Assembly: GCA_031270605.1 (NCBI GenBank) | Contig: JAISXG010000022.1 | Coordinates: 1 to 64,000, forward strand | Length of the DNA stretch: 64,000 nucleotides | Reading direction: 5' to 3' | From: Oscillospiraceae bacterium | Lineage (GTDB): Bacteria > Bacillota > Clostridia > Oscillospirales > Acutalibacteraceae | Shown here: one piece after another, positions 1-64,000 of the stretch | Layout: the number at the start of each line of letters is the position of its first letter | Position numbering within the stretch: position 1 is the stretch's first letter | Position numbers and translations under genes: made by a program | Notes under the pieces: model-generated | The model's database searches: none | Seen by the model: the letters and a program-made list of their open reading frames with translations, nothing else | Told to the model about the DNA's origin: nothing

Positions 1-72
1 TCCGCAAATCTGCGTTAAAAAATCTTGCAATACGGCAAGTATTCCTGCAATTTTTTGCCTTGTTTTGCGAAA
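1..72. repeat. Fragment resembling the core of the 62691-62851 inverted-repeat element
   Basis: Non-coding sequence at the window edge. It contains an AATAC-GGCA-AGTATT-type small hairpin followed by CCTGC and a TTTTG/CCTT stretch, in the same order as positions 763-800 of the 62,7xx element (GGAATAC-GAAA-GTATTCC, then CTGC, then TTTTGTCCTT). The terminal TATAG motifs are not visible here, so this is either a decayed copy or one cut by the window edge. The match is by eye over about 35 bases. Confidence 0.3.
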
Positions 73-115
73 AAATCTCTCGCTTTTCGTCAAATTCCTA
101 TTTTACAAACAAGGC

Positions 116-373
116 CTAATGAAGATCGATGCGCGAGAACAGCTTGTGCGGCTTGATTTGATAGACGCGGCACAGTTCAAGCATGTAATTCACCTCAAAA
201 TCCTCTTCGGCTTCCATGCCGGTGAGGATTTTTTTGCTGATGCCTGAAATGTCCGACAGTTCCGTAAGCGACCAGCCCCTTGCTTCACGCAAAAATTTTA
301 GGTTGTCGCGCATAATCTGGAGTTCTCCTTCAGTTGATTTCTTTACTTGCGGGCTTAATTTTTCTTTTTTCAC
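116..373 (-). CDS. XRE-family helix-turn-helix regulator (85 aa)
   Basis: Small DNA-binding protein. The helix-turn-helix spans roughly residues 20-70 (LKFLREARGWSLTELSDISG and the following recognition helix), preceded by a lysine-rich N-terminus. An upstream in-frame ATG at 400 overlaps the -10 box of a consensus promoter, so translation more likely begins at the GTG at 373, which sits 9 nt after AAGGAG. It is divergent from the XRE gene at 470 and the two share a 96-bp control region. Family assignment rests on the HTH pattern only; the target is unknown. It probably regulates itself and/or its neighbour through the palindrome between them. Confidence 0.75.
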   Translation of the reverse strand: MKKEKLSPQVKKSTEGELQIMRDNLKFLREARGWSLTELSDISGISKKILTGMEAEEDFEVNYMLELCRVYQIKPHKLFSRIDLH

Positions 374-395
374 ACTTATCATCTCCTTATTGTTT

Positions 396-424
396 ATCAT
401 AAGTCATTTTGAGTTATATGTCAA
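396..424 (-). promoter_or_regulatory. Sigma-A promoter for the minus-strand XRE gene
   Basis: Read on the minus strand: -35 TTGACA (419-424), a 17-nt spacer, and -10 TATGAT (396-401). Transcription would start near 389, which excludes the ATG at 400 as a start codon and supports the GTG start at 373. Confidence 0.75.
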
Positions 425-443
425 TACCTCACAGTGAGTTATA
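410..443. promoter_or_regulatory. Putative operator: palindrome and direct repeats in the divergent region
   Basis: TGAGTTATA occurs twice (410-418 and 435-443), and CTCACAGTGAG at 428-438 is a perfect palindrome. The palindrome lies immediately upstream of the minus-strand -35 box, a typical place for an XRE repressor or activator site. Binding by either neighbouring XRE protein is inference. Confidence 0.45.
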
Positions 444-469
444 GTAAAATAATATTAAGAGGTGATAAT

Positions 470-688
470 ATGACTTACCAAGAAAGAATTAGGGCATTGC
501 GTGAAGACAACGAGTTACTGCAAAAAGATGTTGCCCGTATATTGGGTATCGCACAGACAACATATTCTCAATATGAATTAAGTAAACGTGCTATGCCGAT
601 TGATTATTTAATTACTTTATGCAAATTCTACAATGTATCTCCTGAATATATTTTAGGATTGAGCGATGTAAAAAATCAAAATCAATGA
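470..688 (+). CDS. XRE-family helix-turn-helix regulator (72 aa)
   Basis: Compact single-domain Cro/CI-type regulator. The HTH covers about residues 5-60 (RIRALREDNELLQKDVARIL, then IAQTTYSQYE as recognition helix), ending in the common YNVSPEYILGLSD tail. The ATG at 470 is chosen because AGAGGTG lies just upstream at 458-464; the in-frame ATG at 434 lies inside the operator palindrome and has no SD. It resembles the island-borne XRE protein at 49350 in layout. Followed by a strong terminator. Target unknown. Confidence 0.8.
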   Translation: MTYQERIRALREDNELLQKDVARILGIAQTTYSQYELSKRAMPIDYLITLCKFYNVSPEYILGLSDVKNQNQ

Positions 689-730
689 GTTTTTTTCTGA
701 GCTATTGTCTGCTTCATACAAATTCATACA

Positions 731-774
731 AAAAAGCGGCATTTCAACCCGAAAAAGTGAGATGCCGCTTTTTT
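731..774 (+). terminator. Rho-independent terminator after the XRE gene
   Basis: AAAAAGCGGCAT..TCA pairs with TGA.ATGCCGCTTTTTT around an 11-nt loop, giving a stem of about 12 bp followed by a T run. Because the 5' side is an A run, it could also act in the opposite direction. Confidence 0.85.
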
Positions 775-793
775 ATCCGCTCCTTTCATAAAA

Positions 794-900
794 GTCTTTT
801 ATTAAACAAATTCAATAAAAGACAAACAAAATGAATAAAAATTATTGATTTTATGAATAACTTTTGTTATATTTGAAGTAATCATTTGAATAATGATTAC
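794..900. promoter_or_regulatory. Two inverted repeats upstream of the DUF4838 gene
   Basis: GTCTTTTATT (794-803) and AATAAAAGAC (814-823) form a perfect 10-bp inverted repeat with a 10-nt centre. GTAATCAT (878-885) and ATGATTAC (893-900) form a perfect 8-bp inverted repeat with a 7-nt centre, 34 bp before the start codon. TGAATAA recurs between them. The second resembles an operator for a dimeric sugar-responsive regulator; no regulator gene is adjacent on the same strand. No clear sigma-A hexamer pair was found in this AT-rich stretch. Confidence 0.4.
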
Positions 901-933
901 TCATATTGAAAAGCAGAAGAGAGGAGAGGTACC

Positions 934-2952
934 ATGGCAATGCTCATAACCCTGTTTGTCAGCATTCTGGCATTTTTTCAGGCAACCTACGGCATGATGT
1001 TCGTCGCGCCCCAGAACCCTCCCTTAACCTACGGAGGAGCCCCCTATGAAGAAAAGGTGATTGAGGAATTCCTCCCCGTTTATGAAAACGGCGTCACAAA
1101 TTACGCCGTCGTCATCCCCGACGACGCAAGCGACTCCGTCAAAACCGGCGCAAGATGGCTCAAAGAATTTCTTGAGCAGATGAGCGGAGGCACGCTCGCG
1201 CAGTACACCGCAAGCCAGTCCGCCCAGCGCGTTGCCGACGGGTTCGATCGTTTCATCGCCCTCGGCGGCACCGGCCTCGACAACGGCGCGCTCGACGCGG
1301 ATATCGCCGCGCTCGGCGACGAGGCGTTCGTCAAAAAAGTGGTCGGCGATAACATTTTCATCTACGGCGTGGGCCGCGGCACAATGTACGGCTGCGCGAG
1401 CTTTATTGAAGAAGAGCTCGGCTGCCGCTGGTTCACCCCGGACCTGAAGGTGATCCCCGAAAGCCCCGACATCTCGATCGACAAAAACCTCTACAGCGTC
1501 CAAAGCACCGCGCTTGAATACCGCGACGTGTTCTGGGGAGTCGTCAACCAGTCGCCCGAATGGAAGGCCTTCCACAAAATCAACACCGGCATGGGCTCCT
1601 ATATAGGTGTGGAATACGGCTACGGCGTGAACTACATCGATTTCTGCCACACAATGGAACGCCTGGTGCCCGCAAGCTATTATGCCGGACACCCCGAATA
1701 CTTCTCCTGGCGGGCGGACCAGAAAGCATGGACGCTTGAGCAGCGCTGCCTGACAAACCCCGACGTGCTCGCCATTACCATTGAAAACACGCTCGCGCAG
1801 ATTCGCAACGCGCCGCCGGACTACAAAATCATGTCCGTCACGCAAAACGACAACAGCGGCGTGTGCCAGTGCGCGAACTGCCTCGCGAAAGACGCGGAGC
1901 TGGGCGGGCCTTCGGGCACGAACATCTGGTTTGTGAACCAGGTCGCGCGGGCGGTCAAGGCCGAATTCCCGGACAGGGAGATTTATATCGACACCTTCGC
2001 CTACGATTACACAACCCAGGCCCCCACCGTTATCATTCCCGGGGTGAACACGCCGGACGACAACGTGATCGTGCGGCTGTGCTCCATCGGCTCGTGCTTC
2101 TGCCACCCGATCGACGAGTGCGGCCATTTCAAAGGCGAGGGATTTTTCGACACCTTCAAAGAGAAGCCCTCCCAGTTTGCGAAAGACATTGAAAACTGGT
2201 CGGCGATCTGCGACAAGCTCTATATCTGGGACTACACGACAAATTTCAAAACCTATTCCATGCCCTTCCCGAACCTGCATGTGCTCTCGAACAACATTCA
2301 GTTCTTTATTGAAAACAACGTTGTGGGCCTGTTTGAGCAGGGCAACTACGACGGCGGCAGAAACGGCGAATTCGACGCGCTGCGCGCCTATCTGCTCGCA
2401 AAGCTGATGTGGACGCCCGAGGCCAATGTGGAGCACCTGATGCAGGAGTTCATGAATGCCTATTACGGCGAGGCCTCCGCGCCCTATATTAAGGAATACA
2501 TCGATTATATCAGCGACAAGGCGGTTAACACCTCCCACCTGTTCATCTTCAACAGGCCGGAGCAGAACGTGTATTTCTCGGCTTCGGAGTGCAAAAAGCT
2601 CGACGCGCTTTGGGACAAGGCCGAGCAAAACGCCAATGACGATACGCAGCTTGAAAACATCCGCCGCTCAAGGCTTTCGCTGCGGCATTATAAGGCGAAC
2701 ATGATGGTGGGCGAGTTCTCGCTGCTCAACCCAAGCAGGATGAGCGAAAACAAGCAGCTGTTCCATGACTCGGTGATGCTCGGCATGCGAAAATTCAAGG
2801 AAACAGACCCAATCTGCGAGCCTTACAGCGAATATGTCTGGGCCATGCGGCCGATCGAATGGGGAGACCCGATCGCATGGGTGGATTTTGTGGACGAGTC
2901 AAAGGTGATTCCGCTGGATATTGACGCATATATCGCGGCGCACCAAAGCTAA
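934..2952 (+). CDS. DUF4838 domain protein, exported glycoside-hydrolase-like (672 aa)
   Basis: Carbohydrate-active protein of the DUF4838 family, which is often preceded by an alpha-glucuronidase-type N-terminal domain. Residues 3-25 form a hydrophobic signal segment (LITLFVSILAFF). The N-terminal part (about 55-170) contains an alpha/beta domain with FIALGGTG and the GRGTMYGCASFIEEELGCRW signature typical of these proteins (DDLLYGVYEFLE-like); the central part has the CQCANC motif and NIWFVNQVA (DUF4838). GGAGAGG lies 7-12 nt before the ATG. It is convergent with uxaA; together with the uronate operon it suggests release of uronic acids or related sugars outside the cell. No activity is proven for the family member, so the substrate is inference. 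Confidence 0.75.
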   Translation: MAMLITLFVSILAFFQATYGMMFVAPQNPPLTYGGAPYEEKVIEEFLPVYENGVTNYAVVIPDDASDSVKTGARWLKEFLEQMSGGTLAQYTASQSAQRVADGFDRFIALGGTGLDNGALDADIAALGDEAFVKKVVGDNIFIYGVGRGTMYGCASFIEEELGCRWFTPDLKVIPESPDISIDKNLYSVQSTALEYRDVFWGVVNQSPEWKAFHKINTGMGSYIGVEYGYGVNYIDFCHTMERLVPASYYAGHPEYFSWRADQKAWTLEQRCLTNPDVLAITIENTLAQIRNAPPDYKIMSVTQNDNSGVCQCANCLAKDAELGGPSGTNIWFVNQVARAVKAEFPDREIYIDTFAYDYTTQAPTVIIPGVNTPDDNVIVRLCSIGSCFCHPIDECGHFKGEGFFDTFKEKPSQFAKDIENWSAICDKLYIWDYTTNFKTYSMPFPNLHVLSNNIQFFIENNVVGLFEQGNYDGGRNGEFDALRAYLLAKLMWTPEANVEHLMQEFMNAYYGEASAPYIKEYIDYISDKAVNTSHLFIFNRPEQNVYFSASECKKLDALWDKAEQNANDDTQLENIRRSRLSLRHYKANMMVGEFSLLNPSRMSENKQLFHDSVMLGMRKFKETDPICEPYSEYVWAMRPIEWGDPIAWVDFVDESKVIPLDIDAYIAAHQS

Positions 2953-2955
2953 CAA

Positions 2956-3032
2956 TATAGTCGATTAACGCAAGAAAACAGCCCACGACCTGTTAAAGGT
3001 TGTGGGCTGTTTTCTTGCGTTAATCGACTATA
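2956..3032. mobile_element. Near-perfect 35-bp inverted repeat, TATAG-family element and bidirectional terminator
   Basis: A 77-bp hairpin with 35-bp arms beginning TATAGTCGATTAACG; the arms differ at one position (a G:T wobble in RNA), with a 7-nt loop. It lies between the convergent DUF4838 gene and uxaA and would terminate both. Its ends match the ends of three larger elements in this window. Directly after it, the sequence TATAGCCGTTCAAC (minus strand, 3033-3046) looks like one more terminal repeat and contains the uxaA stop codon. Confidence 0.7.
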
Positions 3033-3041
3033 GTTGAACGG

Positions 3042-4517
3042 CTATAATGTCACGCCGTCTTTAAAAATCGCGATTTCGCGGTAATCGTTTTCTTCATTTT
3101 TTGTTGTGCGGCCGTTTGCGGTATCAAGAACCAGCGTCCACAAATCCCGCGTCAGGCGCGCAAAGTCAAAATGCTCAAGCAACTCGCCCGCGTTATAGTC
3201 GATCCAGTTCGGCTTTCGCTCAAAAAGCCCGGTGTTCGTGGCAATTTTGATTGTGGGCACGGGTGCGCCAAGGGGGGTGCCCCGCCCGGTTGTGAACAGG
3301 ATCATATGCGCGCCGCTCGCGGCAAGCGCCGTGGTGGAAACGATATCGTTGCCCGGGCCGCTGAGCAAATTCAGCCCCTTTTTGTTCAGCGCCCCGCCGT
3401 AAGAAAGCACGCCGCGCACCGCCGCCTTGCCGCCCTTTTGAATGCAGCCGAGCGACTTTTCCTCAAGCGTCGTAATCCCTCCCTTTTTGTTGCCGGGCGA
3501 GGGATTTTCATAGATCACCTGATTGTAACGTTTGTAATAATTCTTGAAAGAATTGATCATCCCGACCGTCTCATTGAATATACGCCCGTCGGCAGCGCGG
3601 TTCATCAGAATCGTTTCCGCGCCGAACATTTCAGGCACCTCTGTGAGCACAATGCTGCCGCCGAGGGCGGTCAAGCCGTCCGCAAAGCAGCCGCACAAAG
3701 GGTTTGCGGTGATGCCCGAAAACGCGTCGGACCCGCCGCATTTCAAGCCCACAACCAGCTCAGAAAGCGGCACTCGTTCACGCTTATCTTGCTTTGCAAG
3801 AAGCGCAAGCTGCCCGAGCGTTTCCATGCCTTCGGCCAACTCGTCGCCCGCGTCCTGCGTCACGAGGGTCCTGATTCTGTTTTTATCATATTCGCCGAGC
3901 TTCGGCAAAAACACATCCAAATGATTGTTCTCGCAGCCGAGGCTCAGCAGCAGCACGCCCGCGGTATTCGGATGTTTCGCAAGCCCCGCGAGGATCGCTT
4001 GCGTAAAGCCCTCGTCATCCCCCAGCTGCGAACAGCCGTAGGGGTGGGTGTAGGCGAAAAATCCGTCGCAGCACGCCCCGAACAGGGTGCCGGCCTTTTG
4101 CGCCAGCTGCTCGGCGGTTTTGTTCACGCAGCCCACAGTGGGCAGAATCCAAATCTCATTGCGGATGCCCACCCTGCCGTCCGTGCGGCGGTAGCCCTCA
4201 AAAAACCGCTCTTCGGGCAAAACAGGCCGCACAGTTTCGGGCGAGGGAGCGTATGTATATTCAATAATGTCAGACAGGGCTGTTTTCATGTTGTGGCTGT
4301 GCACCCACGCGCCGGCGGGGATGTCCTGTGTGGCAATGCCGATGGGGTAGCCATATTTGATCACGCGCTCCCCCGCTTTGACGTGACAAACGGCGGCCTT
4401 ATGCCCAAAGGGGATGTCGGCAAGCAGGCAAAGGCCGTCTTCGGTCGTTCCCTTCGCAAGATCCTCCAGCGCAACGGCAACCGAATCGTCCGCGTGGATT
4501 TTCAGCAATCGTTTCAT
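3042..4517 (-). CDS. uxaA: Altronate dehydratase
   Basis: Dehydrates D-altronate to 2-keto-3-deoxygluconate in galacturonate catabolism. The full-length 491-aa protein has an N-terminal SAF domain (about 10-90, containing VALEDLAKG and GWVHSHN-type sequence) followed by the catalytic UxaA body with GYRRTDGRVGIRNEIWILPT, GCSQLGDD, LGCENNH and LKCGGSDAFSG. The Cys/His/Asp-rich motifs are those expected of this metal-dependent dehydratase. It is the third gene of uxaC-uxaB-uxaA, separated from uxaB by a 105-bp gap holding two stem-loops. The stop codon TAG lies inside a TATAG repeat end. Product naming is based on motifs and on the operon context, which agree. Confidence 0.93.
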   Translation of the reverse strand: MKRLLKIHADDSVAVALEDLAKGTTEDGLCLLADIPFGHKAAVCHVKAGERVIKYGYPIGIATQDIPAGAWVHSHNMKTALSDIIEYTYAPSPETVRPVLPEERFFEGYRRTDGRVGIRNEIWILPTVGCVNKTAEQLAQKAGTLFGACCDGFFAYTHPYGCSQLGDDEGFTQAILAGLAKHPNTAGVLLLSLGCENNHLDVFLPKLGEYDKNRIRTLVTQDAGDELAEGMETLGQLALLAKQDKRERVPLSELVVGLKCGGSDAFSGITANPLCGCFADGLTALGGSIVLTEVPEMFGAETILMNRAADGRIFNETVGMINSFKNYYKRYNQVIYENPSPGNKKGGITTLEEKSLGCIQKGGKAAVRGVLSYGGALNKKGLNLLSGPGNDIVSTTALAASGAHMILFTTGRGTPLGAPVPTIKIATNTGLFERKPNWIDYNAGELLEHFDFARLTRDLWTLVLDTANGRTTKNEENDYREIAIFKDGVTL

Positions 4518-4551
4518 TTTGCAATCATAGTCCTCTCATGATCCTTCATGC

Positions 4552-4614
4552 CAAAAAGGAACACGGGATGCATCGCAAACCGGTTCCTTGGCAATCGCCG
4601 CCTCATGCATGAGG
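4552..4614 (-). promoter_or_regulatory. Two stem-loops between uxaB and uxaA
   Basis: AAGGAAC (4556-4562) pairs with GTTCCTT (4583-4589), with outer CCAA/TTGG pairs. CCTCATGCATGAGG at 4601-4614 is a perfect 14-bp palindrome. Neither is followed by a long T run on the minus strand, so they look more like mRNA processing or attenuation structures that could set uxaA levels below uxaB than like full terminators. Confidence 0.45.
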
Positions 4615-4622
4615 TGGCACAA

Positions 4623-6050
4623 CTATATTCCTTTTAGCTGATTGTTCACAATATGGCTTTCAACACACGCGCAAAGGCCGGGCACGGCGCATAGATCCAT
4701 GCCCCAAAGACGCTCGCAGGAAAGGATGTCACGAACAGGGCTTTCCCCCCGCCATGCGGCGGAGAAACTCTTCAGGTTTTCTTCGTCGTCGCGGATTTCA
4801 TAGCGCTCATCCGCACGATTGCCGTAATATTTGCCGTTTTCCCACTCGCCGCGATAAAACACAATCAGCGCCGCCAGGGCACGGCAGAGCAGCGGGGGCA
4901 AACGCCCGTAGGCCGCAAGGTAGTCAAGCAGCGTGGGCAGGCACCTTGCCTTGAATTTTGAAACGCTGTTGAGTGAAATATCCAAAAGGCGGTGCTTTAT
5001 GAAGGGGTTTGCGAACCGCTCCAAAACGGCGTTTGCGAAGCCCTCCAGCTCCTCCATCGGGAGCGGCAGCGTGGGGATGATCTCCTGGAACATCGCTTTT
5101 TGGATGCGGTCGTTAAATTTCGGGTCGCGCATCATATCAAGCACAATATTGTGCCCCGCAAGATAAGCCTCAAGCACGCTTAACGTGTGCGCACCGTTGA
5201 GAATGCGCACCTTGCGCAGACGGTAAGGCGTGATGTCCCGTGCGAACACAATGTCAAGACCCAGCTTGTCAACCGGAAAGTGCTTCGCCCATTCCTTCGG
5301 GCATTCGATCGCCCAGAAAAGAAACGGCTCGGCGGTCACAAGCAACGGGTCATCATAGCCCAGCGAGGCAAAAATCTCGTCCTGCTCCCCTGCCGGAAAG
5401 CCCGTCACGATTCTGTCGACAAGCGTATTCGCAAAACAGCAGGCAGCGTCAAGCCACCGCAAAAAGCCCTCTTCCAGCTCCCACAGCTTTGCATAGGCGA
5501 CAATGGCCTCTTTGAGCTTTTTGCCGTTGTCTTCAATCAGTTCAACAGGCAGGAAAAACAAGCCCTTTTCCGCGTCGCCGCCAAAGAACTGATAGCGCTT
5601 GTGTAAAAAAACCGCCATTTTGGCAGGAAAAGCCGCGGGCGGCGCGTCGACATAGGCGTCCTTGCCCGTAAAGGTGATGCCCGCCTCGGTGGTGTTTGAA
5701 ATCACAATCTGCAAGCCGGGGTTTTCGGCGCAGGCCAAAAATGCGGCATAGTCCTCATAGGGGTTGATGCAGCGCGAAACCGAGTGGATACGCGCGGCGT
5801 TCTCCACCACCTGCCCGTTTTCGAGGCCCCGCATGAGCACGGTGTATTCGCCCTTCGCGGCATTGATTTTTTCGCAGTTGCCCGCGGCAATGGGCTGCAC
5901 AAGCACGGCTTTGCCCGAATATATGCCCTGTGTATTCGCGCGCTCTAAAATATAGTCCGCAAAGGCGCGCAGAAAGTTGCCCTCGCCGATTTGCAGAACC
6001 GTTTCGGGGGCGGAATAACCCCCGCTTTGATTTGCGTCTTTATGGATCAT
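4623..6050 (-). CDS. uxaB: Tagaturonate reductase (altronate oxidoreductase)
   Basis: NAD-dependent reductase converting D-tagaturonate to D-altronate, the step between UxaC and UxaA. The 475-aa protein has the mannitol-dehydrogenase-family layout: an N-terminal Rossmann domain starting at LQIGEGNFLRAFADYI (about 20-35), ISNTTEAGI (about 118), and a C-terminal helical domain with KVRILNGAHT (about 283-292), the family signature with catalytic Lys/Asn/His, and KHRLLDISLNSVSKFKARCL (about 345). Start supported by GAGGT upstream of the ATG. Lies 27 bp downstream of uxaC, so co-transcription is expected. Flanking genes remove ambiguity with fructuronate reductase (UxuB). Confidence 0.92.
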   Translation of the reverse strand: MIHKDANQSGGYSAPETVLQIGEGNFLRAFADYILERANTQGIYSGKAVLVQPIAAGNCEKINAAKGEYTVLMRGLENGQVVENAARIHSVSRCINPYEDYAAFLACAENPGLQIVISNTTEAGITFTGKDAYVDAPPAAFPAKMAVFLHKRYQFFGGDAEKGLFFLPVELIEDNGKKLKEAIVAYAKLWELEEGFLRWLDAACCFANTLVDRIVTGFPAGEQDEIFASLGYDDPLLVTAEPFLFWAIECPKEWAKHFPVDKLGLDIVFARDITPYRLRKVRILNGAHTLSVLEAYLAGHNIVLDMMRDPKFNDRIQKAMFQEIIPTLPLPMEELEGFANAVLERFANPFIKHRLLDISLNSVSKFKARCLPTLLDYLAAYGRLPPLLCRALAALIVFYRGEWENGKYYGNRADERYEIRDDEENLKSFSAAWRGESPVRDILSCERLWGMDLCAVPGLCACVESHIVNNQLKGI

Positions 6051-6077
6051 TTATAAAAACCTCACTGGTAAACAAAT

Positions 6078-7484
6078 TCAGGCGTCAATACCGAAATAGC
6101 GCGCGGCGTTGTTGAACGAGACGTCCCGCACGATTTCTTTGAGCGTTTCCATGTCGGCGGGGTATTCGCCGTTCTCCACCAGGTTGCCGATGAACTCGCA
6201 CAGAATGCGCCTGAAATATTCATGGCGGGGATAAGAAACGAACGAACGCGAGTCTGTGACCATGCCGATAAATTTGCCCAGCACGCCGAGATTGCCGAGA
6301 GCTTTGATCTGCTCGCGCATACCGTCGATGTTGTCGTTAAACCACCACGCGGTGCCGAACTGCATTTTGGAGGCGGCCTCTTCGCTCTGGAAGTTGCCGA
6401 TCATCGAGCCGAGCACATAATTGTCTTTGGGGTTGAGCGTGAACAAGATGGTTTTCGGAAGAATTCCTTCCGTTTCAAGGCTGTCAAGCAATCTTGAAAG
6501 ACCGTGGGCGATCTCCCTGTCCGCAATCGAGTCGTAGCCCGTGTCGGGCCCGAGCTTCTGGAACTTGGGGGTATTGTTGTTGCGCATAGCGCCGATGTGG
6601 ATTTCCATACCCCAGTTTCTCTTGTGATATTCCTTCGCAAAGAAACGCATCAGCTCCGTGCGGTATTGGTCAAGCTCTTTTTTGGTGAGGGTTTCGCCGT
6701 TCTTGCCCTTTTTGAAAATCGCGTCCAGCTCACATTCGGTGGCGCGCTCATAGGGCACATACAGCAGCGCGTGGTCCGTCGCACGGCAGCCCAATTGGGC
6801 AAAAAATTCAATGCGCTTGAGCAGCGCCTGCTTGAGGTCGGCATAGGAGTTGATCTCCATTTCCGCCGCCTTTTCCATGTCTTTAAGCCAGGGAATAAAG
6901 GTCCACAGCTCAATGTTCAGCGCCTTATCGGGGCGGAACGCAGGAATCACCCTGCACTTGAAGCTCTTGTCCTCTGCGATCAGCTTGTGGTATTCCAGGC
7001 TGTCCGCCGCGTCGTCTGTGGTGCAGACGCAGGCCACATTGGACTTTTCGATCAGCTCGCGGAGCGTAAAGCCGCCCGCGGCGATTTTTTCGTTGGCGGC
7101 TTTCCAGATGCCCTCGGCCGTTTTGGCGCTCAACGGCTCATAAATACCGAAATAGCGCCGCAGCTCAAGGTGCGTCCAATGATAGAGGGGGTTGCCCACC
7201 ATATACGGCAGGGCGGCCGCCCAGGCCTTAAATTTTTCTTCAGAAGACTTTTCACCTGTGATATAATCTTCGGCAATGCCAAAGCCGCGCATACCGCGCC
7301 ACTTGTAATGGTCGCCCAAAAGCCAAAGAGCGGTGATGTCCTGCGGCTGGCGGTTTTCATAAATCTCCTTCGGCGACAAATGGCAGTGCCAGTCAAAAAT
7401 CGGCATGGTTTTCGCAGTCGCGAATAACTCCTTTGCCGTTTCGGTTGAAAGTAAAAAGTCTTCACCCATAAACTGTTTCATCAT
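6078..7484 (-). CDS. uxaC: Glucuronate (uronate) isomerase
   Basis: Isomerises D-glucuronate to fructuronate and D-galacturonate to tagaturonate. The amidohydrolase-fold protein carries the metal-binding DWHCHLSP near the N-terminus (about 28-36), ALWLLGDHYKWRGMRGFG (family hallmark), VCTTDDAADSLEYH (about 150), and a C-terminal DSRSFVSYPRHEYFRRI signature. About 468 aa, the usual length. The start is uncertain among clustered codons: the ATG at 7484 is 6 nt after AAAGG, while the more distal ATG at 7490 overlaps it. First gene of the hexuronate operon with its own predicted promoter. No uxaR/exuR-type regulator or KDG kinase/aldolase is visible nearby. Confidence 0.93.
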   Translation of the reverse strand: MMKQFMGEDFLLSTETAKELFATAKTMPIFDWHCHLSPKEIYENRQPQDITALWLLGDHYKWRGMRGFGIAEDYITGEKSSEEKFKAWAAALPYMVGNPLYHWTHLELRRYFGIYEPLSAKTAEGIWKAANEKIAAGGFTLRELIEKSNVACVCTTDDAADSLEYHKLIAEDKSFKCRVIPAFRPDKALNIELWTFIPWLKDMEKAAEMEINSYADLKQALLKRIEFFAQLGCRATDHALLYVPYERATECELDAIFKKGKNGETLTKKELDQYRTELMRFFAKEYHKRNWGMEIHIGAMRNNNTPKFQKLGPDTGYDSIADREIAHGLSRLLDSLETEGILPKTILFTLNPKDNYVLGSMIGNFQSEEAASKMQFGTAWWFNDNIDGMREQIKALGNLGVLGKFIGMVTDSRSFVSYPRHEYFRRILCEFIGNLVENGEYPADMETLKEIVRDVSFNNAARYFGIDA

Positions 7485-7508
7485 TCTCATCCTTTATCTT
7501 AAAATTTA

Positions 7509-7537
7509 TATATCGCCATGATAAAACCGACTGTCAA
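7509..7537 (-). promoter_or_regulatory. Predicted promoter of the uxaCBA operon
   Basis: Minus strand -35 TTGACA (7532-7537), a 17-nt spacer and -10 GATATA (7509-7514). It lies immediately after the stop codon of the upstream Gx transporter gene. No terminator is seen between the two, so read-through from the upstream operon is also possible. Confidence 0.6.
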
Positions 7538-7538
7538 G

Positions 7539-8099
7539 CTATTCTGTCCTGCCGAACACCCGCGCGGCAAAGGGGGCGACAGCCCAATACACAAGTCCCG
7601 TCACGGCCCCTGCGCCGATGCCGAACAGGAGCAGCGGCGGCCCATAGCCAAAAAACAGGTTTGTGCTTGCAATAATACACGCGGCGGCAAGCTGCCCGAC
7701 ATTGTGCATGACCGCAGAAGAAACCGAAACGCCCAAAACGCCCACGCGCCCGGCAAGAAATCTTTTGAACAAAAACAAGACCGACAGGCTCAAAAGCCCG
7801 CCCGCAAGGCTGATGAAAAACGCGGACGCGCCGCGCAGAAAAAAAGCAAAGCCGCTTCTTGCGAGCACAATGCCAAAGGCATAGGGCAACCCGAGCAGAT
7901 ATAAAGCCAGCATCACGACAACGTTGGCAAGCCCCAGCTTCACCCCGGGGGGCAAAAAAGCGACGGGGGACAGCAGGCTTTCAAAAAATGAGAGCGCCAA
8001 TGCCAGCGCCGCCAGCAGCCCCGTCAACGCCGTGCGTTTTGTTGACACAAGCACACGCTCACCGCCCATGCTCCCACTCCCGAATTTTTCTATAAACAC
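7539..8099 (-). CDS. Gx transporter family membrane protein (ECF-type S-component-like)
   Basis: A 186-aa integral membrane protein with about five hydrophobic segments, the first at ALTGLLAALALALSF and then PGVKLGLANVVVMLALYLLG. Such proteins, often annotated heptaprenyl diphosphate synthase component I or Gx transporter, sit beside NusG-II and ApbE proteins in Firmicutes, as here. The start is GTG at 8099, 7 nt after the stop of the preceding gene with GAGGC just upstream; a downstream start at the VSTKRT segment is also possible. Last gene of a six-gene minus operon. Substrate is unknown; a role linked to flavin or electron-transfer cofactors is inferred from neighbours. Confidence 0.75.
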   Translation of the reverse strand: MFIEKFGSGSMGGERVLVSTKRTALTGLLAALALALSFFESLLSPVAFLPPGVKLGLANVVVMLALYLLGLPYAFGIVLARSGFAFFLRGASAFFISLAGGLLSLSVLFLFKRFLAGRVGVLGVSVSSAVMHNVGQLAAACIIASTNLFFGYGPPLLLFGIGAGAVTGLVYWAVAPFAARVFGRTE

Positions 8100-8105
8100 A
8101 AAGCC

Positions 8106-8498
8106 TCAATAGGCAATCGCATCAAATGTGTCCTCATGCCCGGCCGAAACAACCTTCACAACCACCCGCGCAGGCACGCAAACAGCCATATCGCCGTTTT
8201 TTGTGAGCGTTCCCGCAGCGGCGCACAGCCTGTCAGGGCAGCCGGCGCTATGCACACGAATATACCCCGGCCCTGCGCGCAGCACAAGAAAGGGGTCTGT
8301 CGGCAGATCAATGAATTGTTCTTCTGTCAACCGGGAAAGGTCGATCACCTGATATTCCATATTTTCTATATAAATATGAGCCGAAATGCCGCCCTTGTCA
8401 AGCAACTTGGGGAAATATAAGAAAAAAGCAATTAAAATTATGCCAAGAATCAAAAGAAAATCGGTTTTTTGAATCAGTCGTTTACCATTCAATGACAA
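8106..8498 (-). CDS. NusG domain II-containing membrane-anchored protein
   Basis: A 130-aa protein with one N-terminal membrane segment (FLLILGIILIAFFLYF, about 14-30) and an extracytoplasmic NusG-II-like beta domain (about 40-125) with RVHSAGCPDRLCAAAG, the conserved two-Cys motif of the family, and CVPARVVVKV. Overlaps the 3' end of apbE by 17 nt and is followed 6 nt later by the Gx transporter. The fixed ApbE/NusG-II/Gx triad suggests work on a membrane flavoprotein, but the family's molecular role is unknown. Confidence 0.85.
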   Translation of the reverse strand: MSLNGKRLIQKTDFLLILGIILIAFFLYFPKLLDKGGISAHIYIENMEYQVIDLSRLTEEQFIDLPTDPFLVLRAGPGYIRVHSAGCPDRLCAAAGTLTKNGDMAVCVPARVVVKVVSAGHEDTFDAIAY

Positions 8499-9525
8499 AA
8501 TCCCCGTTTGTAATCACGATTTGCGTTCTCAGCCCGTTTGTCACGCGCACCGTGTTGTCTGCGCCCACAAAAACGGCTTCCACCCCAAACTGCGTGAGCA
8601 GCGGCAGGCTTTCGTCATAGCCGAGGATGAAGCATGCGGTCGAAAGCGCGTCGCTCAGCAGCCCCGTGGGGGCAATTATGGTCACACTCTTCAAGCCGCT
8701 GCCGGCCGGCCAACCCGTTTTTGCGTCAAGGATGTGATGGTAGTATTTGCCGCCCGACTCAAAACCGCGTTCATACAGCCCCGAGGTGGAAATCACACAC
8801 TCTTTTTCAACTTTTAAAGAGGCAAACACCTCGGTCGCCGCGCCGTCGGGGTCGCGGATGCCGATCGTCCATGCGCCATTTTTCTCAGGCTCGCCAAACA
8901 CAAGCACGCTGCCACCGACAGAAACCGTGCCGCCCTTGATGCGGCTCTCTTTCAAAATACGCCACGCGGTGTCACAGGCAACACCCTTGCCGAAAGCGCC
9001 CAAATCAATGCTGCCCGTGCCCGCAAGGGCGGCGGCTGTGCCCGAAGCGGTCAGGTTCTGAAAGCCGACAGTTGCCAGCGCGGCGGCAATTTCCTCCTGT
9101 GACGGCACTTTATTCTGTCCCGACTCAAAATCCCAGAGCTTTGTCAGCGCCCCGACAGTCAAATCCATTCTGCCGCCCGTGAGGGCGCAAACAGATTTTA
9201 TTTCGTTGAGCAGCTCGGTCACACGCAAATCAATGTCCGCAACGCTGCGGTCCGCATTGAGCCTGCCCACGACCGAGGCCGCCACACGCCATGACAGAAT
9301 ATTGTTTTCATCATCGCGCATGGCCGCAAAAATGTCTTCGCTCACGCTCTTTTTGCCAAAGCCGCGCAAAGAAACATCCACCAGCGTGCCCATGATGAAC
9401 GACGGCGAAATCGAAGAAGCGGCGCTGTTCGAGCGCGCGAGGTCGGCCCCGATGACTGAAACCAAAGCGACAACCATCAGCAAAACGGCAATCAGGCTTT
9501 TTCTCTTTTTGATCTTTTCAGTCAT
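8482..9525 (-). CDS. apbE: FAD:protein FMN transferase
   Basis: Transfers FMN from FAD to a Ser/Thr of flavoprotein subunits (for example NqrC/RnfG-type). The 347-aa protein has an N-terminal membrane anchor (LIAVLLMVVALVSVIGADLA, about 12-31) and an exported catalytic domain: MGTLVDVSL (about 45), GSIDLGAFGKGVACD (about 172-186), GGSVLVFG, KYYHHILDAKTGWPAGSG (about 262-279) and DALSTACFILG (about 292). AAGGAGGTG precedes the ATG by 5 nt. No RnfG-like FMN acceptor with a clear target motif is visible in this window, so its substrate must be encoded elsewhere. Confidence 0.92.
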   Translation of the reverse strand: MTEKIKKRKSLIAVLLMVVALVSVIGADLARSNSAASSISPSFIMGTLVDVSLRGFGKKSVSEDIFAAMRDDENNILSWRVAASVVGRLNADRSVADIDLRVTELLNEIKSVCALTGGRMDLTVGALTKLWDFESGQNKVPSQEEIAAALATVGFQNLTASGTAAALAGTGSIDLGAFGKGVACDTAWRILKESRIKGGTVSVGGSVLVFGEPEKNGAWTIGIRDPDGAATEVFASLKVEKECVISTSGLYERGFESGGKYYHHILDAKTGWPAGSGLKSVTIIAPTGLLSDALSTACFILGYDESLPLLTQFGVEAVFVGADNTVRVTNGLRTQIVITNGDFVIEW

Positions 9526-9539
9526 GCGGCACCTCCTTT

Positions 9540-10997
9540 TTATATTCCGATTTTTTCAGCGCAGGCTTCTAAATGCGACGCGGCAACATAGCCGGTGATG
9601 TGCGTGCTTGACAAAAGTGAAGCCAGAACATGAAAGCGCAGCCGACCCAAGCGCAGCCTCGCAAACATGCGGTTTTGCAAAATTTCAAGCTTCTGAACAT
9701 CCGCATATTGCAGCATCACCATCTTTTTATTCAAAATACCGGATGAAAAATGAATCACTTTTTCATCATAGCAAGCCGACTTCGTGCGAAAGCTGAGATA
9801 GGCCATGCCCAAACAAAAAACTAACCATAACCCGAACAACAGCGGCGAAAAACCAAAGGCAAGCCAGAGCGCGATGCCGCCCACAGCAGCGAAAAACGCG
9901 GCCTTTAAAAAAAGCGGCACCAATGCGGCCCTGGGCGAACGGTGCACCGCTGCCGCGCATAAAAAACCGGGCGCACAAGCGTCAAGCACGCTTTGCAGCT
10001 CACTTTTGTTCACAAGCAGGCTCAAAACCGAGGTTTCATTGTTTTCATTGCCAAGCCCAAGCACGGCGGCCTCAACATAATAAAGACCGAACAGCCTTGC
10101 AAAAAACGGCTGTTTCACCGTTACGGCGTTGATCCGGTCGCGGGTGAACGAATAGCTGCGCTTGCGCAGCAGGCCATAGTCAAGATAAATGCGGCGCTCA
10201 TCCTTTTGCAGCGAAAAACGGGCATAGCGCAAAGCAGAAAGCAGCCCCTTGCCAAAAACAATAACGATACTGAAAAGAATGAACGGCAAAAGCGAATCCT
10301 GCCCCTGTTGTTCCTCAAAAAAAACTGAAACAAACGGCAGCAAAAACACAATTACCGCCAAAATAATTTGCGTTAGCGTAATGCTGAGCGCGGCATGGCG
10401 AATCACCTTTGAAAACGAAAAAGCGATCACCGGCTCAAGTTCGCTCTGCGCCTGCACCGGCTGAGCGCCCTGCGCACCCGAATGCTCTTGTTTGAGACCC
10501 AAGATATAGGCCTTGAACTGCTCGGCGTGCGTTTTTTTGAGCACAAAGGTGAAATCCGTCGCGCTTGCGGTGGCAAAAGAATTAAGGTCAAGCTTGACCT
10601 TGCTTGTGCCGATGAGCTGCTCAAAAAAATTGCTTTCCAGATTCACCGTGGCAATGTGCTCAACCGGCAATGAGGATTGCTTTTTCATGAGGGTTTTCTT
10701 TTCAACAAGCAGCACGCCGTCCGCAACATGAAAAAAGGTTTTTTTCCACGTCCGCACACCGAAAAACACGAACACAAGCAGCAGCAAAAGCACGCCCGCG
10801 CCCGAAAAAAGCACCTGCACACGCCCCTGCAGCAGCAGGGCAAGCAATTCACGCCAATAGGCGGCCGTGAAAACACGGCCGGTGTAAATCTCCGCATCCC
10901 CCACGCGGGAGAAAAGCAGAATCAACAGCGCGCCCACAACCGAAAACAGGCGTTCAACGATCAGGCTCGGGTGGTTTCTCTGGGGCGAGTCAAACAT
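9540..10997 (-). CDS. Bacterial PH-domain (bPH2) membrane protein, YdbT-like
   Basis: A 485-aa membrane protein with two hydrophobic pairs and three bacterial PH (bPH2) repeats, as in B. subtilis YdbT: paired TM helices near residues 18-80, a PH unit at DGVLLVEKKTLMKKQSSLPV (about 110-160), a second TM pair (about 200-255), then ERRIYLDYGLLRKRSYSFTRDRI and a third TM/PH unit near the C-terminus. The ATG at 10997 overlaps the end of the YdbS-like gene by 8 bp; a longer reading from 11081 would lie inside that gene. YdbS/YdbT pairs are linked in Bacillus to cell-envelope stress resistance; their biochemical role is unknown. Confidence 0.8.
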   Translation of the reverse strand: MFDSPQRNHPSLIVERLFSVVGALLILLFSRVGDAEIYTGRVFTAAYWRELLALLLQGRVQVLFSGAGVLLLLLVFVFFGVRTWKKTFFHVADGVLLVEKKTLMKKQSSLPVEHIATVNLESNFFEQLIGTSKVKLDLNSFATASATDFTFVLKKTHAEQFKAYILGLKQEHSGAQGAQPVQAQSELEPVIAFSFSKVIRHAALSITLTQIILAVIVFLLPFVSVFFEEQQGQDSLLPFILFSIVIVFGKGLLSALRYARFSLQKDERRIYLDYGLLRKRSYSFTRDRINAVTVKQPFFARLFGLYYVEAAVLGLGNENNETSVLSLLVNKSELQSVLDACAPGFLCAAAVHRSPRAALVPLFLKAAFFAAVGGIALWLAFGFSPLLFGLWLVFCLGMAYLSFRTKSACYDEKVIHFSSGILNKKMVMLQYADVQKLEILQNRMFARLRLGRLRFHVLASLLSSTHITGYVAASHLEACAEKIGI

Positions 10998-11478
10998 GGC
11001 TCTGCCCCCCGCCTGCCTGAATTTTTTTACGCACAACCGCGTTAAGCTGCTCGCCCAGCGCGTCAGCCTTCGCAAGCTCAAGAAAACGAAAGGTCGCCGT
11101 GCCGCCGCCTGTGGTGATCACCACTTTCGCAACGCCGAACAGGCTGTCGATCGGCCCGCGGGATACTTGTATTTGATAAATCCGGTCAATCGGCACAATC
11201 GTGCGGGAGATAAAAACAGCGCCCTCTATAATTTCCACCCGGTCTTCACCGAGATGGTAACGGTAGCGCATGTGGCGGAACGGGGGTAAAAGCGCACAAT
11301 AAAGCAGCGCGGCCACGGCAACGAAAAGCCCCGCAGGCCACAGGGAAAGCCCCTGCCAAAGAAAGCGCTTCGCCAGCGCAAAAAGAGCAAACAGCAGCCC
11401 GGCCGAAAACAGCGCCTGCAAAGCGGCCGTTACCGCCAGCACCCCCAGCGCTTTTTTTGAGAGCCTTTGATATTCCAT
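10990..11478 (-). CDS. Bacterial PH-domain (bPH2) membrane protein, YdbS-like
   Basis: Small partner of the YdbT-like protein: two hydrophobic segments (LGVLAVTAALQALFSAGLLF and LWPAGLFVAVAALLYCALL), then a cytoplasmic bPH2 domain beginning RYRYHLGEDRVEIIEGAVFI with TIVPIDRIYQIQVSRGPIDS and VVITTGGGTATFRFL, the conserved core of DUF304/bPH2. The ATG at 11478 follows AGAGG by 10 nt; a TTG at 11487 overlaps the stop of the GH20 gene but is too close to the SD. Sandwiched and translationally coupled between GH20 and YdbT-like genes. Confidence 0.82.
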   Translation of the reverse strand: MEYQRLSKKALGVLAVTAALQALFSAGLLFALFALAKRFLWQGLSLWPAGLFVAVAALLYCALLPPFRHMRYRYHLGEDRVEIIEGAVFISRTIVPIDRIYQIQVSRGPIDSLFGVAKVVITTGGGTATFRFLELAKADALGEQLNAVVRKKIQAGGGQSHV

Positions 11479-11483
11479 AATAT

Positions 11484-12962
11484 TCAAACCTCTTTTTTGG
11501 ACCGAATAAACGCGCGCACCATGTCGCCATTAATATTTTCAGTGAAAAACGCAACCATATTTTTCGCTTTCTTCGCGGGATGCGGATTCCACTCCGCAAC
11601 AGGGGCGGGCGTCACGCCCATCTTTTTGAGCAGCGGCACCAGCGCGCGCATACGCTGCAAAAAGTCGGGCCTGTCCTTGAGTGCGGCATAGGACCAACCG
11701 GTTTCCGCCACGGCGGCAAAACGCGGAAAGGTCATATATGCCATTTTTTCAAGCGTTTCCACATATTCCGTCCAGATACAGGCGGATACGCCCAGCACAT
11801 TCTCTTCCGCCGCAGGCTCGATGCCCTTCACAACAGGCTCATAAGAATAGGTCTTGCTGAGGCTCGTCATCGCATAGGGGTAATCGGTGTAATAATGGAA
11901 AAAGTCAGAAACGATCACCTTGCCGCCGCTGTTGGCCCAGTCGGCGCTCAATCCCTCTTTATCCATCCACATCTGCGCAATCATGTCGTTCTCAAGCATG
12001 CCGCTTTTGAGGCTTTCGTTCCAGCAAACAGCCGTTCTGCCGTGCGCGCGCAGATAGTCCTGCACGCGGTTGGCAAAATACCCCTGCAGCTCCTCTTCGT
12101 CACGCAGGCCTTCCTCCACCATGCGAGCCTGGCACGCGGGGCACTTGCGCCAATTGGTCTTTGGGGCCTCGTCGCCGCCGATATGTATGTAGCGTGAGGG
12201 AAAAACCTCCATGACCTCATCCAAAACGCCCTCAATAAAAGCAAAGGTTTCATCCTTGCCCGCGCACAGGATTTCAGGGAAAATCCCGCCGGTCGTGCGC
12301 AAAGGCAGTTCTTCACCCGAGCACGAAAGCGCGGGATACGAGGCAAGCATCGCCGTTGTATGCCCGGGCATGTCCATCTCAGGGATCACATCAATATATC
12401 GCTGGGCGCAATAACGCACAACCTCGCGCATATCCTCTTTTGTGTAATAACCGCCATAGGGCTCGTTGACATGGCGGTTGCCGAAGTCTGACGACGCACG
12501 CACAGACCCAACCTCCATCAGGCGCGGATATTTCTCAATTTCCATGCGAAAGCCCTGATCGTCGCTCAAATGCCAGTGGAACACATTGAACTTAAACAGC
12601 GCCGCCGCGTCGATCATGGTTTTCAGCTCGTCGAGCGTCTGCATGTGCCGCGCGGAGTCGATCATAAAGCCCCGAAAGGCAAAGCGGGGTCTGTCTTCAA
12701 TCTTCATGCACGGCAGCTCGCCGCCCTCTGCGGTGTTCACAAGCTGCTTGATCGTCTGCCAGCCGCGAAACAGCCCGCAGTCTGTCGAAGCGCCGACGGT
12801 AACGCCCTGCCCGGTTACCTCTAAAATATAGGTTTCTTCACCCAGAATATTTTTGTCAATTTTTTTTGTAACATAGGGCATGATGCTGCCTTCGGGGAGC
12901 GTGAAACTGCCGGTTTTTATTACGGTGCGCAGCGGCACGGGAACCACATTCACTACAGCCAT
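11484..12962 (-). CDS. Beta-N-acetylhexosaminidase, GH20
   Basis: Hydrolyses terminal beta-linked GlcNAc/GalNAc. The 492-aa protein has a GH20b N-terminal domain (about 1-110) and a TIM barrel starting RFAFRGFMIDSARH (about 118), with FHWHLSDDQGFRMEI, HIGGDEAPKTNW containing the catalytic Asp-Glu pair (about 285-292), and a C-terminal WTEYVETLEKMAYMTFPR motif. No signal peptide follows the chosen ATG (AGGAAGAGG just upstream), so it appears cytoplasmic and would act on imported chitobiose- or mucin-derived oligosaccharides. An upstream reading from 13151 crosses the promoter and is rejected. First gene of the GH20-ydbS-ydbT-apbE-nusG2-Gx operon; fits with nagA at 39.0 kb. Confidence 0.92.
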   Translation of the reverse strand: MAVVNVVPVPLRTVIKTGSFTLPEGSIMPYVTKKIDKNILGEETYILEVTGQGVTVGASTDCGLFRGWQTIKQLVNTAEGGELPCMKIEDRPRFAFRGFMIDSARHMQTLDELKTMIDAAALFKFNVFHWHLSDDQGFRMEIEKYPRLMEVGSVRASSDFGNRHVNEPYGGYYTKEDMREVVRYCAQRYIDVIPEMDMPGHTTAMLASYPALSCSGEELPLRTTGGIFPEILCAGKDETFAFIEGVLDEVMEVFPSRYIHIGGDEAPKTNWRKCPACQARMVEEGLRDEEELQGYFANRVQDYLRAHGRTAVCWNESLKSGMLENDMIAQMWMDKEGLSADWANSGGKVIVSDFFHYYTDYPYAMTSLSKTYSYEPVVKGIEPAAEENVLGVSACIWTEYVETLEKMAYMTFPRFAAVAETGWSYAALKDRPDFLQRMRALVPLLKKMGVTPAPVAEWNPHPAKKAKNMVAFFTENINGDMVRAFIRSKKEV

Positions 12963-13059
12963 CCTATCATCCTCTTCCTGCTTTATTTTCCAATAATATA
13001 TTAAAATATCCAAAACCATCGCCAAAAGATTTGATTGAACACAAAATATAACCTTTTTA

Positions 13060-13088
13060 ATTATAACATATTTTACAAGAACAGTAAA
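13060..13088 (-). promoter_or_regulatory. Promoter for the GH20 operon
   Basis: Minus strand -35 TTTACT (13083-13088), 17-nt spacer, -10 TATAAT (13060-13065) preceded by TGT (extended -10). It gives an untranslated leader of roughly 90 nt. Confidence 0.6.
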
Positions 13089-13132
13089 GCGAAGATTACC
13101 GTTTGGAAAGAAGATATTTCCAAAATTAGCAG

Positions 13133-13161
13133 TTGTAAAAAGTCGAAACACTCTGTATAAT
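13133..13161 (+). promoter_or_regulatory. Promoter for the LOR/SDH-transporter-cysK operon
   Basis: -35 TTGTAA (13133-13138), 17-nt spacer, -10 TATAAT (13156-13161); transcription would begin about 25 nt before the ATG at 13193. It is divergent from the GH20 promoter. Confidence 0.65.
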
Positions 13162-13192
13162 ATAATTTATTATTATTTTTGGGAGGCGCAGT

Positions 13193-14290
13193 ATGTTCGC
13201 ATTGCCAAAATTCATTGAGCCGGATTTCAATCGCGAGCCGTTTCTTTCTTATCCCGATGTCGCAACACAAGAGGCGGGCGACGGCTATATTCCCGAAAAC
13301 TTTTATGCGACCACGATTTTTCCCGAATATTTCAAAATCAACGGCGAATGGGTCATGATCACAGAGAGCCGCATGGACTGCTCGGTTGTCATTAAAAACG
13401 GCAGGCCCTATGCCGTTGAAATGCGCAACATTAAAGCGGGCGACGAGGTCGTCGTGGGCAGAACGGACGACGGCTCGGGCGGCGTGTTTGTGTACGCGCA
13501 GGCCTTCGCGTTCCCTTCTGACGACGAAGACACGGAGGACGGCGCGTTTTCATTCCGCACCGGCAAATCACGAGAGACCTCCTATTCGCAGGACTATGAC
13601 AGGATGTATGAGATTTTGCGGCATGACCGCGGGCACGGCCACATTGTTTGGGTGCTTGGCCCCGCGTGCGTGTTTGACTATGACTCCCGCCGCGCGATGG
13701 AAAACCTCATTGACGCGGGCTTTTGCCATGCGTTGTTTGCGGGCAACGCGCTCGCGACGCACGACCTGGAGGCCTCTGTTTTTCACACGGGCCTCGGGCA
13801 GGATATTTATTCGAAAAAACAGATGAAAAACGGGCACTACAACCATCTGCACACCATCAATTTGGTGCGCCAGAGCGGCTCGGTGGCCCATTTTGTGAAG
13901 GATTATGACATCAAGCACGGCGTGATGAGCGCACTCGTGCGCAATAACGTGCCCTTTGTGCTCGCGGGCTCCATCCGCGACGACGGCCCGCTGCCGGACG
14001 TGTGCGGCAACGTGTATGAAGCGCAGAACAAAATGCGGGAGCACACAAAAAAGGCAACCACCGTCATCGCTCTCGCAACGCAGCTGCACACCATTGCGGC
14101 AGGCAACATGACTCCCTCCTATCAGCTCGTGGACGGTATCGTGCGCCCCGTTTATTTTTATGTTGTGGATGTTGCGGAGTTTGCGGTAAACAAGCTGCAT
14201 GACCGCGGCAGCCTCAGCGCAACAGGCATTGTGACCAACATTCAGGATTTTCTTGTGAACACGGAAAGGAACTTGACAAATGGAGAATGA
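13193..14290 (+). CDS. LOR/SDH family protein, ornithine-cyclodeaminase-like (TIGR00300 type)
   Basis: A 365-aa protein of the family once called lysine-ketoglutarate reductase/saccharopine dehydrogenase-related. The N-terminal half (about 30-115) carries MDCSVVIKNGRPYAVEMRNI and GDEVVVGR; the C-terminal half (about 150-355) is a Rossmann-like domain with HIVWVLGPACVF, FCHALFAGNALATHDLEAS (family hallmark), DIKHGVMSALVRNNVPFVLAGSI and LATQLHTIAAGNMTP. The same domain in cyanobacterial ArgZ/AgrE acts as ornithine cyclodeaminase, making proline. GGGAGG precedes the ATG. It overlaps the transporter gene by 11 bp, so the two are coupled. Enzymatic activity here is inference. Confidence 0.75.
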   Translation: MFALPKFIEPDFNREPFLSYPDVATQEAGDGYIPENFYATTIFPEYFKINGEWVMITESRMDCSVVIKNGRPYAVEMRNIKAGDEVVVGRTDDGSGGVFVYAQAFAFPSDDEDTEDGAFSFRTGKSRETSYSQDYDRMYEILRHDRGHGHIVWVLGPACVFDYDSRRAMENLIDAGFCHALFAGNALATHDLEASVFHTGLGQDIYSKKQMKNGHYNHLHTINLVRQSGSVAHFVKDYDIKHGVMSALVRNNVPFVLAGSIRDDGPLPDVCGNVYEAQNKMREHTKKATTVIALATQLHTIAAGNMTPSYQLVDGIVRPVYFYVVDVAEFAVNKLHDRGSLSATGIVTNIQDFLVNTERNLTNGE

Positions 14291-15773
14291 AAACAGCCAG
14301 TCCCTCGGCCTGCAACTGAACAAAAAAACGATCCTGAGCATCACCGCGGTGCTGTTCGCCGTGATGCTTCTCGCAGGTGTGCTCACACAGGTGATTCCCG
14401 CCGGGGAATATCAGCGCGACACACAGGGCTCCATCATCGGTGAAATCAATGGCGAAAGCACCTATGCCGGCCTGCCTGATTTTCAATACAGCTTCTGGCG
14501 TGTGTTTATCGCCCCCCTTGCGGTGTTCGCGACCAAAGACGCGGTCACGGGCGTTGCCGTCATGCTTTTTATCGTGCTGATCGGCGGCACGTTTTTGATT
14601 CTTGACAAGGGCGGCATTCTCAAATATATTATGAGCTTTATTGTGCAAAAGTTCTCGCACAAAAAATACGCCCTGCTCGCCGTGATGACGCTTGTGTGCA
14701 TGGCGCTCAGCTCCGTGATGGGCATTTTAGAAGAGGCGATCACCCTCGTGCCACTTGCGGCGGCGATCGCGCTCGCTTTGGGATGGGACTCGCTCGTGGG
14801 CGTTGGAATGAGCCTTGTCGCGACCGCCTTCGGCTTTACCGCCGCCACTTTTAACCCCTTCAATATCGGCGTGGTGCAGAGCATGGCCGGGCTGCCGATG
14901 TTTTCGGGCCTTGCGTTCCGGCTTTTGATTTTCGCCTGCGTCTATCTGATTTTATTTTTATTCCTGTTCCGTTACGCAAAAAAAATTGAAAAAGATCCTA
15001 AGAAATCCCTTGTGTATGAAACCGACCTCGCCCTGCGCGAGAAATACATAAATTCCATCGACAGCGATATCGTGAAAAACAGAAACCTCGCAAAAGCCAC
15101 GCGCACCTTTGTGCTTTGCGTTTCGTCTGTTGTGCTGTTCGCGGCGGCGGGGTTCGCGGCAAGGTTTATCAAAAGCATTCCGGCAGACGTTGCGGACATG
15201 CTCGGTTATCTGCCCATGGTGGGCATGGCCGTCATGTTCACAACAGGCGGGCTGCTCGCGGGGCACAAGGCGGGCATCCGCGGCAAAAATCTGCTCAAAG
15301 CCTTCGGTGCGGGCGTAAAAGCCATTGCACCGGCCATTCCGCTGATTATTTTTGTGATGGGCATCACCTTCATCCTCAAAGAAGGCAAAATCATCGACAC
15401 CATGCTCTTTTACATCTATAACCTCATTTCCGGCTTCTCGCCCTCCGCGTCCCTTTTAATTATTTTTGTGTTCATTCTGGTGCTGGAGTCCTTCATCGGC
15501 AGCGGCACCGCAAAAGCCTTTTTGATCATGCCGCTCGTGCTCCCGCTTGCGGACATGGTGGGCATCACGCGGCAGTCCATCGTGACGGCGTTCTGCCTCA
15601 GCGACGGCTTCGGCAATTTGATGTTCCCCACAAGCGGCGTGATGCTCATTGCCATCGGCCTTGTGAACGTGTCATACGGCAAATTCTTGCGGTGGACGTG
15701 GAAGCTGTTCGCCGCGGCATTCGTCCTGTGCGCGCTCATTATGCTGCTTGCGGTCAAAATAAACTATCAATAA
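14280..15773 (+). CDS. YfcC/ArcD-family amino-acid transporter (497 aa)
   Basis: Polytopic membrane protein with about 12 hydrophobic segments; the first is TILSITAVLFAVMLLAGVLT, directly followed by QVIPAGEYQR, a family hallmark (VPAGxY). Other conserved stretches: GGTFLILDKGGIL, MGILEEAITLVPLAAAIALA, AATFNPFNIGVVQSMAGLP and the C-terminal GSGTAKAFLIMPLVLPLADM. This group (C4-dicarboxylate anaerobic carrier/DcuC-like, YfcC) includes arginine/ornithine antiporters and peptide-derived amino-acid carriers. AAAGGAAC lies 7 nt before the ATG. Coupling to the LOR/SDH gene makes ornithine or a related basic amino acid the likeliest substrate (inference). Confidence 0.82.
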   Translation: MENENSQSLGLQLNKKTILSITAVLFAVMLLAGVLTQVIPAGEYQRDTQGSIIGEINGESTYAGLPDFQYSFWRVFIAPLAVFATKDAVTGVAVMLFIVLIGGTFLILDKGGILKYIMSFIVQKFSHKKYALLAVMTLVCMALSSVMGILEEAITLVPLAAAIALALGWDSLVGVGMSLVATAFGFTAATFNPFNIGVVQSMAGLPMFSGLAFRLLIFACVYLILFLFLFRYAKKIEKDPKKSLVYETDLALREKYINSIDSDIVKNRNLAKATRTFVLCVSSVVLFAAAGFAARFIKSIPADVADMLGYLPMVGMAVMFTTGGLLAGHKAGIRGKNLLKAFGAGVKAIAPAIPLIIFVMGITFILKEGKIIDTMLFYIYNLISGFSPSASLLIIFVFILVLESFIGSGTAKAFLIMPLVLPLADMVGITRQSIVTAFCLSDGFGNLMFPTSGVMLIAIGLVNVSYGKFLRWTWKLFAAAFVLCALIMLLAVKINYQ

Positions 15774-15808
15774 CAATATTTCCAATAATTCAGAAAAGGG
15801 GTGTTCTT

Positions 15809-16774
15809 ATGGCTGAATTCAAGCTTGGTTTCGGAATCGACAAAAACGCGCGCATTGCGGAAAATCTCACAGAGCTTGTGGGCAACACGCCCATGCTCAA
15901 GCTCGCGCGATACAGCGCCTCGCAGGAGACCCGATGCCCCGTCATCGCAAAACTCGAATATTTCAACCCGCTCGGCAGCGTGAAAGACCGCGTGGCCCTC
16001 GCGATGATTGAAGACGCGGAGCAAAAAGGCCTGCTCACACCCGGCAGCGTGATCATTGAGCCGACAAGCGGTAACACGGGCATCGGGCTTTGCTTTGCGG
16101 CGGCGATCAAAGGCTATAAGATGATCCTCACGATGCCCGAGAGCATGAGCGAAGAGCGCAAAAAGCTCATGCGCGCGCTCGGCGCAGAACTCGTGCTCAC
16201 CCCGGCGGCCGAAGGCATGGGCGGCGCGATTCAAAAGGCGGAGGACCTCGCCGCAGGCACCGAAAACAGTTTCATCCCCGGTCAGTTTGACAATCCGGCA
16301 AACCCGGATATTCACCGCAAAACCACCGCCGCCGAGATCCTGCGCGACACCTACGGCAAAATCGATTATTTTGTCGCGGGCGTGGGCACGGGCGGCACGA
16401 TAACCGGCGTGGGCGAAGTGCTGAAGGTTTATAACCCCGACATTAAAATCATTGCGGTGGAGCCTGCGGACTCCCCTGTGCTCTCGGGAGGCGAAAAAGG
16501 CGCTCACAGATTGCAGGGCATCGGGGCGGGCTTTGTGCCGGCAGTGCTTAACACGGAAGTGTTTGATGAAATCATCACCGTCACAACAGAGCAGGCCTAT
16601 GCCGCCGCCCGCATGGCGGCCAAAACCGAGGGGCTGCTCATCGGCGTTTCCTCCGGCGCGGCGCTTTATGCCGCAACCGAGGTCGCGAAAAGGGATAAGA
16701 TGACAAACAAAACCGTCGTTGTCCTCCTGCCCGACTCCGGTGAACGGTATCTCTCGACGGATTTATTTGAATAA
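15809..16774 (+). CDS. Cysteine synthase-like PLP enzyme
   Basis: Fold-type II PLP enzyme of the OASS family (321 aa). Visible features: ENLTELVGNTPMLKL (about 17-31), the PLP lysine in NPLGSVKDRVALAMI (about 54-68), EPTSGNTGIGLCFAA (substrate loop), phosphate-binding GVGTGGTITGVGEV (about 192-205) and GVSSGAALYAA with the pyridine-nitrogen serine. All key OASS residues are present. The ATG at 15809 follows AAAAGGGG. It is third in an operon with an ornithine-cyclodeaminase-like protein and a basic-amino-acid-type transporter, an odd partner for plain cysteine synthesis; a dedicated beta-replacement or diamino-acid reaction is possible. CysK naming reflects sequence class only. Confidence 0.85.
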   Translation: MAEFKLGFGIDKNARIAENLTELVGNTPMLKLARYSASQETRCPVIAKLEYFNPLGSVKDRVALAMIEDAEQKGLLTPGSVIIEPTSGNTGIGLCFAAAIKGYKMILTMPESMSEERKKLMRALGAELVLTPAAEGMGGAIQKAEDLAAGTENSFIPGQFDNPANPDIHRKTTAAEILRDTYGKIDYFVAGVGTGGTITGVGEVLKVYNPDIKIIAVEPADSPVLSGGEKGAHRLQGIGAGFVPAVLNTEVFDEIITVTTEQAYAAARMAAKTEGLLIGVSSGAALYAATEVAKRDKMTNKTVVVLLPDSGERYLSTDLFE

Positions 16775-16864
16775 ACAAAAAAGGATTCGCGCTGTCAAAC
16801 GCCAACCTTTTCAATCATCAGACGCGGCTCCCGCGTCATTCAAGCGCAAAGAGACAATTAAGCG

Positions 16865-16906
16865 CACAGCTGACAGTCTGAAAACAGACGTTTGGCTGTG
16901 TTTTTT
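16865..16906 (+). terminator. Terminator after the cysK-like gene
   Basis: CACAGC (16865-16870) pairs with GCTGTG (16895-16900), enclosing GTCTG/CAGAC around AAAA, followed by six T. It abuts the TATAG-family element starting at 16906. Confidence 0.75.
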
Positions 16907-17065
16907 ATAGTCATTCTACTTGAAAAGGGTCCAGAGGTTTTCGAGGATATTTTTCGCAGTTCAAGGATAACGCCGCAGACAAGCTGGCGCTTGTCAAGAA
17001 GGAAGACGCGGAAATGCTGAAAACAGACCGAAAAGATCGGACTGTTTTCAGATAGGATGACTATA
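16906..17065. mobile_element. TATAG-family inverted-repeat element (160 bp)
   Basis: Non-coding element with ends TATAGTCATTCTA and (minus strand) TATAGTCATCCTATC. Internally it has CGAGGATATTTTT, the same string as the 18869 element at the equivalent distance from its end, and a perfect hairpin CTGAAAACAG/CTGTTTTCAG near its right end. The right end lies directly against the stop codon of the XRE gene at 17066. No transposase is encoded; mobilisation in trans is inferred from the terminal symmetry. Confidence 0.6.
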
Positions 17066-17284
17066 TTATTCAGAATCATCCTTATCCGGTATAGATTCCA
17101 TGATATCCCCCGGCTGACACTCCAGCGCCGCGCAAATACGGTCAATGATATCCGTTTGCACAACCTTATTGCTTGACAGTTTCGCGACAGTAGCATTCGA
17201 AATATGGGCCATTTTCATTAAATCGCCCTTTTTTAATCCTTTACGGTTCAGCAAATCAAATAGTTTATAATAATAAATCCCCAT
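17066..17284 (-). CDS. XRE-family HTH regulator (72 aa), YozG-like
   Basis: Short single-domain regulator with HTH at about residues 6-60: LFDLLNRKGLKKGDLMKMAH, ISNATVAKLSSNKVVQTDII, then RICAALECQPGDIMESIPD, the characteristic tail of the helix_turn_helix type found in YozG-like proteins. The ATG at 17284 follows GGAG by 9 nt; a longer N-terminus to 17326 has no SD. Its stop codon touches the inverted-repeat element. It is transcribed alone, downstream of a terminator at 17371. Target unknown. Confidence 0.82.
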   Translation of the reverse strand: MGIYYYKLFDLLNRKGLKKGDLMKMAHISNATVAKLSSNKVVQTDIIDRICAALECQPGDIMESIPDKDDSE

Positions 17285-17370
17285 ATAATAACGCTCCATT
17301 TCAAGATATATATTACTATAGCACACAAAAATCTTTGCGTAAACAGTAAAAAAACTTCGTATGGAAAGAA

Positions 17371-17402
17371 AAAAGGAACAGTGCAGCCACCGTTCCTTTT
17401 TC
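17371..17402 (-). terminator. Terminator downstream of the sigma-factor region
   Basis: AAAAGGAAC.GTG pairs with CAC.GTTCCTTTT around CAGC. On the minus strand it is followed by a T run; it separates the sigma-associated genes from the XRE gene at 17066, and the symmetric A/T flanks allow bidirectional action. Confidence 0.8.
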
Positions 17403-17420
17403 TGCTGTTTTCACTGAATG

Positions 17421-18206
17421 TTACAAAATATAATCCGTTATACAGTCATACCAATGCACATAGGTGTCACCGTTGATTGTGATGCGTTCATTGCCCGGCA
17501 AACGCTCTATCCACCGCTGCCCATAGCGGTTCAAGGCCCAGTCGTCACGGTTAAAGCGCCGCCATAGAACGGTGCGGCCATGTTGGTCAATAAACTGCTC
17601 CGTGGCGATGCTGCTGTTATAGGTTTCGACATCCATCGCACAAACGGCGTCATAGGTTTTACCCGCAATGCTCACGGCATAGCGCCCCACAACGTCAAGC
17701 ACTTTCTTTCCCGCTGCGCAGGTGATCTCCGCGCCATTGCGACAGATCAGGCCTTTAGGCGTGAGAAGGGTTTCGTTGCCGCAGTTATCCTCACCAAAGC
17801 CCCAATTGTCAAGAAAGGCATCCCCGTCAAGAAATGTGTAATATTTTTTTACACCATTCTCCACATGGCTTTCAGCCAGCAAGCGGCAATGAGTTTCTGT
17901 AAGCTGCGCCACAAGGCGGCGTTCCACGGGGTTTGTCGCGCCGACGGCGTTGCATTCCATGGGATCATATTCCAGCGCGTGAATCTCAATCCCTTCAATT
18001 CCGTGCACCTCCGCTTTGCCGGCAACCCGCATATCCATAAATTCGGTTCTTTTCTTTTCCGGAAAGTCATACATCGCCCAGGAAAGCCGCTCCCTCAATT
18101 TAGGTACAAGAAATCACCCCATCAATTCCTCCCATTTCACAGGAAACGGCTCTTCCTCGCTTTTTATGATTGTATAATCCAGCATAAACTCAGGCAATTT
18201 GCTCAT
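17421..18206 (-). pseudogene. Sigma-factor partner gene interrupted by an in-frame TGA
   Basis: An ATG at 18206 with GGAG 8 nt upstream opens the frame MSKLPEFMLDYTIIKSEEEP, which runs 30 codons to WEELMG, meets a TGA at 18114-18116, and then continues without any further stop as FLVPKLRERLSWAMYDF for 231 more codons, ending CITDYIL. The two halves read as one protein of about 260 aa; recalled relatives found next to such sigma factors have tryptophan (TGG) after the ELMG-like stretch, so a TGG-to-TGA change is the simplest reading. If the second half is translated alone it needs a TTG at 18098 or the ATG at 18074. The conserved DGDAFLDNWGFGEDNCGNET and RRFNRDDWALNRYGQRW motifs are intact. 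Function unknown; perhaps a sigma-regulatory or envelope protein. Confidence 0.55.
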
Positions 18207-18713
18207 AATACTTTCTCCTTTCGCTTCTCGGGGCGGGTATGGATAGAGCAGCCTGAACCTCTGCTTTACGTGATACAGGCGGCTTTTCACCGTGCCGAGG
18301 GGCACCCCCAGCTTTTTAGCGATCTCCACCTGCTGATAGGATTGAAAAAAATACAGATGCAGTATCTGTCTGTCTTTTTCTTCAAGCGAAGCAAGCGTAT
18401 CCCGCACGGGGTTGCTCCAGCCCGCCGCCATACGCCCACAAAGCGCCATGCCAAGAGGCAGATCATCAAAGGACACCTCCGGCGACCTTGCCCGGCTGCG
18501 AAAATAATCGTTGCATTTGCTGCGGGCAATGCTGATCAGCCACGCCTTGAATTGCATTTCATCGCGCAGCTGGCCGAATTTTTGATAGGCCGTCAGGCAA
18601 ACCTCCTGCAAAACATCATCCGCGTCCATTTTTGCGGCAATTTTAAACCGTACGAACCGCTCCAGCGCATTTCTGTGCTCGCTTAACAAGCGTTCAAATT
18701 CACTCAGTTCCAT
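18114..18713 (-). CDS. RNA polymerase sigma factor, ECF/sigma-70 family
   Basis: Sigma region 2 spans about 10-75 (DADDVLQEVCLTAYQKFGQL, FKAWLISIARSKCNDYFR) and region 4 about 110-165 (LEEKDRQILHLYFFQSYQQV, EIAKKLGVPLGTVKSRLYHV). It directs core polymerase to a specific regulon. The core ends near residue 168 (YPYPPREAKGE), but the frame has no stop there: it continues through the start codon and first 30 codons of the downstream gene to a TGA at 18114, giving a 199-aa product with a foreign tail. In the +1 frame an ATGA overlap would give the usual coupled stop, so a single-base indel or stop loss is likely. GGAGGTGG precedes the ATG. Confidence 0.88.
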   Translation of the reverse strand: MELSEFERLLSEHRNALERFVRFKIAAKMDADDVLQEVCLTAYQKFGQLRDEMQFKAWLISIARSKCNDYFRSRARSPEVSFDDLPLGMALCGRMAAGWSNPVRDTLASLEEKDRQILHLYFFQSYQQVEIAKKLGVPLGTVKSRLYHVKQRFRLLYPYPPREAKGESIMSKLPEFMLDYTIIKSEEEPFPVKWEELMG

Positions 18714-18735
18714 CCACCTCCCTATTCTGAAATCA

Positions 18736-18772
18736 GAAAACCGGTTTTCCCCTTACAGTAAAGTCATGACTT
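18736..18772. promoter_or_regulatory. Two palindromes upstream of the sigma gene
   Basis: GAAAACCGGTTTTC (18736-18749) and AAGTCATGACTT (18761-18772) are perfect palindromes 20-60 bp before the sigma start codon. They sit where the promoter of this gene should be and may be regulator sites; the AAAACC core could alternatively be part of an ECF-type -35 region. No sigma-A hexamer pair is obvious. Confidence 0.4.
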
Positions 18773-18868
18773 ACTATATATAGACGCTGTTTTTAAGAAA
18801 AAGGTTCAATCATAAAAGGTATTTCATAAAAACAAAAGGGCACGGATTTTCGCCCGTCCCTCACGCAG

Positions 18869-19042
18869 TATAGCCGATTAACTTGGAAATGAGCTAAAAG
18901 ATTACGAGGATATTTTTTATTTTGCCCGTGCACCTGTGCACGTGCGCCCACCGCAGGCAGGCTTTCAGTCCTATGCGGGCAAACACAGCAAAACGAAAAA
19001 TAGGCTGCAAGATTTAGCGCAGTTTCAAGTTAATTGGCTATA
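18869..19042. mobile_element. TATAG-family inverted-repeat element (174 bp)
   Basis: Ends match over about 30 bp: the left end reads TATAGCCGATTAACTTGGAA and the right end, on the minus strand, TATAGCCAATTAACTTGAAA, with CAG/CTG extending the symmetry outward. Internal features are CGAGGATATTTTTTATTTTG near the left end, GTGCACctGTGCAC, and a GCGGGCAAA/TTTGCCCGC-like pair. No coding frame. The right end lies 16 bp from the stop codon of the gene at 19059. This is the best preserved of the family. Confidence 0.65.
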
Positions 19043-19058
19043 CTGATAATATACATCA

Positions 19059-19541
19059 TTATGTGCCTTTGCGGCCCAGCACGCTTTTCGGGCGGGGAGC
19101 GGGCGGCGGCGCAGGCTCTGTGCGCTCGTTAATCTGAATTTTTGCAGCGGGGTGATAAAAACAGGTGGCGGTTCTCAGCATAAAAAAATCGTTCATGGAA
19201 ACAGATACGCTTTTCTGCCCTTCGTAGCCCAGCGCATATTTAAACACCATGCCCCAAAAAGCGCCGATGCTTTTTTTCACAAACACATCGAGCGCGGCGT
19301 CGTGCCTGCCCGTGAGCGACACAAAATCCTCCTTATAATACATTAAAAAGGTTTTCACCGGGGGGATTGCAAACAGATCGTTGCAAAAAATAATGTGCGA
19401 AAGCAGCTCGCGGTCATTCACCGCCTCCATGCATTTGCTCCAATACTTTTCATACTCCGCATTCTGCTGGAATTCTTGAAACGGAATATAAACCTTTGAG
19501 AAATTCTGCTCGATTGCAGCGGCAATTTCAGTAATATTCAT
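19059..19541 (-). CDS. Uncharacterised protein (160 aa)
   Basis: Unrecognised soluble protein starting MNITEIAAAIEQNFSKVYIP, at the ATG at 19541 placed 6 nt after AGAGG. It is mostly helical, rich in aromatic residues (FLMYYKEDFVSL, IGAFWGMVFKYALGYEG), and ends in a basic proline-rich tail (PAPPPAPRPKSVLGRKG). There is no signal peptide or convincing membrane helix. A 14-bp palindrome TTAACATATGTTAA lies at 19556-19569, just upstream of the SD, and may be an operator. It is a single gene flanked by an inverted-repeat element downstream. The function cannot be assigned. Confidence 0.65.
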   Translation of the reverse strand: MNITEIAAAIEQNFSKVYIPFQEFQQNAEYEKYWSKCMEAVNDRELLSHIIFCNDLFAIPPVKTFLMYYKEDFVSLTGRHDAALDVFVKKSIGAFWGMVFKYALGYEGQKSVSVSMNDFFMLRTATCFYHPAAKIQINERTEPAPPPAPRPKSVLGRKGT

Positions 19542-19689
19542 ACTTTTACCTCTATTTAACATATGTTAATTTATATTATGTTATTATTATATATTTAATA
19601 ATATATGGTGTCAAGTAAAATATAAAAAGAGAAACGGAATTCCGTCCCTCTTTTTGCATTCTGGCACAGTAAATTATCTGATCACATCA

Positions 19690-21312
19690 TTATGGCTGTT
19701 CCGTCACCGGGTGAGCCTGCGTTTCCACCTCAAAAGAAATAAAATTATTGCGCGGGGCATAATTCCAGCGCATCCCGAACACCGCGCACGCGTCACAGGG
19801 TATATACAGCTGTTCCCGCGCGCCGCGGAATACCGATGCGGAGAGTTTGACCTCGCCCTGATTCGTTTGAGCGGTGTCGCTGCCCTCTGTGAAGACCGCG
19901 CTCTTGCCATAAATCTCAAGTGAAACTCTGCCCGGCTTTTTCTCCACAAGCCCGCCCACACAGCCGATCAAAACGGCAAGCGGGGCGTACCAGACGCCGT
20001 CTTTTTCAACGCAGGGGGTATCAACCTGGCAAAGGCCGAGATCCATGCCCTTGAATTTCATGCGGGTGCGGTTATATATGGGCGGCTGGACGTAGGGCAA
20101 AATCGTGTCTGTGGATTTGTCAATCGTACATTGGTCAATGATCCGGCCGTCATTGAAAACGGAAGTCAGGGTCATTTTATCCCCGTCCACTTCAACGATG
20201 CAAACACAGCAAACCTGCTCCTCCTGCGGGTGGAACGCCGCGTGCCACACCTTTTGCAGCGTGCGCGAGCCGGGCGGGTTATAGTGGCTGTTGCCGAGCA
20301 TATAGTGAATCGTCCCCTGTGAGGGGCGGTCAAACAGCTCTTCGTTTTTCAAGGGAAAGCTCCTTGAAAAATTATGTTCATGCCCCGAAAACACAAGGTC
20401 GAACAGCTCGAACGCCTCGCGCATGAGGGGATAGGCCTCATAATTCTGGCAATCTGTGCCCGAATAGCAGATGGGGAAATGATAGGTGCCGAGCTTCCAG
20501 GTCTGTTTGCAGCCCTTTAAGTCCTCGATCACCCAGTCGCGCACAAACTCTTGCCCGCTCAGGCCGAGTATATTAAAATGCACGTTGCCGTAATCAAAGG
20601 CATAGCTCGCCGTTTTCCAGCCCTCGGGGCCGTTATCGGCGTAAGAGCCGCGAAACTGGTTGCTGAAAAACTCCGCCGGGTCGGAATAATATTTGCCGGT
20701 GCCTTTTTCGTAGTCCGCGAAGCCGCGGTCATCATGGTTGCCAAGCGCCATCATCAGCGGAACGGATTCCACCACGCCCGCGTAGCCGCTGGCAAACAGG
20801 CCGTTCCACTGCACCTCATGCTGGCCGCAGTCGGTGTTGTCGCCGCCGGTCAGAATAAACCTTGTGTCCGGATGCTCTTCAAGCACCTGCTTTAAAAAGC
20901 TGTTGAAGCGCGAATAATCCGGGCAGTGGTGTGGCTCGCCCTTTTGCTGGTCCGCCACACAGGCAAACTTGAATTTTGTGAGATGTTCAGGCGCGGTGGT
21001 AAACGAGAACGTTTCACTGCGGTGCGCGTCACTGCCGCAGGTGTAATAATATTTCGTATCGGGCTTCAGCCCTTTGAGGGTGCACCAGAACATATGGCTC
21101 GTGTCGATGTCGCTCTCAAACACGCCCTGCTCGGCATCCGCGCGGTAAATCTCACCACCGTCTTCGTGATATTCCACATAGCCGGCTCCCACATCCGTGC
21201 TCGTTCTCCAAGTCACGGCCATTGAGGTGGCCGCGTCGCCGTTGATACTGATCATAATATGGTCGGGCGAGGATGTCGACCCTCTTGCCGGTTTTTCTTT
21301 TTTGATTTCCAT
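19690..21312 (-). CDS. Purple-acid-phosphatase-like metallophosphoesterase without signal peptide
   Basis: A 540-aa calcineurin-type phosphoesterase. An N-terminal FN3/PAP-N domain (about 15-105, VTWRTSTDVGAGYVEY; KPDTKYYYTCGSD) precedes the metallophosphatase core: GGDNTDC (156-162), LGNHDDRG (190-197), THY/FP histidine region and SGHEHNFSR (about 317-325). A C-terminal beta-rich domain (about 440-530, GVWYAPLAVLIGCVGG; LYIPCDACAVFG) resembles the copper-amine-oxidase N-terminal/stalk domain. PAP-like enzymes of this architecture are normally exported, yet the start (GGGAG then ATG) gives MEIKKEKPARG with no signal peptide, so it is either cytoplasmic or exported by another route. A second, exported homologue is at 54994. 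Confidence 0.85.
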   Translation of the reverse strand: MEIKKEKPARGSTSSPDHIMISINGDAATSMAVTWRTSTDVGAGYVEYHEDGGEIYRADAEQGVFESDIDTSHMFWCTLKGLKPDTKYYYTCGSDAHRSETFSFTTAPEHLTKFKFACVADQQKGEPHHCPDYSRFNSFLKQVLEEHPDTRFILTGGDNTDCGQHEVQWNGLFASGYAGVVESVPLMMALGNHDDRGFADYEKGTGKYYSDPAEFFSNQFRGSYADNGPEGWKTASYAFDYGNVHFNILGLSGQEFVRDWVIEDLKGCKQTWKLGTYHFPICYSGTDCQNYEAYPLMREAFELFDLVFSGHEHNFSRSFPLKNEELFDRPSQGTIHYMLGNSHYNPPGSRTLQKVWHAAFHPQEEQVCCVCIVEVDGDKMTLTSVFNDGRIIDQCTIDKSTDTILPYVQPPIYNRTRMKFKGMDLGLCQVDTPCVEKDGVWYAPLAVLIGCVGGLVEKKPGRVSLEIYGKSAVFTEGSDTAQTNQGEVKLSASVFRGAREQLYIPCDACAVFGMRWNYAPRNNFISFEVETQAHPVTEQP

Positions 21313-21507
21313 AGATTTCTCCCATCGCTCTTTTTTCTTGTGCTGATTCCCCTTTTGCGCAATCGGTCATATGTCCGCAAAAGCGAAAAATCAACCCTTT
21401 TATACTAACACAACAGCCGCCCGAAATCAACCGCACCCCCCGATTTATCCATGCTGCAAAGGTTCGGTGCAAAAAAGCAATTAGGACTATACCTATGACG
21501 GCCTTGG

Positions 21508-22188
21508 CTACCTTTTTTTCTTCTTTGCTCCCTCAGGCACATCCGCTTGGGAATCCGTCTGCGGGTCAGGAACGGTCTTATACTTAATTTGCCAAGTGTC
21601 TGCCTCCGAAGTGGCTTCGCTGCCGGCAGCTTCATGCGCCGCCTTTTCGGCCGTGCCGGGGAGTGCATATGCGCTCTCTTTTTTAACAGGCTGCTTAAGT
21701 GGAATCACGACCTTTGAGCCGCAAAAGGCACAGGAGGCCACCCCGCCACGCCTGTCAACATCCATGGCTGCGCCGCAGTTCGGGCAGGTCATGTCCATGA
21801 TGGCTTCTGGTGAAACTGTTTTTTGGTCAGCATTATTGTCACGAAAAAAGTTCACAAAATGCAGTTCCAGTTGTTTGGACTGCTCAAAAAACAGTGTTCC
21901 GCAGTCACCCTTCATCACTGCGTTATATAATTCAGGCGACACATCAAAAGCCAAATGCAAACCATCCTCTGTTTGAAAGGTCAAATTATAATAGCCTTTG
22001 TCAACATAAACACTTCCATTCTTCTCTCTTCGCATAATCGTTATTTTTTTTATAATGCTTGCTTTTGCGTTCTTTTGCAGCATATGCGTGGCCTTTTTTA
22101 TTTTTTTTATAAAAATAAGAACCCCCCAAAATGCCGCGACGAAAATGAAAATATCCGCATAGGATAAGATTGTAAAGACTACATCCAA
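21508..22188 (-). CDS. Membrane-anchored protein with DUF2500-like domain and zinc ribbon
   Basis: Starts at TTG 22188 (GGAGGTG 6 nt upstream). One N-terminal membrane helix (ADIFIFVAAFWGVLIFI), then a small beta domain (about 48-115: YYNLTFQTEDGLHLAFDVSP, LYNAVMKGDCGTLFFEQ, HFVNFFRD), then a zinc ribbon MTCPNCGAAMD...ASCAFCGSKV (CPxC...CxxC, about 133-158) and a polar acidic tail ending in lysines. The beta domain follows the same pattern as the genes at 32000 and 32569. Function unknown; the layout suggests a membrane-bound, zinc-stabilised regulatory or structural protein. Confidence 0.65.
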   Translation of the reverse strand: MDVVFTILSYADIFIFVAAFWGVLIFIKKIKKATHMLQKNAKASIIKKITIMRREKNGSVYVDKGYYNLTFQTEDGLHLAFDVSPELYNAVMKGDCGTLFFEQSKQLELHFVNFFRDNNADQKTVSPEAIMDMTCPNCGAAMDVDRRGGVASCAFCGSKVVIPLKQPVKKESAYALPGTAEKAAHEAAGSEATSEADTWQIKYKTVPDPQTDSQADVPEGAKKKKR

Positions 22189-22350
22189 TCAAAGCACCTC
22201 CGAAAACCAATCCAAAGCACATCCGCATCCCGTTCCAAATCAGGATATTATTTATACATAAATATAGCAGAAATCCTTTAAAAAAGCAAGAAACATCCGC
22301 ATTCGACAATTGAAATAAATGTAACATAAAGCTTTTAAGGCAGCAAAAAA

Positions 22351-22379
22351 CCGCGCGGCAGATTTCTTTGCCGCGCGGC
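22351..22379 (-). terminator. Terminator of the acyl-CoA synthetase gene
   Basis: CCGCGCGGCA and TGCCGCGCGG form a perfect 10-bp GC-rich stem with an 8-9 nt loop; on the minus strand it is followed by TTTTTTG. It lies 11 bp beyond the stop of the gene at 22391. Confidence 0.9.
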
Positions 22380-22390
22380 CCGTTTCTTGT

Positions 22391-24058
22391 TTATGCGCTT
22401 GTTGATTTTGAGGGGGCTTTCTCCGTCAGGCACATGAAGTCGATTTTCTTCATGGGCGTTCTCGGCAGCTCTTCCATCACAACGATCTCCCTCGGGATCG
22501 AGAACTTTGAAAGGTTCTCTTCACAAAGCCTGATGATTTGCCGCTTATAATCCTCCTCGTCGCCGGGGTAATCCTTGCGGAACGAGACGAACGCGCGCAC
22601 AATCGGCTTGCCCTCGCAATAGCCCTGCACCGCGCACACCTCTTTGATGAAGGGCAGGCGGCTCTCCACAAGCATTTCAATGTCTGTGGGGTAAACATTG
22701 TAGCCGGAAATGATGATCAGGCGTTTCCTTCTGCCTGAGAAAAAGAAAAATCCGTCATCGTCCTGATAGCCAAGATCACCCGAAAGCACCCACGGCGTGC
22801 CCTCTTCGTCATAATAAATGCCTTCGTCCTCAGGCTTGCCGGGGGCAAAATAGCCCTCCATCATTGTGGTTCCCGAGATGGCGATTTCACCGATCGTGCC
22901 GTTGGGCACACGCTTGTGGTTTTCGTCCCAAATCTCCATGCGCAGGCCCGGGAGCGCTTTACCGATGGAGTCGATTTTCTTTGCGGCGTCCGTATTCAAG
23001 CTGCACACAGAAGCGACCTCTGTCAGGCCATAGCCCCTGTGCAGCCTTGTTTCGGCGTTCCATTTTTCAAGATAGGCGTTGAATTCGTCCAGCACCTTTT
23101 CTGTCACGTCGTCGCCGCCGCAGAACATCACGCGCAGGCCAGCAAGGTGTTCGCCGTCGAAGTTCTTCTCAGCCATCAGCTTGCGGAACATGACGGGAAT
23201 ACCCACCATAAACACAAAGTCGCCTTTGTTTTTGCGCATGATCTTATTGAATTTCTTGGCATCAAAGTCCTCCATCGGGATCCCGCGCCCGGCATAGCAG
23301 AACGGCAGGTGGAAGTTGACTGCAAGGCCGAACGAGTGGAACAGGGGCAGCACGCAAATACCGCATTCTTCACCCGGCCTGCGCACATCTCCAATTTCAA
23401 GCTCACGGATTTTCGTCACGATCTCATTGATGGCAAACGAGGTCAGCTTAATCGTTTTGCTCTGCCCCGTTGTGCCGCCGCCGTTGAGATAAACGGCGAT
23501 GTCTTTGCCGTTGCCCGAAAGGCCTTTGGCAGGCGGATATTTTGTAATGGAATTTTTATAAGTATCACGGTTTTTGATCTTTCGCACACTGCCGAACACA
23601 ATCTTTTCAACAATTTTCATGCCCGCCTTTCTCAGCGGCGAAGCATAGTCTGACATTGAGCAGACAACACAGGGAACGTTCAGCTCGTTAATGACCGAAA
23701 CATATTTTTTTGCCAGCACATCAAGAATCATAATGCCCTTCGTGCCCGATTCAACCATCAGGTCGCGCAGCTGCTCGGGCGGCGTGAGGGGGTGGATGAA
23801 ATTGATGATGACGCCGATTTTATTCAGCGCATAAAACGCCACAAAACTCTCGACCGTCGTGGGCAAAAAGACGGTGTAAATATCGCCCCGCTTCAGGCCG
23901 ATTTTCTGCTGTGCATACGCGGCCAAAGAATCGACCTGCTTTAAAAATTCAGACTTCAGCGTTTTCTTTCCCCAATGCTCGGTGCAGTAATAATCCTTGT
24001 GCTGTTTTGTGTGATAGAGCCAGTACTCATAACAATTAAAGTTTCTGATATCCTCCAA
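22391..24058 (-). CDS. AMP-forming acyl-CoA synthetase/ligase
   Basis: Activates a carboxylic acid (probably a fatty acid) to acyl-CoA via acyl-AMP. The 555-aa ANL protein shows the P-loop-like YLNGGGTTGQSKTIKLT (A3), YGLTEVASVCSLN (A5), LSGDLGYQDDDGFFFFSGR (A7/A8 with the ribose-binding Asp), KRLIIISGYNVYPTDIE and the C-terminal catalytic lysine region LPRTPMKKIDF (A10). The TTG at 24058, 9 nt after GGAGG, is preferred over a longer TTG start at 24094, which has no SD. It is a single gene, so the substrate cannot be deduced. Confidence 0.87.
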   Translation of the reverse strand: MEDIRNFNCYEYWLYHTKQHKDYYCTEHWGKKTLKSEFLKQVDSLAAYAQQKIGLKRGDIYTVFLPTTVESFVAFYALNKIGVIINFIHPLTPPEQLRDLMVESGTKGIMILDVLAKKYVSVINELNVPCVVCSMSDYASPLRKAGMKIVEKIVFGSVRKIKNRDTYKNSITKYPPAKGLSGNGKDIAVYLNGGGTTGQSKTIKLTSFAINEIVTKIRELEIGDVRRPGEECGICVLPLFHSFGLAVNFHLPFCYAGRGIPMEDFDAKKFNKIMRKNKGDFVFMVGIPVMFRKLMAEKNFDGEHLAGLRVMFCGGDDVTEKVLDEFNAYLEKWNAETRLHRGYGLTEVASVCSLNTDAAKKIDSIGKALPGLRMEIWDENHKRVPNGTIGEIAISGTTMMEGYFAPGKPEDEGIYYDEEGTPWVLSGDLGYQDDDGFFFFSGRRKRLIIISGYNVYPTDIEMLVESRLPFIKEVCAVQGYCEGKPIVRAFVSFRKDYPGDEEDYKRQIIRLCEENLSKFSIPREIVVMEELPRTPMKKIDFMCLTEKAPSKSTSA

Positions 24059-24239
24059 AATAACATTCCTCCATTTTGCATTTTCTCGCCTCAATTTTAA
24101 CAGAATTATTGCAGAATGTCAACGAGATTTCATATACTGTTAATAAATTCCGCAACATTCCTGTCACATTTTGCACAGAAATAACAAATATAAACAAGTT
24201 TGGCAAAACAAATAAAAAAAAGAAAACGCTCCTTTGTTG

Positions 24240-24369
24240 TTGACAAAAGAAAAACATCGTTGTTTAATAATATAGAAACGATCCAATACTAAAAAAGGAA
24301 GTCCTTTTATCTGGTTATATTGTTTTTTGAAGAACATTGTTTTATACATTTTTTGTTTTTTGGTATAAT
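24240..24369 (+). promoter_or_regulatory. Two candidate promoters for the HtrA gene
   Basis: P1: TTGACA (24240-24245), 17-nt spacer, TTTAAT (24263-24268). P2: extended -10 TGG-TATAAT (24361-24369) without a good -35, about 35 bp before the start codon. P2 is the better placed. Confidence 0.5.
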
Positions 24370-24408
24370 AAAGAAGGCGTTGCATGCCTGTGAACGGGAG
24401 TGAATTTT

Positions 24409-25935
24409 TTGAACAGCGATCAGAATAACGGTTTTGAATATGAAGGCGGCTTTTCGCCGGACGATATCCGGGGCGGCGCAAACGCCGGCGGGCAGGTTTC
24501 TCCGGATGCCGGGCAGCAGCCTTTCAGCGGCTCTTTCCTGAGCGAACTGCGCGACACGGAAAATGATTTGCCGGGCGCCGCTCAAGACGAGGCGGATACC
24601 ATGCCTCTGCCCGGTGGGCTGCCTTTTTCTGAAAGCGGCGCGGAAACAGGGCAAGGCGCAGAAAACGTCTTGAATGCCGTGCAGAGTGAAGGCGCGCCGC
24701 AAAGCGTGCCGCGCAAAAAACGCAAAAAGCTTGGCATGAAGGGCTTTGTCGCGCTCATCTGTGTTCTCTGTGCCGTCATCGGCGGTGTTTCGGGGGGACT
24801 TTCGGTCGCGGTGTATGACCGTGTTCGCCTAAATCCGCTTGAGCAGGGCGCGAGCGGAACCACCGATGAAAATGAGGAGAGCGCCACCCGGGAAGAGGAG
24901 ACCCTCGCCGGCCACACTGAGCAGCTTCCGACCTTGCCCGAAGAGGCGACCACGCCGCCAGTGAGCACTCCGAACACCCTCACGGCGAAAGAGATTTATG
25001 CGAATTCGGTTGACAGCGTTGTCGGTATAACGGGCAATGTGACCATCAACAACGGCATCTGGGGCTCGTCAAACGCAAGAATTGCCGGCTCGGGCTTCAT
25101 TATTTCAAAAAACGGTTACATTGTGACCAACGCACATGTGGTTACGGACGTCAAAGACCTCACCGTCACACTTTTCAACAATGAAAGCTACACCGCAACG
25201 CTTGTGGGCTCAGAAAAAAGCAACGACATCGCTGTGATCAAAATTGACGCGCCCGATCTGCAGTCGGCGGAATGGGGCAGCTCGGGCGACCTCTCCGTGG
25301 GCGATGATCTGATCGTCATCGGCAACCCGCTGGGCGAGCTGACGCACACGCTGACGACCGGCGTTGTCAGCGCTTTGAGCCGCCAGATCGAAAGCGATGA
25401 GGACATCATCAACATGTTCCAGACAAACGCGGCCATCAACTCGGGCAATTCGGGCGGGCCGGTGTTCAACACAAACGGCGAGGTCGTGGGCATTGCCACC
25501 TCAAAATACGCTTCAGAATCTATCGAGGGGCTTTCCTTCTGCATTCCCTCGGACGACATCAAGGGATATATTGACGACATTATCGCCTATGGCTATGCCA
25601 AAAACCGTCCGCTGCTCGGCGTTTCGGTGCAGACCGTGACCAGCAGCATCGCCAGCCGGTACAAGCTCGTGCTCGGCGCTTACGTTGTGGAGCTGGGGTC
25701 GGGCAACGCGGCCGCGAAAGCGGGCATTCAAAAGGGTGACGTGATTGTGGAGTTGAACAATCAATCCATTTCCTCCGTCGCCGATTTGCAGGGGGTGCTG
25801 CATGGGCTCAAGGCCAAAGAAACCGTGCCCGTTATTGTTTACAGAAACGGCCAGCGGGTGACACTGTCCATCGCGCTGGATGAAAAAAAGCCCGCCGGCG
25901 CACGAACCAATTACACTAACGTCTATGACTTATAA
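24409..25935 (+). CDS. Trypsin-like serine protease, HtrA/DegP family
   Basis: Membrane-anchored envelope-stress protease (about 508 aa). A long acidic, low-complexity cytoplasmic N-terminus (about 1-100) ends in basic RKKRKKLG, followed by a TM helix (VALICVLCAVIGGVSGGLSV), an acidic linker, the protease domain with catalytic His in TNAHVV (about 240), Asp in NDIAVIK (about 270) and Ser in GNSGGPVFN (about 345), and one PDZ domain (about 400-490, GIQKGDVIVELNNQSI). The TTG at 24409 lies 8 nt after GGGAG; a GTG at 24400 overlaps the SD. This matches the Gram-positive HtrA layout. Single gene. Confidence 0.9.
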   Translation: MNSDQNNGFEYEGGFSPDDIRGGANAGGQVSPDAGQQPFSGSFLSELRDTENDLPGAAQDEADTMPLPGGLPFSESGAETGQGAENVLNAVQSEGAPQSVPRKKRKKLGMKGFVALICVLCAVIGGVSGGLSVAVYDRVRLNPLEQGASGTTDENEESATREEETLAGHTEQLPTLPEEATTPPVSTPNTLTAKEIYANSVDSVVGITGNVTINNGIWGSSNARIAGSGFIISKNGYIVTNAHVVTDVKDLTVTLFNNESYTATLVGSEKSNDIAVIKIDAPDLQSAEWGSSGDLSVGDDLIVIGNPLGELTHTLTTGVVSALSRQIESDEDIINMFQTNAAINSGNSGGPVFNTNGEVVGIATSKYASESIEGLSFCIPSDDIKGYIDDIIAYGYAKNRPLLGVSVQTVTSSIASRYKLVLGAYVVELGSGNAAAKAGIQKGDVIVELNNQSISSVADLQGVLHGLKAKETVPVIVYRNGQRVTLSIALDEKKPAGARTNYTNVYDL

Positions 25936-26056
25936 CGGTGATTTATAACGCTTGACACTCAAACGCACAGGAGCCGAACAGGGCAACGCGAAACAACCCG
26001 CGCGCAGACCTGCGAGGCTCCTTTTCCGCATATTAATCTTACAGGGGGGAATTTGT

Positions 26057-26752
26057 ATGGAAATGCTTCGTGTTGAGAATGTGTCAAAAACCTATGGCCT
26101 CGGCTCGGGCGCCGTGCACGCGCTGCAAAACGTGTCCTTTTCTGTGCGTCAGGGGGAGTTCGTGGCCATTGTGGGCTCAAGCGGCTCGGGCAAGTCCACG
26201 CTGCTGCACATTCTGGGCGGGGTCGACAAGCCCGGCGAGGGCAAGGTTTACATAAACGGCGAGGATATTTATGCGATGGACGACAAGACACTCGCCGCTT
26301 TTCGCTGCAGGAGCATCGGCATGGTCTATCAGTTTTTCAACCTCATCCCCGTGCTGAACGTGGAAGAGAACATCGGCTTTCCCATGCTTATGGCAGGCGG
26401 CTCCATTAACCACGAAAAAATCAAAGAGCTGCTCGTCAAATTGAACATAAAGGATAAGGCGCTGCACATGCCAAACCAGCTCTCGGGCGGACAGCAGCAG
26501 CGCGTCGCCGTCGGGCGGGCGATTGTGAACGATCCCCTGCTGATCCTGGCAGACGAGCCGACAGGCAACCTTGACGCAAAAAACGGCCGCGACATTTTAA
26601 ACCTGCTTTGGCAGTCAAACAGCAAAAACGGGCACACATTGATCATCATCACCCACAGTCAGGCGGTCGCCGCCGCGGCAGACAGGATCATTCAGATCGA
26701 AGACGGTAAAATTGTGAAAGACACCTCTCTCGAGGAGGCGACGCGCTCATGA
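26057..26752 (+). CDS. ABC transporter ATP-binding protein (MacB/LolD type)
   Basis: A 231-aa ATPase with Walker A GSSGSGKST (40-48), Q-loop YQFFNLIPVLNVEENI, signature LSGGQQQR, Walker B LLILADEPTGNLD and the H-loop IITHSQ. The Q-loop-adjacent sequence and the short length are those of the MacB/BceA/LolD group, which power FtsX-type permeases by mechanotransmission. GGGGGAATTTGT precedes the ATG at 26057. Its stop overlaps the start of the permease gene by 4 bp (ATGA). Substrate unknown: lipoprotein, peptide or antibiotic are typical. Confidence 0.9.
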   Translation: MEMLRVENVSKTYGLGSGAVHALQNVSFSVRQGEFVAIVGSSGSGKSTLLHILGGVDKPGEGKVYINGEDIYAMDDKTLAAFRCRSIGMVYQFFNLIPVLNVEENIGFPMLMAGGSINHEKIKELLVKLNIKDKALHMPNQLSGGQQQRVAVGRAIVNDPLLILADEPTGNLDAKNGRDILNLLWQSNSKNGHTLIIITHSQAVAAAADRIIQIEDGKIVKDTSLEEATRS

Positions 26753-28176
26753 AGTCTGTTTCACATGTGACCAAAATGAACCTGCTGCAAAACCGCGGCC
26801 GCACATTCACCTATATTTTGGGCATTGTTCTGGCGGTCGGCTTTCTTTCCGCCGCCCTTTCCCTGCAGCTGAGCATGTTTGCCTACCTGTCAAAAACCGC
26901 CTCGACGATTTCGGGCGAAACCATGGGCGCACTGGGCGCCTCAGGCCTTCAAAACCTGCTGAAGGTGTTCGCGTTCCTGTTTGCGGACGAAGACGAGCCG
27001 CCTGTGGCCGTGAGCGCCGAGGTTCTGTTTTCAGTGCGCGCGCTGATCCAAAACCTGCCGGTCTTGCTGCAGGGGGTGGGGTTTGTGAGCCTGCTTATGG
27101 GCCTTTTCCTCATCAAAATCACGTTTTCTCTGGGTGAAAGGGAACGGATGCATTTTTATGGCCTGCTGCTGGCGGCGGGCGCCACACCGCGGCACGTCAG
27201 GCAAAGCGCCCTTTGTGAAACGCTTTATCTCAGCGCCTTGGGCCTCCCTGCGGGGCTTGCCGCGGGCATTGGCGGCACATGGCTCGCAAAACTGGTTTTT
27301 CGCCTTGCGGTGGCAAGAAAGCTGGCGCCGCTGGGCATCACAGAGCAACCTGTTTTTGTTTCTGTCCATATTTCCGCGCTGCTGTTCGCGGCGGCGTTTG
27401 CCTTTTGTTTTTTGACATATTACGCAACAAAATCAGCAAAAAAGGTGAAAAAATACACGGTGATGCAAAGCCTGAAAAACACCGATGACAGCACCCTCGG
27501 CATCGCCGCCTTCACGCCCTCAGACATCTATTTCAAGCTTGCCGGTGCGCCCGGCCACATTGCCTCACGAAACATGCAAAACAACATTTTAAAATATATG
27601 CTCATCACCTTCATGATGACGTCCTATGTCGCTGTTTTTGTCATCTCGCTGTTTGGGTTTCACCTGGTGAGGGACTACAATCAGGAGCTCTTTGAAGGCA
27701 TCTCCGCCGTGCAAACGCAAGAAGAAGCGGCTGAAGCCGCAGAAAACAGGGCGGTGGTGAGCATGGTTTATGCCACCGAAACCTATTTCACCCTCACAGC
27801 CGGGCTGATCGCCGTTGTCGCCCTCGCCGGGACGTTTCATATGATCGCGGCGAACATCAACACCAACGTGGGCGAATACGCGATTTTGCACTCTGTGGGC
27901 ATGTCCCGCGCGTCCATCAGAAAAGCGGTGCGGATTGAGGGCCTTTTGTGCGCGGCCGTCGCTTTGGTGCTGTGCTGGTTTACCGTCGCTTTTTTTATCG
28001 GCTTTATGTATATCGGGGTCAGCGGTATTGATGTCCCGCCAAAGGCCGTTCCCCTCATTGCCATCCCCGCTTCCACCGGGGCATTCCTGTTAAGCGTGTT
28101 TACGGCGGTGTTCTATGCGAACAAAAAAATCAAAAACATGGATTTGATTGCCCTCATAAAAGATGAATGCTATTAG
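26749..28176 (+). CDS. FtsX-like ABC transporter permease
   Basis: A 475-aa membrane protein. It has an N-terminal TM helix (TYILGIVLAVGFLSAALSL), a first FtsX-type three-helix unit (about 108-225, with GLLLAAGATPRHVRQSALCE), a middle soluble stretch (about 230-275) and a second FtsX unit (about 280-475, with YAILHSVGMSRASIRKAVRI). The repeated GATPRHVR/GMSRASIR coupling motifs contact the ATPase. It forms a two-gene exporter with the preceding ATPase. No accessory membrane-fusion protein or two-component system adjoins, so it is not obviously a Bce-type resistance module. Confidence 0.87.
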   Translation: MKSVSHVTKMNLLQNRGRTFTYILGIVLAVGFLSAALSLQLSMFAYLSKTASTISGETMGALGASGLQNLLKVFAFLFADEDEPPVAVSAEVLFSVRALIQNLPVLLQGVGFVSLLMGLFLIKITFSLGERERMHFYGLLLAAGATPRHVRQSALCETLYLSALGLPAGLAAGIGGTWLAKLVFRLAVARKLAPLGITEQPVFVSVHISALLFAAAFAFCFLTYYATKSAKKVKKYTVMQSLKNTDDSTLGIAAFTPSDIYFKLAGAPGHIASRNMQNNILKYMLITFMMTSYVAVFVISLFGFHLVRDYNQELFEGISAVQTQEEAAEAAENRAVVSMVYATETYFTLTAGLIAVVALAGTFHMIAANINTNVGEYAILHSVGMSRASIRKAVRIEGLLCAAVALVLCWFTVAFFIGFMYIGVSGIDVPPKAVPLIAIPASTGAFLLSVFTAVFYANKKIKNMDLIALIKDECY

Positions 28177-28295
28177 GCAGGAGCTGTTTGCGCGCCTTTT
28201 GCGGCTTTTGTGCCCGGACGGTGCCAAACAAAAATGGCAGACTGACGCCGCCCAAAATTTTCTGCCAAAAATAGACATTCTTCCCGGTAATGTAC

Positions 28296-28325
28296 TTGTA
28301 TCGCGCGGAGGATATACAGTATAAT
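28296..28325 (+). promoter_or_regulatory. Promoter upstream of the sirtuin gene
   Basis: -35 TTGTAT (28296-28301), 18-nt spacer, -10 TATAAT (28320-28325). It leaves a leader of about 130 nt before the ATG at 28464; the leader holds a tandem 10-bp repeat (TTCGGGCGGTG twice near 28390-28410) but no recognised riboswitch. Confidence 0.6.
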
Positions 28326-28463
28326 AGTAAGGCAACGCCGCACGCAGTCACACCACCATAAAAATCTGGAATTGAGATATTTTGTCAATGATTCGGGCGG
28401 TGTTCGGGCGGTGCTGTCATTTTGACGGCAGGCAAGAAATTTAGAAATCAGAGGACGCACAAC

Positions 28464-29165
28464 ATGGACAGCAAGCTCCAGACTTATATTGACAAATGCA
28501 AACAGGCGGTTTTTTTTGGCGGCGCGGGCACGTCCACCGAAAGCGGCATTCCCGACTTCAGAAGCGCCGACGGCATCTACAGCCAAAAAAGCGTGATTCC
28601 ACCCGAAAAAATCCTGAGCCGCTCATTCTTTGAAAGCAATCCTGAAGAATTTTTTCGCTTTTATCGCGGCAAGATGATTTATCTTGACGCGCAGCCGAAC
28701 CCCGCGCACCGCCGGTTGGCGCGGCTTGAAGAGGAGGGCAAGCTCATCGGCGTGATCACCCAGAACATTGACGGCCTGCACCAAAAGGCCGGCAGCCGCA
28801 ATGTGATTGAACTGCACGGCAGCATTTTCAGAAACCATTGCATGCGCTGCGGCACCTTTCACACCATTTCGGCCATCACCCAAAGCACGGGCGTGCCGAA
28901 ATGCGCCTGCGGCGGCACGATCAAGCCGGATGTGGTGCTTTATGAAGAACGGCTGGACGACAGGGTGCTCGAGCAGGCGGTCAAGCTGCTGCAAAAAGCG
29001 GATTTGCTGATCGTTGGCGGCACGTCGCTCAATGTTTATCCCGCCGCGGGGCTTTTGCAGCATTATGGCGGCAAGGACTGTGTTGTGATCAACATGGCCG
29101 CAACCGGTTATGATGAGCAAGCAAGCCTTTTGATCCAGCAGCCCATCGGCACAGTGATGGCATAA
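28464..29165 (+). CDS. NAD-dependent protein deacylase, sirtuin family
   Basis: Removes acyl groups from lysine using NAD. A 233-aa class U/III-type sirtuin: [20 protein letters not shown] (NAD-binding), [13 protein letters not shown], catalytic His in VIELHGS, zinc site CMRCG...CACGG (four Cys), [10 protein letters not shown], and [14 protein letters not shown]. The ATG at 28464 follows AGAGGACG. Forms a plus-strand run with nanA (48 bp downstream) and the sialidase. Bacterial CobB-type enzymes regulate acetyl-CoA synthetases and other metabolic enzymes; a link to the acetate released from N-acetyl sugars is plausible inference. Confidence 0.92.
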
Positions 29166-29213
29166 CTTACAATTAAATAAATGAACCATAACATAAAATC
29201 GGAGGCAGTTTGA

Positions 29214-30086
29214 ATGAAGGATTTTAAAGGGGTCTTTCCTGCGCTGTTGACGCCCTTTGACGCGCAGGGCAAAATCAATCACAGCGAGACGGCAAGGCTC
29301 GTGGAATATCTTCTCTCGAAAGGCGTGAGCGGCTTTTATGCGGGCGGCAGCACGGCGGAGGCTTTTCTGTTAAGCATGGACGAACGCAAAGCGGTGCTTG
29401 AGACCGTGGCCGAAGCGGCGGGGGGACGGGGCGTTTTGATCGCGCAGGTGGGCGCGATTGCGACCGGCCTTTCGGTCGAGCTGGCACAATATGCCGAGCG
29501 GCTTGGCTATGATGTTGTTTCAAGCGTGCCGCCGTTCTATTATAAGTTTCGCGTTGAAGAGATCCGGCAGTATTATTATGACATTGCAGGCAGCGTGAGC
29601 CTGCCCATGCTGATTTATAATATCCCCGCTTTTTCAGGCGTTTCACTCTCGCTGCATGATTTCTCGGAGTTTTTGTGCGACAAGCGCTTTATCGGCGTGA
29701 AATATACCTCCGGCGACATGTTTCTTTTGGAGCAGCTGCGCCGCGCCTATCCCGAGAAGCTGTTATATAACGGCTACGACGAGGTCTTTCTCTCCGGTCT
29801 TGCGGCGGGCGTGGACGGCGCGATCGGCAGCACGTTCAATTTTATGCCCGAAAAATTCATTGAAATCGCAAAGCTGTGGAACGAAGGAAAAATCGCGGAA
29901 GCGCAGCAGGTGCAGCACAGGGTCAACACGATTATTGACGCTTTAATCAAGGTCGGCGTGATGCAGGGCGAGAAAGAGGTTCTGCGGCACATGGGCTTTG
30001 ATTTTGGCAACGCGCGTGCGCCGTTCAAACCGCTTTCAGAGGATGAAAAGCGTTTTGTTGAGAAAAGCATTTTGCCGCTGCTCTGA
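29214..30086 (+). CDS. nanA: N-acetylneuraminate lyase (DHDPS/NAL family)
   Basis: Cleaves sialic acid to ManNAc and pyruvate. TIM-barrel aldolase of 290 aa: FPALLTPFD (about 8-16), GFYAGGSTAEAFLLS (carboxylate-binding GGST instead of the GTTGE of DHDPS), catalytic Tyr in IYNIPAFSGV (about 138), Schiff-base Lys in FIGVKYTSGD (about 165) and GVDGAIGSTFNFMP. The GGST and KYTS signatures are those of NAL. GGAGGCAG precedes the ATG. It is followed 15 bp later by a sialidase, confirming the pathway. NanE/NanK are not in the window. Confidence 0.9.
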   Translation: MKDFKGVFPALLTPFDAQGKINHSETARLVEYLLSKGVSGFYAGGSTAEAFLLSMDERKAVLETVAEAAGGRGVLIAQVGAIATGLSVELAQYAERLGYDVVSSVPPFYYKFRVEEIRQYYYDIAGSVSLPMLIYNIPAFSGVSLSLHDFSEFLCDKRFIGVKYTSGDMFLLEQLRRAYPEKLLYNGYDEVFLSGLAAGVDGAIGSTFNFMPEKFIEIAKLWNEGKIAEAQQVQHRVNTIIDALIKVGVMQGEKEVLRHMGFDFGNARAPFKPLSEDEKRFVEKSILPLL

Positions 30087-30101
30087 CGGGAGGGAACGCT
30101 G

Positions 30102-31145
30102 ATGCCGCATATGTTGAAACAAGACATTGAACGCCACGGCGACGGCTATTATATTCACCGCATTCCCGGTATTGTCTGCACGCGCCGGGGCACGGTTTTG
30201 GCCTATTGTGAGTCGCGCAGCGGCGGCGATTGGTCAGAAATTGATATTACCCTGCGCAAGAGCACGGACGACGGCAAGACCTGGGGCGCACGCCGCGTGT
30301 TGGTTCGGGGGGAGGGACACACAACCAACAACCCCGTGATGTTTGCGGGCGGCGACAGCGGCAGAATCCACTTTTTATGGCACAAAAATTATGCGTGCGC
30401 CTTTTATCAGTTCAGTGACGACGAGGGCGAGAGCTGGAGCGAGCCGGAGGATGTGACCTATGCCTATGAGCAGTTTCGCCCGGAATATCCCTGGGAAGTT
30501 ATCGCGGCGGGGCCGGGGCACGGCACCGTCCTGTCAAACGGAACGCTCTTTGTGCCGGTTTGGCTCTCAACCGACCATTCGCACCACCCCTTCGTTTGCG
30601 GCTGCATTTTCAGCCATGACAACGGCAAGACATGGAACAGGGGCGGACTGATCATGGCGACTGATAAGATCCCCGAACCGAATGAAACCGCCGCGTGCGA
30701 AACGGGTGACGGCGGCATATTGATGAATATCCGCAACACGGGCCCTTCATACCGCCGGGCGGTCGCAAAAAGCGCTGACGGGGGCGCCTCTTTTTCCGCC
30801 CCCGTGCTGGAAACACAGCTGCAAGACCCGCACTGCGCCGCGGGCATGCTCAGCTTTCGAAATGAAGCAAACAGGCATGTACTTGTCTTCTCAAACTGTG
30901 AGAGCGAAAGCCCTCTGCGCATAAACCTTAGCCTGCGCGTGTCGCTTGACGACGGCGCAAACTGGCGGGCCCTTGGTGTGATTGAAGAAATCAGCGGGTA
31001 TTCGGACGTGTGCCTGAACCCTCTGACGGGAACCTTGTTCTGCTATTATGAGCGGGGCTGGCTTGAAAACAAGCCCGGGTGGCCGCAGGCGTTGACGGTT
31101 GCAAGAATAGAAAGCTTTATGAACGATTTTGAAGCCGAGCTGTAA
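30102..31145 (+). CDS. Sialidase/BNR-repeat exo-alpha-sialidase-like protein
   Basis: Six-bladed beta-propeller glycosidase (347 aa). HRIPGIV near residue 19-25 corresponds to the FRIP arginine motif; at least four Asp-boxes are visible: STDDGKTW, SDDEGESW, SHDNGKTW and SLDDGANW, plus SADGGASF. SGGDWSEIDI and FCYYERG near the C-terminus fit the catalytic Tyr/Glu region. No signal peptide, so it is either intracellular, acting on imported sialosides, or a sugar-processing relative. Partner of nanA in the same transcript; ends at a bidirectional hairpin. Confidence 0.82.
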   Translation: MPHMLKQDIERHGDGYYIHRIPGIVCTRRGTVLAYCESRSGGDWSEIDITLRKSTDDGKTWGARRVLVRGEGHTTNNPVMFAGGDSGRIHFLWHKNYACAFYQFSDDEGESWSEPEDVTYAYEQFRPEYPWEVIAAGPGHGTVLSNGTLFVPVWLSTDHSHHPFVCGCIFSHDNGKTWNRGGLIMATDKIPEPNETAACETGDGGILMNIRNTGPSYRRAVAKSADGGASFSAPVLETQLQDPHCAAGMLSFRNEANRHVLVFSNCESESPLRINLSLRVSLDDGANWRALGVIEEISGYSDVCLNPLTGTLFCYYERGWLENKPGWPQALTVARIESFMNDFEAEL

Positions 31146-31252
31146 AATCATTCCGGCGCTTGTGTTTTTTGTTGTTTGGACACATTTATCTCTATTATTG
31201 CTGCAAACATTTTGCGCGCATCTTTTTGATCTATGTTTTAAAGAAAAATAAG

Positions 31253-31290
31253 TAATAATGGAGTGTGCCGGCCGGCACGCTCCATTATTA
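31253..31290. terminator. Bidirectional terminator between the sialidase and YdcZ genes
   Basis: Arms TAATAATGGAGTGTGCCGG and CCGGCACGCTCCATTATTA form an almost perfect 19-bp inverted repeat without a spacer (one G:T position). It overlaps the stop codon of the minus gene at 31288. Confidence 0.75.
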
Positions 31291-31722
31291 TTTCCACTTA
31301 AAAATTACAATGCCCACAATCGCCAGCGCAACGCCTGCGAGCTTGTGCCATTCAAACGAAACCTTCTCCACCCCGAACATACCGAACAACTCGACAACAT
31401 AGGCCACAAGCAGCTGCGCCACCACAATGAGCATCACCGCCCGCGCGGGGCCGAGCATGTCCATACTTTTTACGACGGTGATCGTAATAAAGGCCCCCAT
31501 CACACCGCCGAGCAGCATAAATTTGTTATCAATGCGAAACAAATCCGCAACGCCGCCCTCATGCCCCGTAAAAAACCACGCCGCAATGCAGACGGCAAAC
31601 GCCGAAAGCTGCACAAAACTGCTTGTGAGCCACAAATTCGTCTGCTTTGTGACGCCGGTGTTGAACACGCCCTGCAAGCTCATCAGTGTGCCCGAAATAA
31701 TGGCGATGAGAATTCCGATCAT
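31288..31722 (-). CDS. DMT-superfamily membrane protein, YdcZ/DUF606 family
   Basis: A 144-aa inner-membrane protein with five hydrophobic segments. Start MIGILIAIISGTLMSLQGVF at the ATG 31722 (GGGAG 6 nt upstream), then NTGVTKQTNLWLTSSFVQLS, FITITVVKSMDMLGPARAVM and a C-terminal TM ending in K/W. Length and the glycine/asparagine pattern in the first helix match the DUF606 (YdcZ) half-size transporters. Substrate unknown; it is convergent with the sialic-acid genes but on the other strand. Confidence 0.8.
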   Translation of the reverse strand: MIGILIAIISGTLMSLQGVFNTGVTKQTNLWLTSSFVQLSAFAVCIAAWFFTGHEGGVADLFRIDNKFMLLGGVMGAFITITVVKSMDMLGPARAVMLIVVAQLLVAYVVELFGMFGVEKVSFEWHKLAGVALAIVGIVIFKWK

Positions 31723-31999
31723 AGAACGCTCCCATATTTGAAAATTTTTATTATTATGCACCAAAAACCTGCAAATATGCTTGTCGCGCCAATTCGCTTA
31801 TGATAAAATATAATAGCTGAAGTAAAATATTGGAACAGGAATGCACTATAAAAACCGCCATCTCCGGTTAAAAATCCGAAAACAGCAGTTCGGTAAAGTT
31901 TAAATTATATCTTGAGGGCAAACAGATAACGGCAGCCGTTGAGCGCGGGCAAAAAGAGCGTGGGTTATCACTTGTGGGCGGCGGCATGGCGTATGGATT
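31723..31999. other. Intergenic region with an open remnant frame
   Basis: Apart from the upstream region of the YdcZ gene, the plus strand from 31872 to 32003 is open for 43 codons with protein-like composition (FKLYLEGKQITAAVERGQKE) but has no start codon or SD, so it may be the C-terminal relic of a lost gene. It overlaps the stop of the convergent gene at 32000 by 4 bp. Otherwise nothing recognisable. Confidence 0.3.
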
Positions 32000-32518
32000 T
32001 TAGTTCAAAACAACCGAAAATAAGACAGACAGAATAAGCACAGCAAGACCAATCACCATGATCAGACCCGTCTTCACCGTCCATGATTTAAATTTAATTT
32101 TACCGCACGGAGTTTCTTTTTCAAAGCTGACAATACGTCTGCCTCTCCAGCGCATGATTTCATTTTCAATTTTTTCTTCAATGTCTTTTCTTTCTATGTA
32201 GATCAGCAGCCCTTGATCCCCCTTATGTATAAGGTTGTAGACATCACTTTTCATATGGCCTTTCGTATGTTCGATTTGAAACTCTTTTACCGCGCCGTCA
32301 GAGAATTGAAAAGCGACAAGATAGTCATACGGATCGTAATCATCTGTGTCTCGGGGAGGTCTTGGCCGTTTTATTTTTTCGAAAACGATCACTTGCTCCT
32401 GCTGTTCGGGTCTGTTTATAAACGGTACAATATATTTTTTCACCCTAAAAACAAAATAACCTACTATCAAAATAGATCCGCCAATCAATACGGTTATTTC
32501 ATATACGTTCTCGCTCAT
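32000..32518 (-). CDS. Membrane-anchored DUF2500-like protein (172 aa)
   Basis: One N-terminal TM helix (ITVLIGGSILIVGYFVFRV), a basic linker, then a small beta domain (about 65-125: DYLVAFQFSDGAVKEFQIEH, VYNLIHKGDQGLLIYIERK) and a C-terminal TM (LIMVIGLAVLILSVLFSVVL). The same domain pattern (DG, GDxG) occurs at 21508 and in the pseudogene at 32569, so these are paralogues. GGGGGC precedes the ATG by 7 nt. Similar E. coli YhhM-type proteins are uncharacterised. It lies 50 bp downstream of the broken paralogue. Confidence 0.6.
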   Translation of the reverse strand: MSENVYEITVLIGGSILIVGYFVFRVKKYIVPFINRPEQQEQVIVFEKIKRPRPPRDTDDYDPYDYLVAFQFSDGAVKEFQIEHTKGHMKSDVYNLIHKGDQGLLIYIERKDIEEKIENEIMRWRGRRIVSFEKETPCGKIKFKSWTVKTGLIMVIGLAVLILSVLFSVVLN

Positions 32519-32568
32519 TTAAAACGCCCCCTATTAAATCTCCTGCAAACAGTATGAATTAAAGCCGT

Positions 32569-32946
32569 CTAACTTAAAGAATCCTTTTCAAAGCTTATAA
32601 ACTCTCTGTCATGCCATGTAGTACTGTTCTCTAACGCTTGATATGTGAGCATTCCGGTGTCGCTTTCTTGCATGGTTTTAAAAACCTTGTAAGGTGAAAC
32701 ACACAATTCCATTTCTATGCCGTCTGAGGTTTTAAAAGTAGCAATGGAATATTTAATACTTGCTTCTGAAATGTACTCACGAAGTTCTTTTTTAATGATT
32801 TCAACCTATGCCACCTGTTCGGGCATGGTTTTTAACTTTCGCTCTTCTTTTATGTTGGGTGCTACAATAATTAAATAAATGATATTTGCAATCGCCAAAA
32901 GGCAAAAAACTGCATAAATCGCATATTTATTCTCTTTCCACCACAT
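32569..32946 (-). pseudogene. DUF2500-like membrane protein gene with in-frame TAG
   Basis: An ATG at 32946 (GGAAGGGGC upstream) opens MWWKENKYAIYAVFCLLAIA, with one TM helix and then a basic linker. Codon 47 is TAG (32806-32808). The same frame continues for 78 codons with an intact domain (IATFKTSDGIEMELCVSPYK, SDTGMLTYQALENSTTWHDR) to a natural stop at 32569. No SD or start restores the second half. The domain parallels those at 32000 and 21508. It reads as a recently inactivated gene, one point mutation from intact, unless amber read-through occurs. Confidence 0.6.
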
Positions 32947-33046
32947 AGCAATCAACAGCCCCTTCCTATTAATTTTTCATTATATAGGATACCGCAATTC
33001 CCTGACAATTTCAATGCCCAAACAGAATCAGAAAGGGGATTTCTAT

Positions 33047-34618
33047 ATGAAAGTTCTAACCGCCGACCAGGTGCGCCATGCCGAGGAGCTGGGGCACACA
33101 GGCGGCGTTTCTTATGAAACCATGATGGAAACCGCGGGCACAAACGCCGCTAAGCTGATTGCGGAGGACATCGGAAAAAATCGCCTGCATCTCACATTTG
33201 TATGCGGCAAGGGAAAAAACGGGGGCGACGGCTTCGTCGCCGCGCGCTGGATATGTGAAAACACGCAGCACCGCGTCAGCATGATTCTCGCCTTGGGCGA
33301 GCCGAACGACGCGATGTCTCAGGCAATGCTCGCAAAGCTCAAAGCCACGAATGCCGAGCTGATTGACTATCACGAAGCGCCCGGGCAGGCACTTGAGAGC
33401 ATCGCAAAAGCCAATATCATTGTAGACGCACTGTTCGGCATCGGTCTTGCGGGCGAGGTGCGCGGCGCGGCGCGGGAGGTCATTGAGCACATCAACAAAT
33501 TAAAAAATTTCGTTTATGCCCTTGATATCCCCAGCGGCCTGCTATGCGACAGCAACACGCTCCCGCCCTGCAATGTGAAAGCGGACCTGACCGTCACAAT
33601 GCTCGCGCCAAAACCGGCACTGGTGATGAAGCCCACATCATTCTCCTGCGGTAAGGTTTTGATTGCGGGCATCGGCATCCCCGAGGCTTGCGTTGAACAG
33701 GCCGGCTGTGCGTTTTTTGTGGCCGATAAAAAAGAGCTGCGGCAGGACTTTCCCCCGCGGGCCTATGACGCGCACAAGGGCTGCTTCGGGCATGTGCTTT
33801 GCGTGTGCGGCAGCTACCAAATGCCCGGCGCGGCGGTGCTTGCGGCAAAAGCCGCGCTCTCTTCGGGCGCGGGGCTTGTGAGTGCGGCATTTCCCTCCCC
33901 CGCCTACCCCGCGATTACCGCCCACCTTGTCGAGAGCGTATTTTTACCCGTGGATGCCAATGAAAACGGGCGGTTTTCGGCGCGGGAAACAGAAAAAATT
34001 CTCAACGCGGCGCAAAAAGCAAGCGTCGTGCTGCTCGGCTGCGGCATGGGAACGGACGGCGACACCGCGTCCCTCACCCGCGCAATCATAAAAAATGTGA
34101 CCTGTCCGCTGATTCTTGACGCAGATGGCATAAACATTGTGGCATCAGACATACACATGTTAAAAGAAGCAAAAGGACAAATTGTCATGACGCCGCACCC
34201 GGGCGAAATGGCGCGGCTTTGCGGCACAACGACGGAGCGGGTGAATGAAAACAGGCAAGAAACCGCAAAGGCGTTTGCGAGGGAGCACAACGTGACACTG
34301 CTGCTCAAAGGGGCGAACACGGTGATCGCCGCCCCCGACGGCACATGTTACATGAACCCAACAGGCGTCCCCGCCCTCGCGCGCGGCGGCAGCGGGGACG
34401 TGCTTTCGGGCATCATCGCGGCATTCGCCGCACAGGGGCTTTCCCCTTTGCGCGCATGCGTCGCGGGGGCGTATTTCCACGGCGCGGCGGCGGAAGGCAT
34501 TCATTCGCGCATGGGAGGCATCCTCTCCGGCCCGGAGCATCTGGCCTCGTCAATTCCCGGGCTGATCTTCGGGCTGTTTGCCGATGAATGCTCAGGCCTG
34601 AACAGGCTGCCGGATTAG
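33047..34618 (+). CDS. nnr: Bifunctional NAD(P)H-hydrate epimerase / ADP-dependent dehydratase
   Basis: Repairs damaged NAD(P)HX. The 523-aa fusion has an N-terminal YjeF epimerase domain (about 1-210: FVCGKGKNGGDGFVAARW, DALFGIGLAGEVRG, ALDIPSGL) and a C-terminal ribokinase-like dehydratase domain (about 225-520: VLCVCGSYQMPGAAVLAAKA, MTPHPGEMARLCGT, LARGGSGDVLSGIIAAFAAQ with the catalytic GSGD). The ATG at 33047 follows AAAGGGG by 8 nt. Full length; single gene. Confidence 0.94.
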   Translation: MKVLTADQVRHAEELGHTGGVSYETMMETAGTNAAKLIAEDIGKNRLHLTFVCGKGKNGGDGFVAARWICENTQHRVSMILALGEPNDAMSQAMLAKLKATNAELIDYHEAPGQALESIAKANIIVDALFGIGLAGEVRGAAREVIEHINKLKNFVYALDIPSGLLCDSNTLPPCNVKADLTVTMLAPKPALVMKPTSFSCGKVLIAGIGIPEACVEQAGCAFFVADKKELRQDFPPRAYDAHKGCFGHVLCVCGSYQMPGAAVLAAKAALSSGAGLVSAAFPSPAYPAITAHLVESVFLPVDANENGRFSARETEKILNAAQKASVVLLGCGMGTDGDTASLTRAIIKNVTCPLILDADGINIVASDIHMLKEAKGQIVMTPHPGEMARLCGTTTERVNENRQETAKAFAREHNVTLLLKGANTVIAAPDGTCYMNPTGVPALARGGSGDVLSGIIAAFAAQGLSPLRACVAGAYFHGAAAEGIHSRMGGILSGPEHLASSIPGLIFGLFADECSGLNRLPD

Positions 34619-34733
34619 CCTATGTCAGTTTTACCTCAGGCATAAGACGCTTTGTCCTTTTCTTTTGCGCACCGCACAAAACAGCTCTCTCTTTTCCTGT
34701 TTTGCAATCCTGAGCGGAAAGGACGAACACCAT

Positions 34734-35264
34734 ATGAAAAAATCCCTGATTTCTTTTTTCCTGTGCATCCTCTCACTTGCGTTGCTGCTGACAGGCTGCA
34801 AAAACGGGCTGAACCTGCTCCCTTCAAAAGAGGCGCCCGGCCTGCAAGCGCCGCTGCACCATGATGTGAGCATCCAGTTCGGCGACTTTCAGGGCCGGGC
34901 AAGTCTTTCGGCCGAAAGCTATGAGACTTTTTCACTCTCTTTCAGCGAGCCGCAGAGCATGGTGGGTTTTTCTGTGAAGCTTGAAAACTCCGTTTACCGC
35001 CACGAAATGAACGGCCTCGCCACCGAGCACAAGCAGGACACCATGCCTTCGCAAGATGTGGCATCGCTGCTCTTTTTGCCGCTGCGCTCTGTGATGAAAA
35101 AGGAATACACCGCTGCTTCATACAAAGACGGGGTGTGGACCTATGAGGGCATTGTGGCAAACAGCATCTATTTTGTGACGCAAAATCACGAAACAGGCGA
35201 GCTGATTTCCCTGCGCATCCCTCAAAAACAGTTTGAAGCAAACTTTTTGCCGCCCACGGCATAA
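34734..35264 (+). CDS. Lipoprotein of unknown function (176 aa)
   Basis: Signal peptide MKKSLISFFLCILSLALL with lipobox LLTGC (lipidated Cys about residue 21). The mature part is a beta-rich domain (SIQFGDFQGRASLSAESYET, LENSVYRHEMNGLATE, GELISLRIPQKQFEANF) of the kind found in small LolA/LppX-like or outer-surface lipoproteins. The ATG at 34734 follows AAAGGACG. Downstream of nnr by 116 bp without a clear terminator. Its 3' end borders the inverted-repeat element at 35291. No function can be assigned. Confidence 0.8.
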   Translation: MKKSLISFFLCILSLALLLTGCKNGLNLLPSKEAPGLQAPLHHDVSIQFGDFQGRASLSAESYETFSLSFSEPQSMVGFSVKLENSVYRHEMNGLATEHKQDTMPSQDVASLLFLPLRSVMKKEYTAASYKDGVWTYEGIVANSIYFVTQNHETGELISLRIPQKQFEANFLPPTA

Positions 35265-35290
35265 GCCGGAGCGTTTTTCTGTTTTTTTCT

Positions 35291-35435
35291 CAAAAAAAAC
35301 GCCGCAGACAGTATGCTGGCTCACGATTAAAAAAACTTTAAAAAATCAAGCAAAAGCTTTGATATAAGTGGTTTTGCGCAGATTTTTTAGTTAGTTTTTT
35401 ATGAGTGATCAGCATATATGCCCGCAGCGTTTTTG
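35291..35435. mobile_element. Inverted-repeat element with about 40-bp termini (second family)
   Basis: The left end AAACGCCGCAGACAGTATGC and the right end, minus strand, AACGCTGCGGGCATATATGC are imperfect inverted copies that continue inward through CTG.(T)CAC...AAAAAACT for roughly 40 bp. The centre is AT-rich with AAAAAATC/GATTTTTT and CAAAAGC/GCGCAAAAC-like pairs. It is non-coding, 145 bp, and fills the gap between the convergent lipoprotein and mazF genes exactly. It may be a decayed MITE or a large bidirectional terminator. Confidence 0.55.
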
Positions 35436-35438
35436 CAA

Positions 35439-35789
35439 TCAAGTGGTTTGGCCAAGCCCGAAGCTTACCTGCAGCGCCTGGTTCACCCGCGTCATCTCGC
35501 GGTTGTCGAGCGTGCCCATGCGTTCTTTGAGCCGTTTTTTATCAATGGTTCGCACCTGTTCGAGCAGCACGATGGAATCCTTTTCCAGCCCGCAGCCGGT
35601 CGCGCTCACCTTGATATGTGTCGGCAGATCGGTTTTATACTTCTGGCTTGTAATTGCCGCCGCAATCACGGTGGGGCTGAATTTGTTGCCCACATCGTTT
35701 TGCACAATCAGCACAGGCCGCACGCCGCCCTGCTCCGAGCCGACAACGGGACTTAAATCGGCGTAATAAATATCGCCACGGTTAATCAT
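35439..35789 (-). CDS. MazF/PemK-family endoribonuclease toxin
   Basis: Sequence-specific mRNA interferase of 116 aa: RGDIYYADLSPVVGSEQGGV (active-site loop with GSEQGG and R), RPVLIVQNDVGNKFSPTVI, then a TH-type helix region ending MTRVNQALQVSFGL. It closely follows the Firmicute EndoA/NdoA pattern and length. The start is GTG 35792 or ATG 35789, after CGGAG. The cognate ribbon-helix-helix antitoxin normally lies just upstream in the same operon, but the 180 bp upstream has no such frame. It therefore appears as an orphan, with an antitoxin elsewhere. Confidence 0.9.
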   Translation of the reverse strand: MINRGDIYYADLSPVVGSEQGGVRPVLIVQNDVGNKFSPTVIAAAITSQKYKTDLPTHIKVSATGCGLEKDSIVLLEQVRTIDKKRLKERMGTLDNREMTRVNQALQVSFGLGQTT

Positions 35790-35828
35790 CACTTGTCTCA
35801 CTCCGTTTTAAGTAATATTTGATTTTTT

Positions 35829-35844
35829 CAAGAAGCGCTTCTTG
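35829..35844. promoter_or_regulatory. 16-bp perfect palindrome upstream of mazF
   Basis: CAAGAAGCGCTTCTTG lies 37 bp before the mazF start region. On the minus strand it is followed by an A run, not T, so it is not a terminator of an upstream transcript in that direction. It may be an operator for autoregulation. The rest of the 35845-35960 spacer is very AT-rich and featureless. Confidence 0.35.
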
Positions 35845-35978
35845 TACTCATATTTTTACCGCAACCCACACCAAATAAACACGGCTTTGAAAAATTTTAT
35901 GATTTATTTTTTTAATAGTTTTATATTTTATTTTTTTAATTTAAATATCAATGACCTGCAAACGAAAGGACGAAGAAA

Positions 35979-36725
35979 ATGATTATCAGGCAATTCAACA
36001 GAGCCGAAGACGCAAAGGTCAACCTCACGGCATATCTTCTCTCTGACGAAAACGACCGTGGCCAAAAGCCCTGCCGCGGAGGCATTCTGATTTTCCCGGG
36101 CGGCGGGTATCACATGTGCTCAAACCGTGAGGCCGAACCGATTGCCGCCTCATTTTTAGCCGAGGGCTATCATGCGTTTGTGCTGCGGTATTCGGTGAAA
36201 GAAGACGCGCCGTTCCCGAAGCCTTTGGAGGACGCGGAGTGGGCGCTTGAGCTGCTGTTTAAGCATGCACAGGAGTTTCAGCTTGACAAGGAAAAAATCG
36301 CCGTTTGCGGCTTTTCGGCAGGCGGCCACCTCGCCGCCGCGCTGGGAACGATGGGCCGCGTGCGCCCGCAGGCGATGATTTTAGGCTACCCCTGCATTTT
36401 AGAAAGCATCAGCCCGATTTTGGCCGCACCTGTCCCCTCCCTTGAAAAAGAGGTGGACGATCAAACGCCGCCCTGCTACATTTTCACCACAGCGGAGGAT
36501 CAAACCGTGCCGGTTGAAAACTCGCTGGAATTCGCATTGGCGCTGAGCAGGCAAAACATTCCGTTTGAACTGCATGTGTTTGAAAAAGGCCGCCACGGCC
36601 TCTCGCTCGCAAAGCCCCAGACCGCCTGCGGCGACCCGCACGGCGTCAACCGCGTTTTCGCCCGGTGGCTGCCCATGTGCGTCGACTGGCTGCAGGCGCT
36701 GTTCGGCGGGCCGTATACGCTCTGA
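35979..36725 (+). CDS. Alpha/beta hydrolase, esterase of the acetyl-xylan/Aes type
   Basis: A 248-aa hydrolase. Oxyanion-type GGGYHMCSNREAEPIA (about 47-62), LRYSV, nucleophile elbow CGFSAGGHLAAALG (Ser about 113), acid YIFTTAEDQTVPVENS (Asp about 172) and catalytic His in EKGRHGLSLA (about 205). No signal peptide, so it acts inside the cell, typical of enzymes deacetylating imported oligosaccharides. CGAAAGGACG precedes the ATG. Ends at a strong shared terminator. Substrate inferred only from family. Confidence 0.85.
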   Translation: MIIRQFNRAEDAKVNLTAYLLSDENDRGQKPCRGGILIFPGGGYHMCSNREAEPIAASFLAEGYHAFVLRYSVKEDAPFPKPLEDAEWALELLFKHAQEFQLDKEKIAVCGFSAGGHLAAALGTMGRVRPQAMILGYPCILESISPILAAPVPSLEKEVDDQTPPCYIFTTAEDQTVPVENSLEFALALSRQNIPFELHVFEKGRHGLSLAKPQTACGDPHGVNRVFARWLPMCVDWLQALFGGPYTL

Positions 36726-36738
36726 TTCAAAATTTCAT

Positions 36739-36790
36739 AAAAAGCTTGCCGCACGGCGCATCGGTCTGCGCTGTGCGGCAAGCTTTTTTT
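36739..36790. terminator. Bidirectional terminator
   Basis: AAAAAGCTTGCCGCAC.GCGCA and TGCGC.GTGCGGCAAGCTTTTTTT make a stem of about 20 bp around TCGGTC, with A and T runs on the two sides. It serves both the hydrolase at 35979 and the convergent small gene at 36789. Confidence 0.9.
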
Positions 36791-36950
36791 ATGTTCGCTC
36801 CTCGTAATGTTCGCACGCGGGGGTTGCCGACTCTCTTCTTTTTAATCTTGGATAAACACAATGTCCATACAGGATTTCCCGGTAACTGTTCCCGAATTTA
36901 ATATAATGCTGCCTGAAATGTTTGCATGTTTTACAAGTTTCAGTTTCCAT
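36789..36950 (-). CDS. Small four-cysteine protein (53 aa)
   Basis: METETCKTCKHFRQHYIKFG followed by YGHCVYPRLKRRE and PACEHYEE: a CxxC plus two further Cys, looking like a small metal-binding or knuckle protein. The ATG at 36950 has GAGGTGAGG just upstream; the longer frame to 37022 lacks an SD. Small Cys-rich proteins of this kind are common in Clostridia and uncharacterised. It ends on the shared terminator. Confidence 0.6.
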   Translation of the reverse strand: METETCKTCKHFRQHYIKFGNSYREILYGHCVYPRLKRRESATPACEHYEERT

Positions 36951-37047
36951 CTTCCTCACCTCATATTTTTTAACACAGTTCCCTAATATTTTTCGGTATT
37001 CCATGTTATTACCCTCCATCATAGCACAAACAATCGATATAATGGAC

Positions 37048-37070
37048 TTTTAGACGATAATCGTCTAAAA
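37048..37070. promoter_or_regulatory. 23-bp perfect palindrome upstream of the four-Cys gene
   Basis: Arms TTTTAGACGAT and ATCGTCTAAAA flank a single A, about 100 bp before the start of the gene at 36950, and are followed by AAGTTTTTTT on the plus strand. It could be a dimeric repressor site; the T run also allows a weak terminator in the plus direction, although no plus-strand gene ends here. Confidence 0.4.
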
Positions 37071-37140
37071 AAGTTTTTTTAACAAGTAATCTTTTTGTTT
37101 TATGAGTATTTTGCACCAAAAAACTTAAATAAACGACAAA

Positions 37141-37172
37141 ACACCCTGCATCTCAGAACCGATGCAGGGTGT
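37141..37172 (-). terminator. Terminator of the nagA-SGNH operon
   Basis: ACACCCTGCATC and GATGCAGGGTGT form a perfect 12-bp stem with an 8-nt loop; minus-strand continuation is TTTTGTCG. It lies 20 bp after the SGNH hydrolase stop codon. Confidence 0.88.
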
Positions 37173-37191
37173 CTTTGTATATAAATTCCGT

Positions 37192-37830
37192 TTACAGCAC
37201 ATCCAGAAGCTTCAGGTATTCCGAGGCGATCACCGCATGGCCGACGGACGAGGGGTGCACGCCGTCCTCCGCAAGAACCGGTTCGCTGAACTCCGATTTT
37301 GCCTTCTCCGTCAGAATTGAGTGCAGGGGCAGAAAATAATTCGCATATTCCCTGGCAAGGGACCTCACAAACGCGCGCTTGGGGTCAAGGTCGGGGTGCC
37401 AATCCTTCCTGTCCGGCAGGGAATGCAGCACAAACGGCTCGATCAGCATGATTTTCACCGCGGGGAAATCCTTTCTGATCAGCTCGAGCAGCTGCACATA
37501 CTCCCGCTCAAACCGCTCCAGCGGGCAGGGGTCGCCTCTGTCGAACGCGCGCCAGACGTCGTTGATGCCGATCATAATCGAAATGAAGGTGGGCTGAATC
37601 TCAAAGAAATCCTCGTGATACCGCGCGATCAAATCCCGCACGCGGTTGCCCGAAATGCCTTTGTTCACAAAAGTTGTGGTGTTGCTCGGAAAGAGCGTGT
37701 TGTAAATCGCCTTCACCGTCGCCGGGTAACCGTTGCCGAGGCTTTCAATGTCCTCGCGGTTGCGCTTGCAATCCGTAATCGAGTCCCCCTGAAACAGCAC
37801 AATGTCGCTGTTGCTGAAAAATCTTCCCAT
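37192..37830 (-). CDS. SGNH/GDSL-family hydrolase
   Basis: A 212-aa esterase-type enzyme: block I FQGDSITDCKRN (catalytic Ser about 17), block II GISGNRVRDL, block III MIGINDVWRAFDRG (Asn oxyanion) and block V AEDGVHPSSVGHAVIA with the Asp-x-x-His pair (about 190). No signal peptide. Second gene after nagA (31-bp gap), so deacetylation of amino-sugar oligosaccharides or peptidoglycan fragments is a reasonable inference. It ends at a terminator. Confidence 0.88.
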   Translation of the reverse strand: MGRFFSNSDIVLFQGDSITDCKRNREDIESLGNGYPATVKAIYNTLFPSNTTTFVNKGISGNRVRDLIARYHEDFFEIQPTFISIMIGINDVWRAFDRGDPCPLERFEREYVQLLELIRKDFPAVKIMLIEPFVLHSLPDRKDWHPDLDPKRAFVRSLAREYANYFLPLHSILTEKAKSEFSEPVLAEDGVHPSSVGHAVIASEYLKLLDVL

Positions 37831-37860
37831 ACCAATACTCCTTTATTACGATTAATTATA

Positions 37861-39030
37861 TTAAAGTTCATTTCGGATGATGCTGCCACCCACGCAAACA
37901 AGCTTGATGTTCACCTGCTCGTCAAACAGCACAATGTCGGCGTCCAGCCCCACCCGCAGCGCGCCCTTGCGGCGGTGCACATTCGCAACCCGCGCGGGCG
38001 TTTCGGTGAGCATTTTCACCGCGTCATATAACGGAAGCTGCGCCGAAAGATAAAGATTGCGCAGCAGCGCGCCTGTGGTCGCGACACTGCCGGCAAGGCT
38101 GCTGTAATCGGCAAGCTTCATCACGCCGTCGTCAAACACAACGTCCATGCCGTTTTCCTGCGTATAAACGCGCCCCTCCTGCATGTCGCTGGCCGCAAAT
38201 TCAAGGCCGTCCGTGATCGCATAGGCGCCGTCCGCGCCCTTGCATTTGTATATCAGGCGGATCAGCTCCGCCGGCAGGTGGCGCAGGTCCGCAATGAATT
38301 GCGTTGTGTAAGCGTCGAGCGCCAACCCCGCTTCCACAACGCCGCCCACGCGCAGCAGATTTTCGCGCGTGATCGTCGAACAGGCCGAGAAGATGTGCGT
38401 GATGTCGGAATACCCGTAACATAACGCCTCCTCCACAAGCGAAAACCGCGCGTTGGAATGCGCCACAGAGGCCGTAATGCCGCGCTTCGCGATTTCGGCG
38501 CCAAGCGCAAGCCCGCCGGGAATCTCGGGCGCCGCGCCCATCATCACAATATCTTTGCTGCAATCAAAAAAGTGTTCGGGGGCAAAATCCGCGGGCGTAA
38601 TAATATTTTCGGGGCTTTGCGCGCCGCGCATCTCATAAGAGAGATACGGCCCCTCAAGATGCACGCCCAAAATATTCGCTTTTGTGCAGACCCGCTTCGC
38701 CTCTGAAATCGCCTTTACCGCTTTGAGGATTTTCTCCACGGGTGCGGCAAGCGTGGTGGGGACGACGGAGGTCGTGCCATGATAGGCATGCGCCTCGCAC
38801 ATTGAGAGAATATCGTCAACATTTCCGCTCATCGCGGAGCGTCCGCCGCCGCCATGCACATGTAAATCGATGAAGCCCGGCGAGAGATACAGTCCGCCGC
38901 AATCGACAACTTCGCAGCCGTCAGTATCAAACCGCTCACTGATGGCAACAATAACACCGTTGTCCGCAGCAAGGCAGGCCGTGCGGATTTTGTCGGGAAA
39001 CACAAGCTTCGCATTTTGAAAAACAGTCAT
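37861..39030 (-). CDS. nagA: N-acetylglucosamine-6-phosphate deacetylase
   Basis: Deacetylates GlcNAc-6-P to glucosamine-6-P. A 389-aa amidohydrolase: metal motif FIDLHVHGGGGRSAMSG (about 54-70), ILGVHLEGPYLSYEMRGAQS with metal-ligand Glu (about 125), TASVAHSNA and ITHIFSAC histidines (about 190, 212), and catalytic Asp in GAYAITDG (about 272). The usual HLFNAM reads HIFSAC here, a mild variation. AAAGGGC upstream of the ATG acts as SD. It fits with the GH20 enzyme; nagB is not in the window. Confidence 0.92.
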   Translation of the reverse strand: MTVFQNAKLVFPDKIRTACLAADNGVIVAISERFDTDGCEVVDCGGLYLSPGFIDLHVHGGGGRSAMSGNVDDILSMCEAHAYHGTTSVVPTTLAAPVEKILKAVKAISEAKRVCTKANILGVHLEGPYLSYEMRGAQSPENIITPADFAPEHFFDCSKDIVMMGAAPEIPGGLALGAEIAKRGITASVAHSNARFSLVEEALCYGYSDITHIFSACSTITRENLLRVGGVVEAGLALDAYTTQFIADLRHLPAELIRLIYKCKGADGAYAITDGLEFAASDMQEGRVYTQENGMDVVFDDGVMKLADYSSLAGSVATTGALLRNLYLSAQLPLYDAVKMLTETPARVANVHRRKGALRVGLDADIVLFDEQVNIKLVCVGGSIIRNEL

Positions 39031-39084
39031 GATTTTGCCCTTTCGAAAGAATTTTCAAAATAAAGTATATCATAAAACCGAATC

Positions 39085-39175
39085 AAGAATGCAGTGGTGC
39101 GGGCGAAGCCGCGACAGACGCGGTTTCAGTCCCGTCAACATTCTTCTGACGATTCAAAATCCTTGATTTTGAATC
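39085..39175. repeat. Compound stem-loops in the nagA-secG divergent region
   Basis: Stem-loop 1: AAGAATG (39085-39091) pairs with CATTCTT (39139-39145), enclosing CGGG/CCCG and CCGCG/CGCGG. Stem-loop 2: GATTCAAAATC (39151-39161) and GATTTTGAATC (39165-39175), perfect with a 3-nt loop. A GAATCAAG preceding loop 1 repeats part of loop 2. The block is non-coding and may be a small mobile repeat or a structured leader; no known riboswitch was recognised. Confidence 0.45.
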
Positions 39176-39289
39176 TGTTATACCATAAATCACATTATAA
39201 CAACTATATCCCTCGCCGCATGAAAGTCAACAATCAAAAGGGATTTTTTGAAAAATTTTTATAAAACAGTGAAAAAAACAAAAAAGGGC

Positions 39290-39318
39290 TTGATTTTTGC
39301 TTATTGTTGTGATAGACT
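39290..39318 (+). promoter_or_regulatory. Promoter of secG
   Basis: -35 TTGATT (39290-39295), 17-nt spacer, -10 TAGACT (39313-39318). It gives a leader of about 100 nt before the ATG at 39427. Confidence 0.55.
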
Positions 39319-39426
39319 AATCGGGCGTAAGAGTAAGGAATTGGAACAAGCCCCTCTCCATAAATAACGAATAACAATATTTTTGTTACAAGTACTATCA
39401 CTTCCCTACGGAAAGGATGTTTATAA

Positions 39427-39681
39427 ATGGCATTATATGAGATTATCCTTGGCGTGCTGTTGATTATTGTTTCCGTCTTCATTGTTGTGTTTGTCATGCT
39501 GCAGGAAAGCAAGCAGCAGGGACTTTCCGGCGCGATTGCGGGCGGAAGCTCTGACACGTTCTTTGGCAAAAACAAAGGGCGCACAAGAGAGGCGAAAATG
39601 GCAAGGCTGACAAAATATCTTGCAATTGTGTTCTTCGTGCTGGTTCTCGGCACTTCTTTATTGCTGGCTTTTTTCAGATAA
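39427..39681 (+). CDS. secG: Preprotein translocase subunit SecG
   Basis: An 84-aa membrane protein with two TM helices (ILGVLLIIVSVFIVVFVMLQ and YLAIVFFVLVLGTSLLLAFF) separated by the conserved loop QESKQQGLSGAIAGGSSDTF and FFGKNKGR. This is the SecG layout of the SecYEG channel. GGAAAGGATG precedes the ATG. In many Clostridia secG is followed by rnr and smpB; here tRNA-Lys and the mobile island follow. Confidence 0.95.
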   Translation: MALYEIILGVLLIIVSVFIVVFVMLQESKQQGLSGAIAGGSSDTFFGKNKGRTREAKMARLTKYLAIVFFVLVLGTSLLLAFFR

Positions 39682-39699
39682 AGCATGAAAAAGCCTTTT

Positions 39700-39775
39700 G
39701 ACCCAGTAGCTCAGCAGGCAGAGCACCTGCCTTTTAAGCAGGGTGTCCGGCGTTCGAATCGCCGCTGGGTCACCA
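39700..39775 (+). tRNA. tRNA-Lys (anticodon TTT), CCA encoded
   Basis: 76 nt: acceptor GACCCAG/CTGGGTC, D-arm GCTC/GAGC, anticodon stem CCTGC/GCAGG with loop CTTTTAA (anticodon TTT), T-arm CGGCG-TTCGAAT-CGCCG, and an encoded terminal CCA. The island repeat begins two bases later, so the tRNA 3' end is the integration landmark and remains intact. Confidence 0.97.
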
Positions 39776-39777
39776 AT

Positions 39778-39838
39778 GGAAACTTATAAGAACTTTTACT
39801 TCTTTACAGGCGGTTTCGCCATAACAATGTTCTTATAA
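39778..39838 (+). repeat. Left attachment repeat (attL candidate)
   Basis: 57 of 61 bases are identical to 54652-54712. It contains TTATAAGAAC (39784-39793) and GTTCTTATAA (39829-39838), a perfect 10-bp dyad, as expected around a serine-recombinase crossover. In the recombinase frame it reads KLIRTFTSLQAVSP then stop, that is, it encodes an alternative C-terminus of the recombinase. Confidence 0.8.
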
Positions 39839-39851
39839 ATTTAAACAGAAA

Positions 39852-39891
39852 AACAAGCGGTCAGGGTGATAAACCTTGACCGCTTGTTTTT
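39852..39891 (+). terminator. Terminator next to the left attachment repeat
   Basis: ACAAGCGGTCA.GG pairs with CC.TGACCGCTTGT, followed by TTTT. It occupies the same place relative to the repeat as the terminator at 54726 does to the right copy, so the homology of the two ends extends past the 61-bp repeat in structure. It also terminates tRNA/secG transcription. Confidence 0.85.
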
Positions 39892-40096
39892 GTGAAAATT
39901 TTATGTTATTATTAAAGTAAATATTATAGTAATAATGGGAAGCTAAGAAATGATGTTGTAAAAAAATAAATTTCAAAACTGTGAAATAGCATGGCCTTCC
40001 AGTAGTGTTAATTATCTTACGAGAGAAATGTTTTTCGTGAGTAAAGTCCCAAAAGTTGGTTGTCATATGCAATCGACTTTTTTTCTTTTTTAAGTA

Positions 40097-40125
40097 TTGA
40101 CAAAATTAATATATTTGTATACAAT
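40097..40125 (+). promoter_or_regulatory. Promoter of the DUF1413-methyltransferase-nuclease operon
   Basis: Consensus -35 TTGACA (40097-40102), 17-nt spacer, -10 TACAAT (40120-40125). An imperfect-centre palindrome CAACA-T-TGTTG (40134-40144) lies at the predicted transcription start, overlapping the region just before the SD, and could be an operator. The preceding 39892-40096 is AT-rich with nothing recognisable. Confidence 0.7.
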
Positions 40126-40160
40126 AATATTAACAACATTGTTGAAGGAGAGGTGTTAAA

Positions 40161-40394
40161 ATGTTTAATGTAAATGACTTATTGACCATTGCCCAAAATG
40201 AAATAAACTATGTTAATGTCGGAGAGACGTTTTTACTCAAAGAGCTTTTTAAGGGATATGAATGGAATAGGATTAAAATTAGCGATAGATTATTATTGGG
40301 AACTTTATTTTTAAATTATGCTAATACAAATGCCGATAAAATAATTGCATTGAAAAAAACATCATCAAATCAACAAAAATATAAAAGGATTTAG
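40161..40394 (+). CDS. DUF1413 family small protein (77 aa)
   Basis: MFNVNDLLTIAQNEINYVNV then GETFLLKELFKGYEWNRIKI and DRLLLGTLFLNYANT: the ETFLLKELFKGYEWNRI plus LLLGTLFLNY pattern is that of DUF1413, small proteins common on plasmids and integrative elements of Firmicutes, possibly DNA-binding. GAAGGAGAGG precedes the ATG. It is first in an operon, 11 bp before the methyltransferase gene, so it may regulate or assist that system. Function unknown. Confidence 0.75.
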   Translation: MFNVNDLLTIAQNEINYVNVGETFLLKELFKGYEWNRIKISDRLLLGTLFLNYANTNADKIIALKKTSSNQQKYKRI

Positions 40395-40405
40395 GAGGTG
40401 CTGTC

Positions 40406-43400
40406 GTGAATAACTCTTTGTTGATTCAAGCCTATAAAGACTTGGAATATAATAAAGGCGAATTGATTTATCTGCAAAGTCAAGATATGCCTCTGGGTCG
40501 TGAGCTTGATATAGGAGAATGGATTATTTCTTGTAATATAATCAACAAAAAGTCAAGTAAATTCGCTGTCGAATCAATATTCTTTGTTAAAGATAATCCA
40601 ATAATTATTTTTGGTACCTGCCATTCAACAGATGATACAGATATTGAACAGGCATACATTAATGTATGGAATTTGGCTCGCCCACAGTATTTCTTTTTAG
40701 AGGCAAACGGTGAATTAAAAGTATATGATTTTTCTGTTCCAATTAAAACTCTAAATGGGAAAAGGGTTATTCCAAAACCCATTGAACTAATAAAAACAGC
40801 CAATGATATTTTACGAAAATTGCAAAATCTTTCGAGAAATAAAATTGAAGCAGGAATAGCAAAGCTTAACAAAGATAATAAGCAATACAGAGCAGACAAA
40901 ACGTTAATTAATGATATTAAAAAAATACGAGTTGAACTAATGAAACTTGGGCTTGATAGTGACAAGATAAAATATGCCCATTCTATTATCGGACGCTCAA
41001 TATTTATACGATATTTAGAGGACAGAGGAATACTTACTAACGAGTATTTTTCTACTTTAGCATCTCAAAACAAAGAATGGAAAAACATTTTAGTACTACC
41101 TTTGGACAGTTGCTTAACTTCTGATGCTAAAGCAAATGACAACTATATTAAATGTTTAAGAAATAAAGACTTTACATACGCTTTGTATAGAAAGCTATCT
41201 CAAGATTTCAATGGAGATATGTTTCCTATTGATGAAACAGAGGAAAGTATTGTAACATCTGAACATTTACTAAAAATATCGGATTTTCTCCAAGGAAAAT
41301 TTGATGAGCAGTTGCGCTTGTTTTTCTGGTCATATAAATTTGATGTCATTCCAATGGAATTGATGAGTAATTTATATGAGGAATTTTATCATAAGCAAAC
41401 CGAAAATGATAGCAATGGAACGCACTATACTCCATTATCTTTAGTTGAATTTGTAATTAAGCAAGCTCTCCCTCCTGAGGTGTTGGAGAGCAACCCTATA
41501 GTACTTGACACTTGTTGCGGTTCTGGAATTTTTCTTGTAGAATCATTTAAAAGAATCGTAAGGTATAATATTATTAAAAATAATGGCATTTTGTTGACCT
41601 ATGAACAGCTAAAAGAAATATTAAAAAAACAAATTCGTGGTATAGAGTTAGAAGATGAAGCATTAAGAGTTGCTGCTTTTAGCTTGTATGTTGCATTTCT
41701 TAATTTTCAAGAACCACCGTGTATTCTTGAGCAAATAAAAAAAGGTAAATATTTGCCTAATTTAAAATGTAATAAAAATATTTCGTCATCTTTTGATATT
41801 CTCTTATGTGAAGATGCTTTCTCTGACGAAGCCACATATTTTATAGGTAAACAAAAAGCAAATATTGTTGTTGGAAATCCGCCGTGGGGAGAGGCAGATA
41901 AAAGTGCCATTGAATGGTGCAAAACCAATAAATTACCGCTTGGAGATAAAGAATACTCGCAGGCTTTTATTTGGCGTGCAACACAATGGACTGAAAGCGA
42001 CGGTGCAATTTGCTTGTTGCTTCCTGTAAGTGTTTTTTCTAAATCAAGCCCTCAGAGTAACCTTTTTAAAAAAGAATGGTTTAGTAAAACCACTTTATTA
42101 CAAATCGTAAACTTTGCTCATTCAAGAAATGTTTTTTTTCAAAAAGCTACTGCACCATTTGTATCAGTATTGTTTAGACCACAGAAGCCTGTAAATGATG
42201 GGGTTATCTTATATTGGTCTGCTAAAAAAAGTTCCAAAAACATAGAGCGACAGTATATTGTTCTCGGAAAATCAGATATGCATTTTATAAAACAAAGCCA
42301 ATTTTTAGATTGCAGCTATGCTTGGAAAACATTATGGTGGGGAGGACTTTCTGATTTGTCTTTAATTGGAAAATTAAAAGCTAATAACTTAACTATAAAA
42401 TCAGTGGAAAAGAAATCTTCAATAATAAAACAAGGATTTACCCCTGGCAAAGGCAAAACAAGAAGTATTGAAAAATTATCAAAATTTAAGAAGTTATCCT
42501 TGAACGGTTTGGTGTCTTTTGGGATAATCGACAAATTCCTTGTTGATGATTTGCCTAAAGAATTACATCGGAATTTTAGCAGCTTTGAAATTTTTGAAGG
42601 CAATCGCATTATAGTAAAGCGTGGAATATCAAAAAAAGGTATAATAGTATCACGAGTTGAAAGTGTTCCCTTTTCGTTTACGACTGATATTCATTGTATA
42701 AAATTTCAAAATAGCAACGATGTTTTATTGAAAAGCATCTGTGCAATATTACTTTCTTCAGTTGCTAAATACTATTTCTTTTTAACTTGTAGTGGTTGGG
42801 GTATGTGGCATGATGAAATACATCTTGATGAATTGGAGCAGTTTCCCATTCCGACTATCAACGAAAACAAGCACACCAAAAAACTGTGCTTGTTAATGGA
42901 TGAAATCAAGGAATATGAAGAAATAACCATCGACTCACCTGTAAACAAAAATCAACGTAACTTTGAAGCTATAATAAAGGATATTGATGAAGTCGTTTTT
43001 GAAATGTATCAGTTGACCGATGAAGAAAAAGCATTGGTCACCGATATGTGTTCATATGGCTTAGATTTGTTTTACAATAAAACCGACAGTATTGCAATTA
43101 AAGAATTACCTATTGTTTCCGGTGAGCTTTGTGGCACTGAAAAAAGTTTGTCTGTTAAAAGGCATTTGATTTACAGTTATATAGATAAAGTTGTATCTAC
43201 TATTAACGAATATTTGGCAAATATCAACGCTGAGTTAGAATGGAGAATTCATCGTTCGAAAGGCGTAATAGCGATATCATTTTTAACCAAATATATAAAT
43301 GACCCAGTTGGTATTGATTATGAGAGTAAAGGTGATTGGGAAATAGCTCTACAGGAATTTAGTAGACTGAGCAAACAAGCTGTTATAGACGACATTTATA

Positions 43401-43558
43401 TAGAAGGGTCTTTTATCGGTGTGTCTGATAATTGTATTGTTATTATTAAAAAGGATGAACGTAGAAATTGGTCTGCTGGTGCAGCCGTTAAAGACTTGAA
43501 TTCCATTTTGTTAAAGTTGATTGACAAACAATCGGTGGAGGTGAACGGATATGAATAG
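40406..43558 (+). CDS. Large N6-adenine DNA methyltransferase (type IIG/Eco57I-like, 1050 aa)
   Basis: Class I amino-methyltransferase core: HYTP motif (about 339), AdoMet-binding VLDTCCGSGIFLVE (about 364-377), catalytic NPPWGEAD (about 491), CLLLPVSVFS, then a TaqI-like target-recognition region ending SGWGMWHDEIHLDELEQFPI (about 795-815) and an extra C-terminal domain of about 150 aa (WRIHRSKGVIAISFL; IYIEGSFIGVSDN). The N-terminus (1-130) has the EQAYINVWNLARPQYFFLEA and NGELKVYDF shape of restriction-subunit N-domains but no visible D/ExK triad. The start is GTG 40406, 5 nt after AGGAGGTG. It overlaps the nuclease gene by 8 bp, suggesting a two-protein restriction-modification or defence complex. 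Confidence 0.85.
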   Translation: MNNSLLIQAYKDLEYNKGELIYLQSQDMPLGRELDIGEWIISCNIINKKSSKFAVESIFFVKDNPIIIFGTCHSTDDTDIEQAYINVWNLARPQYFFLEANGELKVYDFSVPIKTLNGKRVIPKPIELIKTANDILRKLQNLSRNKIEAGIAKLNKDNKQYRADKTLINDIKKIRVELMKLGLDSDKIKYAHSIIGRSIFIRYLEDRGILTNEYFSTLASQNKEWKNILVLPLDSCLTSDAKANDNYIKCLRNKDFTYALYRKLSQDFNGDMFPIDETEESIVTSEHLLKISDFLQGKFDEQLRLFFWSYKFDVIPMELMSNLYEEFYHKQTENDSNGTHYTPLSLVEFVIKQALPPEVLESNPIVLDTCCGSGIFLVESFKRIVRYNIIKNNGILLTYEQLKEILKKQIRGIELEDEALRVAAFSLYVAFLNFQEPPCILEQIKKGKYLPNLKCNKNISSSFDILLCEDAFSDEATYFIGKQKANIVVGNPPWGEADKSAIEWCKTNKLPLGDKEYSQAFIWRATQWTESDGAICLLLPVSVFSKSSPQSNLFKKEWFSKTTLLQIVNFAHSRNVFFQKATAPFVSVLFRPQKPVNDGVILYWSAKKSSKNIERQYIVLGKSDMHFIKQSQFLDCSYAWKTLWWGGLSDLSLIGKLKANNLTIKSVEKKSSIIKQGFTPGKGKTRSIEKLSKFKKLSLNGLVSFGIIDKFLVDDLPKELHRNFSSFEIFEGNRIIVKRGISKKGIIVSRVESVPFSFTTDIHCIKFQNSNDVLLKSICAILLSSVAKYYFFLTCSGWGMWHDEIHLDELEQFPIPTINENKHTKKLCLLMDEIKEYEEITIDSPVNKNQRNFEAIIKDIDEVVFEMYQLTDEEKALVTDMCSYGLDLFYNKTDSIAIKELPIVSGELCGTEKSLSVKRHLIYSYIDKVVSTINEYLANINAELEWRIHRSKGVIAISFLTKYINDPVGIDYESKGDWEIALQEFSRLSKQAVIDDIYIEGSFIGVSDNCIVIIKKDERRNWSAGAAVKDLNSILLKLIDKQSVEVNGYE

Positions 43559-44219
43559 ACCGAGTTTCCAATCTATTGATATTTGGGCAGAATGGGAAAA
43601 AGACATTTTGATGATATTGGTTGAAGCCCTTCCCTCCTTATGTAATGTAAACGATATGACAAATGATGAAAATGACATAACGGTACAATTATATAAAATA
43701 ATACTTACCGTAAGATACAACAAGCAAAAAATCACTTTTGGCAACATTGTTCTTCAAACGCAGAACCAGCCTGTTAATGCGTTATGCGTATCCGAAAATG
43801 AATCAAGTCTTCGTAAAAAGCCCGATTTATTATGGGTATTTAATGATGAAAATGCAGATACACCAGAAAAATCACAACGCTATTTTACGATAGAATGCAA
43901 ATGCCTATCCACAACGGCAGACGATAAAAATTATGTTGAGAAAGGTATTTCACGCTTCATCCTAAATGACTGGGGTTATGGTAGAAACGAAAAAAGTGCT
44001 GCAATGATTGGCTACATAAAAGATATTAATTCCAATGTGCATTTATGCAGAGTTGTTGAACATAGCAAAAAGCATAATTACCCTGAAATTCTCGAGTATG
44101 TTTGTGAAAACAAGCATGTTTATCGGTACACACAAACTTTTGAAACTCGTGAGTTTGAGCCTCGGAATTTTACGTTGCATCATTTATGGACACACATTGA
44201 TGATCATTTTAAAAAGTAG
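43551..44219 (+). CDS. PD-(D/E)XK nuclease-like restriction protein (222 aa)
   Basis: The core motif is clear: P91-D92 in LRKKPDLLWVF and E115-x-K117 in YFTIECKCLS, separated by 22 residues as in PD-(D/E)XK folds. An N-terminal helical part (WAEWEKDILMILVEALPSL) and a C-terminal HHLWTHIDDHF complete the protein. Its ATG lies inside the end of the methyltransferase gene (8-bp overlap), so production is coupled. Together they form a plausible restriction system in which the nuclease acts in trans to a large methyltransferase/specificity protein. Not recognised as a named restriction enzyme. Confidence 0.75.
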   Translation: MNRPSFQSIDIWAEWEKDILMILVEALPSLCNVNDMTNDENDITVQLYKIILTVRYNKQKITFGNIVLQTQNQPVNALCVSENESSLRKKPDLLWVFNDENADTPEKSQRYFTIECKCLSTTADDKNYVEKGISRFILNDWGYGRNEKSAAMIGYIKDINSNVHLCRVVEHSKKHNYPEILEYVCENKHVYRYTQTFETREFEPRNFTLHHLWTHIDDHFKK

Positions 44220-44334
44220 AGCAGTTTAGGATATAGTGCTTTTTGATGTATGCCAAACTTCGTCTAATATTTATAATGGACAGGCGTATAGTATTTAACC
44301 GAAGAATAAATGTGATTTTCACAGAGGAAAACTT

Positions 44335-44880
44335 ATGAGTAACAAAAAAGCAAGAAAGAAGACCGATTCTAAACCCAATACGACTCCGCATTTATTACCA
44401 GTTAATATCGACTATGATAAATTGGCTGAGGCATTTATAAATGCACAGGAGCAGAGGAAAGAAAAGTCTATGGAAAAAAGTAGCAAGAAAATTGGATTTT
44501 TCAAGGGTGTATGGCTTATTCTGCAGGGCAAGAATGATACTCAAGACCGTATGACAATGGGATTTATGGCAATTCTTTTGACCGTACTTTTTAAGACAAT
44601 TTCAATTATTGGATTTTTATCTGTACCGATTAGCGCCTATGTAATAATAAAACAAATGTTAGCTATGACGTGGACTATCGGCTGGAATCTTATGGAAAAT
44701 ATTATAGGCATTATATTATTTGCATCTTTCTTATTTATTATATTCATTTTTTCTGTACTGATTTGGGGTGCATCAAAGGAAATAGAAAAATCAGAAGATA
44801 AACACTTTGTAGTTGCTGTCTTTTCAGGAATTATTAGCCTCGTGGCTTTAATTATATCGTTGATTGCCCTTAAACAATAA
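44335..44880 (+). CDS. Membrane protein (181 aa), unknown function
   Basis: A basic, charged cytoplasmic N-terminus (NKKARKKTDSKPNT; LAEAFINAQEQRKEKSMEK) is followed by three to four TM helices (FMAILLTVLFKTISIIGFLS; IIGIILFASFLFIIFIFSVL; VVAVFSGIISLVALIISLIA). 115 bp after the nuclease gene, same strand, with weak SD (GAGGAAAAC). It could be a membrane effector or accessory of the restriction-like cassette, but no motif proves that. Confidence 0.65.
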   Translation: MSNKKARKKTDSKPNTTPHLLPVNIDYDKLAEAFINAQEQRKEKSMEKSSKKIGFFKGVWLILQGKNDTQDRMTMGFMAILLTVLFKTISIIGFLSVPISAYVIIKQMLAMTWTIGWNLMENIIGIILFASFLFIIFIFSVLIWGASKEIEKSEDKHFVVAVFSGIISLVALIISLIALKQ

Positions 44881-45161
44881 ATATTATATATAATTTATGA
44901 CATTAATCTGTTCTCTTAAGGCTTGCTTGGCACGGCGATAAAGTGATAAAAAGAAAAACGCTAATATCGAAGCAATATTAGCAATTTATGAACAATATAA
45001 TTATGCTTGCCAATCATGAGCATACCCGTCAGAACGGAATTATATCCATGAACTGCTCATTATGTTTATTAACGTACATACAAATGCCAAATACAATTTA
45101 TACTCTATTCCCTGTTACTCTGTTTTGAATAATTGCACGAAATATTAGAAGGAGGTTTCCC
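44881..45161. other. Intergenic region with relic coding sequence
   Basis: Plus-strand fragment about 44945-45020 reads DKKKNANIEAILAIYEQYNY then stop, resembling part of a HTH protein from a mobile element; it has no SD or start and is probably a relic. GCTAATAT/ATATTAGC forms an 8-bp hairpin within it. The remainder is AT-rich; no consensus promoter was identified before the flavoenzyme gene. Confidence 0.35.
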
Positions 45162-46646
45162 ATGAAAAAGAAAGTTATCGTCATAGGGGGCGGTATTGCG
45201 GGGCTGAGCGCGGGTGTCTATGCGTTAAGGTGCGGCTTTGACGTTACCGTTTTGGAAAGCCATAGTATAGCGGGCGGGAACTGTACGTCATGGAAGCGAA
45301 GCGGTTATCTCTTTGAGGGCGGTATGCACTGGCTTACGGGTTCCAGTAAAAAAGAACCCATCTATAAGATGTGGCGTACTGTGGGGGCGCTGAACGACAG
45401 CATTCAGATCCACTGTTCTGAACCCTTCATAGAATATGACTACGAAGGCACGCCGATCCGTTTCTACAGGGATGTCGATACTACAGAAAAACACTTGATT
45501 TCTTTGTCACCCGAAGATGCAAAAGAGATAAAAGCACTATGTAACAACATTCGCAAAGTAAAAAACCTTGCTATGCCTGTTACCGATCTGCGGGGTGTCA
45601 AAGTGACAAAAAAGACTCGTCCACCAATTTCTCTGCTTTTTAGCGCCATTTCTGCTATGAGAACCATGGGTTCATTTTCTAAAATCTCCCGAGATGAGTA
45701 TGTTGGAAGATTTGTCCATGAGGGGTTACGCGAAATGCTTCGCTCCTTAACAAACGAAAAGACTGGTGTGTTGCCACTGTTTTTTACGATGGGTGCTCTT
45801 GCCCGGGGTGATGGTGGCTTCCCCGAAGGGGGATCATTGCCATTCGTCGGTCGAATTGTTGATACTTTCCAGTCACTGGGCGGTGAACTTCTTTTGAACA
45901 CAAGGGGCGACCGTGTTATTGTTGAAAACGAAAAAGCGGTTGGTGTAATGGTGAACGGCAAAAACATGCCTGCTGACGCCGTGATTATCACATCCGATAC
46001 CATGTCAATCGACCGCCTGTTTGACACTCCTCCCAAAGCTCCCTGGCTGGAGGCAATGCATGCTGTGACCGAGCCTACGATGGCTATCTTTCTATCTCTC
46101 GGCATAAAGGCTGACTTGAAGAAATATCATAAGGGCCTTGTTTTCAAGCTTCAGCAGCCGATTTCCTTGGCGAACCAAAAACATGAATACCTGAGTGTCA
46201 ACAACTATGCATCTGATCCAGTCTATTCTCCTGAAGGAAAAACCGCTATTACTATTATCTTAGATGGTGACACCTACGATTTTTGGAAAAAAGCAAAAGA
46301 AGAAAACAGATATGTGGATGAAAAACAAAAGCTGGCTGGGGTAGTGATAGAGGCGTTGTCCAAGCTGGTTCCTGAAATCGAAGGGCAGGTAGAGGTCTGC
46401 GATGTTGCAACGCCGTTAACCTACGAACGCTACTGCAGCAATTGGAAAGGTTCCTGGATGACTGAAATGACGCCAAGCATGAAGATGAAGAGCTACCCGG
46501 CTGCTATCAAGGGGTTGTCCGGCGTATACTTCGCGGGACAGCGCATGATGCCACCCGGTGGCCTTCCTGTTGCGCTAATGACTGGTCGGACGGCTGTTCA
46601 ATATCTATGCCGCGATACAGGTACTCTATTTGTCAGTGAAGAATAA
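45162..46646 (+). CDS. FAD-dependent oxidoreductase, phytoene-desaturase/CrtI-like
   Basis: A 494-aa flavoprotein. The Rossmann start KKVIVIGGGIAGLSAGVYAL (dinucleotide-binding GxGxxG), VLESHSIAGGNCTSWKRSGY and FEGGMHWLTG match the CrtI/CrtN/retinol-saturase group; a C-terminal FAD-binding segment (YFAGQRMMPPGGLPVALMTG) is present. The SD AGAAGGAGG is ideal. Its base composition is visibly less AT-rich than its island neighbours, so it was probably acquired separately. No carotenoid synthase gene is near; the substrate could be a lipid or terpenoid. Confidence 0.82.
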   Translation: MKKKVIVIGGGIAGLSAGVYALRCGFDVTVLESHSIAGGNCTSWKRSGYLFEGGMHWLTGSSKKEPIYKMWRTVGALNDSIQIHCSEPFIEYDYEGTPIRFYRDVDTTEKHLISLSPEDAKEIKALCNNIRKVKNLAMPVTDLRGVKVTKKTRPPISLLFSAISAMRTMGSFSKISRDEYVGRFVHEGLREMLRSLTNEKTGVLPLFFTMGALARGDGGFPEGGSLPFVGRIVDTFQSLGGELLLNTRGDRVIVENEKAVGVMVNGKNMPADAVIITSDTMSIDRLFDTPPKAPWLEAMHAVTEPTMAIFLSLGIKADLKKYHKGLVFKLQQPISLANQKHEYLSVNNYASDPVYSPEGKTAITIILDGDTYDFWKKAKEENRYVDEKQKLAGVVIEALSKLVPEIEGQVEVCDVATPLTYERYCSNWKGSWMTEMTPSMKMKSYPAAIKGLSGVYFAGQRMMPPGGLPVALMTGRTAVQYLCRDTGTLFVSEE

Positions 46647-46814
46647 GCGCACATTAGAATTATATACTATAGAAATAACATTATCTGATTTCCCATTATG
46701 TTTATGATAGACAAACACATAATAACAATAATAGGAAGCTCAACTAAGGAATAGTTTTGGATATAACGGGAATGGGGAGTTTTTACGTATAAAGATATCG
46801 ATATAGCTTCTGAG

Positions 46815-47573
46815 GTGGAGTCAAAAGGATATAAGGAAGGATATAAACTCCATCAATATATTATAAATTCCTTTATACAATGTTTGTTTTTTGCTCAATT
46901 AAATTGTTCAAGAAGCGATAAACTTGAGAATAGCTTATTCTTCCTTTCCGTTATAGATGATATGTTTCAATCAATTGTGGGTATTGCATGTTTATCTGAG
47001 CAAGGGATTAGAAATACATGTAGACGAGAATTAAGATATCTACTTGAATTAGCAATAAAGGCATGTGTTGTATCTCAGAAGTATTCTGACAAATCGGTTA
47101 GTGAGCAAATAGCTGAATACTTTGGTATTATTAAATCAACAAATATTTCTATGATTAAAGAAATTGATTTTTATTTTTTTGATAAAGATTTGAAAGATAA
47201 TTTTATTTCCGAGTCATTACGAATGTATGGAGATTTATGCGCTTATGTACACTCTACGCCAAAACAAATGCAAGAAAGAATTGGTTTAATGCAAAAAGGT
47301 AGATATATAGGTTTTGAAGGTGTAAATGAATTAAAAGAATTAAATAAAGAGGTATCAATAACGCTTTCCTTTGTTTTGGTTTTGTTTTTCCATGCTATAC
47401 CAGAGTGGTGTGTTGGTGATTATATTGTTGAAAGAGATGGTACCACCGTAAATTCTTACTTTTCAAGGTCAAAATATTTTGCGGCAATTGATTCAATATT
47501 TGATTATAAACAAGAACGCCAAGGACACTTAGATACAGTGAAAGCGTGCAGAGAGAAAAAAGTTGCCTTTTAG
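46815..47573 (+). CDS. Alpha-helical protein, DUF5677/HEPN-like (252 aa)
   Basis: Mostly helical. The pattern GIRNTCRRELRYLLELAIKA ... DLCAYVHSTPKQMQ, with a conserved RxxxRE helix and a YVHS motif about 110 residues later, resembles DUF5677/HEPN-fold proteins that sense or cut RNA in defence and toxin systems. The start is doubtful: GTG 46815 has only GAGG immediately adjoining; a better SD/ATG (46772, after GGGA) is in another frame and reaches TAA after seven codons, so a frameshift near the 5' end is possible. It lies alone between the flavoenzyme and a recombinase relic. Confidence 0.5.
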   Translation: MESKGYKEGYKLHQYIINSFIQCLFFAQLNCSRSDKLENSLFFLSVIDDMFQSIVGIACLSEQGIRNTCRRELRYLLELAIKACVVSQKYSDKSVSEQIAEYFGIIKSTNISMIKEIDFYFFDKDLKDNFISESLRMYGDLCAYVHSTPKQMQERIGLMQKGRYIGFEGVNELKELNKEVSITLSFVLVLFFHAIPEWCVGDYIVERDGTTVNSYFSRSKYFAAIDSIFDYKQERQGHLDTVKACREKKVAF

Positions 47574-47631
47574 GCTCTAATTATTTATAATTAGCCGGAA
47601 CCTTTACTGGTATCTTAATTGTCTAATATGT

Positions 47632-47874
47632 TTAGAAAGCCATAAACATCATGGCTAAGGGATTGGCGTTAACGGCAGCGTGTAGTTGCTTATCATCGAT
47701 ATGTGTATAAATTTTTGTAGTAACTATACTCTCATGTCCAAGAAGCGATTGAAAAGATCGAATATCAATATGCCCATATTCATACATCAGTGTCGCGGAT
47801 GTGTGGCAAAGCTTTTGAGTGGACAACTTTATTGGGTTGACGCCCGCTGCAACAATGTGCTTTTTGATAACATT
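47632..47874 (-). pseudogene. C-terminal fragment of a tyrosine recombinase
   Basis: The frame (after a TAA at 47875-47877) reads VIKKHIVAAGVNPIKLSTQK, LCHTSATLMYEYGHIDIRSF, QSLLGHESIVTTKIYTHIDD: unmistakably the catalytic C-terminus of a Xer/phage-type integrase. The HxLRHT motif has become QKLCHT, losing His and Arg, while the later HxxH/W-region GHES and the nucleophile Tyr (IYTH) remain. No N-terminal part is present. A relic of an earlier integrated element. Confidence 0.85.
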
Positions 47875-47930
47875 TTAAATTGATCGGGGCGTTAGTTAGC
47901 ATTTGTTAGGCTTTTTAATTTGCTCTGCAC

Positions 47931-48461
47931 TTACTTCAGGCCAAATTGTGTTTTCATTGTAACCTTATCGCCTTGAAAGGTGATGCTTGCATTGCCTAAC
48001 GAATTTGAACTTTCCCACATATACATTTTTGTGTTGTATTCAGCGCCCATGTCTAAATCAACTTCTGAAAGCAATATACCAGTGCTGCCAATTATATTAC
48101 AGACTTCTTCATAAGACATGCCAGTTTCTATTTTGTTAAACATCGAAAGAGTTATTCCGGTTTGCTGATGAACTCCATTTGCAGGCGCTGTATCATCAAA
48201 AAATACAGGAATCAAAAAAAGTCCTCCAAGACATAATGCAACTATAACCAAACATGCAATCAGCATACTTTTTCTTGTCTTTTTAGACTTTACAGCTGAG
48301 TAACCACACCGCAGACAATAATTATTTCTCAGCCATGCACCACATTGTATACACCTTTTATCAATGTCGCCGACCGAAACCGTTGAGCATCCGCAATAAA
48401 CACAATTTTCCGATTCATTGCTAATTTCCCTTCCACATTCACGACAGTTTATCATTGCCAT
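47931..48461 (-). CDS. Zinc-ribbon membrane protein with SmpA/DUF3862-like domain
   Basis: A 176-aa protein: MAMINCRECGREISNESENC and VYCGC (first ribbon, four Cys), a second ribbon RCIQCGAWLRNNYCLRCGYS, one TM helix (MLIACLVIVALCLGGLFLIP), then an extracytoplasmic domain (ITLSMFNKIETGMSYEEVCN, YMWESSNSLGNASITFQGDK) similar to DUF3862/SmpA-OmlA beta-lactamase-inhibitor-like repeats. The ATG at 48461 is set by GGGAGGT 6 nt upstream. Common in Clostridia and Lactobacillales; function unknown. Confidence 0.75.
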   Translation of the reverse strand: MAMINCRECGREISNESENCVYCGCSTVSVGDIDKRCIQCGAWLRNNYCLRCGYSAVKSKKTRKSMLIACLVIVALCLGGLFLIPVFFDDTAPANGVHQQTGITLSMFNKIETGMSYEEVCNIIGSTGILLSEVDLDMGAEYNTKMYMWESSNSLGNASITFQGDKVTMKTQFGLK

Positions 48462-48621
48462 TTTCAGACCTCCCATATTTTTTATACACTGCACTATTTT
48501 TTTACTTCTTCCTCATATCCTTCCAAGGGTACGGCAGATATCGACATGTCGATATGTATTTGAATTATATGACGATAGCCCGATAAAGTAAATGGATATA
48601 GAGAAAGGTTATAGCTCTATT

Positions 48622-49158
48622 TTAGGATTTCTCTTCCAACCTATGAGCCATTTGTAATTGCGGAAGAACACTGGATAGCGCTGCTTTCCATTCCAATACT
48701 TTTTCGTTCATGTTTTTTCTGTTTTGGCCGCTGGGTGAGGACACGCGAATATAAGGGATAGTTGAATTCTTAAAAAACCTACGGAAATATTTATACGCAC
48801 CGTTACTATGAAATAAAAGAAGTTTGATATTGGGATACGTAGCAAGAAGTTCGGGAAGCTTATTCTTTTCTTCATTTTTAAGGTCTTTATCGTTAGAGGT
48901 TTTTCGCACCGCCGATTCCACTACATCCCAAAGGGCTATTTTATATTTTTGAAGAAGCGCGGCTTTTTCTGCAACTGTTTTTGGTAGCGGTTCCTCACAT
49001 GCTCCGGCTAAGATACCCCAGAATTTATTTGTGGGGTCAGAATAATATTGTTTTTGCTCTGCTGACGCCTGACCGGGCAGTGTTCCCAAAATAAGCACAA
49101 CGGAGTCTGGGCGAATATCCGGGTCCAAACTTTTGGTTCGTTTTAATTCCTCATTCAT
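48622..49158 (-). CDS. DNA-deoxyinosine/uracil glycosylase family protein
   Basis: A 178-aa protein of the uracil-DNA-glycosylase superfamily, HDG (family 6) type: LILGTLPGQASAEQKQYYSD (active-site GTLPG...S), NKFWGILAGA, IALWDVVESAVRKTSNDKDL and the minor-groove loop VSSPSGQNRKNM. Related enzymes excise hypoxanthine (deaminated adenine) or mismatched U. Transcribed from a consensus promoter divergent from an XRE gene. As island cargo it may protect element DNA or reflect a link with the base-modifying neighbours, which is speculation. Confidence 0.82.
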   Translation of the reverse strand: MNEELKRTKSLDPDIRPDSVVLILGTLPGQASAEQKQYYSDPTNKFWGILAGACEEPLPKTVAEKAALLQKYKIALWDVVESAVRKTSNDKDLKNEEKNKLPELLATYPNIKLLLFHSNGAYKYFRRFFKNSTIPYIRVSSPSGQNRKNMNEKVLEWKAALSSVLPQLQMAHRLEEKS

Positions 49159-49265
49159 ATAATTTTATCATTCCCCACAAAATATTTATATAGTTTATGT
49201 TTAATCTTGGGCAAGAATGAAGTAACTACCTGCGCCAAACAAGCCATATAAGATGTTATTTTTAT

Positions 49266-49294
49266 ATTATAAACCAAATAAAATGTGAAGTCAA
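49266..49294 (-). promoter_or_regulatory. Promoter of the DNA glycosylase gene
   Basis: Minus strand -35 TTGACT (49289-49294), 17-nt spacer, -10 TATAAT (49266-49271). The perfect inverted pair TATAAGATGT (49247-49256) and ACATCTTATA (49296-49305) brackets this promoter, and ATACAT/ATGTAT lies at 49294-49313, suggesting control by the adjacent XRE protein. Confidence 0.65.
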
Positions 49295-49320
49295 TACATC
49301 TTATAAAATGTATATTATTA

Positions 49321-49350
49321 TTGCTTACATGATGAGAGGTGTGTAAGCAA
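49321..49350 (+). promoter_or_regulatory. Inverted repeat enclosing the SD of the XRE gene
   Basis: TTGCTTACA (49321-49329) and TGTAAGCAA (49342-49350) are perfect 9-bp arms; the loop holds GAGAGGTG, the SD, and the second arm includes the A of the ATG. As RNA it would place the start codon at the base of a stem; as DNA it would be an autorepression site. Confidence 0.55.
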
Positions 49351-49682
49351 TGAAAAGTATCAATGAAATGTTAAAGGATTTGAGAGAAGATAAAGATTTA
49401 ACACAAAGGGATATTGCAAAACTGTTAGGTACAACGCAACAATATTATTCCAAGTATGAGAGTGGACATAAAGAACTGCCTATTCGTCATCTAATTACAT
49501 TAGCAGATTTTTATAAAGTTCCTGCTGATTTGATATTAGGCAGAATTGAATACGCCGCAGTAAAAGCTGATAACTCTGAATACACAAAGTGGGTAAAAGG
49601 GATAGCGGATTTAAGCCCGGAAAATAAAAAGGCTATATTTGATTATATTGAACTTCTAAAGTTGAAAGATAAAAAACAGTAA
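49350..49682 (+). CDS. XRE-family HTH regulator (110 aa)
   Basis: HTH at about residues 5-62 (MLKDLREDKDLTQRDIAKLL, TTQQYYSKYESGHKELPIRH, LADFYKVPADLILGR) followed by a short C-terminal helix (DLSPENKKAIFDYIELLKLK). It is a typical Cro-like regulator of integrative elements. The start is fixed by GAGAGGTG inside the inverted repeat. Divergent from the glycosylase gene; probably controls it and itself. Confidence 0.85.
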   Translation: MKSINEMLKDLREDKDLTQRDIAKLLGTTQQYYSKYESGHKELPIRHLITLADFYKVPADLILGRIEYAAVKADNSEYTKWVKGIADLSPENKKAIFDYIELLKLKDKKQ

Positions 49683-49866
49683 TAACCTATGGTCTGTTAA
49701 GTTCGTAATTTAACACGGTTTTTATGGCTATTTTGGATTTTAACTGAGCAGAGTTTTTTTACCTCCAAAAAAGCCAAAAAATCCATGACATAATAAAAAA
49801 GCGGCTATAATTGACTAACCGCTCAAATGATTTGTGACAATAAATTGTTTGCGACTGGAGTAAAAT
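49683..49866. terminator. Terminators between the convergent XRE genes
   Basis: At about 49795-49823, AGCGG and CCGCT enclose a 14-nt loop; on the minus strand this is followed by TTTTTTA, giving a terminator for the gene at 49867. No comparable strong stem is seen directly after the plus-strand gene. The rest of this stretch is AT-rich without a gene. Confidence 0.5.
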
Positions 49867-50526
49867 TCAGTCGTTTTTTTTCGTTTGCTCAAAATTAGTT
49901 TTTAACCTTAATTCCTCGATTCTGTCTTTTGGAATATCCTTTTTCAGTTGCACAACATCATTTTGAATAAAGCCTAATTCCGCCAACTCTAACAGGTCTT
50001 TATTATATGGAGTCGTATCAAATTCTGCACCTTCAAGTAACCCCAAAAATGCTTTGTCTTTATAGACTATTTTCCCTGCAATCATATATTGATTTGTTAA
50101 ATATCGAAATAAATGAGCGAACAAATCAGTTTCCTCTTCATAGTGATTTTCTATTAAAATGCTAATGATTTCTATCTTCCAATGGTTGGAATCCCTCTTG
50201 TTTAATGTTCTTAATTTCTTGATTGCTTCTTCTGTTAGCCCTGTTTCCAACTGTATGAAATTATTTTTTGGATTTTCACAATCATGCTTGCCAAAAAAAT
50301 AATTTGGAGAGATGTCCAGAGCTTCCGTAAGTTTTTGAATATTTGTATATCGCGGCTCTCGGTTTTTTGTGAACCAATCAGTAATAGCAGATGATGATAT
50401 TTTTGATTTGCCTGCAAGTTCTTTTTTTGTCATTTTTCGTTTTTTCATTATTTTGAATAATCTTTGTATCCATTCTCTGCTTTCACCGGGTGCTAATGTC
50501 ATTTCTCTGCCCTGCCAGTTTTCCAT
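49867..50526 (-). CDS. XRE-family HTH regulator with C-terminal domain (219 aa)
   Basis: N-terminal HTH (about 20-85: WIQRLFKIMKKRKMTKKELA, KISSSAITDWFTKNREPRYT, ALDISPNYFFG) with a helical C-terminal domain of about 120 aa (KKLRTLNKRDSNHWKIEIIS, YLTNQYMIAGKIVYKDKAF, KDLLELAELGFIQNDVVQLK). No S24 peptidase dyad is visible, so it is not a LexA/CI-type self-cleaving repressor. AGGGG upstream of the ATG. It is divergent from the primase-like operon, whose promoter region carries two matching operators; probably the island's repressor. Confidence 0.8.
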   Translation of the reverse strand: MENWQGREMTLAPGESREWIQRLFKIMKKRKMTKKELAGKSKISSSAITDWFTKNREPRYTNIQKLTEALDISPNYFFGKHDCENPKNNFIQLETGLTEEAIKKLRTLNKRDSNHWKIEIISILIENHYEEETDLFAHLFRYLTNQYMIAGKIVYKDKAFLGLLEGAEFDTTPYNKDLLELAELGFIQNDVVQLKKDIPKDRIEELRLKTNFEQTKKND

Positions 50527-50544
50527 ATACTATACCCCTTCATA

Positions 50545-50562
50545 AATCCGATATATCGAATT
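50545..50562. promoter_or_regulatory. Candidate operator O1 in the divergent control region
   Basis: AATCCGATATATCGAATT contains the perfect palindrome CGATATATCG and matches the second site AATCC-N8-GGATT at 50665 in arm sequence and spacing. It lies just before the start of the minus-strand XRE gene, which suits autorepression. Confidence 0.5.
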
Positions 50563-50605
50563 AAAATCAACAAAAAAATAAATTTGTACGAATGATAAAA
50601 TATCT

Positions 50606-50634
50606 GTGACACAGCAAAATTTATCCTGTATAAT
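50606..50634 (+). promoter_or_regulatory. Promoter of the primase-recombinase side
   Basis: -35 GTGACA (50606-50611), 17-nt spacer, -10 TATAAT (50629-50634). Operator candidate O2 (AATCC-N8-GGATT, 50665-50682) lies about 25 bp downstream of the predicted start, where a bound repressor would block elongation. Confidence 0.6.
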
Positions 50635-50664
50635 AGCGATTGTTAACTTCATATCCCAAACCAT

Positions 50665-50682
50665 AATCCAGTATATAGGATT
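50665..50682. promoter_or_regulatory. Candidate operator O2
   Basis: AATCC (50665-50669) and GGATT (50678-50682) with an 8-bp AT-only centre; same arm spacing as O1 at 50545. Confidence 0.5.
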
Positions 50683-50732
50683 TTAGTTAAAAAATCAAGT
50701 TCAATTTTATTATAGAAGAGGAAGGATATTTC

Positions 50733-50900
50733 ATGATGGATACAACGCCACGGGTTGAATTATCAGACAAGCAAGTGGAGCAATTGGCTTTTGCGTTGTA
50801 TCCGTCCGCGATGGATTTCTGTAAAAAAGCTATGGATAACTCAAAAAACAAGAAAAAGGAGTGTCAGTCAGATGACAAAGAAAAAAAAGACAAATCTTAA
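50733..50900 (+). CDS. Small hypothetical protein (55 aa) upstream of the primase-like gene
   Basis: Two tandem ATG codons after GAGGAAGGA open MMDTTPRVELSDKQVEQLAF, ALYPSAMDFCKKAMDNSKNK and a lysine/aspartate-rich tail ending KKDKS. Its last 29 nt overlap the start of the DUF3987 gene in another frame, giving translational coupling. The ELSDKQVEQLAFALYPSAMDF segment is like short proteins encoded before primase-like genes in Firmicute elements. Coordinates carry an uncertainty of a base because of a long A run near the end. Confidence 0.55.
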   Translation: MMDTTPRVELSDKQVEQLAFALYPSAMDFCKKAMDNSKNKKKECQSDDKEKKDKS

Positions 50901-53070
50901 CCATGAAAGCAAAATCGCCGTTATGGTAGACCCTGTTACGTTTAAGGAAAAACCGAGTGCCAAACAGGTAGCGGGAATTAAACCGCGATTATTGACCGAG
51001 GGGGTTAGCTACCTTACGATGGGGCAGATTATCGACAGAATCAAAGCAGGACATACCATTTGTCCCGGCGTGCTGGAGGGTGGTGCAAAGGCTGGTAACT
51101 GGATAAGCCAGCAGTTGTTTATGGTGGATATCGATAACAACGCTAATTTGCCGTACTTGACTCCAGAAAGGGCGATGGAAATCTGTAAGGATAACAAGTT
51201 ATCCCTTGCCTTTTATTATTTTAGCTTTTCCCATTCTAAAGATAAACCAAAGTTTCGCTTGTGTTTTATTACTGATGAAATCATAAAGGACGAAACAACA
51301 CGCAATAACATAATGCAAACACTCATTTCGTACTTCCCCCAAAGTGACCGCTCATGTAAGAACGCCGACCGCTTTTTTTATGGCACAAATAAAGAGGTGC
51401 GTATTTTGGATTTAGAAGCGCGTATTTGCCTCGCAAATTTTACGCATGAGTTTTCATTGCCGGATAGTGCAACCGGCCATACGCGCCAAAATAGGAGCAA
51501 TCGGCTCCTTGCTGATTTGATCAGGTCATTTGATTTTCTTGATTATCTGAAAAAACGCAACGGTAAAATCACATCAGATAGTGGAAACACTGTCCATTTT
51601 GAAGATTGTGAAGTGTGCGGACACCATGATAACCTTGTGTATTTCAAGAATACAAACACCTTCTACTGTTACTCGCCTGATGGCAAACAAGGCGGAAGTA
51701 TCATTGATTATCTTATGATAACTAAAAATATGGACACAGCCCAAGCAACCAATTATTTTATAAACAGCTTGTGCGAGACGGACAATTTCCTGGAATGGCA
51801 GCCACCTGTTCCATTTATCGAGGTAGCATCACCGCCGTTTCCCATTAAATCGTTACCCACTCCATTAAGAGATTATGTTTTAGCTGTGGCAGAAACAACG
51901 CAAACACCTGTTGATATGGCTTCTGTTGCTATATTGGCAGTTATGGCAGCATGTTTACAAGGCAAATTTAAAATTATGGGAAAGCCTGATTGGTTTGAAC
52001 CGCTAAATATATATTGTATTATTGCCGCCAATCCCGGCGAGCGCAAATCCCCTGTAATGAGACATTTAACGGAGTGTTTGCATGAATATGAGAAACAAAT
52101 AAAGCCCTTACGATTAATAGCAGATAATTCGACGCCTGAAGCTCTAACAACGGTGCTTGCAAATAATGGCGGTAATTTATCAATCATTTCAAGCGAGGGC
52201 GGAATATTTGATATATTGGGTGGAGCATACAATAATAGGGTAAATATTGACACCCTGTTAAAGGCCCATGACGGTGACCTTATTTGTGTAGACAGAAAAG
52301 GCAGGGAGACAGAGAGGATAGAAAACCCCGCTCTTACGATTCTATTAACTGTTCAACCTCATGTTTTAAACAAATTTATAAGTAACGATATTTTTCGAGA
52401 CAGGGGGTTGGTGGCAAGGTTTCTATACTCTATGCCGCCCTCAAAGGTAGGAACCCGACGCTATAAAACTAAAGCGATACCGCAAGAAGTAAAGGATAGG
52501 TATAAAAAACTTTGTTTCAAACTGCTTAAAATCAAAGCGAGAGAACCGCAACTACTAACGGTGAATTCCAATGCAAACAGAGAATTAGAGGATTTTTTTA
52601 ATGAATTGGAGGCTAAGCTCAAAGATGATTTTGAGGATATTGTGGATTTTGCGAGCAAGCTGCATGGTAGGTCATTGAGAGTTGCAGGAATTTTGCACAT
52701 CGTAAAATATGGTGATGCTGCGCAAAATAAACCTATTTCCAGTCAAACCGTGCGAGAAGCAAAAGAAATAGGGCTGTATTTTTTAGAGCACGCAAAAATC
52801 ATATATAGGTTATCGGGTGGAACCACACTGCAAAAACAGGCAATATACATATTGAGGCAATTGAAAAAGTATCCTGAGCGAGAATATATACCGAGCGCAA
52901 TAAAACGAATCTGCCGCGGCGTATTTAATAGGACAGAGGATATTATGCCCGCTTTGGACTTACTGGTGGAATACGGATATCTACAGGAACGGTACGTTCC
53001 CTATAAGCAATTTGGTGGTAGGCCACCCGCGAATAAATATGTGCTCAATCCCCTATATTTTGATGAATAA
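50872..53070 (+). CDS. DUF3987 primase/ATPase-like replication protein (732 aa)
   Basis: Three parts are visible. An N-terminal primase-polymerase-like domain (about 15-185) has FMVDIDNNANLPYLTPERAM (acidic DxD) and HSKDKPKFRLCF, then FFYGTNKEV. A CHC2-like zinc finger (about 210-250) reads CEVCGHHDNLVYF ... FYCYSPDGKQGGSIIDYLM. A DUF3987 helicase-like ATPase (about 290-590) has the Walker A variant AANPGERKSP, SEGGIFDILGG and LTVQPHVLNKFI. The ATG at 50872 with GGAG upstream is preferred over a TTG at 50755 that overlaps the small gene. This protein likely initiates replication of the excised element or supports its maintenance. Confidence 0.82.
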   Translation: MTKKKKTNLNHESKIAVMVDPVTFKEKPSAKQVAGIKPRLLTEGVSYLTMGQIIDRIKAGHTICPGVLEGGAKAGNWISQQLFMVDIDNNANLPYLTPERAMEICKDNKLSLAFYYFSFSHSKDKPKFRLCFITDEIIKDETTRNNIMQTLISYFPQSDRSCKNADRFFYGTNKEVRILDLEARICLANFTHEFSLPDSATGHTRQNRSNRLLADLIRSFDFLDYLKKRNGKITSDSGNTVHFEDCEVCGHHDNLVYFKNTNTFYCYSPDGKQGGSIIDYLMITKNMDTAQATNYFINSLCETDNFLEWQPPVPFIEVASPPFPIKSLPTPLRDYVLAVAETTQTPVDMASVAILAVMAACLQGKFKIMGKPDWFEPLNIYCIIAANPGERKSPVMRHLTECLHEYEKQIKPLRLIADNSTPEALTTVLANNGGNLSIISSEGGIFDILGGAYNNRVNIDTLLKAHDGDLICVDRKGRETERIENPALTILLTVQPHVLNKFISNDIFRDRGLVARFLYSMPPSKVGTRRYKTKAIPQEVKDRYKKLCFKLLKIKAREPQLLTVNSNANRELEDFFNELEAKLKDDFEDIVDFASKLHGRSLRVAGILHIVKYGDAAQNKPISSQTVREAKEIGLYFLEHAKIIYRLSGGTTLQKQAIYILRQLKKYPEREYIPSAIKRICRGVFNRTEDIMPALDLLVEYGYLQERYVPYKQFGGRPPANKYVLNPLYFDE

Positions 53071-53132
53071 TCCATTTAGATTTAACCGCGAAAGCCTTAT
53101 AATTATCTTATCAAAAAAGGAGGTGGAGCCAT

Positions 53133-54698
53133 ATGAACGTGGTATTGTACGGGCGGTTTTCCTGTGAAAAGCAAAATGAGCAATCCATTGAGGGCCAGTT
53201 GGAAGCCTGCCGCAATTTCGCCAACTCAAAAGGTTATACGATTATTAATGAGTACACGGACGTTGCCATGTCAGGCCGGGACGATAAACGTCCCAGCTTG
53301 CAACGCATGGTGCAAGACAGCGAAAGCGGTATTTTTCAAGCGGTAATTGTATGGAAGTTCGACCGGTTTTTCCGTAGCTGCCGGTTGAGCAGTAAATACC
53401 GGGAGATTCTGAAAAACAACGGTGTTGACCTTATTTCGGCTATGGAGTATTTAGGCGAGGGACCCCAAAAGATTATTCTGCAATCATTATTTGACGGCAT
53501 GGCCGAGTTCTATTCCGCGAATTTAGCCGAAAACGTGATCAGGGGTATGGGGCAGAACGCCCAAAAATGCCTGTCGAACGGCGGTACGATCCCCCTTGGA
53601 TATAAAATTATTGATAAGCGATACCAGATAGACGAACAAACCGCCCCTTATGTAAAAAAGGTCTTTGAGATGTACGCAGGGGGAGAAAGGGCAATCGACA
53701 TTGCCGCGTATTTGAATGAACGCGGAATTCGAACCGCCCAGGGAGCAAAATTCAACAAGAGCTCGTTTAAGACGATGCTCCAAAACCCAAAGTATATCGG
53801 CATTTACTCTTACAGTGGCTACGCAACCGAAGGCGGTGTTCCCCGCATTATATCGGATGAACTGTTTAACGCGGTGGCCGAGCGGCTTCGAAAAAACAAA
53901 AAGGCCCCTGCAAGGGCCAAAGCCAATATGGAATACCTGTTGACGACAAAGCTATTCTGCGGACACTGTAAGGATTTGATGGTCGGCTCCAGCACCTCTA
54001 AGAAAGGCGGTGTATATTATTACTATTATGTTTGCAAAAGCACTATATTAAAAGCTAAAACCTGTGATAAAAAACGGGTTAACAAAGAGACAATAGAAGA
54101 ACTCATTCTCAAGTTGTGCCGGGAGCAGTTAGAGAATAAAAATATTGATAAACTCGTCCGAAAGATAAGCTCTATCAGTAAAAAACAAAAGGAAAGCCTG
54201 CATATCACTCGATTATCGGAGGCCTTGAAAAGTAATGAGGCGCAGCGAAAAAACCTTATGCAGTCTTTGAAGGAATGTGAATACGAGGGAGTCCGTAAAG
54301 GGATATACGCCGAACTGAACGACTTAGACAAGGCAAAAGCGGAGTTGGAAAAGGATTTAGCCATCGAGAAATCCCACAGTTTCATACCATCCGAAGAACA
54401 ACTCCGTACGTTTTTTCGGGTACTGAAAGCCGGGGACAAGGACGATTTAAAAACCCGTAAGGCATTGATTGACATTTTTATAAACGCGGTCTATCTGTAT
54501 GATGACAACAACGGCAGAAACCGAAAAATCACCGTAGTATTCAATAGCGGCAAACGCCCCGTGACCATAGAAAACATACCGATTGACGATATCAGCCTTA
54601 ACTTTGAAAGGCAGTCCAGTTATTATATCGAGGCCAAAGGTTCACCACACAGGAAACTTATAAGAACTTTTACTTTTTTACAGGCGGTTTCGCTATAA
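53133..54698 (+). CDS. Large serine recombinase (site-specific integrase)
   Basis: Catalyses integration and excision. The resolvase domain (1-145) has nucleophile Ser10 in YGRFSCEKQNEQSIEGQ, AMSGRDDKRPSLQRM, VIVWKFDRFFRS with catalytic Arg, and the recombinase domain (about 155-260: IPLGYKI, MYAGGERAIDIAAYLNERGI); the zinc ribbon (about 272-315, FCGHCKDLMVG and YVCKST...TCDK) and a coiled coil (about 335-410, ISKKQKESLHITRLSEALKS) follow. SD AAGGAGGTGG. Its last 16 codons lie within the right attachment repeat, so integration or excision exchanges its C-terminus (KLIRTFTFLQAVSL versus KLIRTFTSLQAVSP encoded at the left end). Confidence 0.95.
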   Translation: MNVVLYGRFSCEKQNEQSIEGQLEACRNFANSKGYTIINEYTDVAMSGRDDKRPSLQRMVQDSESGIFQAVIVWKFDRFFRSCRLSSKYREILKNNGVDLISAMEYLGEGPQKIILQSLFDGMAEFYSANLAENVIRGMGQNAQKCLSNGGTIPLGYKIIDKRYQIDEQTAPYVKKVFEMYAGGERAIDIAAYLNERGIRTAQGAKFNKSSFKTMLQNPKYIGIYSYSGYATEGGVPRIISDELFNAVAERLRKNKKAPARAKANMEYLLTTKLFCGHCKDLMVGSSTSKKGGVYYYYYVCKSTILKAKTCDKKRVNKETIEELILKLCREQLENKNIDKLVRKISSISKKQKESLHITRLSEALKSNEAQRKNLMQSLKECEYEGVRKGIYAELNDLDKAKAELEKDLAIEKSHSFIPSEEQLRTFFRVLKAGDKDDLKTRKALIDIFINAVYLYDDNNGRNRKITVVFNSGKRPVTIENIPIDDISLNFERQSSYYIEAKGSPHRKLIRTFTFLQAVSL

Positions 54699-54712
54699 CG
54701 GTGTTCTTATAA
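54652..54712 (+). repeat. Right attachment repeat (attR candidate)
   Basis: Matches 39778-39838 at 57/61 positions, with the same TTATAAGAAC/GTTCTTATAA dyad. It covers the last codons and stop of the recombinase gene. Just upstream GGTTCACCA mimics the tRNA-Lys 3' end GGGTCACCA. Confidence 0.8.
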
Positions 54713-54725
54713 GTACCAACAGAAG

Positions 54726-54760
54726 AAGCGGTAGGGGTTAAACACCTTTACCGCTTTTTT
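54726..54760 (+). terminator. Terminator of the recombinase gene
   Basis: AAGCGGTA.GGG pairs with CC.TTACCGC, followed by TTTTTT. Structurally equivalent to the terminator at 39852. Confidence 0.85.
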
Positions 54761-54950
54761 ACGTTAATTATATATGTTCTTAATCTTCTTTGAAGTGTAT
54801 CCCAACGCCTCTTCTTTATATGGATTTGTTGAGGATGCATCTGTCAATACAGGTCAAAAAATCCCTCTGCTTTTAAAAAGTTGAACGGCTATAAAACCAA
54901 AATTGCTGCTTCATCGAATCCAAGTCAAGCGGTGTTGCGCTGAAATACAC
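54761..54950. other. Intergenic region with a TATAG-type repeat end
   Basis: No gene. On the minus strand TTATAGCCGTTCAACT (54881-54896) is identical to the sequence next to the 2956-3032 hairpin (3032-3047) and resembles the terminal repeat of the dispersed elements; a matching opposite end was not found, so this may be a half element left after island insertion. Confidence 0.4.
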
Positions 54951-54988
54951 GCCCCCCGAACCACTGCAATACAGTGTGTCCGGGGGGC
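54951..54988 (-). terminator. Terminator of the secreted metallophosphatase gene
   Basis: GCCCCCCGAACCACTG and CAGTGTGTCCGGGGGGC pair (with two mismatches) around a 6-nt loop: a very GC-rich stem 5 bp beyond the stop codon. The T tract on the minus side is poor. Confidence 0.75.
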
Positions 54989-54993
54989 TCTGT

Positions 54994-56466
54994 TTATTTA
55001 CCCATGAGCGCTTCGCTCAGGGAAAACTTTCTGTTTCCCAGCAAGCCGGCGGTTCTGTAATCATAATACCGGCCGATATTGTTGCCCATCATCGCGATTC
55101 TGCCAAGCAGCTTCACAAAGGAATAATAGAACGGCAGCTTGCCGATTTCGCGTTCGCTCTGTGGAATGGTTTTTTCGATCGTAAAGGTATTGAAGCATTC
55201 ACCGCTTTCCACTGTGTAAGAATTAATGGTGAGCGTTGTGTCCGTAAAATCAATAATGTTGTAAATGATCTCCTGCGTCAGATAGGCAAAGGCTACGTTC
55301 TCGCCCAAAGGCGGGTCTTCGGCACTGCGCGGGCGGTTAATGGAGCCAGAGGCCATATAAATAGTGCCCTCGGGGTTTGAGACGCTGCTCTGGCCCACAA
55401 GGCTCTGCTGCGTCGTTTTGCCGGACATCACGTTTGATATGCTGTAATAATGGCTGTGGCCGCTGAGCACAAGGTCAACATTATATTTGTCCATCAACGG
55501 GGTCCAGCAGATTCGCAGCAGCTCGTTTTCCTGTTCGCGCGACTCAATTCTGCCGCCGAACAGCTCGTGGTGGAACATTAAAACACGCCACTGCACGTCA
55601 GGGTTCGCACTGACGGCCTCCTCGATAAAGCGGTCATGCTCCTGCATGGAGGAGTTGTTGCTGTCCATCGACAAAAAGAGTGCGTTGCCCTTCACAAACC
55701 AGTAGTCTCCGCCGATGTAGGACTGCACCGCGGCCTGCGTATCCTCGTTGGGATAATTGAAAAAGTCCTTGTACGCCACGCCCTTTTTGTCGTGGTTGCC
55801 GATGGTGCCCGCAAAGGAAAGGGACTTCATGGCCGGTGCGGAGGCGAGGCCCAGATACTCCTCACGCAAGCCCTCGGAGGCCTGGTCGCCCGCAGAAAGC
55901 GCAATGGAAATATCGGCGTTGCGGGAAAGCGCCGCGTCCAGCATTGTGCTGTAGGTGTAGGACTGCTTGGCGATGTTCAGCTCGTCCGCTTCATCCTCGG
56001 AAACGTGGATGTCATTGACATAAATCGCCGAAAAGTCGGAAGACGCAAGGGTTTTGAAGCTGTAGGTTTTAGACTGCTCGGTTTGGGTGCGGCAGGAATA
56101 ATAATAGGTGGTGTCCGCCGCAAGGCCGGTCACCACGGCCGCATAGGAGCGGTCATTTTCCGGCGTCACGGTAAACGTGGCCTCAAAGCGCTCAAAATTC
56201 AGCAGGTCGGCGTCTGTGCTCAAAAGCACATAGCCCTCGCCGCTGTCCGCCGGCGCGTACCAACGAAGATAACGCTCGGTTTCGTCGCTGCCGGGCGCAA
56301 GCACAATGCCCGCGTCAAGGTCCGCATCATTATCCCATTGTTCATACCACTCGTCAAGGCTGACGGTCGGAATCGGCTCGGCGTTTACGCTCGTGCCTAT
56401 TAATGACGCAAGCAGGAGCGAGAGAACCAGCAATACACTGGCGGATATTTGCATTGTCTTTTTCAA
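54994..56466 (-). CDS. Exported purple-acid-phosphatase-like metallophosphoesterase
   Basis: A 490-aa protein with signal peptide (SASVLLVLSLLLASLIGTSV-NAEP). An FN3/PAP-N domain (about 60-135, YLRWYAPADSGEGYVLL; AADTTYYYSC) precedes the phosphoesterase core: NDIHVSEDEAD (D-x-H, about 145), SAGDQASEG, IGNHDKKGV (about 200), LMFHHELFGG and LVLSGHSHYYSISNV (about 320). The start is TTG 56466 after GGGGG (7 nt spacing); longer starts run through the promoter. It likely releases phosphate from organic esters outside the cell. Homologous in plan to 19690 but without the C-terminal stalk domain. Confidence 0.87.
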   Translation of the reverse strand: MKKTMQISASVLLVLSLLLASLIGTSVNAEPIPTVSLDEWYEQWDNDADLDAGIVLAPGSDETERYLRWYAPADSGEGYVLLSTDADLLNFERFEATFTVTPENDRSYAAVVTGLAADTTYYYSCRTQTEQSKTYSFKTLASSDFSAIYVNDIHVSEDEADELNIAKQSYTYSTMLDAALSRNADISIALSAGDQASEGLREEYLGLASAPAMKSLSFAGTIGNHDKKGVAYKDFFNYPNEDTQAAVQSYIGGDYWFVKGNALFLSMDSNNSSMQEHDRFIEEAVSANPDVQWRVLMFHHELFGGRIESREQENELLRICWTPLMDKYNVDLVLSGHSHYYSISNVMSGKTTQQSLVGQSSVSNPEGTIYMASGSINRPRSAEDPPLGENVAFAYLTQEIIYNIIDFTDTTLTINSYTVESGECFNTFTIEKTIPQSEREIGKLPFYYSFVKLLGRIAMMGNNIGRYYDYRTAGLLGNRKFSLSEALMGK

Positions 56467-56564
56467 AAAAAAACCCCCTTCATAAAATAAGCCCTCTCTT
56501 TGGCGGGCTTTGTCGCGATGTACGAAAAAAACGGCAGGAGAAAAAACCGCCATCAATCAAATAA

Positions 56565-56593
56565 ACCATAGCATAAAATGGCTGTTTTGTCAA
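56565..56593 (-). promoter_or_regulatory. Promoter of the secreted metallophosphatase gene
   Basis: Minus strand -35 TTGACA (56588-56593), 17-nt spacer, -10 TATGGT (56565-56570). Confidence 0.65.
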
Positions 56594-56665
56594 CGAAAAA
56601 AGACCGTAATGTAAATTTTATATTAAAAACATTAAAAATCCGTGTAAAATTTACAAGTGCCGCAA

Positions 56666-56694
56666 TTGACAGTAAAAAGCTGCGGTGCTATAAT
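56666..56694 (+). promoter_or_regulatory. Consensus promoter of the SPFH-ATPase operon
   Basis: Perfect -35 TTGACA (56666-56671), 17-nt spacer, perfect -10 TATAAT (56689-56694), about 40 bp before the TTG start of the first gene. The strength suggests high constitutive expression. Confidence 0.85.
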
Positions 56695-56738
56695 CAAGAA
56701 TTAGCGAGCTATAATTTCTGATTGGGAGATGATATCCC

Positions 56739-58706
56739 TTGGGCGAAAAAGAGAAAAAACACGGCCCGGAAAAAATCAGCGTCTTTCCGGCTGTGTTTTT
56801 TAGTATGGCGACCTATGTATTCACCTTTCTTTCCCGTGTCGGCGTGCAGTCGGTTGTGTATCATGAGCTGAGCGCCCTCTGCCGCTATCTGGCGTGGCTA
56901 TGCGTCTTTATTTTGTTTTTTAACTTTATGCAAAGAAAGCTGCAAACGCCCTCCCGGCGTAAGGCGGCGCGCAGGGGCGGAAAAGCAGGGCACAAAAGGC
57001 TTGCTTTCTTAAAAAAGCTTTTGAAAAAAACGGCGGCCGATCGCATTGAAGAGCCGGCGCGGCAGGAAGCAACGGAACGCCTCCCCTCCCCGCAGGAGGA
57101 CTCCTCCGGCTCCCCGGCCGCATTATCGGAGCAAAACGTGGCGGATCCGGAAGGCAAATTGCTTTCGATTCCCTCAAAAGCCCCGTCGGAAGAGGCTGCC
57201 CCTTTGCCCGGTGCGGGCAAGCGCGGCCTTAACAAAATGCGCGCGCTGCAAATTGCGTATGTGTTGGCCGTGGGCCTGCTTACCCTGAATTTCATTACGT
57301 TTGTGCTGGAAAATTATCCGGTGCGCGGCACTGTGGAGGAGTTTCAGTATTCCTTGGCGCATGTTGCGTTTATGGCGTTCTGCACCGGTGTGGCTTTCGG
57401 GTTGAAAAAGTGGTTTGAGTCCGGCAAAGAGGGCAAGGCCAGCGTTACCGCCGTCAGCTTTTTCGGTTTTTTCGGCGTGCTTTCGCTGATCACCTCTCTT
57501 GTTTTCGCGGTAAAGGCACTGTTCGCGATCAACGCCGTACCGGTGCTGTTTTGGATTTTTATGGCCGCCGCGCTTTACCTTGCGGCGGCGGTGTCCTTCC
57601 GTATAGTCACCTCCATAATCAGGCACAGCGTTTTAAGTGATTTTGATTTTTCTGTTTATATACCGTTTGTCACAAAAAGCAAAAATCAAAAGCTTCTCAC
57701 CATGCTGGAAGAAAACACGGGGCTTTCCCTGAAATCGCTGTGGAGTCTGAAATACGTTGCGCAGATCGTTCCCGCCGCCGTGCTGGGAACCGGCGCGCTT
57801 TTACTGCTCGCGACCTGTGTTTATAAAGTTGAGCCATACGAACAGGCCGTGGTTTACCGGCTGGGCGCGCTGAGTGAGCAGTCGGTCAAGACAAGCGGCA
57901 TCCATTTCAAGGCGCCATGGCCGATTGACAAGGCGGAGCTGTTTGAAGTGGAGCGCGTCAGCGCCATGACGGTGGGCTATGAGGCCACGGACGGCAAAGA
58001 CTATTTATGGACACAGTCCCACGGCGGTGAGGAATACACCCTGCTTTTGGGCGGCGGCAACGAGCTTGTGGCCGTGAATGTAAAGCTGATGTATGTGATC
58101 GACGATTTATATGCTTATGTTACGCGCGCGGCGGATGCGGAAAGCATTCTCAACGCGAAGGCCTATGAGATTATGATGGAAAAAACCATATCCACCAACC
58201 TCGACACCTTCCTGAGCGTGGACAGAAGCGGCCTCGCCGAGTCCCTGAAAGAGAGTTTAGCCGTTTTCTGTGATGAGTCCAAAATTGGGCTGCGGGTAGA
58301 CGAGGTCGTCATTGAGAGCATTCACCCGCCGGTGGACATCGCGGACACTTATCAGGCTGTTGTGAGCGCGGGCGTTCAAAAAGTAACAAAGATAACCGAA
58401 GCGGGAGCTTCGGCGCTCGAAAAAACGGCCGGGGCGCAAAAGGAAGCGCAAACGGCGATCATCGGCGCGCAAGCCAAACAGCTGGAAAAGGTGGCCGGGG
58501 CGGATTATGAAATGGCCGTTTACCGTGCGGCGCTGGAGGCCTACAGGACAAGCCCGGGTGCATTCAAGCTGTATAAGTATTTGTCCACTTACGAAAAAAT
58601 CATAGGCGAAAACAAGGTTTATGTGTTTTTCCCGAATGCGTCGGCCGATTTGTCAGACTACATTATTAACCGCTCAGACAACCAGACTGTTACGGTTATT
58701 GAATAG
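56739..58706 (+). CDS. SPFH/band-7 protein with polytopic N-terminal half (655 aa), HflK-like
   Basis: The N-terminal half (about 1-300) has about six TM helices (LARYLAWLCVFILFFNFM-like; IAYVLAVGLLTLNFITFVLE; LFWIFMAAALYLAAAVSFRI) interrupted by a basic, then acidic/proline-rich cytoplasmic stretch (about 70-160). A further TM (AAVLGTGALLLLATCVYKV, about 347) leads into an SPFH domain (about 365-560, EPYEQAVVYRLGALSEQSVK, GIHFKAPWPIDKAELFEVER) and an Ala/Glu/Gln-rich coiled coil. Start: TTG 56739 after GGGAG. HflK proteins normally have one TM; the extra polytopic module is unusual. First gene of a four-gene operon. Confidence 0.82.
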   Translation: MGEKEKKHGPEKISVFPAVFFSMATYVFTFLSRVGVQSVVYHELSALCRYLAWLCVFILFFNFMQRKLQTPSRRKAARRGGKAGHKRLAFLKKLLKKTAADRIEEPARQEATERLPSPQEDSSGSPAALSEQNVADPEGKLLSIPSKAPSEEAAPLPGAGKRGLNKMRALQIAYVLAVGLLTLNFITFVLENYPVRGTVEEFQYSLAHVAFMAFCTGVAFGLKKWFESGKEGKASVTAVSFFGFFGVLSLITSLVFAVKALFAINAVPVLFWIFMAAALYLAAAVSFRIVTSIIRHSVLSDFDFSVYIPFVTKSKNQKLLTMLEENTGLSLKSLWSLKYVAQIVPAAVLGTGALLLLATCVYKVEPYEQAVVYRLGALSEQSVKTSGIHFKAPWPIDKAELFEVERVSAMTVGYEATDGKDYLWTQSHGGEEYTLLLGGGNELVAVNVKLMYVIDDLYAYVTRAADAESILNAKAYEIMMEKTISTNLDTFLSVDRSGLAESLKESLAVFCDESKIGLRVDEVVIESIHPPVDIADTYQAVVSAGVQKVTKITEAGASALEKTAGAQKEAQTAIIGAQAKQLEKVAGADYEMAVYRAALEAYRTSPGAFKLYKYLSTYEKIIGENKVYVFFPNASADLSDYIINRSDNQTVTVIE

Positions 58707-58731
58707 CCCCAAATTTTTTCCCGAGGATTTT

Positions 58732-58825
58732 AGAAAGGAGGCGCGCGCGTTTTTTGCGGCCCGGCATTTTGTGCGGCTGCTCCAAACAAAGCGCGACGCA
58801 TACAGTTTATGAAAAAGATTTATAA
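58732..58825 (+). promoter_or_regulatory. Strong SD with short leader frame before the second SPFH gene
   Basis: AGAAAGGAGG (58732-58741) is the best SD in the operon but lies 67 nt before the ATG at 58809, which itself has no SD. A TTG at 58754 opens a 23-codon frame (RPGILCGCSKQSATHTVYEK) that ends at 58825, overlapping the SPFH start by 17 nt, so the gene may depend on translational coupling to a leader peptide. Confidence 0.4.
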
Positions 58826-59687
58826 ATGGCTTTTCGCCTCTCTGCTTGCCGTGATTGTTGTGGGCTTCGGTTTTTTATTTACGGTTCGTGAGGGTTCCTG
58901 CGCAATTGTTTCCCGTTTCGGTGAGATCCGGGCCGTTTACACAAACGCGGGGCTGCACGTTAAGCTGCCCTATCCCTTTGAAAAAATCATTACCTACGAC
59001 ACCCGCAGCCAATACATGGATTCCGGCTACACCGAAACACTGACGAACGACAAAAAAAATATCATCATGCAAACCTACCTGATTTGGAACATCGAGGACC
59101 CGCAGAAATATTATACCAGCGTCGGCGACAACCAGAAAGCCGGAAAATACCTCAATGACCTTGTGGCAAACGTCAAAAACGGCGTAATGGGAAATTACCA
59201 GCTGTCCGCCCTTGTGTCCACAGACCTTGAGAGCATTCAGATTGACACAATTTCAGATCAGATCAGCACACAGATCGCGCAAAAGGCGTTGGGGGACTAC
59301 GGCATCCATGTGGAAAGTGTAAAAATCAAGCGCCTAGCGTTGCCGAACGCCAATGTGAAGAGCGTTTTTGAGCAAATGATCGCGGATCGCCAGAAGCAGG
59401 TCACGCAGCTCCTTTCTGAAGGTGATCGGGACGCCGCCATCATTATGAGCGAAGCCAACGCCCGGGCCGCCGAAATCATTGCCGAGGGCAAACTGAAGGC
59501 CGCCGAAATTGATGCGGAAACAGAAAAAAAGGTGGCCGGGATCTACGGCGACGCCTATGACGCCAACTCCGAGCTGTTCATTTTTCTCAAAAACCTGATC
59601 GCGCTTGAAAATTCCGTGAATGCGGATACCGTAATCATCATGAAAAGCGAGGACTCCCCGTTTTCCGTCGTGAGCGACTTGCAATAG
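58809..59687 (+). CDS. SPFH/band-7 membrane protein, HflC-like (292 aa)
   Basis: A single N-terminal TM (LFASLLAVIVVGFGFLFTV) followed by the SPFH domain: VREGSCAIVSRFGEIRAVYT, GLHVKLPYPFEKIITYDTRS, YMDSGYTETLTNDKKNIIMQ, TYLIWNIEDPQKYYTSVGD, and a C-terminal Ala/Glu-rich coiled coil (EANARAAEIIAEGKLKAAEI). Full HflC length. HflK/HflC form membrane cages that control FtsH and organise lipid microdomains; here they sit with an ATPase rather than FtsH. 10 bp before the next SPFH gene. Confidence 0.88.
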   Translation: MKKIYKWLFASLLAVIVVGFGFLFTVREGSCAIVSRFGEIRAVYTNAGLHVKLPYPFEKIITYDTRSQYMDSGYTETLTNDKKNIIMQTYLIWNIEDPQKYYTSVGDNQKAGKYLNDLVANVKNGVMGNYQLSALVSTDLESIQIDTISDQISTQIAQKALGDYGIHVESVKIKRLALPNANVKSVFEQMIADRQKQVTQLLSEGDRDAAIIMSEANARAAEIIAEGKLKAAEIDAETEKKVAGIYGDAYDANSELFIFLKNLIALENSVNADTVIIMKSEDSPFSVVSDLQ

Positions 59688-59697
59688 GGGGCGCGCC

Positions 59698-60654
59698 ATG
59701 AAAAAAAGTACCTTTGAAAAGTTTCAGGCACTGATGGTTCTGTTCCTGCGCTACTTTAAATGGTTTGTGATCGTGGCCGTCGCACTCATTGCCCTCACGG
59801 GCATTTATAAAGTGGACAGCAACGAGGTCGCACTGGTGCTCCGCTTCGGCCACCTGGTGGGCCAAACAGCTGAGGGGCAAATCAAGCGGCCGGGGCTGCA
59901 CTTTGCTTTTCCTTACATCATTGACGAGGTGATCAAGGTACCCGTCGAATCCGTGCAGGAGTTGTCCGTCACCACGCATTACGGCAATGGCGGCTCCATC
60001 GCCTCCAGCGTCAACAGAAACGGCTATGTGATCACAGGCGACAGCAACATTATTTTGATCAAAACAGTCGTTAAATATAAAGTGAGCGACCCGGTGGCCT
60101 ATGCGCTTGCCGTCAGCGACATTTCCGCTGTTATAGACGGCGTTACGAGCGGGGAAACGACCGCCATTGTCGCATCCATGACGGTTGACGACGTGCTCAC
60201 GAGCCAGAAAAGCAGCCTTTCAAATCGATTGAAGGAAAACGTGCAGGCATGGCTTGACACAATCGGCTGCGGCGTTCAGATCACCAACGTGGAATTAACA
60301 AACGTAACGCCGCCCAAAGAAACGGCCGCGGCCTTTGACAATGTTACCGCCGCGGCAGTGCAGAAGCAGACGCTGCTTCAGCAGGCGAAGGACTATCAGG
60401 CCGCAAAAATTCCGGAAGCGGAGGCCACCGCCAGCGAGCTTGTGAACACCGCGACGGTGAACCGGTCACAACTGCTCTCAAAAGCCAACGACGAGGCCGC
60501 GCAGTTCAACGGGCTTTACGCGCAATACGTCCTGAACCCGAACGTCATTCGGGACAGTGTTTTCCGCAGCCGGGTCAGCGCCGTTCTCAAACAATCCGGC
60601 GCAACGATCATCACGCCTGACGGAGGCGGTTCGGCAAAGATTGTACTGCCCTGA
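59698..60654 (+). CDS. SPFH/band-7 membrane protein, HflK-like (318 aa)
   Basis: One TM (WFVIVAVALIALTGIYKV) then the SPFH domain: SNEVALVLRFGHLVGQTAEG, RPGLHFAFPYIIDEVIKVPV, GYVITGDSNIILIKTVVKYK, and a coiled coil rich in Ala/Gln (KQTLLQQAKDYQAAKIPEAE). The GDSNIILIKTVVKYKVSDP segment is typical of HflK. The C-terminal VFRSRVSAVLKQSGATIITP is also conserved. Forms with the other two a likely hetero-oligomeric SPFH assembly. GGGGGCGCGCC before the ATG acts as SD. Confidence 0.88.
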   Translation: MKKSTFEKFQALMVLFLRYFKWFVIVAVALIALTGIYKVDSNEVALVLRFGHLVGQTAEGQIKRPGLHFAFPYIIDEVIKVPVESVQELSVTTHYGNGGSIASSVNRNGYVITGDSNIILIKTVVKYKVSDPVAYALAVSDISAVIDGVTSGETTAIVASMTVDDVLTSQKSSLSNRLKENVQAWLDTIGCGVQITNVELTNVTPPKETAAAFDNVTAAAVQKQTLLQQAKDYQAAKIPEAEATASELVNTATVNRSQLLSKANDEAAQFNGLYAQYVLNPNVIRDSVFRSRVSAVLKQSGATIITPDGGGSAKIVLP

Positions 60655-60762
60655 CCGGCCTGACCCGCCGCATAGAAAGCATCATAAATGGGCATGGCGG
60701 GATTCTGAAGAAAGGTGACTGCGTTACCGCGGCTTTCGGTAATGCATTGTGGTTGCGTAAAT

Positions 60763-62703
60763 ATGAAAAAGATCAATGACTTGGTAGGCGATTCCGTTAA
60801 GGAGCGTTCCCGTGAATATATTTCTGAAATCGACAAAATACGGTTTCGGAGGGAGATTTTAACTTCTATGGGCGCCCTGATTTGTCTGGCCGCGGGGCTG
60901 ATTTATCAAAAAATTTCCCCCGCGCAGGACGTTGTTTCGGGCCTGATTTTCCTGCTTGGCGTCATCATCATCGGCGCGCCCGTGCTCACAACGGCCATAA
61001 AGGGCCTGTTTTCCGCCGACGCGGGCGCGGCGATGGAAATTTTGGTTTCCATCGCCATGATCGTCGCTGTGCTCGACGGGCAGTATGTGGTTGCCATCCT
61101 GATCCCCATCATTCTCACACTCGTGCATTTTTTGGAAGAAAAAAGCATTATGGGCGGGCGTGACGCAATTGAGGGCCTGAAAAAAATGCAGGCGGACACC
61201 GCCATTTTGCTTGAGGACGGCCGCGAGCGTGAGGTGGACGCAAAAACCCTGCGGGAGGGCGATCTCATTTTGGTCAAGCCCGGCATGGCGCTGCCCATCG
61301 ACGGCACCGTAACGCGCGGACTTTCGAGTATGGATCAAAAATCCCTGACCGGCGAGTCCCTGCCGAAAGAGGTCAAGGCCGGTGACAGGGTGTTTGCGGG
61401 CACCACAAACATCGAGGGGCTGCTCGCTGTGCGGGTGGATAAGGAATACAGGGACACCTCGTTTCAAAGAATTGTCAGTCTTTTGGAAAACGCCGAAAAC
61501 ATCACCCTGCCCGAGGCGCGTATTGTGGACAGGTTTATGCTTTATTACATTCCCGTTGCGCTGATTGTCGCCACGCTTGTGTGGCTTTTGACGCAGGATA
61601 TTACAAGGGCGATCGCCGTTTTGGTGGTGAGCTGCCCCTGCGGGCACATGCTGGTGTCCTCCGCACCCATGATAGCCGCTCTCGCCGCCGCGACAAAACG
61701 CGGTATCCTGATCAAAAACTCCGCCTTTGTTGAAAAGCTTGCGGACGCGAACTACATGGTTTTTGATAAAACCGGAACCATCACAAACGGCACGCTGGAG
61801 GCCGTCGGCTACCACCTCGCAAAGGCCGAAATCTATGAGGCTTTGCTGGCGGCGGCGGCAAGCGTGGCGCAAAGTTCGCTGCACCCCACGTCAAAATCCA
61901 TCATGCTGCTTTGCGAGGATATCGACTATGACAAAACCTATGAAATCACCGAAACGGCCGGGCGCGGCGTAAAAGGCTCAAACGGAAAGGACACCGTCAT
62001 TGTCGGCAACCGCAAATACCTCGACTCCCTCGGTTTTTCCGTGACCGACGCCTTTGAGGCAGACGGCGCGAACACCTGGGTGGCAAAAAACGGCGAGGTG
62101 CTGGGCTGCATTGTCTTCCGCGATATTCCGCGCGCCGACGCGCCGCAGGCCATTGAACAGCTGAAGCGGCTCGGTATAACACAAACCTGCCTGTTGACAG
62201 GCGACAACGCACTGGCCGCCCGCAGAATTGTGGAGGCCGTAAGCATCGACGCGATGCACAGCGACCTGCTGCCTGAGCAAAAGCTGCAAAAGGTGAAGCA
62301 GGCCCGGGAAAACAACGTGGTGGTCGTTGTGGGCGACGGCATTAACGACGCATTGGCCCTTGCAGAGGCGGATGTCGGGATCGCCATGGGCGCCATGGGG
62401 TCAGACACGGCGATCCAAAGCGCCGATATTTCCCTGATGAATAACTCCCTTGAGAATATCCCCTTTGTTGTTGACCTTGCGCAAAAAACAAAGGGCACAA
62501 TTTATATGAACATCATCATTGCGTTTGCCGTCAGTTTTGTCATGATTTGTCTTGCGGCGGGCGGCGCAATCAGCGCGGTGCTCGGCGCGTTCCTGCACAA
62601 TGCGGGCGCCTTCATTATCCTGCTCAACAGCAGCAGAATCCTGCGTAACAACACCTCACGCAAACCAAAAACGGAAAAATCGATGGATTATATAGCCGAT
62701 TAG
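60763..62703 (+). CDS. P1B-like (heavy-metal-type) cation-transporting ATPase
   Basis: A 646-aa P-type ATPase. Phosphorylation site DKTGTITNG (Asp about 336), actuator SLTGESLPKE, ATP-binding HPTSKS (HP motif), hinge GDGINDALALAEADVGIAMG (about 523), and the transmembrane SCPCGHMLVSSAPM (about 290) in place of the common CPC-ALxxSTP. There is no N-terminal metal-binding HMA domain. The start is uncertain: ATG 60763 lacks a good SD, while a GTG at 60715 (after GAAAGG) would add an HCGC segment. The TAG stop and last codons (YIAD) lie within the TATAG element at 62691. Fourth gene of the SPFH operon; the metal is unknown. Confidence 0.87.
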   Translation: MKKINDLVGDSVKERSREYISEIDKIRFRREILTSMGALICLAAGLIYQKISPAQDVVSGLIFLLGVIIIGAPVLTTAIKGLFSADAGAAMEILVSIAMIVAVLDGQYVVAILIPIILTLVHFLEEKSIMGGRDAIEGLKKMQADTAILLEDGREREVDAKTLREGDLILVKPGMALPIDGTVTRGLSSMDQKSLTGESLPKEVKAGDRVFAGTTNIEGLLAVRVDKEYRDTSFQRIVSLLENAENITLPEARIVDRFMLYYIPVALIVATLVWLLTQDITRAIAVLVVSCPCGHMLVSSAPMIAALAAATKRGILIKNSAFVEKLADANYMVFDKTGTITNGTLEAVGYHLAKAEIYEALLAAAASVAQSSLHPTSKSIMLLCEDIDYDKTYEITETAGRGVKGSNGKDTVIVGNRKYLDSLGFSVTDAFEADGANTWVAKNGEVLGCIVFRDIPRADAPQAIEQLKRLGITQTCLLTGDNALAARRIVEAVSIDAMHSDLLPEQKLQKVKQARENNVVVVVGDGINDALALAEADVGIAMGAMGSDTAIQSADISLMNNSLENIPFVVDLAQKTKGTIYMNIIIAFAVSFVMICLAAGGAISAVLGAFLHNAGAFIILLNSSRILRNNTSRKPKTEKSMDYIAD

Positions 62704-62851
62704 CCCCAAAACCGTCCCGACCTTTGCGGTCTTTTTCCGCCCTCGACGCGTCCAAAATACTCGGAATACGAAAGTATTCCTGCGCTTTTGTCCTTTCGGA
62801 AACAAAGCATCCTCGCAAAATCCGGAACACTTTTGAAGCGAATCGACTATA
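62691..62851. mobile_element. TATAG-family inverted-repeat element (161 bp)
   Basis: Left end TATAGCCGATTAG, right end (minus strand) TATAGTCGATTCGC. Internal hairpin GGAATAC-GAAA-GTATTCC (62763-62780) with a GNRA-type tetraloop, and GCAAAG.TC-type pairs. The left end supplies the final codons and stop of the ATPase gene. A GCGAGGATGCTTTG string (minus strand) matches the CGAGGATATTTTT core of the other elements. Confidence 0.6.
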
Positions 62852-62926
62852 ACCGGTTAACCGAATAAGGAATTCCTTTTATAAAATCATGCAAATAAAC
62901 GCAATCGCAATATGTTTTATCCTTTC

Positions 62927-62968
62927 CTGCAAAGATCGTCCCAGCCGGGCGATCTCTGCAGTTTTTTT
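62927..62968 (+). terminator. Terminator between the SPFH-ATPase operon and addB
   Basis: CTGCA.AGATCG (62927-62937) pairs with CGATCT.TGCAG (62950-62961), followed by seven T. Confidence 0.8.
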
Positions 62969-62990
62969 ATGCGAAAAACAGCTCTGTGCG

Positions 62991-63019
62991 TTGCTTGTCC
63001 GTCGGCTTTGTGGTATGAT
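62991..63019 (+). promoter_or_regulatory. Promoter of addB
   Basis: -35 TTGCTT (62991-62996), 17-nt spacer, -10 TATGAT (63014-63019) preceded by TGG (extended -10). Leader of about 135 nt; no recognised structure in it. Confidence 0.6.
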
Positions 63020-63160
63020 AAATTTTGGAATTTTTATTTTTTTAATATAATGCTTACTGAACAAACACCGTTTGCGAACAGTGTTTACCAAAACCACAGT
63101 TTTGCTGAGCGTTCCATTGATTGAAGCAACATCACCGCCCCGAAAGGAATGATTTCTCTG

Positions 63161-64000
63161 ATGCTATATTTCACCCTCGGCCGCGCCGGCAGCGGCAAAA
63201 CCACTTGGATCCGCCGCCTTGTCGCGGATTTTGTTAAATCCGGCGCTTTCGGCGCGACACTCATCGTCCCCGAACAGTTTTCATTTGAAACAGAGCGCGC
63301 CATGCTCGCCCTCTTAGGCGAGCAGCACTTTGACAGGGTGAACATCCTCAGCTTCACCCGCCTTGCCGAAAACCTCTTTGAAGAACACGGCGTTGCGCAA
63401 AAGCCCTGCATCGGTGAGGGGGCGCGCGCCGTGCTCATGAGCCTTGCCGCCGACGCGCTGCAGGACGGCCTGACCCTCTATGCCCGCGGCGGCAAAAGCG
63501 CCGCGCTCATCCGCGACCTTTTGTTTATGGACGAGGAACTCAAGCTCTGCGCCCTCACGCCGCAGTCGCTCGCAAAAGCCTCCGCCGCCCTGCCCGACGG
63601 CGCGCTCAAAACCAAAACCGCCGAATTCTCAAAAATCCTTTCACTCTATCAGGCACTTGTGGCCGAGCGTTTTTCAGACGAGCGCGACATTTTAACCCGC
63701 CTGTGCGATTTTTTAAAAACCAACAATATGTTTCATAACCAGATCGTCGCCTTTGACGCGTTTCGCGGCTTCACCAAAGCCGAATACGCCGTGATTGAGC
63801 AGATGATGCTGCAGGCAAAGGCCGTCTATTTCACCCTGCCCGCCGATTCTCTTGAAGAACAGGCGGATATGCCCGGCCCCTTCGCCCACCCGGCGCGTGC
63901 CATTCAAACCCTTATGGGCATCGCAAAAAAACACAACATCCACGTCGCCATGCCCCAGCGGCTTTCGGGGCCTGCGAAATATAATAACTTTCCGCTCAAA
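63161..64000 (+). CDS. addB: ATP-dependent helicase/nuclease subunit AddB (5' part)
   Basis: Open to the window edge (280 codons). MLYFTLGRAGSGKTTWIRRL gives the AddB Walker A (GRAGSGKTT, 7-15), then TLIVPEQFSFETERAMLALL and FDRVNILSFTRLAENLFEEH, the AddB N-terminal signature, and later IVAFDAFRGFTKAEYAVIEQ. AddAB processes double-strand ends for recombination and Chi recognition. Start: ATG 63161, or an in-frame ATG at 63149 that is too close to AAAGG. The rest, including the Fe-S nuclease domain, lies outside the window; addA is expected downstream. Confidence 0.93.
   Translation, partial: MLYFTLGRAGSGKTTWIRRLVADFVKSGAFGATLIVPEQFSFETERAMLALLGEQHFDRVNILSFTRLAENLFEEHGVAQKPCIGEGARAVLMSLAADALQDGLTLYARGGKSAALIRDLLFMDEELKLCALTPQSLAKASAALPDGALKTKTAEFSKILSLYQALVAERFSDERDILTRLCDFLKTNNMFHNQIVAFDAFRGFTKAEYAVIEQMMLQAKAVYFTLPADSLEEQADMPGPFAHPARAIQTLMGIAKKHNIHVAMPQRLSGPAKYNNFPLK

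Follow-up and report, generated by a model that had tools for sequence, protein, structure and literature searches.

A tRNA-targeting large serine recombinase whose C-terminal tail would be encoded only in the excised circle: an island at tRNA-Lys and its relatives

Introduction

Which C-terminus does a large serine recombinase (LSR) carry before and after its element has integrated, if its own gene runs across the end of that element? Direction control of serine integrases matters to biology and to genome engineering, and the question is raised by an island at tRNA-Lys in the window (the whole 64,000-nucleotide stretch of Oscillospiraceae DNA analysed, contig JAISXG010000022.1). A first-pass annotation had proposed a mobile island that exchanges the C-terminus of its own LSR on integration, with crossover inside a 61-bp direct repeat. 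On sequence grounds the mobile island at tRNA-Lys, its LSR and the C-terminal exchange are upheld, the crossover point and the tail then put forward are not. The best explanation, and one we hold to be very probable, is that an LSR of a tRNA-CCA-targeting group moves the island, that attP spans the 3' end of the recombinase gene and that integration splits the tail off.

The island and its flanking repeat

The target gene, tRNA-Lys (ttt), is called by ARAGORN at 39700..39775 on the + strand, and its last six bases, TCACCA (39770-39775, +), form the predicted left crossover core. The same TCACCA occurs in the 3' end of the recombinase gene (54642..54647, +) as the right core. By analogy with the attP geometry of relatives, crossover would occur at TCACCA and the island is predicted to span 14,872 bp, 39776..54647. 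The G+C content per kb is 30-47% across 40-55 kb, and outside it most 1-kb windows lie at 45-59% with a few lower. Neither an empty site nor a circle junction was seen for this island; a search for an uninterrupted secG-tRNA-Lys locus, which the first-pass annotation had suggested, took in 60 genomes, its own among them, and gave relatives too remote to be used as empty sites; among the matches listed these cover only the secG and tRNA portions and at most a few bases past the tRNA.

The cargo includes a Type IIG restriction enzyme-methyltransferase (40406..43558, +; PADLOC E 5e-60, Pfam Eco57I and N6_Mtase), and a DUF3987 protein is encoded at 50755..53070 (+, frame as listed; Pfam E 1.5e-85). 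For the 11 window proteins scanned, smaller ORFs excluded, no relaxase or conjugation family is among the matches listed, and a repressor gave one weak TrbA match. There is a possible tyrosine-recombinase fragment at 47632-47826. An SCC (CcrA/B/C) cassette was considered and rejected, CcrB scoring 128.9 bits against a curated cut-off of 900.

The recombinase itself, in its integrated-state form of 521 aa (53133..54698, +), has the Resolvase, Recombinase and zinc-ribbon domains of an LSR, all over the Pfam cut-offs, and its codons past 54647 derive from outside the predicted island. No close LSR relative was found for it, the best being at 45-48%. A search with the window protein for related loci returned two distant ones in genome contigs and none in viral contigs, and among 398 genomes of the family (own included) a left end exactly of the window type turned up in its own only.

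One direct-repeat family lies at the island ends, at 39778-39853 and 54652-54727 (76 nt, 88% identity). The 61-bp repeat that had been said to bound the AT-rich block is there as claimed, with four mismatches in the first 61 nt, and the two tails quoted from its copies were correctly read. By blastn the similarity continues over 39778-39911 against 54652-54782 (134 columns, 79.9%, E 4e-29) and through the terminators that had been noted after both copies. The repeat begins 2 nt past TCACCA in the left copy and 4 nt past it in the right, a 2-nt shift between the copies by which a crossover at TCACCA would change the frame. That the repeat is a host feature of tRNA-Lys was considered and rejected, since among the 60 genomes searched, which are those of the secG-tRNA-Lys relatives with its own included, the repeat matched in its own genome only.

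The hidden tail and the parts of attP

In the circle the recombinase frame would continue across the core into the far left end of the island and gain METYKNFYFFTGGFAITMFL, a hidden tail of 20 codons and a stop at 39776..39838 (+) that is in the recombinase frame in the circle only, and that is presumably translated. A crossover at the tRNA CCA yields this frame instead of the circle tail KLIRTFTSLQAVSP put forward earlier. In the circle frame there are four differences between the two copies in the window, three of them synonymous and one ATG/GTG; in the frame favoured earlier both pre-stop differences alter the amino acid.

The predicted left arm of attP, AGTTATTATA (54618..54627, +), lies within the recombinase gene and ends 20 nt before the core end, and the right arm, TATAAGAACT (39785..39794, +), stands 9 nt after CCA, a spacing about TCACCA equal to that in three relatives (G044, G173 and G261a). 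The window arm match is weak by itself (p 0.058) and its geometry fits the LSR group, in which inverted arms about a short core are clear. A third arm, complementary to the right arm, occupies 39829..39838 (+), with 0/60 shuffles as good. The terminator at the island left end (39853..39892, +) would stop recombinase transcription while the element is circular and act as the tRNA-Lys terminator once it is integrated. With a predicted core that is the tRNA 3' end, a tail following the tRNA and a circle-only frame, the window carries, as judged by sequence, the features by which the group is defined.

Just outside the island, the repeat and blastn reveal a second left-end copy (54648..54761, +), comprising a tail frame (54653-54712), arms and a terminator. 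It is probably the remnant of a related island that entered the same tRNA earlier, and the view that best fits the long repeat is that it marks the left end of this older element and is not a crossover site. This copy was unmatched in 59 other genomes and its exact pattern in 397 others. A plasmid search with the right flank (54700-54990) came back empty, so what backs the older-island remnant is the left-end copy itself.

The probable crossover site as judged from relatives

Among 28 recombinase stretches (window included), 10 of the 22 tRNAs that point at the recombinase have a matching arm at the set geometry, as do 17 of 1,680 random positions and none of four tRNAs pointing away; the matching criteria were fixed after viewing the same elements, and the controls share those criteria. 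The match has p <=0.008 in 8 of 11 elements, the others being the window and two relatives (G117, 0.174; G259, 0.138). In the nine other elements the exact match next to the core is of 6-7 bases (one base in G261a) and the arms surround the tRNA CCA, which places the crossover there rather than inside the 61-bp repeat. An LSR at a tRNA 3' end is no oddity of this locus, since it is seen again and again in a group of LSRs.

A tRNA with a matching arm was absent from 18 of the 28 stretches, of which 12 hold less than 18 kb of upstream sequence and six (G120, G143, G259, G093, G226 and G039) hold 33-36 kb. In G226 tRNA-Val and the recombinase core are both followed by the same terminator, and this tRNA is without an arm. 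The idea that every member has the third arm was considered and rejected, since 12 of 17 left ends gave 0/60 shuffles as good and the others (G173, G066, Dulem37, Shimadzu and G134) failed.

Beyond these stretches the left-end pattern was found in 110 of 394 genomes of the order, with a backwards-pattern control at 0, and 82 of the 110 left-end sites read end exactly at an ARAGORN tRNA 3' end, over seven amino-acid types; the third arm was among the requirements of this pattern, which makes that portion of the left end partly chosen. Viral contigs gave 76 attP matches in 73 contigs, all of 47-48 bp under a pattern that permitted 41-57 bp. A viral scan that left the core free gave sites in 79 contigs, with CACCA in 52 and CCA in 69 inside the 9-10 nt expected to hold the core (10 of 79 sites were without CCA), and 68 of the 79 sites fall within ORFs with at least 300 aa upstream, 37 of these ORFs aligning as LSRs. 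The LSR frame runs past the core region into a tail in Dulem virus 37, in Faecalibacterium phage Pioen and in Roseburia phage Shimadzu, whose gene is flagged pseudo and incomplete in the record and whose core differs from CACCA. A tail is present in only three of nine phage or plasmid records read, and one of the tail-less records is a circular Subdoligranulum (L114). As judged from such predicted sites, the split-gene design is widespread, with many relatives in gut bacteria and phages.

Conservation and structure of the tail

Between the arms, diversity at codon positions 1, 2 and 3 is 0.448, 0.402 and 0.695 (44 sequences of one spacing class), a signal that 0 of 20,000 permutations equalled, and the synonymous fraction of single-base codon differences is 0.383 in the CCA frame against 0.172 and 0.162. 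Past the third arm the codon-position signal is absent (p 0.56), and for both parts together p is 0.04, or 0.057 in the tRNA-confirmed set. The left end shows, at the sequence level, codon-type conservation in the circle frame. Tail length is 18-34 residues in most viral attP matches and longer in some genome sites, and similar tail peptides (GGFA, GDGFGF) stand beside unrelated arm sequences.

The AlphaFold model for L203, a tailed relative with its core at residue 486 of 512, has two short tail strands, at 496-499 and 502-510, that follow a linker of poor prediction quality; mean pLDDT is 64 over 491-500, 80 over 501-510 and about 50 in the linker (471-490), and pTM is 0.42. Among the matches listed, solved serine integrases align to this model up to residue 473 at most; these solved structures stop before the tail, from which a new tail fold does not follow.

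Proposed mechanism and alternatives

In the proposed mechanism attP would lie across the recombinase 3' end, the left arm and core being recombinase codons and the right arm and last ~20-30 codons being the left end of the island. The circle would hold the gene whole and make an LSR with its C-terminal tail. Integration would cut the gene at the core and leave the tail codons beside the tRNA ~15 kb off, while the integrated recombinase would run on into the sequence on the far side of the tRNA, in this case the older island's left end, read in another frame. Sequence, mostly that of relatives, shows the split gene, the attP geometry, the tRNA targeting, the codon-type conservation of the tail and the joined genes of viral contigs and three phage genomes; that crossover takes place at this core in this island is likely.

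Against this, a crossover within the 61-76 bp repeat, trading one in-frame 14-residue tail for another, has in its favour the long 88% repeat at both island ends and a frame that in either copy stays open up to the same stop. The att sites of LSRs have only short cores in common, unlike the long repeat; together with the short core matches and CCA-centred arms of the nine other elements, and with differences between the copies that fit selection on another frame, this makes such an exchange highly improbable. Slightly less improbable, and still poorly placed, is a tail that is a by-product, an open frame with no protein role arising where att arms must lie. The overlap of arms and tail, the variable tail length and the loss of codon-position signal past the third arm would suit it, but third-position variability between the arms, an excess of synonymous differences that is twofold and confined to a single frame, and the similar peptides beside unrelated arms all argue otherwise.

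Rather unlikely too, although to be taken more seriously than either of these, is a "suicidal" integrase as in the archaeal SSV-type, in which the split would inactivate the enzyme and the island would stay locked until a second element brought an intact one. An attP within a recombinase gene at a tRNA, the archaeal precedent as outlined in PMC8371274, and an older left end beside the island that suggests repeated occupation all point that way. However only the last ~20 codons are lost here and the pre-core part spans the length of solved serine integrases, whereas SSV-type int, as PMC8371274 describes it, has its catalytic domain in the C-terminal part.

Returning to the split at the tRNA CCA, the tail seems to be an add-on, since even without it the protein matches solved serine integrases over their length. 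With less confidence, the pre- and post-integration enzymes may differ in a way that helps set direction, such that the enzyme would integrate and then not excise until another signal. In a large group of bacterial and phage LSRs the gene could even act as a one-bit record of integration, the conserved tail being circle-only, the integrated form canonical but tail-less, and the tail a cis-encoded directionality switch, which the very recombination under its control removes and restores; proteins annotated from integrated genomes would then be without it. This stronger reading is tentative, and we put it somewhat short of even.

The C-terminus of the enzyme, ~25 residues, seems tied to its integration state. 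In this group, enzymes taken from integrated genomes may end in residues encoded by the host and be missing their true C-terminus, a possible reason why some candidates failed. The atlas of LSRs by Durrant et al. 2022 (PMC10083194), with thousands of LSRs and predicted att sites, used proteins called by Prodigal on genomes, and its main text has neither "tRNA" nor "C-terminal"; in Prodigal genome calls the integrated copy of a member of the tRNA-CCA group would lack its tail.

Comparison with known systems

In the literature searched, mostly outside subscription papers and bioRxiv, no LSR group was found that targets the tRNA CCA and stores a conserved tail at the opposite end. The island is inserted at a tRNA 3' end as classical tRNA genomic islands are, and in contrast to their tyrosine integrases the recombinase at its att site is of the serine type. 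Archaeal SSV-type elements share attP inside the integrase gene, with integration splitting the gene into fragments at both ends, but according to the account in PMC8371274 they use tyrosine recombinases whose split-off C-terminal fragment is catalytic, whereas here a serine recombinase would lose a C-terminal extension only.

Closest are the streptococcal rumA ICEs, for which tail exchange by serine-integrase elements is already published. As described in the section on them (Ambroset et al. 2016, PMC4701971), they have single serine integrases, direct repeats of 2-21 bp with one copy inside the integrase gene at one end, and an integration in which the target gene and the integrase gene trade their 3' portions, with a changed integrase C-terminus and frame. 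The likeness is the repeat in a serine integrase gene and the 3' exchange, predicted in the case of the window; their target is the protein gene rumA in place of tRNA-Lys, and that section describes no conserved tail confined to the circle.

The tRNA target is shared with phage phiRSM1 (tRNA-Ser) and Mycobacterium AICEs (tRNA-Leu), for which the relevant part of PMC3218068 makes no mention of gene splitting. Serine recombinases at tRNA genes are there termed rare, and with the group described here such targeting would be widened to many tRNA genes in one bacterial order.

A shared core and a probable older left end at the tRNA-Lys

The direct repeat, tRNA-Lys, recombinase and AT-rich block are all present as the first-pass annotation described, and while the repeat stood, the 61 bp given as its length did not; it spans 134 columns at 80% identity once the terminators are included. 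TCACCA is common to the tRNA-Lys, where it forms the last six bases (39770-39775), and the interior of the large serine recombinase (LSR) gene (54642-54647), and crossover at this core is predicted to delimit the island (39776-54647). The repeat starts 2 nt past TCACCA in the left copy and 4 nt past it in the right, and so the two copies are 2 nt out of step relative to the core. The right copy carries the parts of a left end, namely the arms (complementary att segments around the core), a frame for the tail (C-terminal codons that enter the LSR frame only in the circle) and a terminator, with no tRNA before it. The simplest reading is that this copy is what a previous island at this tRNA had as its left end, with hardly anything more of that island surviving before a GC-rich ORF at 54994-56556; no match to the copy was seen in the other genomes searched. 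It provides the present recombinase C-terminus, HRKLIRTFTFLQAVSL, out of frame. Elsewhere in the island are a FAD enzyme related to phytoene desaturases (45162-46646, + strand; 41-45% G+C, higher than most of the island) and a short ORF (47632-47826, − strand) that, going by motif, we take to resemble a tyrosine-recombinase C-terminus.

Arms and left ends in related elements

Across the 295 genomes searched in the order, the window's own included, the window recombinase lacks a close relative; the best matches are 45-48% identical. By eye, the conserved recombinase frame has a CCA close to its end in 26 of 30 loci (29 relatives and the window's own); in three others it is not visible within the stretch inspected, and the locus G261a has GGACTA. 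Upstream DNA was compared in 28 recombinase stretches: that of the window, and 27 more with 4 to 36 kb depending on contig extent. Ten, the window included, have a recombinase-facing tRNA with an arm right after CCA that is complementary to the recombinase 3'-end arm at matching distances. By criteria fixed post hoc, once the elements had been inspected, and applied equally to the controls, 10 of 22 recombinase-facing tRNAs pass vs 17 of 1,680 random positions and none of four tRNAs facing away. Taken alone the window match gives p 0.058, and its spacing of 20 and 9 nt is that of loci G044, G173 and G261a. No such tRNA arm was found in the other 18 stretches, with upstream DNA under 18 kb in 12 and 33-36 kb in six. 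At locus G226 one and the same terminator comes after a tRNA-Val as well as after the recombinase core.

Of 394 genomes in the order, 110 contain the left-end pattern CACCA-N9-11-ATCCGAAC-N8-36-GTTCGG; none contains its reversed control. At the 110 sites inspected (30 retrieved as loci plus 80 further places from the listing), ARAGORN places a tRNA ending exactly at CCA in 82 (Leu 52, Ala 10, Glu 6, Lys 5, Val 4, Tyr 3, Met 2). Of the remaining 28, one shows a T-arm alone; the other 27 lack both features by these tests, and by eye several of them resemble tRNA 3' ends. The window's own genome holds a further left-end pattern, NAHNPNPFPVGEGFGSVGFF (L211, G000:C97:6879-6927), with no ARAGORN tRNA before it, and a second LSR at G000:C44.

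Viral contigs and phage records

The attP pattern GTTCGGAT-N14-24-CACCA-N6-12-ATCCGAAC gave 76 sites in 73 viral contigs, three of them matched on both strands. All matches are 47-48 bp long although 41-57 was permitted, and many lie inside LSR-length ORFs extending 18-34 codons beyond the core. A core-free scan gave 79 contigs, with CACCA at the expected place in 52, CCA in 69 and no CCA in 10, and 68 of the 79 sites within ORFs that extend 300 aa or more upstream; from these counts the split-gene design seems wider than tRNA targets. Across both scans 37 ORFs of this kind align as LSRs. Viral-contig LSRs L121, L124, L128, L130, L136, L137, L149-L151, L184, L186 and L201 lack ATG, GTG or TTG at the expected translation start and have there a purine-rich ribosome-binding-like sequence followed by ACG or ATT/ATC, possibly a weak initiation.

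In three of the nine phage or plasmid records inspected (Shimadzu, Dulem virus 37 and Pioen) the recombinase frame continues beyond the core region to include a tail; the Shimadzu core differs from CACCA, and its gene carries a pseudo flag. The tail is absent from the other six, namely four short unverified fecal scaffolds, FP_Epona and a circular Subdoligranulum record (L114, OY725851.1). The related LSR of the latter (12158-13648) has a terminator-like stretch after the core in place of a tail, and its att region resembles the right end of an integrated element.

What the tail may do

Joining each recombinase up to the core with the post-tRNA sequence, read in the recombinase frame, gives tails such as METYKNFYFFTGGFAITMFL (window), NTHNPNPFPIGDGFGFVLWLKNR (G044), FGTNPNTQPFFVGEVFGFVVSLE (G191) and HTNIKQSPREYYFLGGFAIMRYL... 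(G117, continuing beyond); that of G066 is out of frame because its recombinase frame is broken. Integrated recombinases carry unrelated C-terminal residues instead, from one or two up to 50 or more. At L084 (G192:C27) the core, arms and tail of an LSR are already contiguous (GEPITHNPN...VFGFVIYF), the arrangement that a circle or tandem insertion would give.

A tail frame with no role as protein, merely housing the att arms, is an improbable account. Among 44 sequences of one spacing class, at least 8 differences apart, diversity between the arms in the CCA frame is 0.448, 0.402 and 0.695 at codon positions 1, 2 and 3 (0/20,000 column permutations), with p 0.0001 in the 34 tRNA-confirmed sequences. 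Past the third arm there is no codon-position signal (p 0.56), and the two regions combined give p 0.04 (0.057 when limited to tRNA-confirmed sequences). In the CCA frame 38% of single-base codon differences are synonymous, vs 17% and 16% in the other frames, and the two window tail ORF copies have four differences, three synonymous and one ATG/GTG.

Splitting of the gene might alternatively inactivate the LSR and lock the island in, which we consider rather unlikely. An AlphaFold model of the tailed relative L203 (512 aa, 37-row alignment, pLDDT 81.7, pTM 0.42) can be aligned to solved serine integrases (9dxh, Z 18.2, rmsd 15.4, 447 aligned; Bxb1 9iu2, Z 16.6, rmsd 15.8, 362 aligned) as far as residue 473, and the core is at residue 486, which on this model argues that the integrated form already has canonical LSR length, with the tail as an extension. 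Most likely, we infer, the tail acts in regulating direction and not in catalysis.

Relation to known systems

In the portions of the published accounts consulted, exchange of the integrase 3' end is already described for the rumA serine-integrase ICEs (PMC4701971), splitting of the integrase gene by attP is documented for tyrosine integrases of archaea and stated to be exclusive to that domain (PMC8371274), and serine recombinases at tRNA genes are termed rare, with two examples (PMC3218068); the word tRNA was not found in the main text of the LSR atlas (PMC10083194). The literature searched yielded no report of an LSR group targeting tRNA-CCA, nor of a conserved circle-only tail. Relative to the known 3'-end exchange and within that literature, it is these two features, as read from sequence, that appear to be new.

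Follow-up and report, generated by a model that had tools for sequence, protein, structure and literature searches.

A putative two-subunit restriction-modification enzyme related to type IIG, pairing a methyltransferase with a small PD-(D/E)XK-like protein

Related systems and the operon

Type IIG restriction-modification (R-M) enzymes such as Eco57I, BpuSI, MmeI and DrdV (REase_MTase_IIG in PADLOC) follow the order nuclease, helical region, gamma-type N6 methyltransferase (MTase) and target-recognition domain (TRD), and with stimulation by AdoMet they cleave a fixed distance away from an asymmetric site. In conventional type II systems the restriction and modification genes usually adjoin, and the endonucleases are typically unrelated between systems. 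Type I (HsdM/HsdS/HsdR) and type III (Mod/Res) systems leave specificity to the modification part and have a nuclease subunit without its own. Two further relatives are PglX/BrxX, a large MTase with a TRD that stands with brxC, pglZ and other genes in BREX clusters, and CamA of C. difficile, which is known as an orphan adenine MTase and which, at about 577 aa, has neither an N-terminal pseudo-nuclease nor a C-terminal module of the kind described below.

We analysed a window of 64,000 nucleotides (contig JAISXG010000022.1 of an Oscillospiraceae bacterium). An earlier note had read a DUF1413 gene, a 1050-aa MTase and a nuclease open reading frame in it, and all three are found where the note had placed them:

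40097-40125, forward strand: sigma-70-type promoter TTGACA-N17-TACAAT, 11/12 against the consensus
40161-40394, forward strand: DUF1413 small protein (PF07205, E 1.6e-19)
40406-43558, forward strand: predicted N6-adenine DNA MTase and specificity subunit of 1050 aa, starting with GTG
43551-44219, forward strand: putative small nuclease subunit, 222 aa, with E40, D92, E115, K117 and H211 invariant

Between the MTase and nuclease genes there is the reported overlap of 8 bp (43551-43558). The consensus promoter claimed for the operon ranks top in a region that has 26 matches, against 21 expected with a 9/12 threshold. The palindrome AACAACATTGTT (40132) that had been noticed at the start site does not rise above chance: when the region is shuffled, as many inverted repeats of that size turn up in 21% of cases. 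Nor does DUF1413 stand as a conserved part of the system. No homologue was found at the other loci described below, on which ground we rejected it as a core component; its place is taken there by genes of LexA, MerR, XRE, DeoR/HTH_11 or AbrB/MazE type, and it is probably a local regulator in a replaceable slot.

The operon sits on a 14.9-kb serine-recombinase island at tRNA-Lys, and the large serine recombinase is the probable integrase of that island:

39778-39853, forward strand: left direct repeat, attachment-site-like, immediately 3' of tRNA-Lys
53133-54698, forward strand: large serine recombinase (Resolvase 2.8e-28, Recombinase 1.5e-21, Zn_ribbon_recom 2e-11)
54652-54727, forward strand: right direct repeat (88% identity), which overlaps the recombinase gene at its end

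The two proposed subunits

The regions of the MTase chain are as follows:

40406-40855, forward strand: pseudo-nuclease domain, residues 1-150, alpha-beta-beta-alpha-beta-beta, conserved E-x-K absent
41351-42265, forward strand: catalytic domain, residues 316-620, motif I D368-T-C-C-G-S-G and motif IV N491-P-P-W
42323-43000, forward strand: target-recognition region, residues ~640-865, swapped or hypervariable among relatives (weak TaqI_C match at 723-815)
43157-43555, forward strand: family-specific C-terminal module, residues ~918-1050, Y-x-I/V-K-P...R-x-W..S-x-A..D-A

Profiles of Eco57I (E 1.9e-15), N6_Mtase (E 1.3e-14) and MmeI_Mtase (E 3.1e-9) match this protein, and the PADLOC type IIG model PDLC03603 covers it near full length (residues 59-1033). 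Both class I adenine-MTase motifs named in the earlier note, VLDTCCGSG (D368...) and NPPW (N491...), are there, and an alignment of 79 sequences shows no variation at D368, C371, G372, S373, G374, N491 or P493. As in type IIG enzymes, gamma-type amino-MTase motifs are followed by the TRD in one chain. The nearest PDB structures are CamA, the type IIG enzymes BpuSI, DrdV and MmeI, and PglX; CamA comes top, matching over the MTase and TRD core (E 1.4e-18, TM 0.71 over CamA).

What sets the MTase apart from type IIG lies at its two ends. The N-terminal domain has the nuclease-like fold order, without the conserved catalytic set, that had been proposed for it, and HMM-HMM comparison with the type IIG nuclease domain scores 34.1, whereas no shuffled control exceeds 15.9. 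The E-x-K is absent in the window and is not conserved across the 79 aligned sequences, so that no active PD-(D/E)XK domain was found within the chain; nine true type IIG enzymes retain E-A-K/E-A-E at this place. At eight type IIG loci on plasmids (L108-L115) that motif is intact, and no open reading frame of the nuclease family occurs there. Judged by sequence, the domain is a degenerate homologue of the type IIG nuclease domain that has lost its E-x-K. The extra C-terminal domain described previously is real: it is kept in every family MTase and is present in 0/9 of the true type IIG enzymes.

Cutting would then come from the separate, obligate second gene, whose putative active-site stretch is as follows:

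43824-43901, forward strand: nuclease active-site stretch D92 ... E115-C-K117

E40, D92, E115, K117 and H211 are invariant in 76/76 divergent relatives of the small protein. The motif P91-D92...E115-x-K117 given in the earlier note therefore stands for D92, E115 and K117, while P91 is not conserved. The AlphaFold (AF2) model (pLDDT 85, pTM 0.84) has a nuclease-type core, in which E40 lies in a helix, D92 starts a strand and E115-x-K117 is on the following strand; alignment and model together place the conserved D and the E-x-K on neighbouring strands of an alpha-beta-beta-beta-alpha-beta core, typical of PD-(D/E)XK enzymes. HMM-HMM comparison with type IIG nuclease domains aligns D...E-x-K (22.3; maximum of 100 shuffles, 17.4). 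No significant family match was obtained in Pfam, NCBIfam or PADLOC. Since Foldseek returned nothing from the PDB at E<=0.001 and only a weak Mrr-domain match from a viral library (prob 0.87, TM 0.37-0.44), the fold class is assigned from motif and topology. The small protein thus looks like a member of an unnamed PD-(D/E)XK-like family and a candidate restriction subunit.

Linkage, spread and specificity of the pair

Conservation of the pair across genomes had been put forward as a check, and linkage is complete in the informative loci. Among 80 MTase relatives, two are uninformative (L060 and L081 end at a contig edge), and in 78/78 of the rest the small gene lies directly 3' of the MTase on the same strand, across many bacterial phyla and archaea. 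Searches with the nuclease as bait agree: within 399 genomes of its own phylum, both genes occur in the identical 5 genomes, and 11/12 matches in 198 Bacteroidota genomes adjoin an MTase, the remaining one (L130) being a relic with a transposase gene beside it. Distances between MTases correlate with those between nucleases (r 0.85; permutation maximum 0.08).

Other apparent exceptions to linkage could be explained. L051 has a transposase-like open reading frame inserted close to the nuclease start, and L008/L016 hold a broken, two-frame MTase copy and no nuclease. Large negative gaps between the genes (-979, -340, -160) look like open frames over-extended at their 5' end. One marginal match, L002, was discarded as an unrelated lipoprotein-like open reading frame.

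The MTase of the window has 39 plasmid relatives and no viral ones were found; close relatives of its nuclease are absent from the viral contigs, phages and plasmids scanned, and a Mameliella nuclease as query likewise gave none in the phages scanned. Defence genes neighbouring the pair include BREX type 1 (L013), a type III Mod (L082) and type IIG systems (L038, L071). No published description of the pair was found in the literature searched, an absence that is not proof of novelty. The recurrence of the same unnamed pair across many phyla makes it look like a widespread, undescribed R-M layout.

Between pairs of loci, nucleases remain 70-90% identical while the target-recognition region falls to 16-48%; L036 and L050 are one such TRD-swapped pair. 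Such TRD divergence without nuclease divergence suggests that specificity sits in the MTase, and the small nuclease is unlikely to set specificity itself. This resembles the division of labour in type I and type III systems. Unlike those, no helicase/translocase domain was found in the operon, the nuclease subunit is only ~220 aa, and MTase and TRD share one chain.

Interpretation

The sequences show that both enzymatic motif sets are present and invariant, that the two genes are obligately linked and inherited together, that TRDs are swapped and that the MTase has lost its own nuclease catalytic residues. In our judgement the operon probably encodes a two-subunit, shared-specificity R-M enzyme related to type IIG. 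The earlier description, a type IIG-like enzyme with its nuclease outsourced, gains support from pair linkage and the degenerate N-terminal domain, and also from the invariant nuclease residues and TRD divergence beside a stable nuclease. The 1050-aa subunit would recognise a probably asymmetric site through its TRD and methylate what is predicted to be an adenine (N6) within it. Its N-terminal domain would have decayed to a pseudo-nuclease with a structural or docking role. The 222-aa protein would be recruited to the MTase, probably by way of this domain, the C-terminal module of the family or both, and would cut DNA near unmethylated sites, so that incoming phage or plasmid DNA may be restricted.

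We weighed other readings. The pair could be a conventional type II system, in which an independent sequence-specific endonuclease and a large MTase each recognise the site alone; gene order is as usual there, and 222 aa fits the type IIP size range. However, TRDs are swapped beside a near-constant nuclease (16-48% against 71-90% identity), the MTase retains a nuclease domain that is dead, together with the C-terminal module specific to its family, and the partner comes from one family in 78/78 loci, making this reading improbable. Still harder to credit is an orphan epigenetic MTase of the CamA kind with a partner of another enzymatic class, such as a nucleotidyltransferase. CamA is indeed the top PDB match and short polymerase-beta fragments appear among the top Foldseek rows of the small protein, but these cover only ~52-60 columns at TM below 0.2, whereas both the topology and the invariant E/D/E-x-K residues suit a PD-(D/E)XK protein and HMM-HMM comparison aligns the protein to type IIG nuclease motifs; we regard this as the least probable account.

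A BREX-like exclusion mechanism, with the MTase marking self and the small protein acting in a non-cleaving or accessory step, would accord with PglX/BrxX among the structural matches and with the L013 copy, which is flanked by brxC and pglX inside a BREX type 1 locus. Yet L013 has a separate PglX of its own, the MTase scores 30.8 against a PglX NCBIfam cut-off of 500, the nuclease residues are invariant, and brxC, pglZ and brxL are absent beside the operon, no BREX cluster being found in the window; we hold this very improbable. Finally, LexA-type autocleaving repressors upstream of the pair in L068, L071 and L086 suggest damage-triggered expression at those loci, as might suit a modification-dependent or abortive use in which the MTase-held nuclease attacks host or wrongly modified DNA once methylation is disturbed. 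Most loci, the window included, have no LexA-type gene, and the layout of TRD, MTase and pseudo-nuclease matches ordinary type IIG restriction enzymes, so we think such a use quite improbable.

Returning to the two-subunit enzyme, we lean towards a distinct, undescribed R-M class of bacteria and archaea. Its members would be obligate heteromers: the dead nuclease domain of the MTase would dock or pair with a separate, specificity-free nuclease, and TRD exchange would re-program the target. Were this so, such systems would now be labelled type IIG or orphan MTases. PADLOC sees only the MTase, which it calls type IIG, and plasmid records enter its partner as "hypothetical protein"; a probable restriction subunit is thus being missed in many phyla. 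The family offers a natural experiment in how R-M systems pass between the fused type IIG form and multi-subunit forms, and with specificity and cutting apparently on separate chains and TRDs swapped in nature, it may provide a scaffold for re-targetable nucleases.

A methyltransferase and a small protein as a conserved unit

The operon consists of three genes in the same direction, downstream of the near-consensus promoter that the earlier note had proposed:

40097-40125 (+), promoter TTGACA-17-TACAAT, near-consensus match
40161-40394 (+), DUF1413 protein, 77 aa, first gene
40406-43558 (+), methyltransferase (MTase), 1050 aa, GTG start
43551-44219 (+), small protein, 222 aa, its ATG 8 bp inside the MTase gene, an overlap already noted

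Pfam matched DUF1413 in the first gene and Eco57I/N6_Mtase/MmeI_Mtase in the MTase; the small protein had no Pfam family above cut-off. PADLOC models label the MTase type IIG (PDLC03623, E 5e-60), with a match to PDLC03603 (E 6e-42) over residues 59-1033.

An MTase profile search of 84,980 genomes yielded 80 relatives with 19-37% identity to the window MTase, from Bacillota, Bacteroidota, Proteobacteria, Cyanobacteria, Dehalococcoidia, Nitrospirae, Planctomycetes, Patescibacteria, Methanophagales, Methanobrevibacter and others. A small-protein HMM seeded with only 8 sequences matched directly 3' of the MTase in 78/78 relatives with a continuing contig (L060 and L081, whose contigs stop at the MTase, are left out), most commonly with an overlap of 1, 4 or 8 bp. 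Searching by the nuclease, independently of the MTase as starting point, agreed with this linkage: among 399 genomes of the same phylum it occurred in exactly the same five genomes as the MTase, and 11 of 12 matches in 198 Bacteroidota genomes adjoined an MTase, the other being a remnant beside a transposase gene. Plasmid copies in Methylobacterium, Mameliella, Bradyrhizobium and Pseudomonas, annotated as 'N-6 DNA methylase' and 'hypothetical protein', share the layout, and MTase and nuclease distances are correlated (r = 0.85; permutation maximum 0.08). MTase and small protein are thus a conserved unit, a point that the earlier note had left to be checked. At the Cylindrospermum NIES-4074 locus (L051), a transposase-like ORF (10634-11218) has inserted close to where the nuclease gene starts; the two sister loci, L043 and L054, are undisrupted.

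A decayed nuclease domain and a probable separate nuclease

MTase residues 1-150 have a predicted alpha-beta-beta-alpha-beta-beta fold, and as a profile they score 34.1 against the type IIG nuclease domain, above the shuffled maximum of 15.9. Where E-x-K would stand, the window MTase has G-T-C, and the position is unconserved among 79 aligned sequences, five of which have [DE]xK anywhere in this loosely bounded stretch. In contrast, nine true type IIG enzymes (from eight plasmid loci and locus L038) retain E-A-K or E-A-E, and, unlike the loci studied here, the eight plasmid loci lack any ORF of the nuclease family. Judging by sequence, the MTase has lost its own nuclease, in line with the nuclease-like domain lacking a catalytic triad that had been noted. 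The MTase core and target-recognition region (TRD) match CamA, PglX/BrxX, BpuSI, DrdV and MmeI structurally. The extra C-terminal domain also noted is a module of ~130 aa (Y-x-[IV]-K-P...R-x-W...S-x-A...D-A), absent from all nine type IIG enzymes and with no matching family in Pfam or PDB; its profile hits only family MTase ORFs (94/94 matches), so it is specific to this family. As a docking site for the small nuclease, this module is the prime candidate.

Of the nuclease motif noted in the small protein, D92, E115 and K117 are invariant, together with E40 and H211, in 76 small proteins whose mean column identity is 15%. In the AlphaFold model (pLDDT 85, pTM 0.84), the predicted order helix(E40)-strand-strand(D92)-strand(E115-x-K117)-helix-strand is that of the restriction-endonuclease core, with H211 on an added C-terminal sheet. 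In an HMM-HMM comparison, the D...E-x-K of the small protein lines up with the D...E-x-K of type IIG nuclease domains (score 22.3; maximum over 100 column shuffles 17.4). Foldseek of the model found no significant homologue in the PDB; among viral models it gave a weak match to an Mrr domain. That the small protein is a nuclease is very probable, and a PD-(D/E)XK fold is likely, if not proven.

Genomic setting and upstream regulator

The operon sits on a 14.9-kb genomic island at tRNA-Lys(ttt) (39700-54727) that has a large serine recombinase at its right end; G+C is ~0.45-0.58 outside and drops to ~0.30-0.35 across the operon. Cargo includes HTH regulators and a DUF3987 protein:

39778-39853, left direct repeat, 76 bp, 88% identical to the right, starting 3 bp after tRNA-Lys(ttt)
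50755-53070, DUF3987 protein
54652-54727, right direct repeat, 76 bp, at the end of the recombinase gene

At 47632-47826 (-), what remains of a tyrosine (phage) integrase, its C-terminal part (PF00589, E 1.8e-7), suggests an older insertion at the same spot, and a 252-aa protein (46815-47573) with weak DUF5677 likeness (E 6e-4, below cut-off) is possibly further cargo. Relatives of the pair have defence genes as neighbours: in L013 (G667:C30) the pair lies between brxC and pglX of a BREX type 1 locus (BrxC, PglX, PglZ, BrxL), L082 has a type III Mod beside it, and L038 and L071 have type IIG enzymes. On a B. elkanii plasmid (L011) the pair adjoins another large MTase with an Eco57I domain (8622-12007; DrmMI/type IIG-like).

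DUF1413 does not hold up as a conserved component of the system: none of the other loci has a homologue of it, and its place there is taken by LexA-type (three loci), MerR, XRE, HTH_11/DeoR or AbrB/MazE-like genes or, in some, by no apparent gene. It is therefore most likely a swappable regulator, comparable to the control genes that many restriction-modification systems carry. In L068, L071 and L086, the gene immediately upstream of the pair encodes an autocleavable repressor of LexA/S24 type, which hints at damage-inducible expression in some hosts.

Specificity and proposed mechanism

In example pairs of relatives (L036/L050, L030/L035), the MTase core is mostly ~65-90% identical and the nuclease 71%, yet identity drops to 16-42% across MTase residues ~645-865. 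L043/L051 show ~90% in most of the MTase, 86-100% in nuclease blocks (insertion excluded) and 36-48% in the TRD. Such divergence beside conserved flanks implies that the TRD has been exchanged and the nuclease retained, a pattern characteristic of nucleases that have no specificity of their own, such as those of type I, III and IIG systems. This counts against a conventional independent endonuclease and, from these comparisons, places specificity in the MTase.

The type IIG-like split reading of the earlier note is supported. Shared specificity, the dead N-terminal domain and the linked nuclease favour it at the sequence level, and the likeness to type IIG is one of working; one defining trait of type IIG proper is an active nuclease in the same chain, and here the nuclease would be a separate protein. 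We found no description of such a split family in the literature and libraries searched. Sequence evidence is strong for the methylation motifs, the shared specificity and the dead domain; the formation of a complex, the geometry of the cut and the restriction of phages are predictions. Most likely, the MTase would scan DNA and methylate its own site, and at an unmethylated site the recruited small nuclease would cut nearby, with the pseudo-nuclease domain perhaps serving as docking surface or pseudo-dimer partner.
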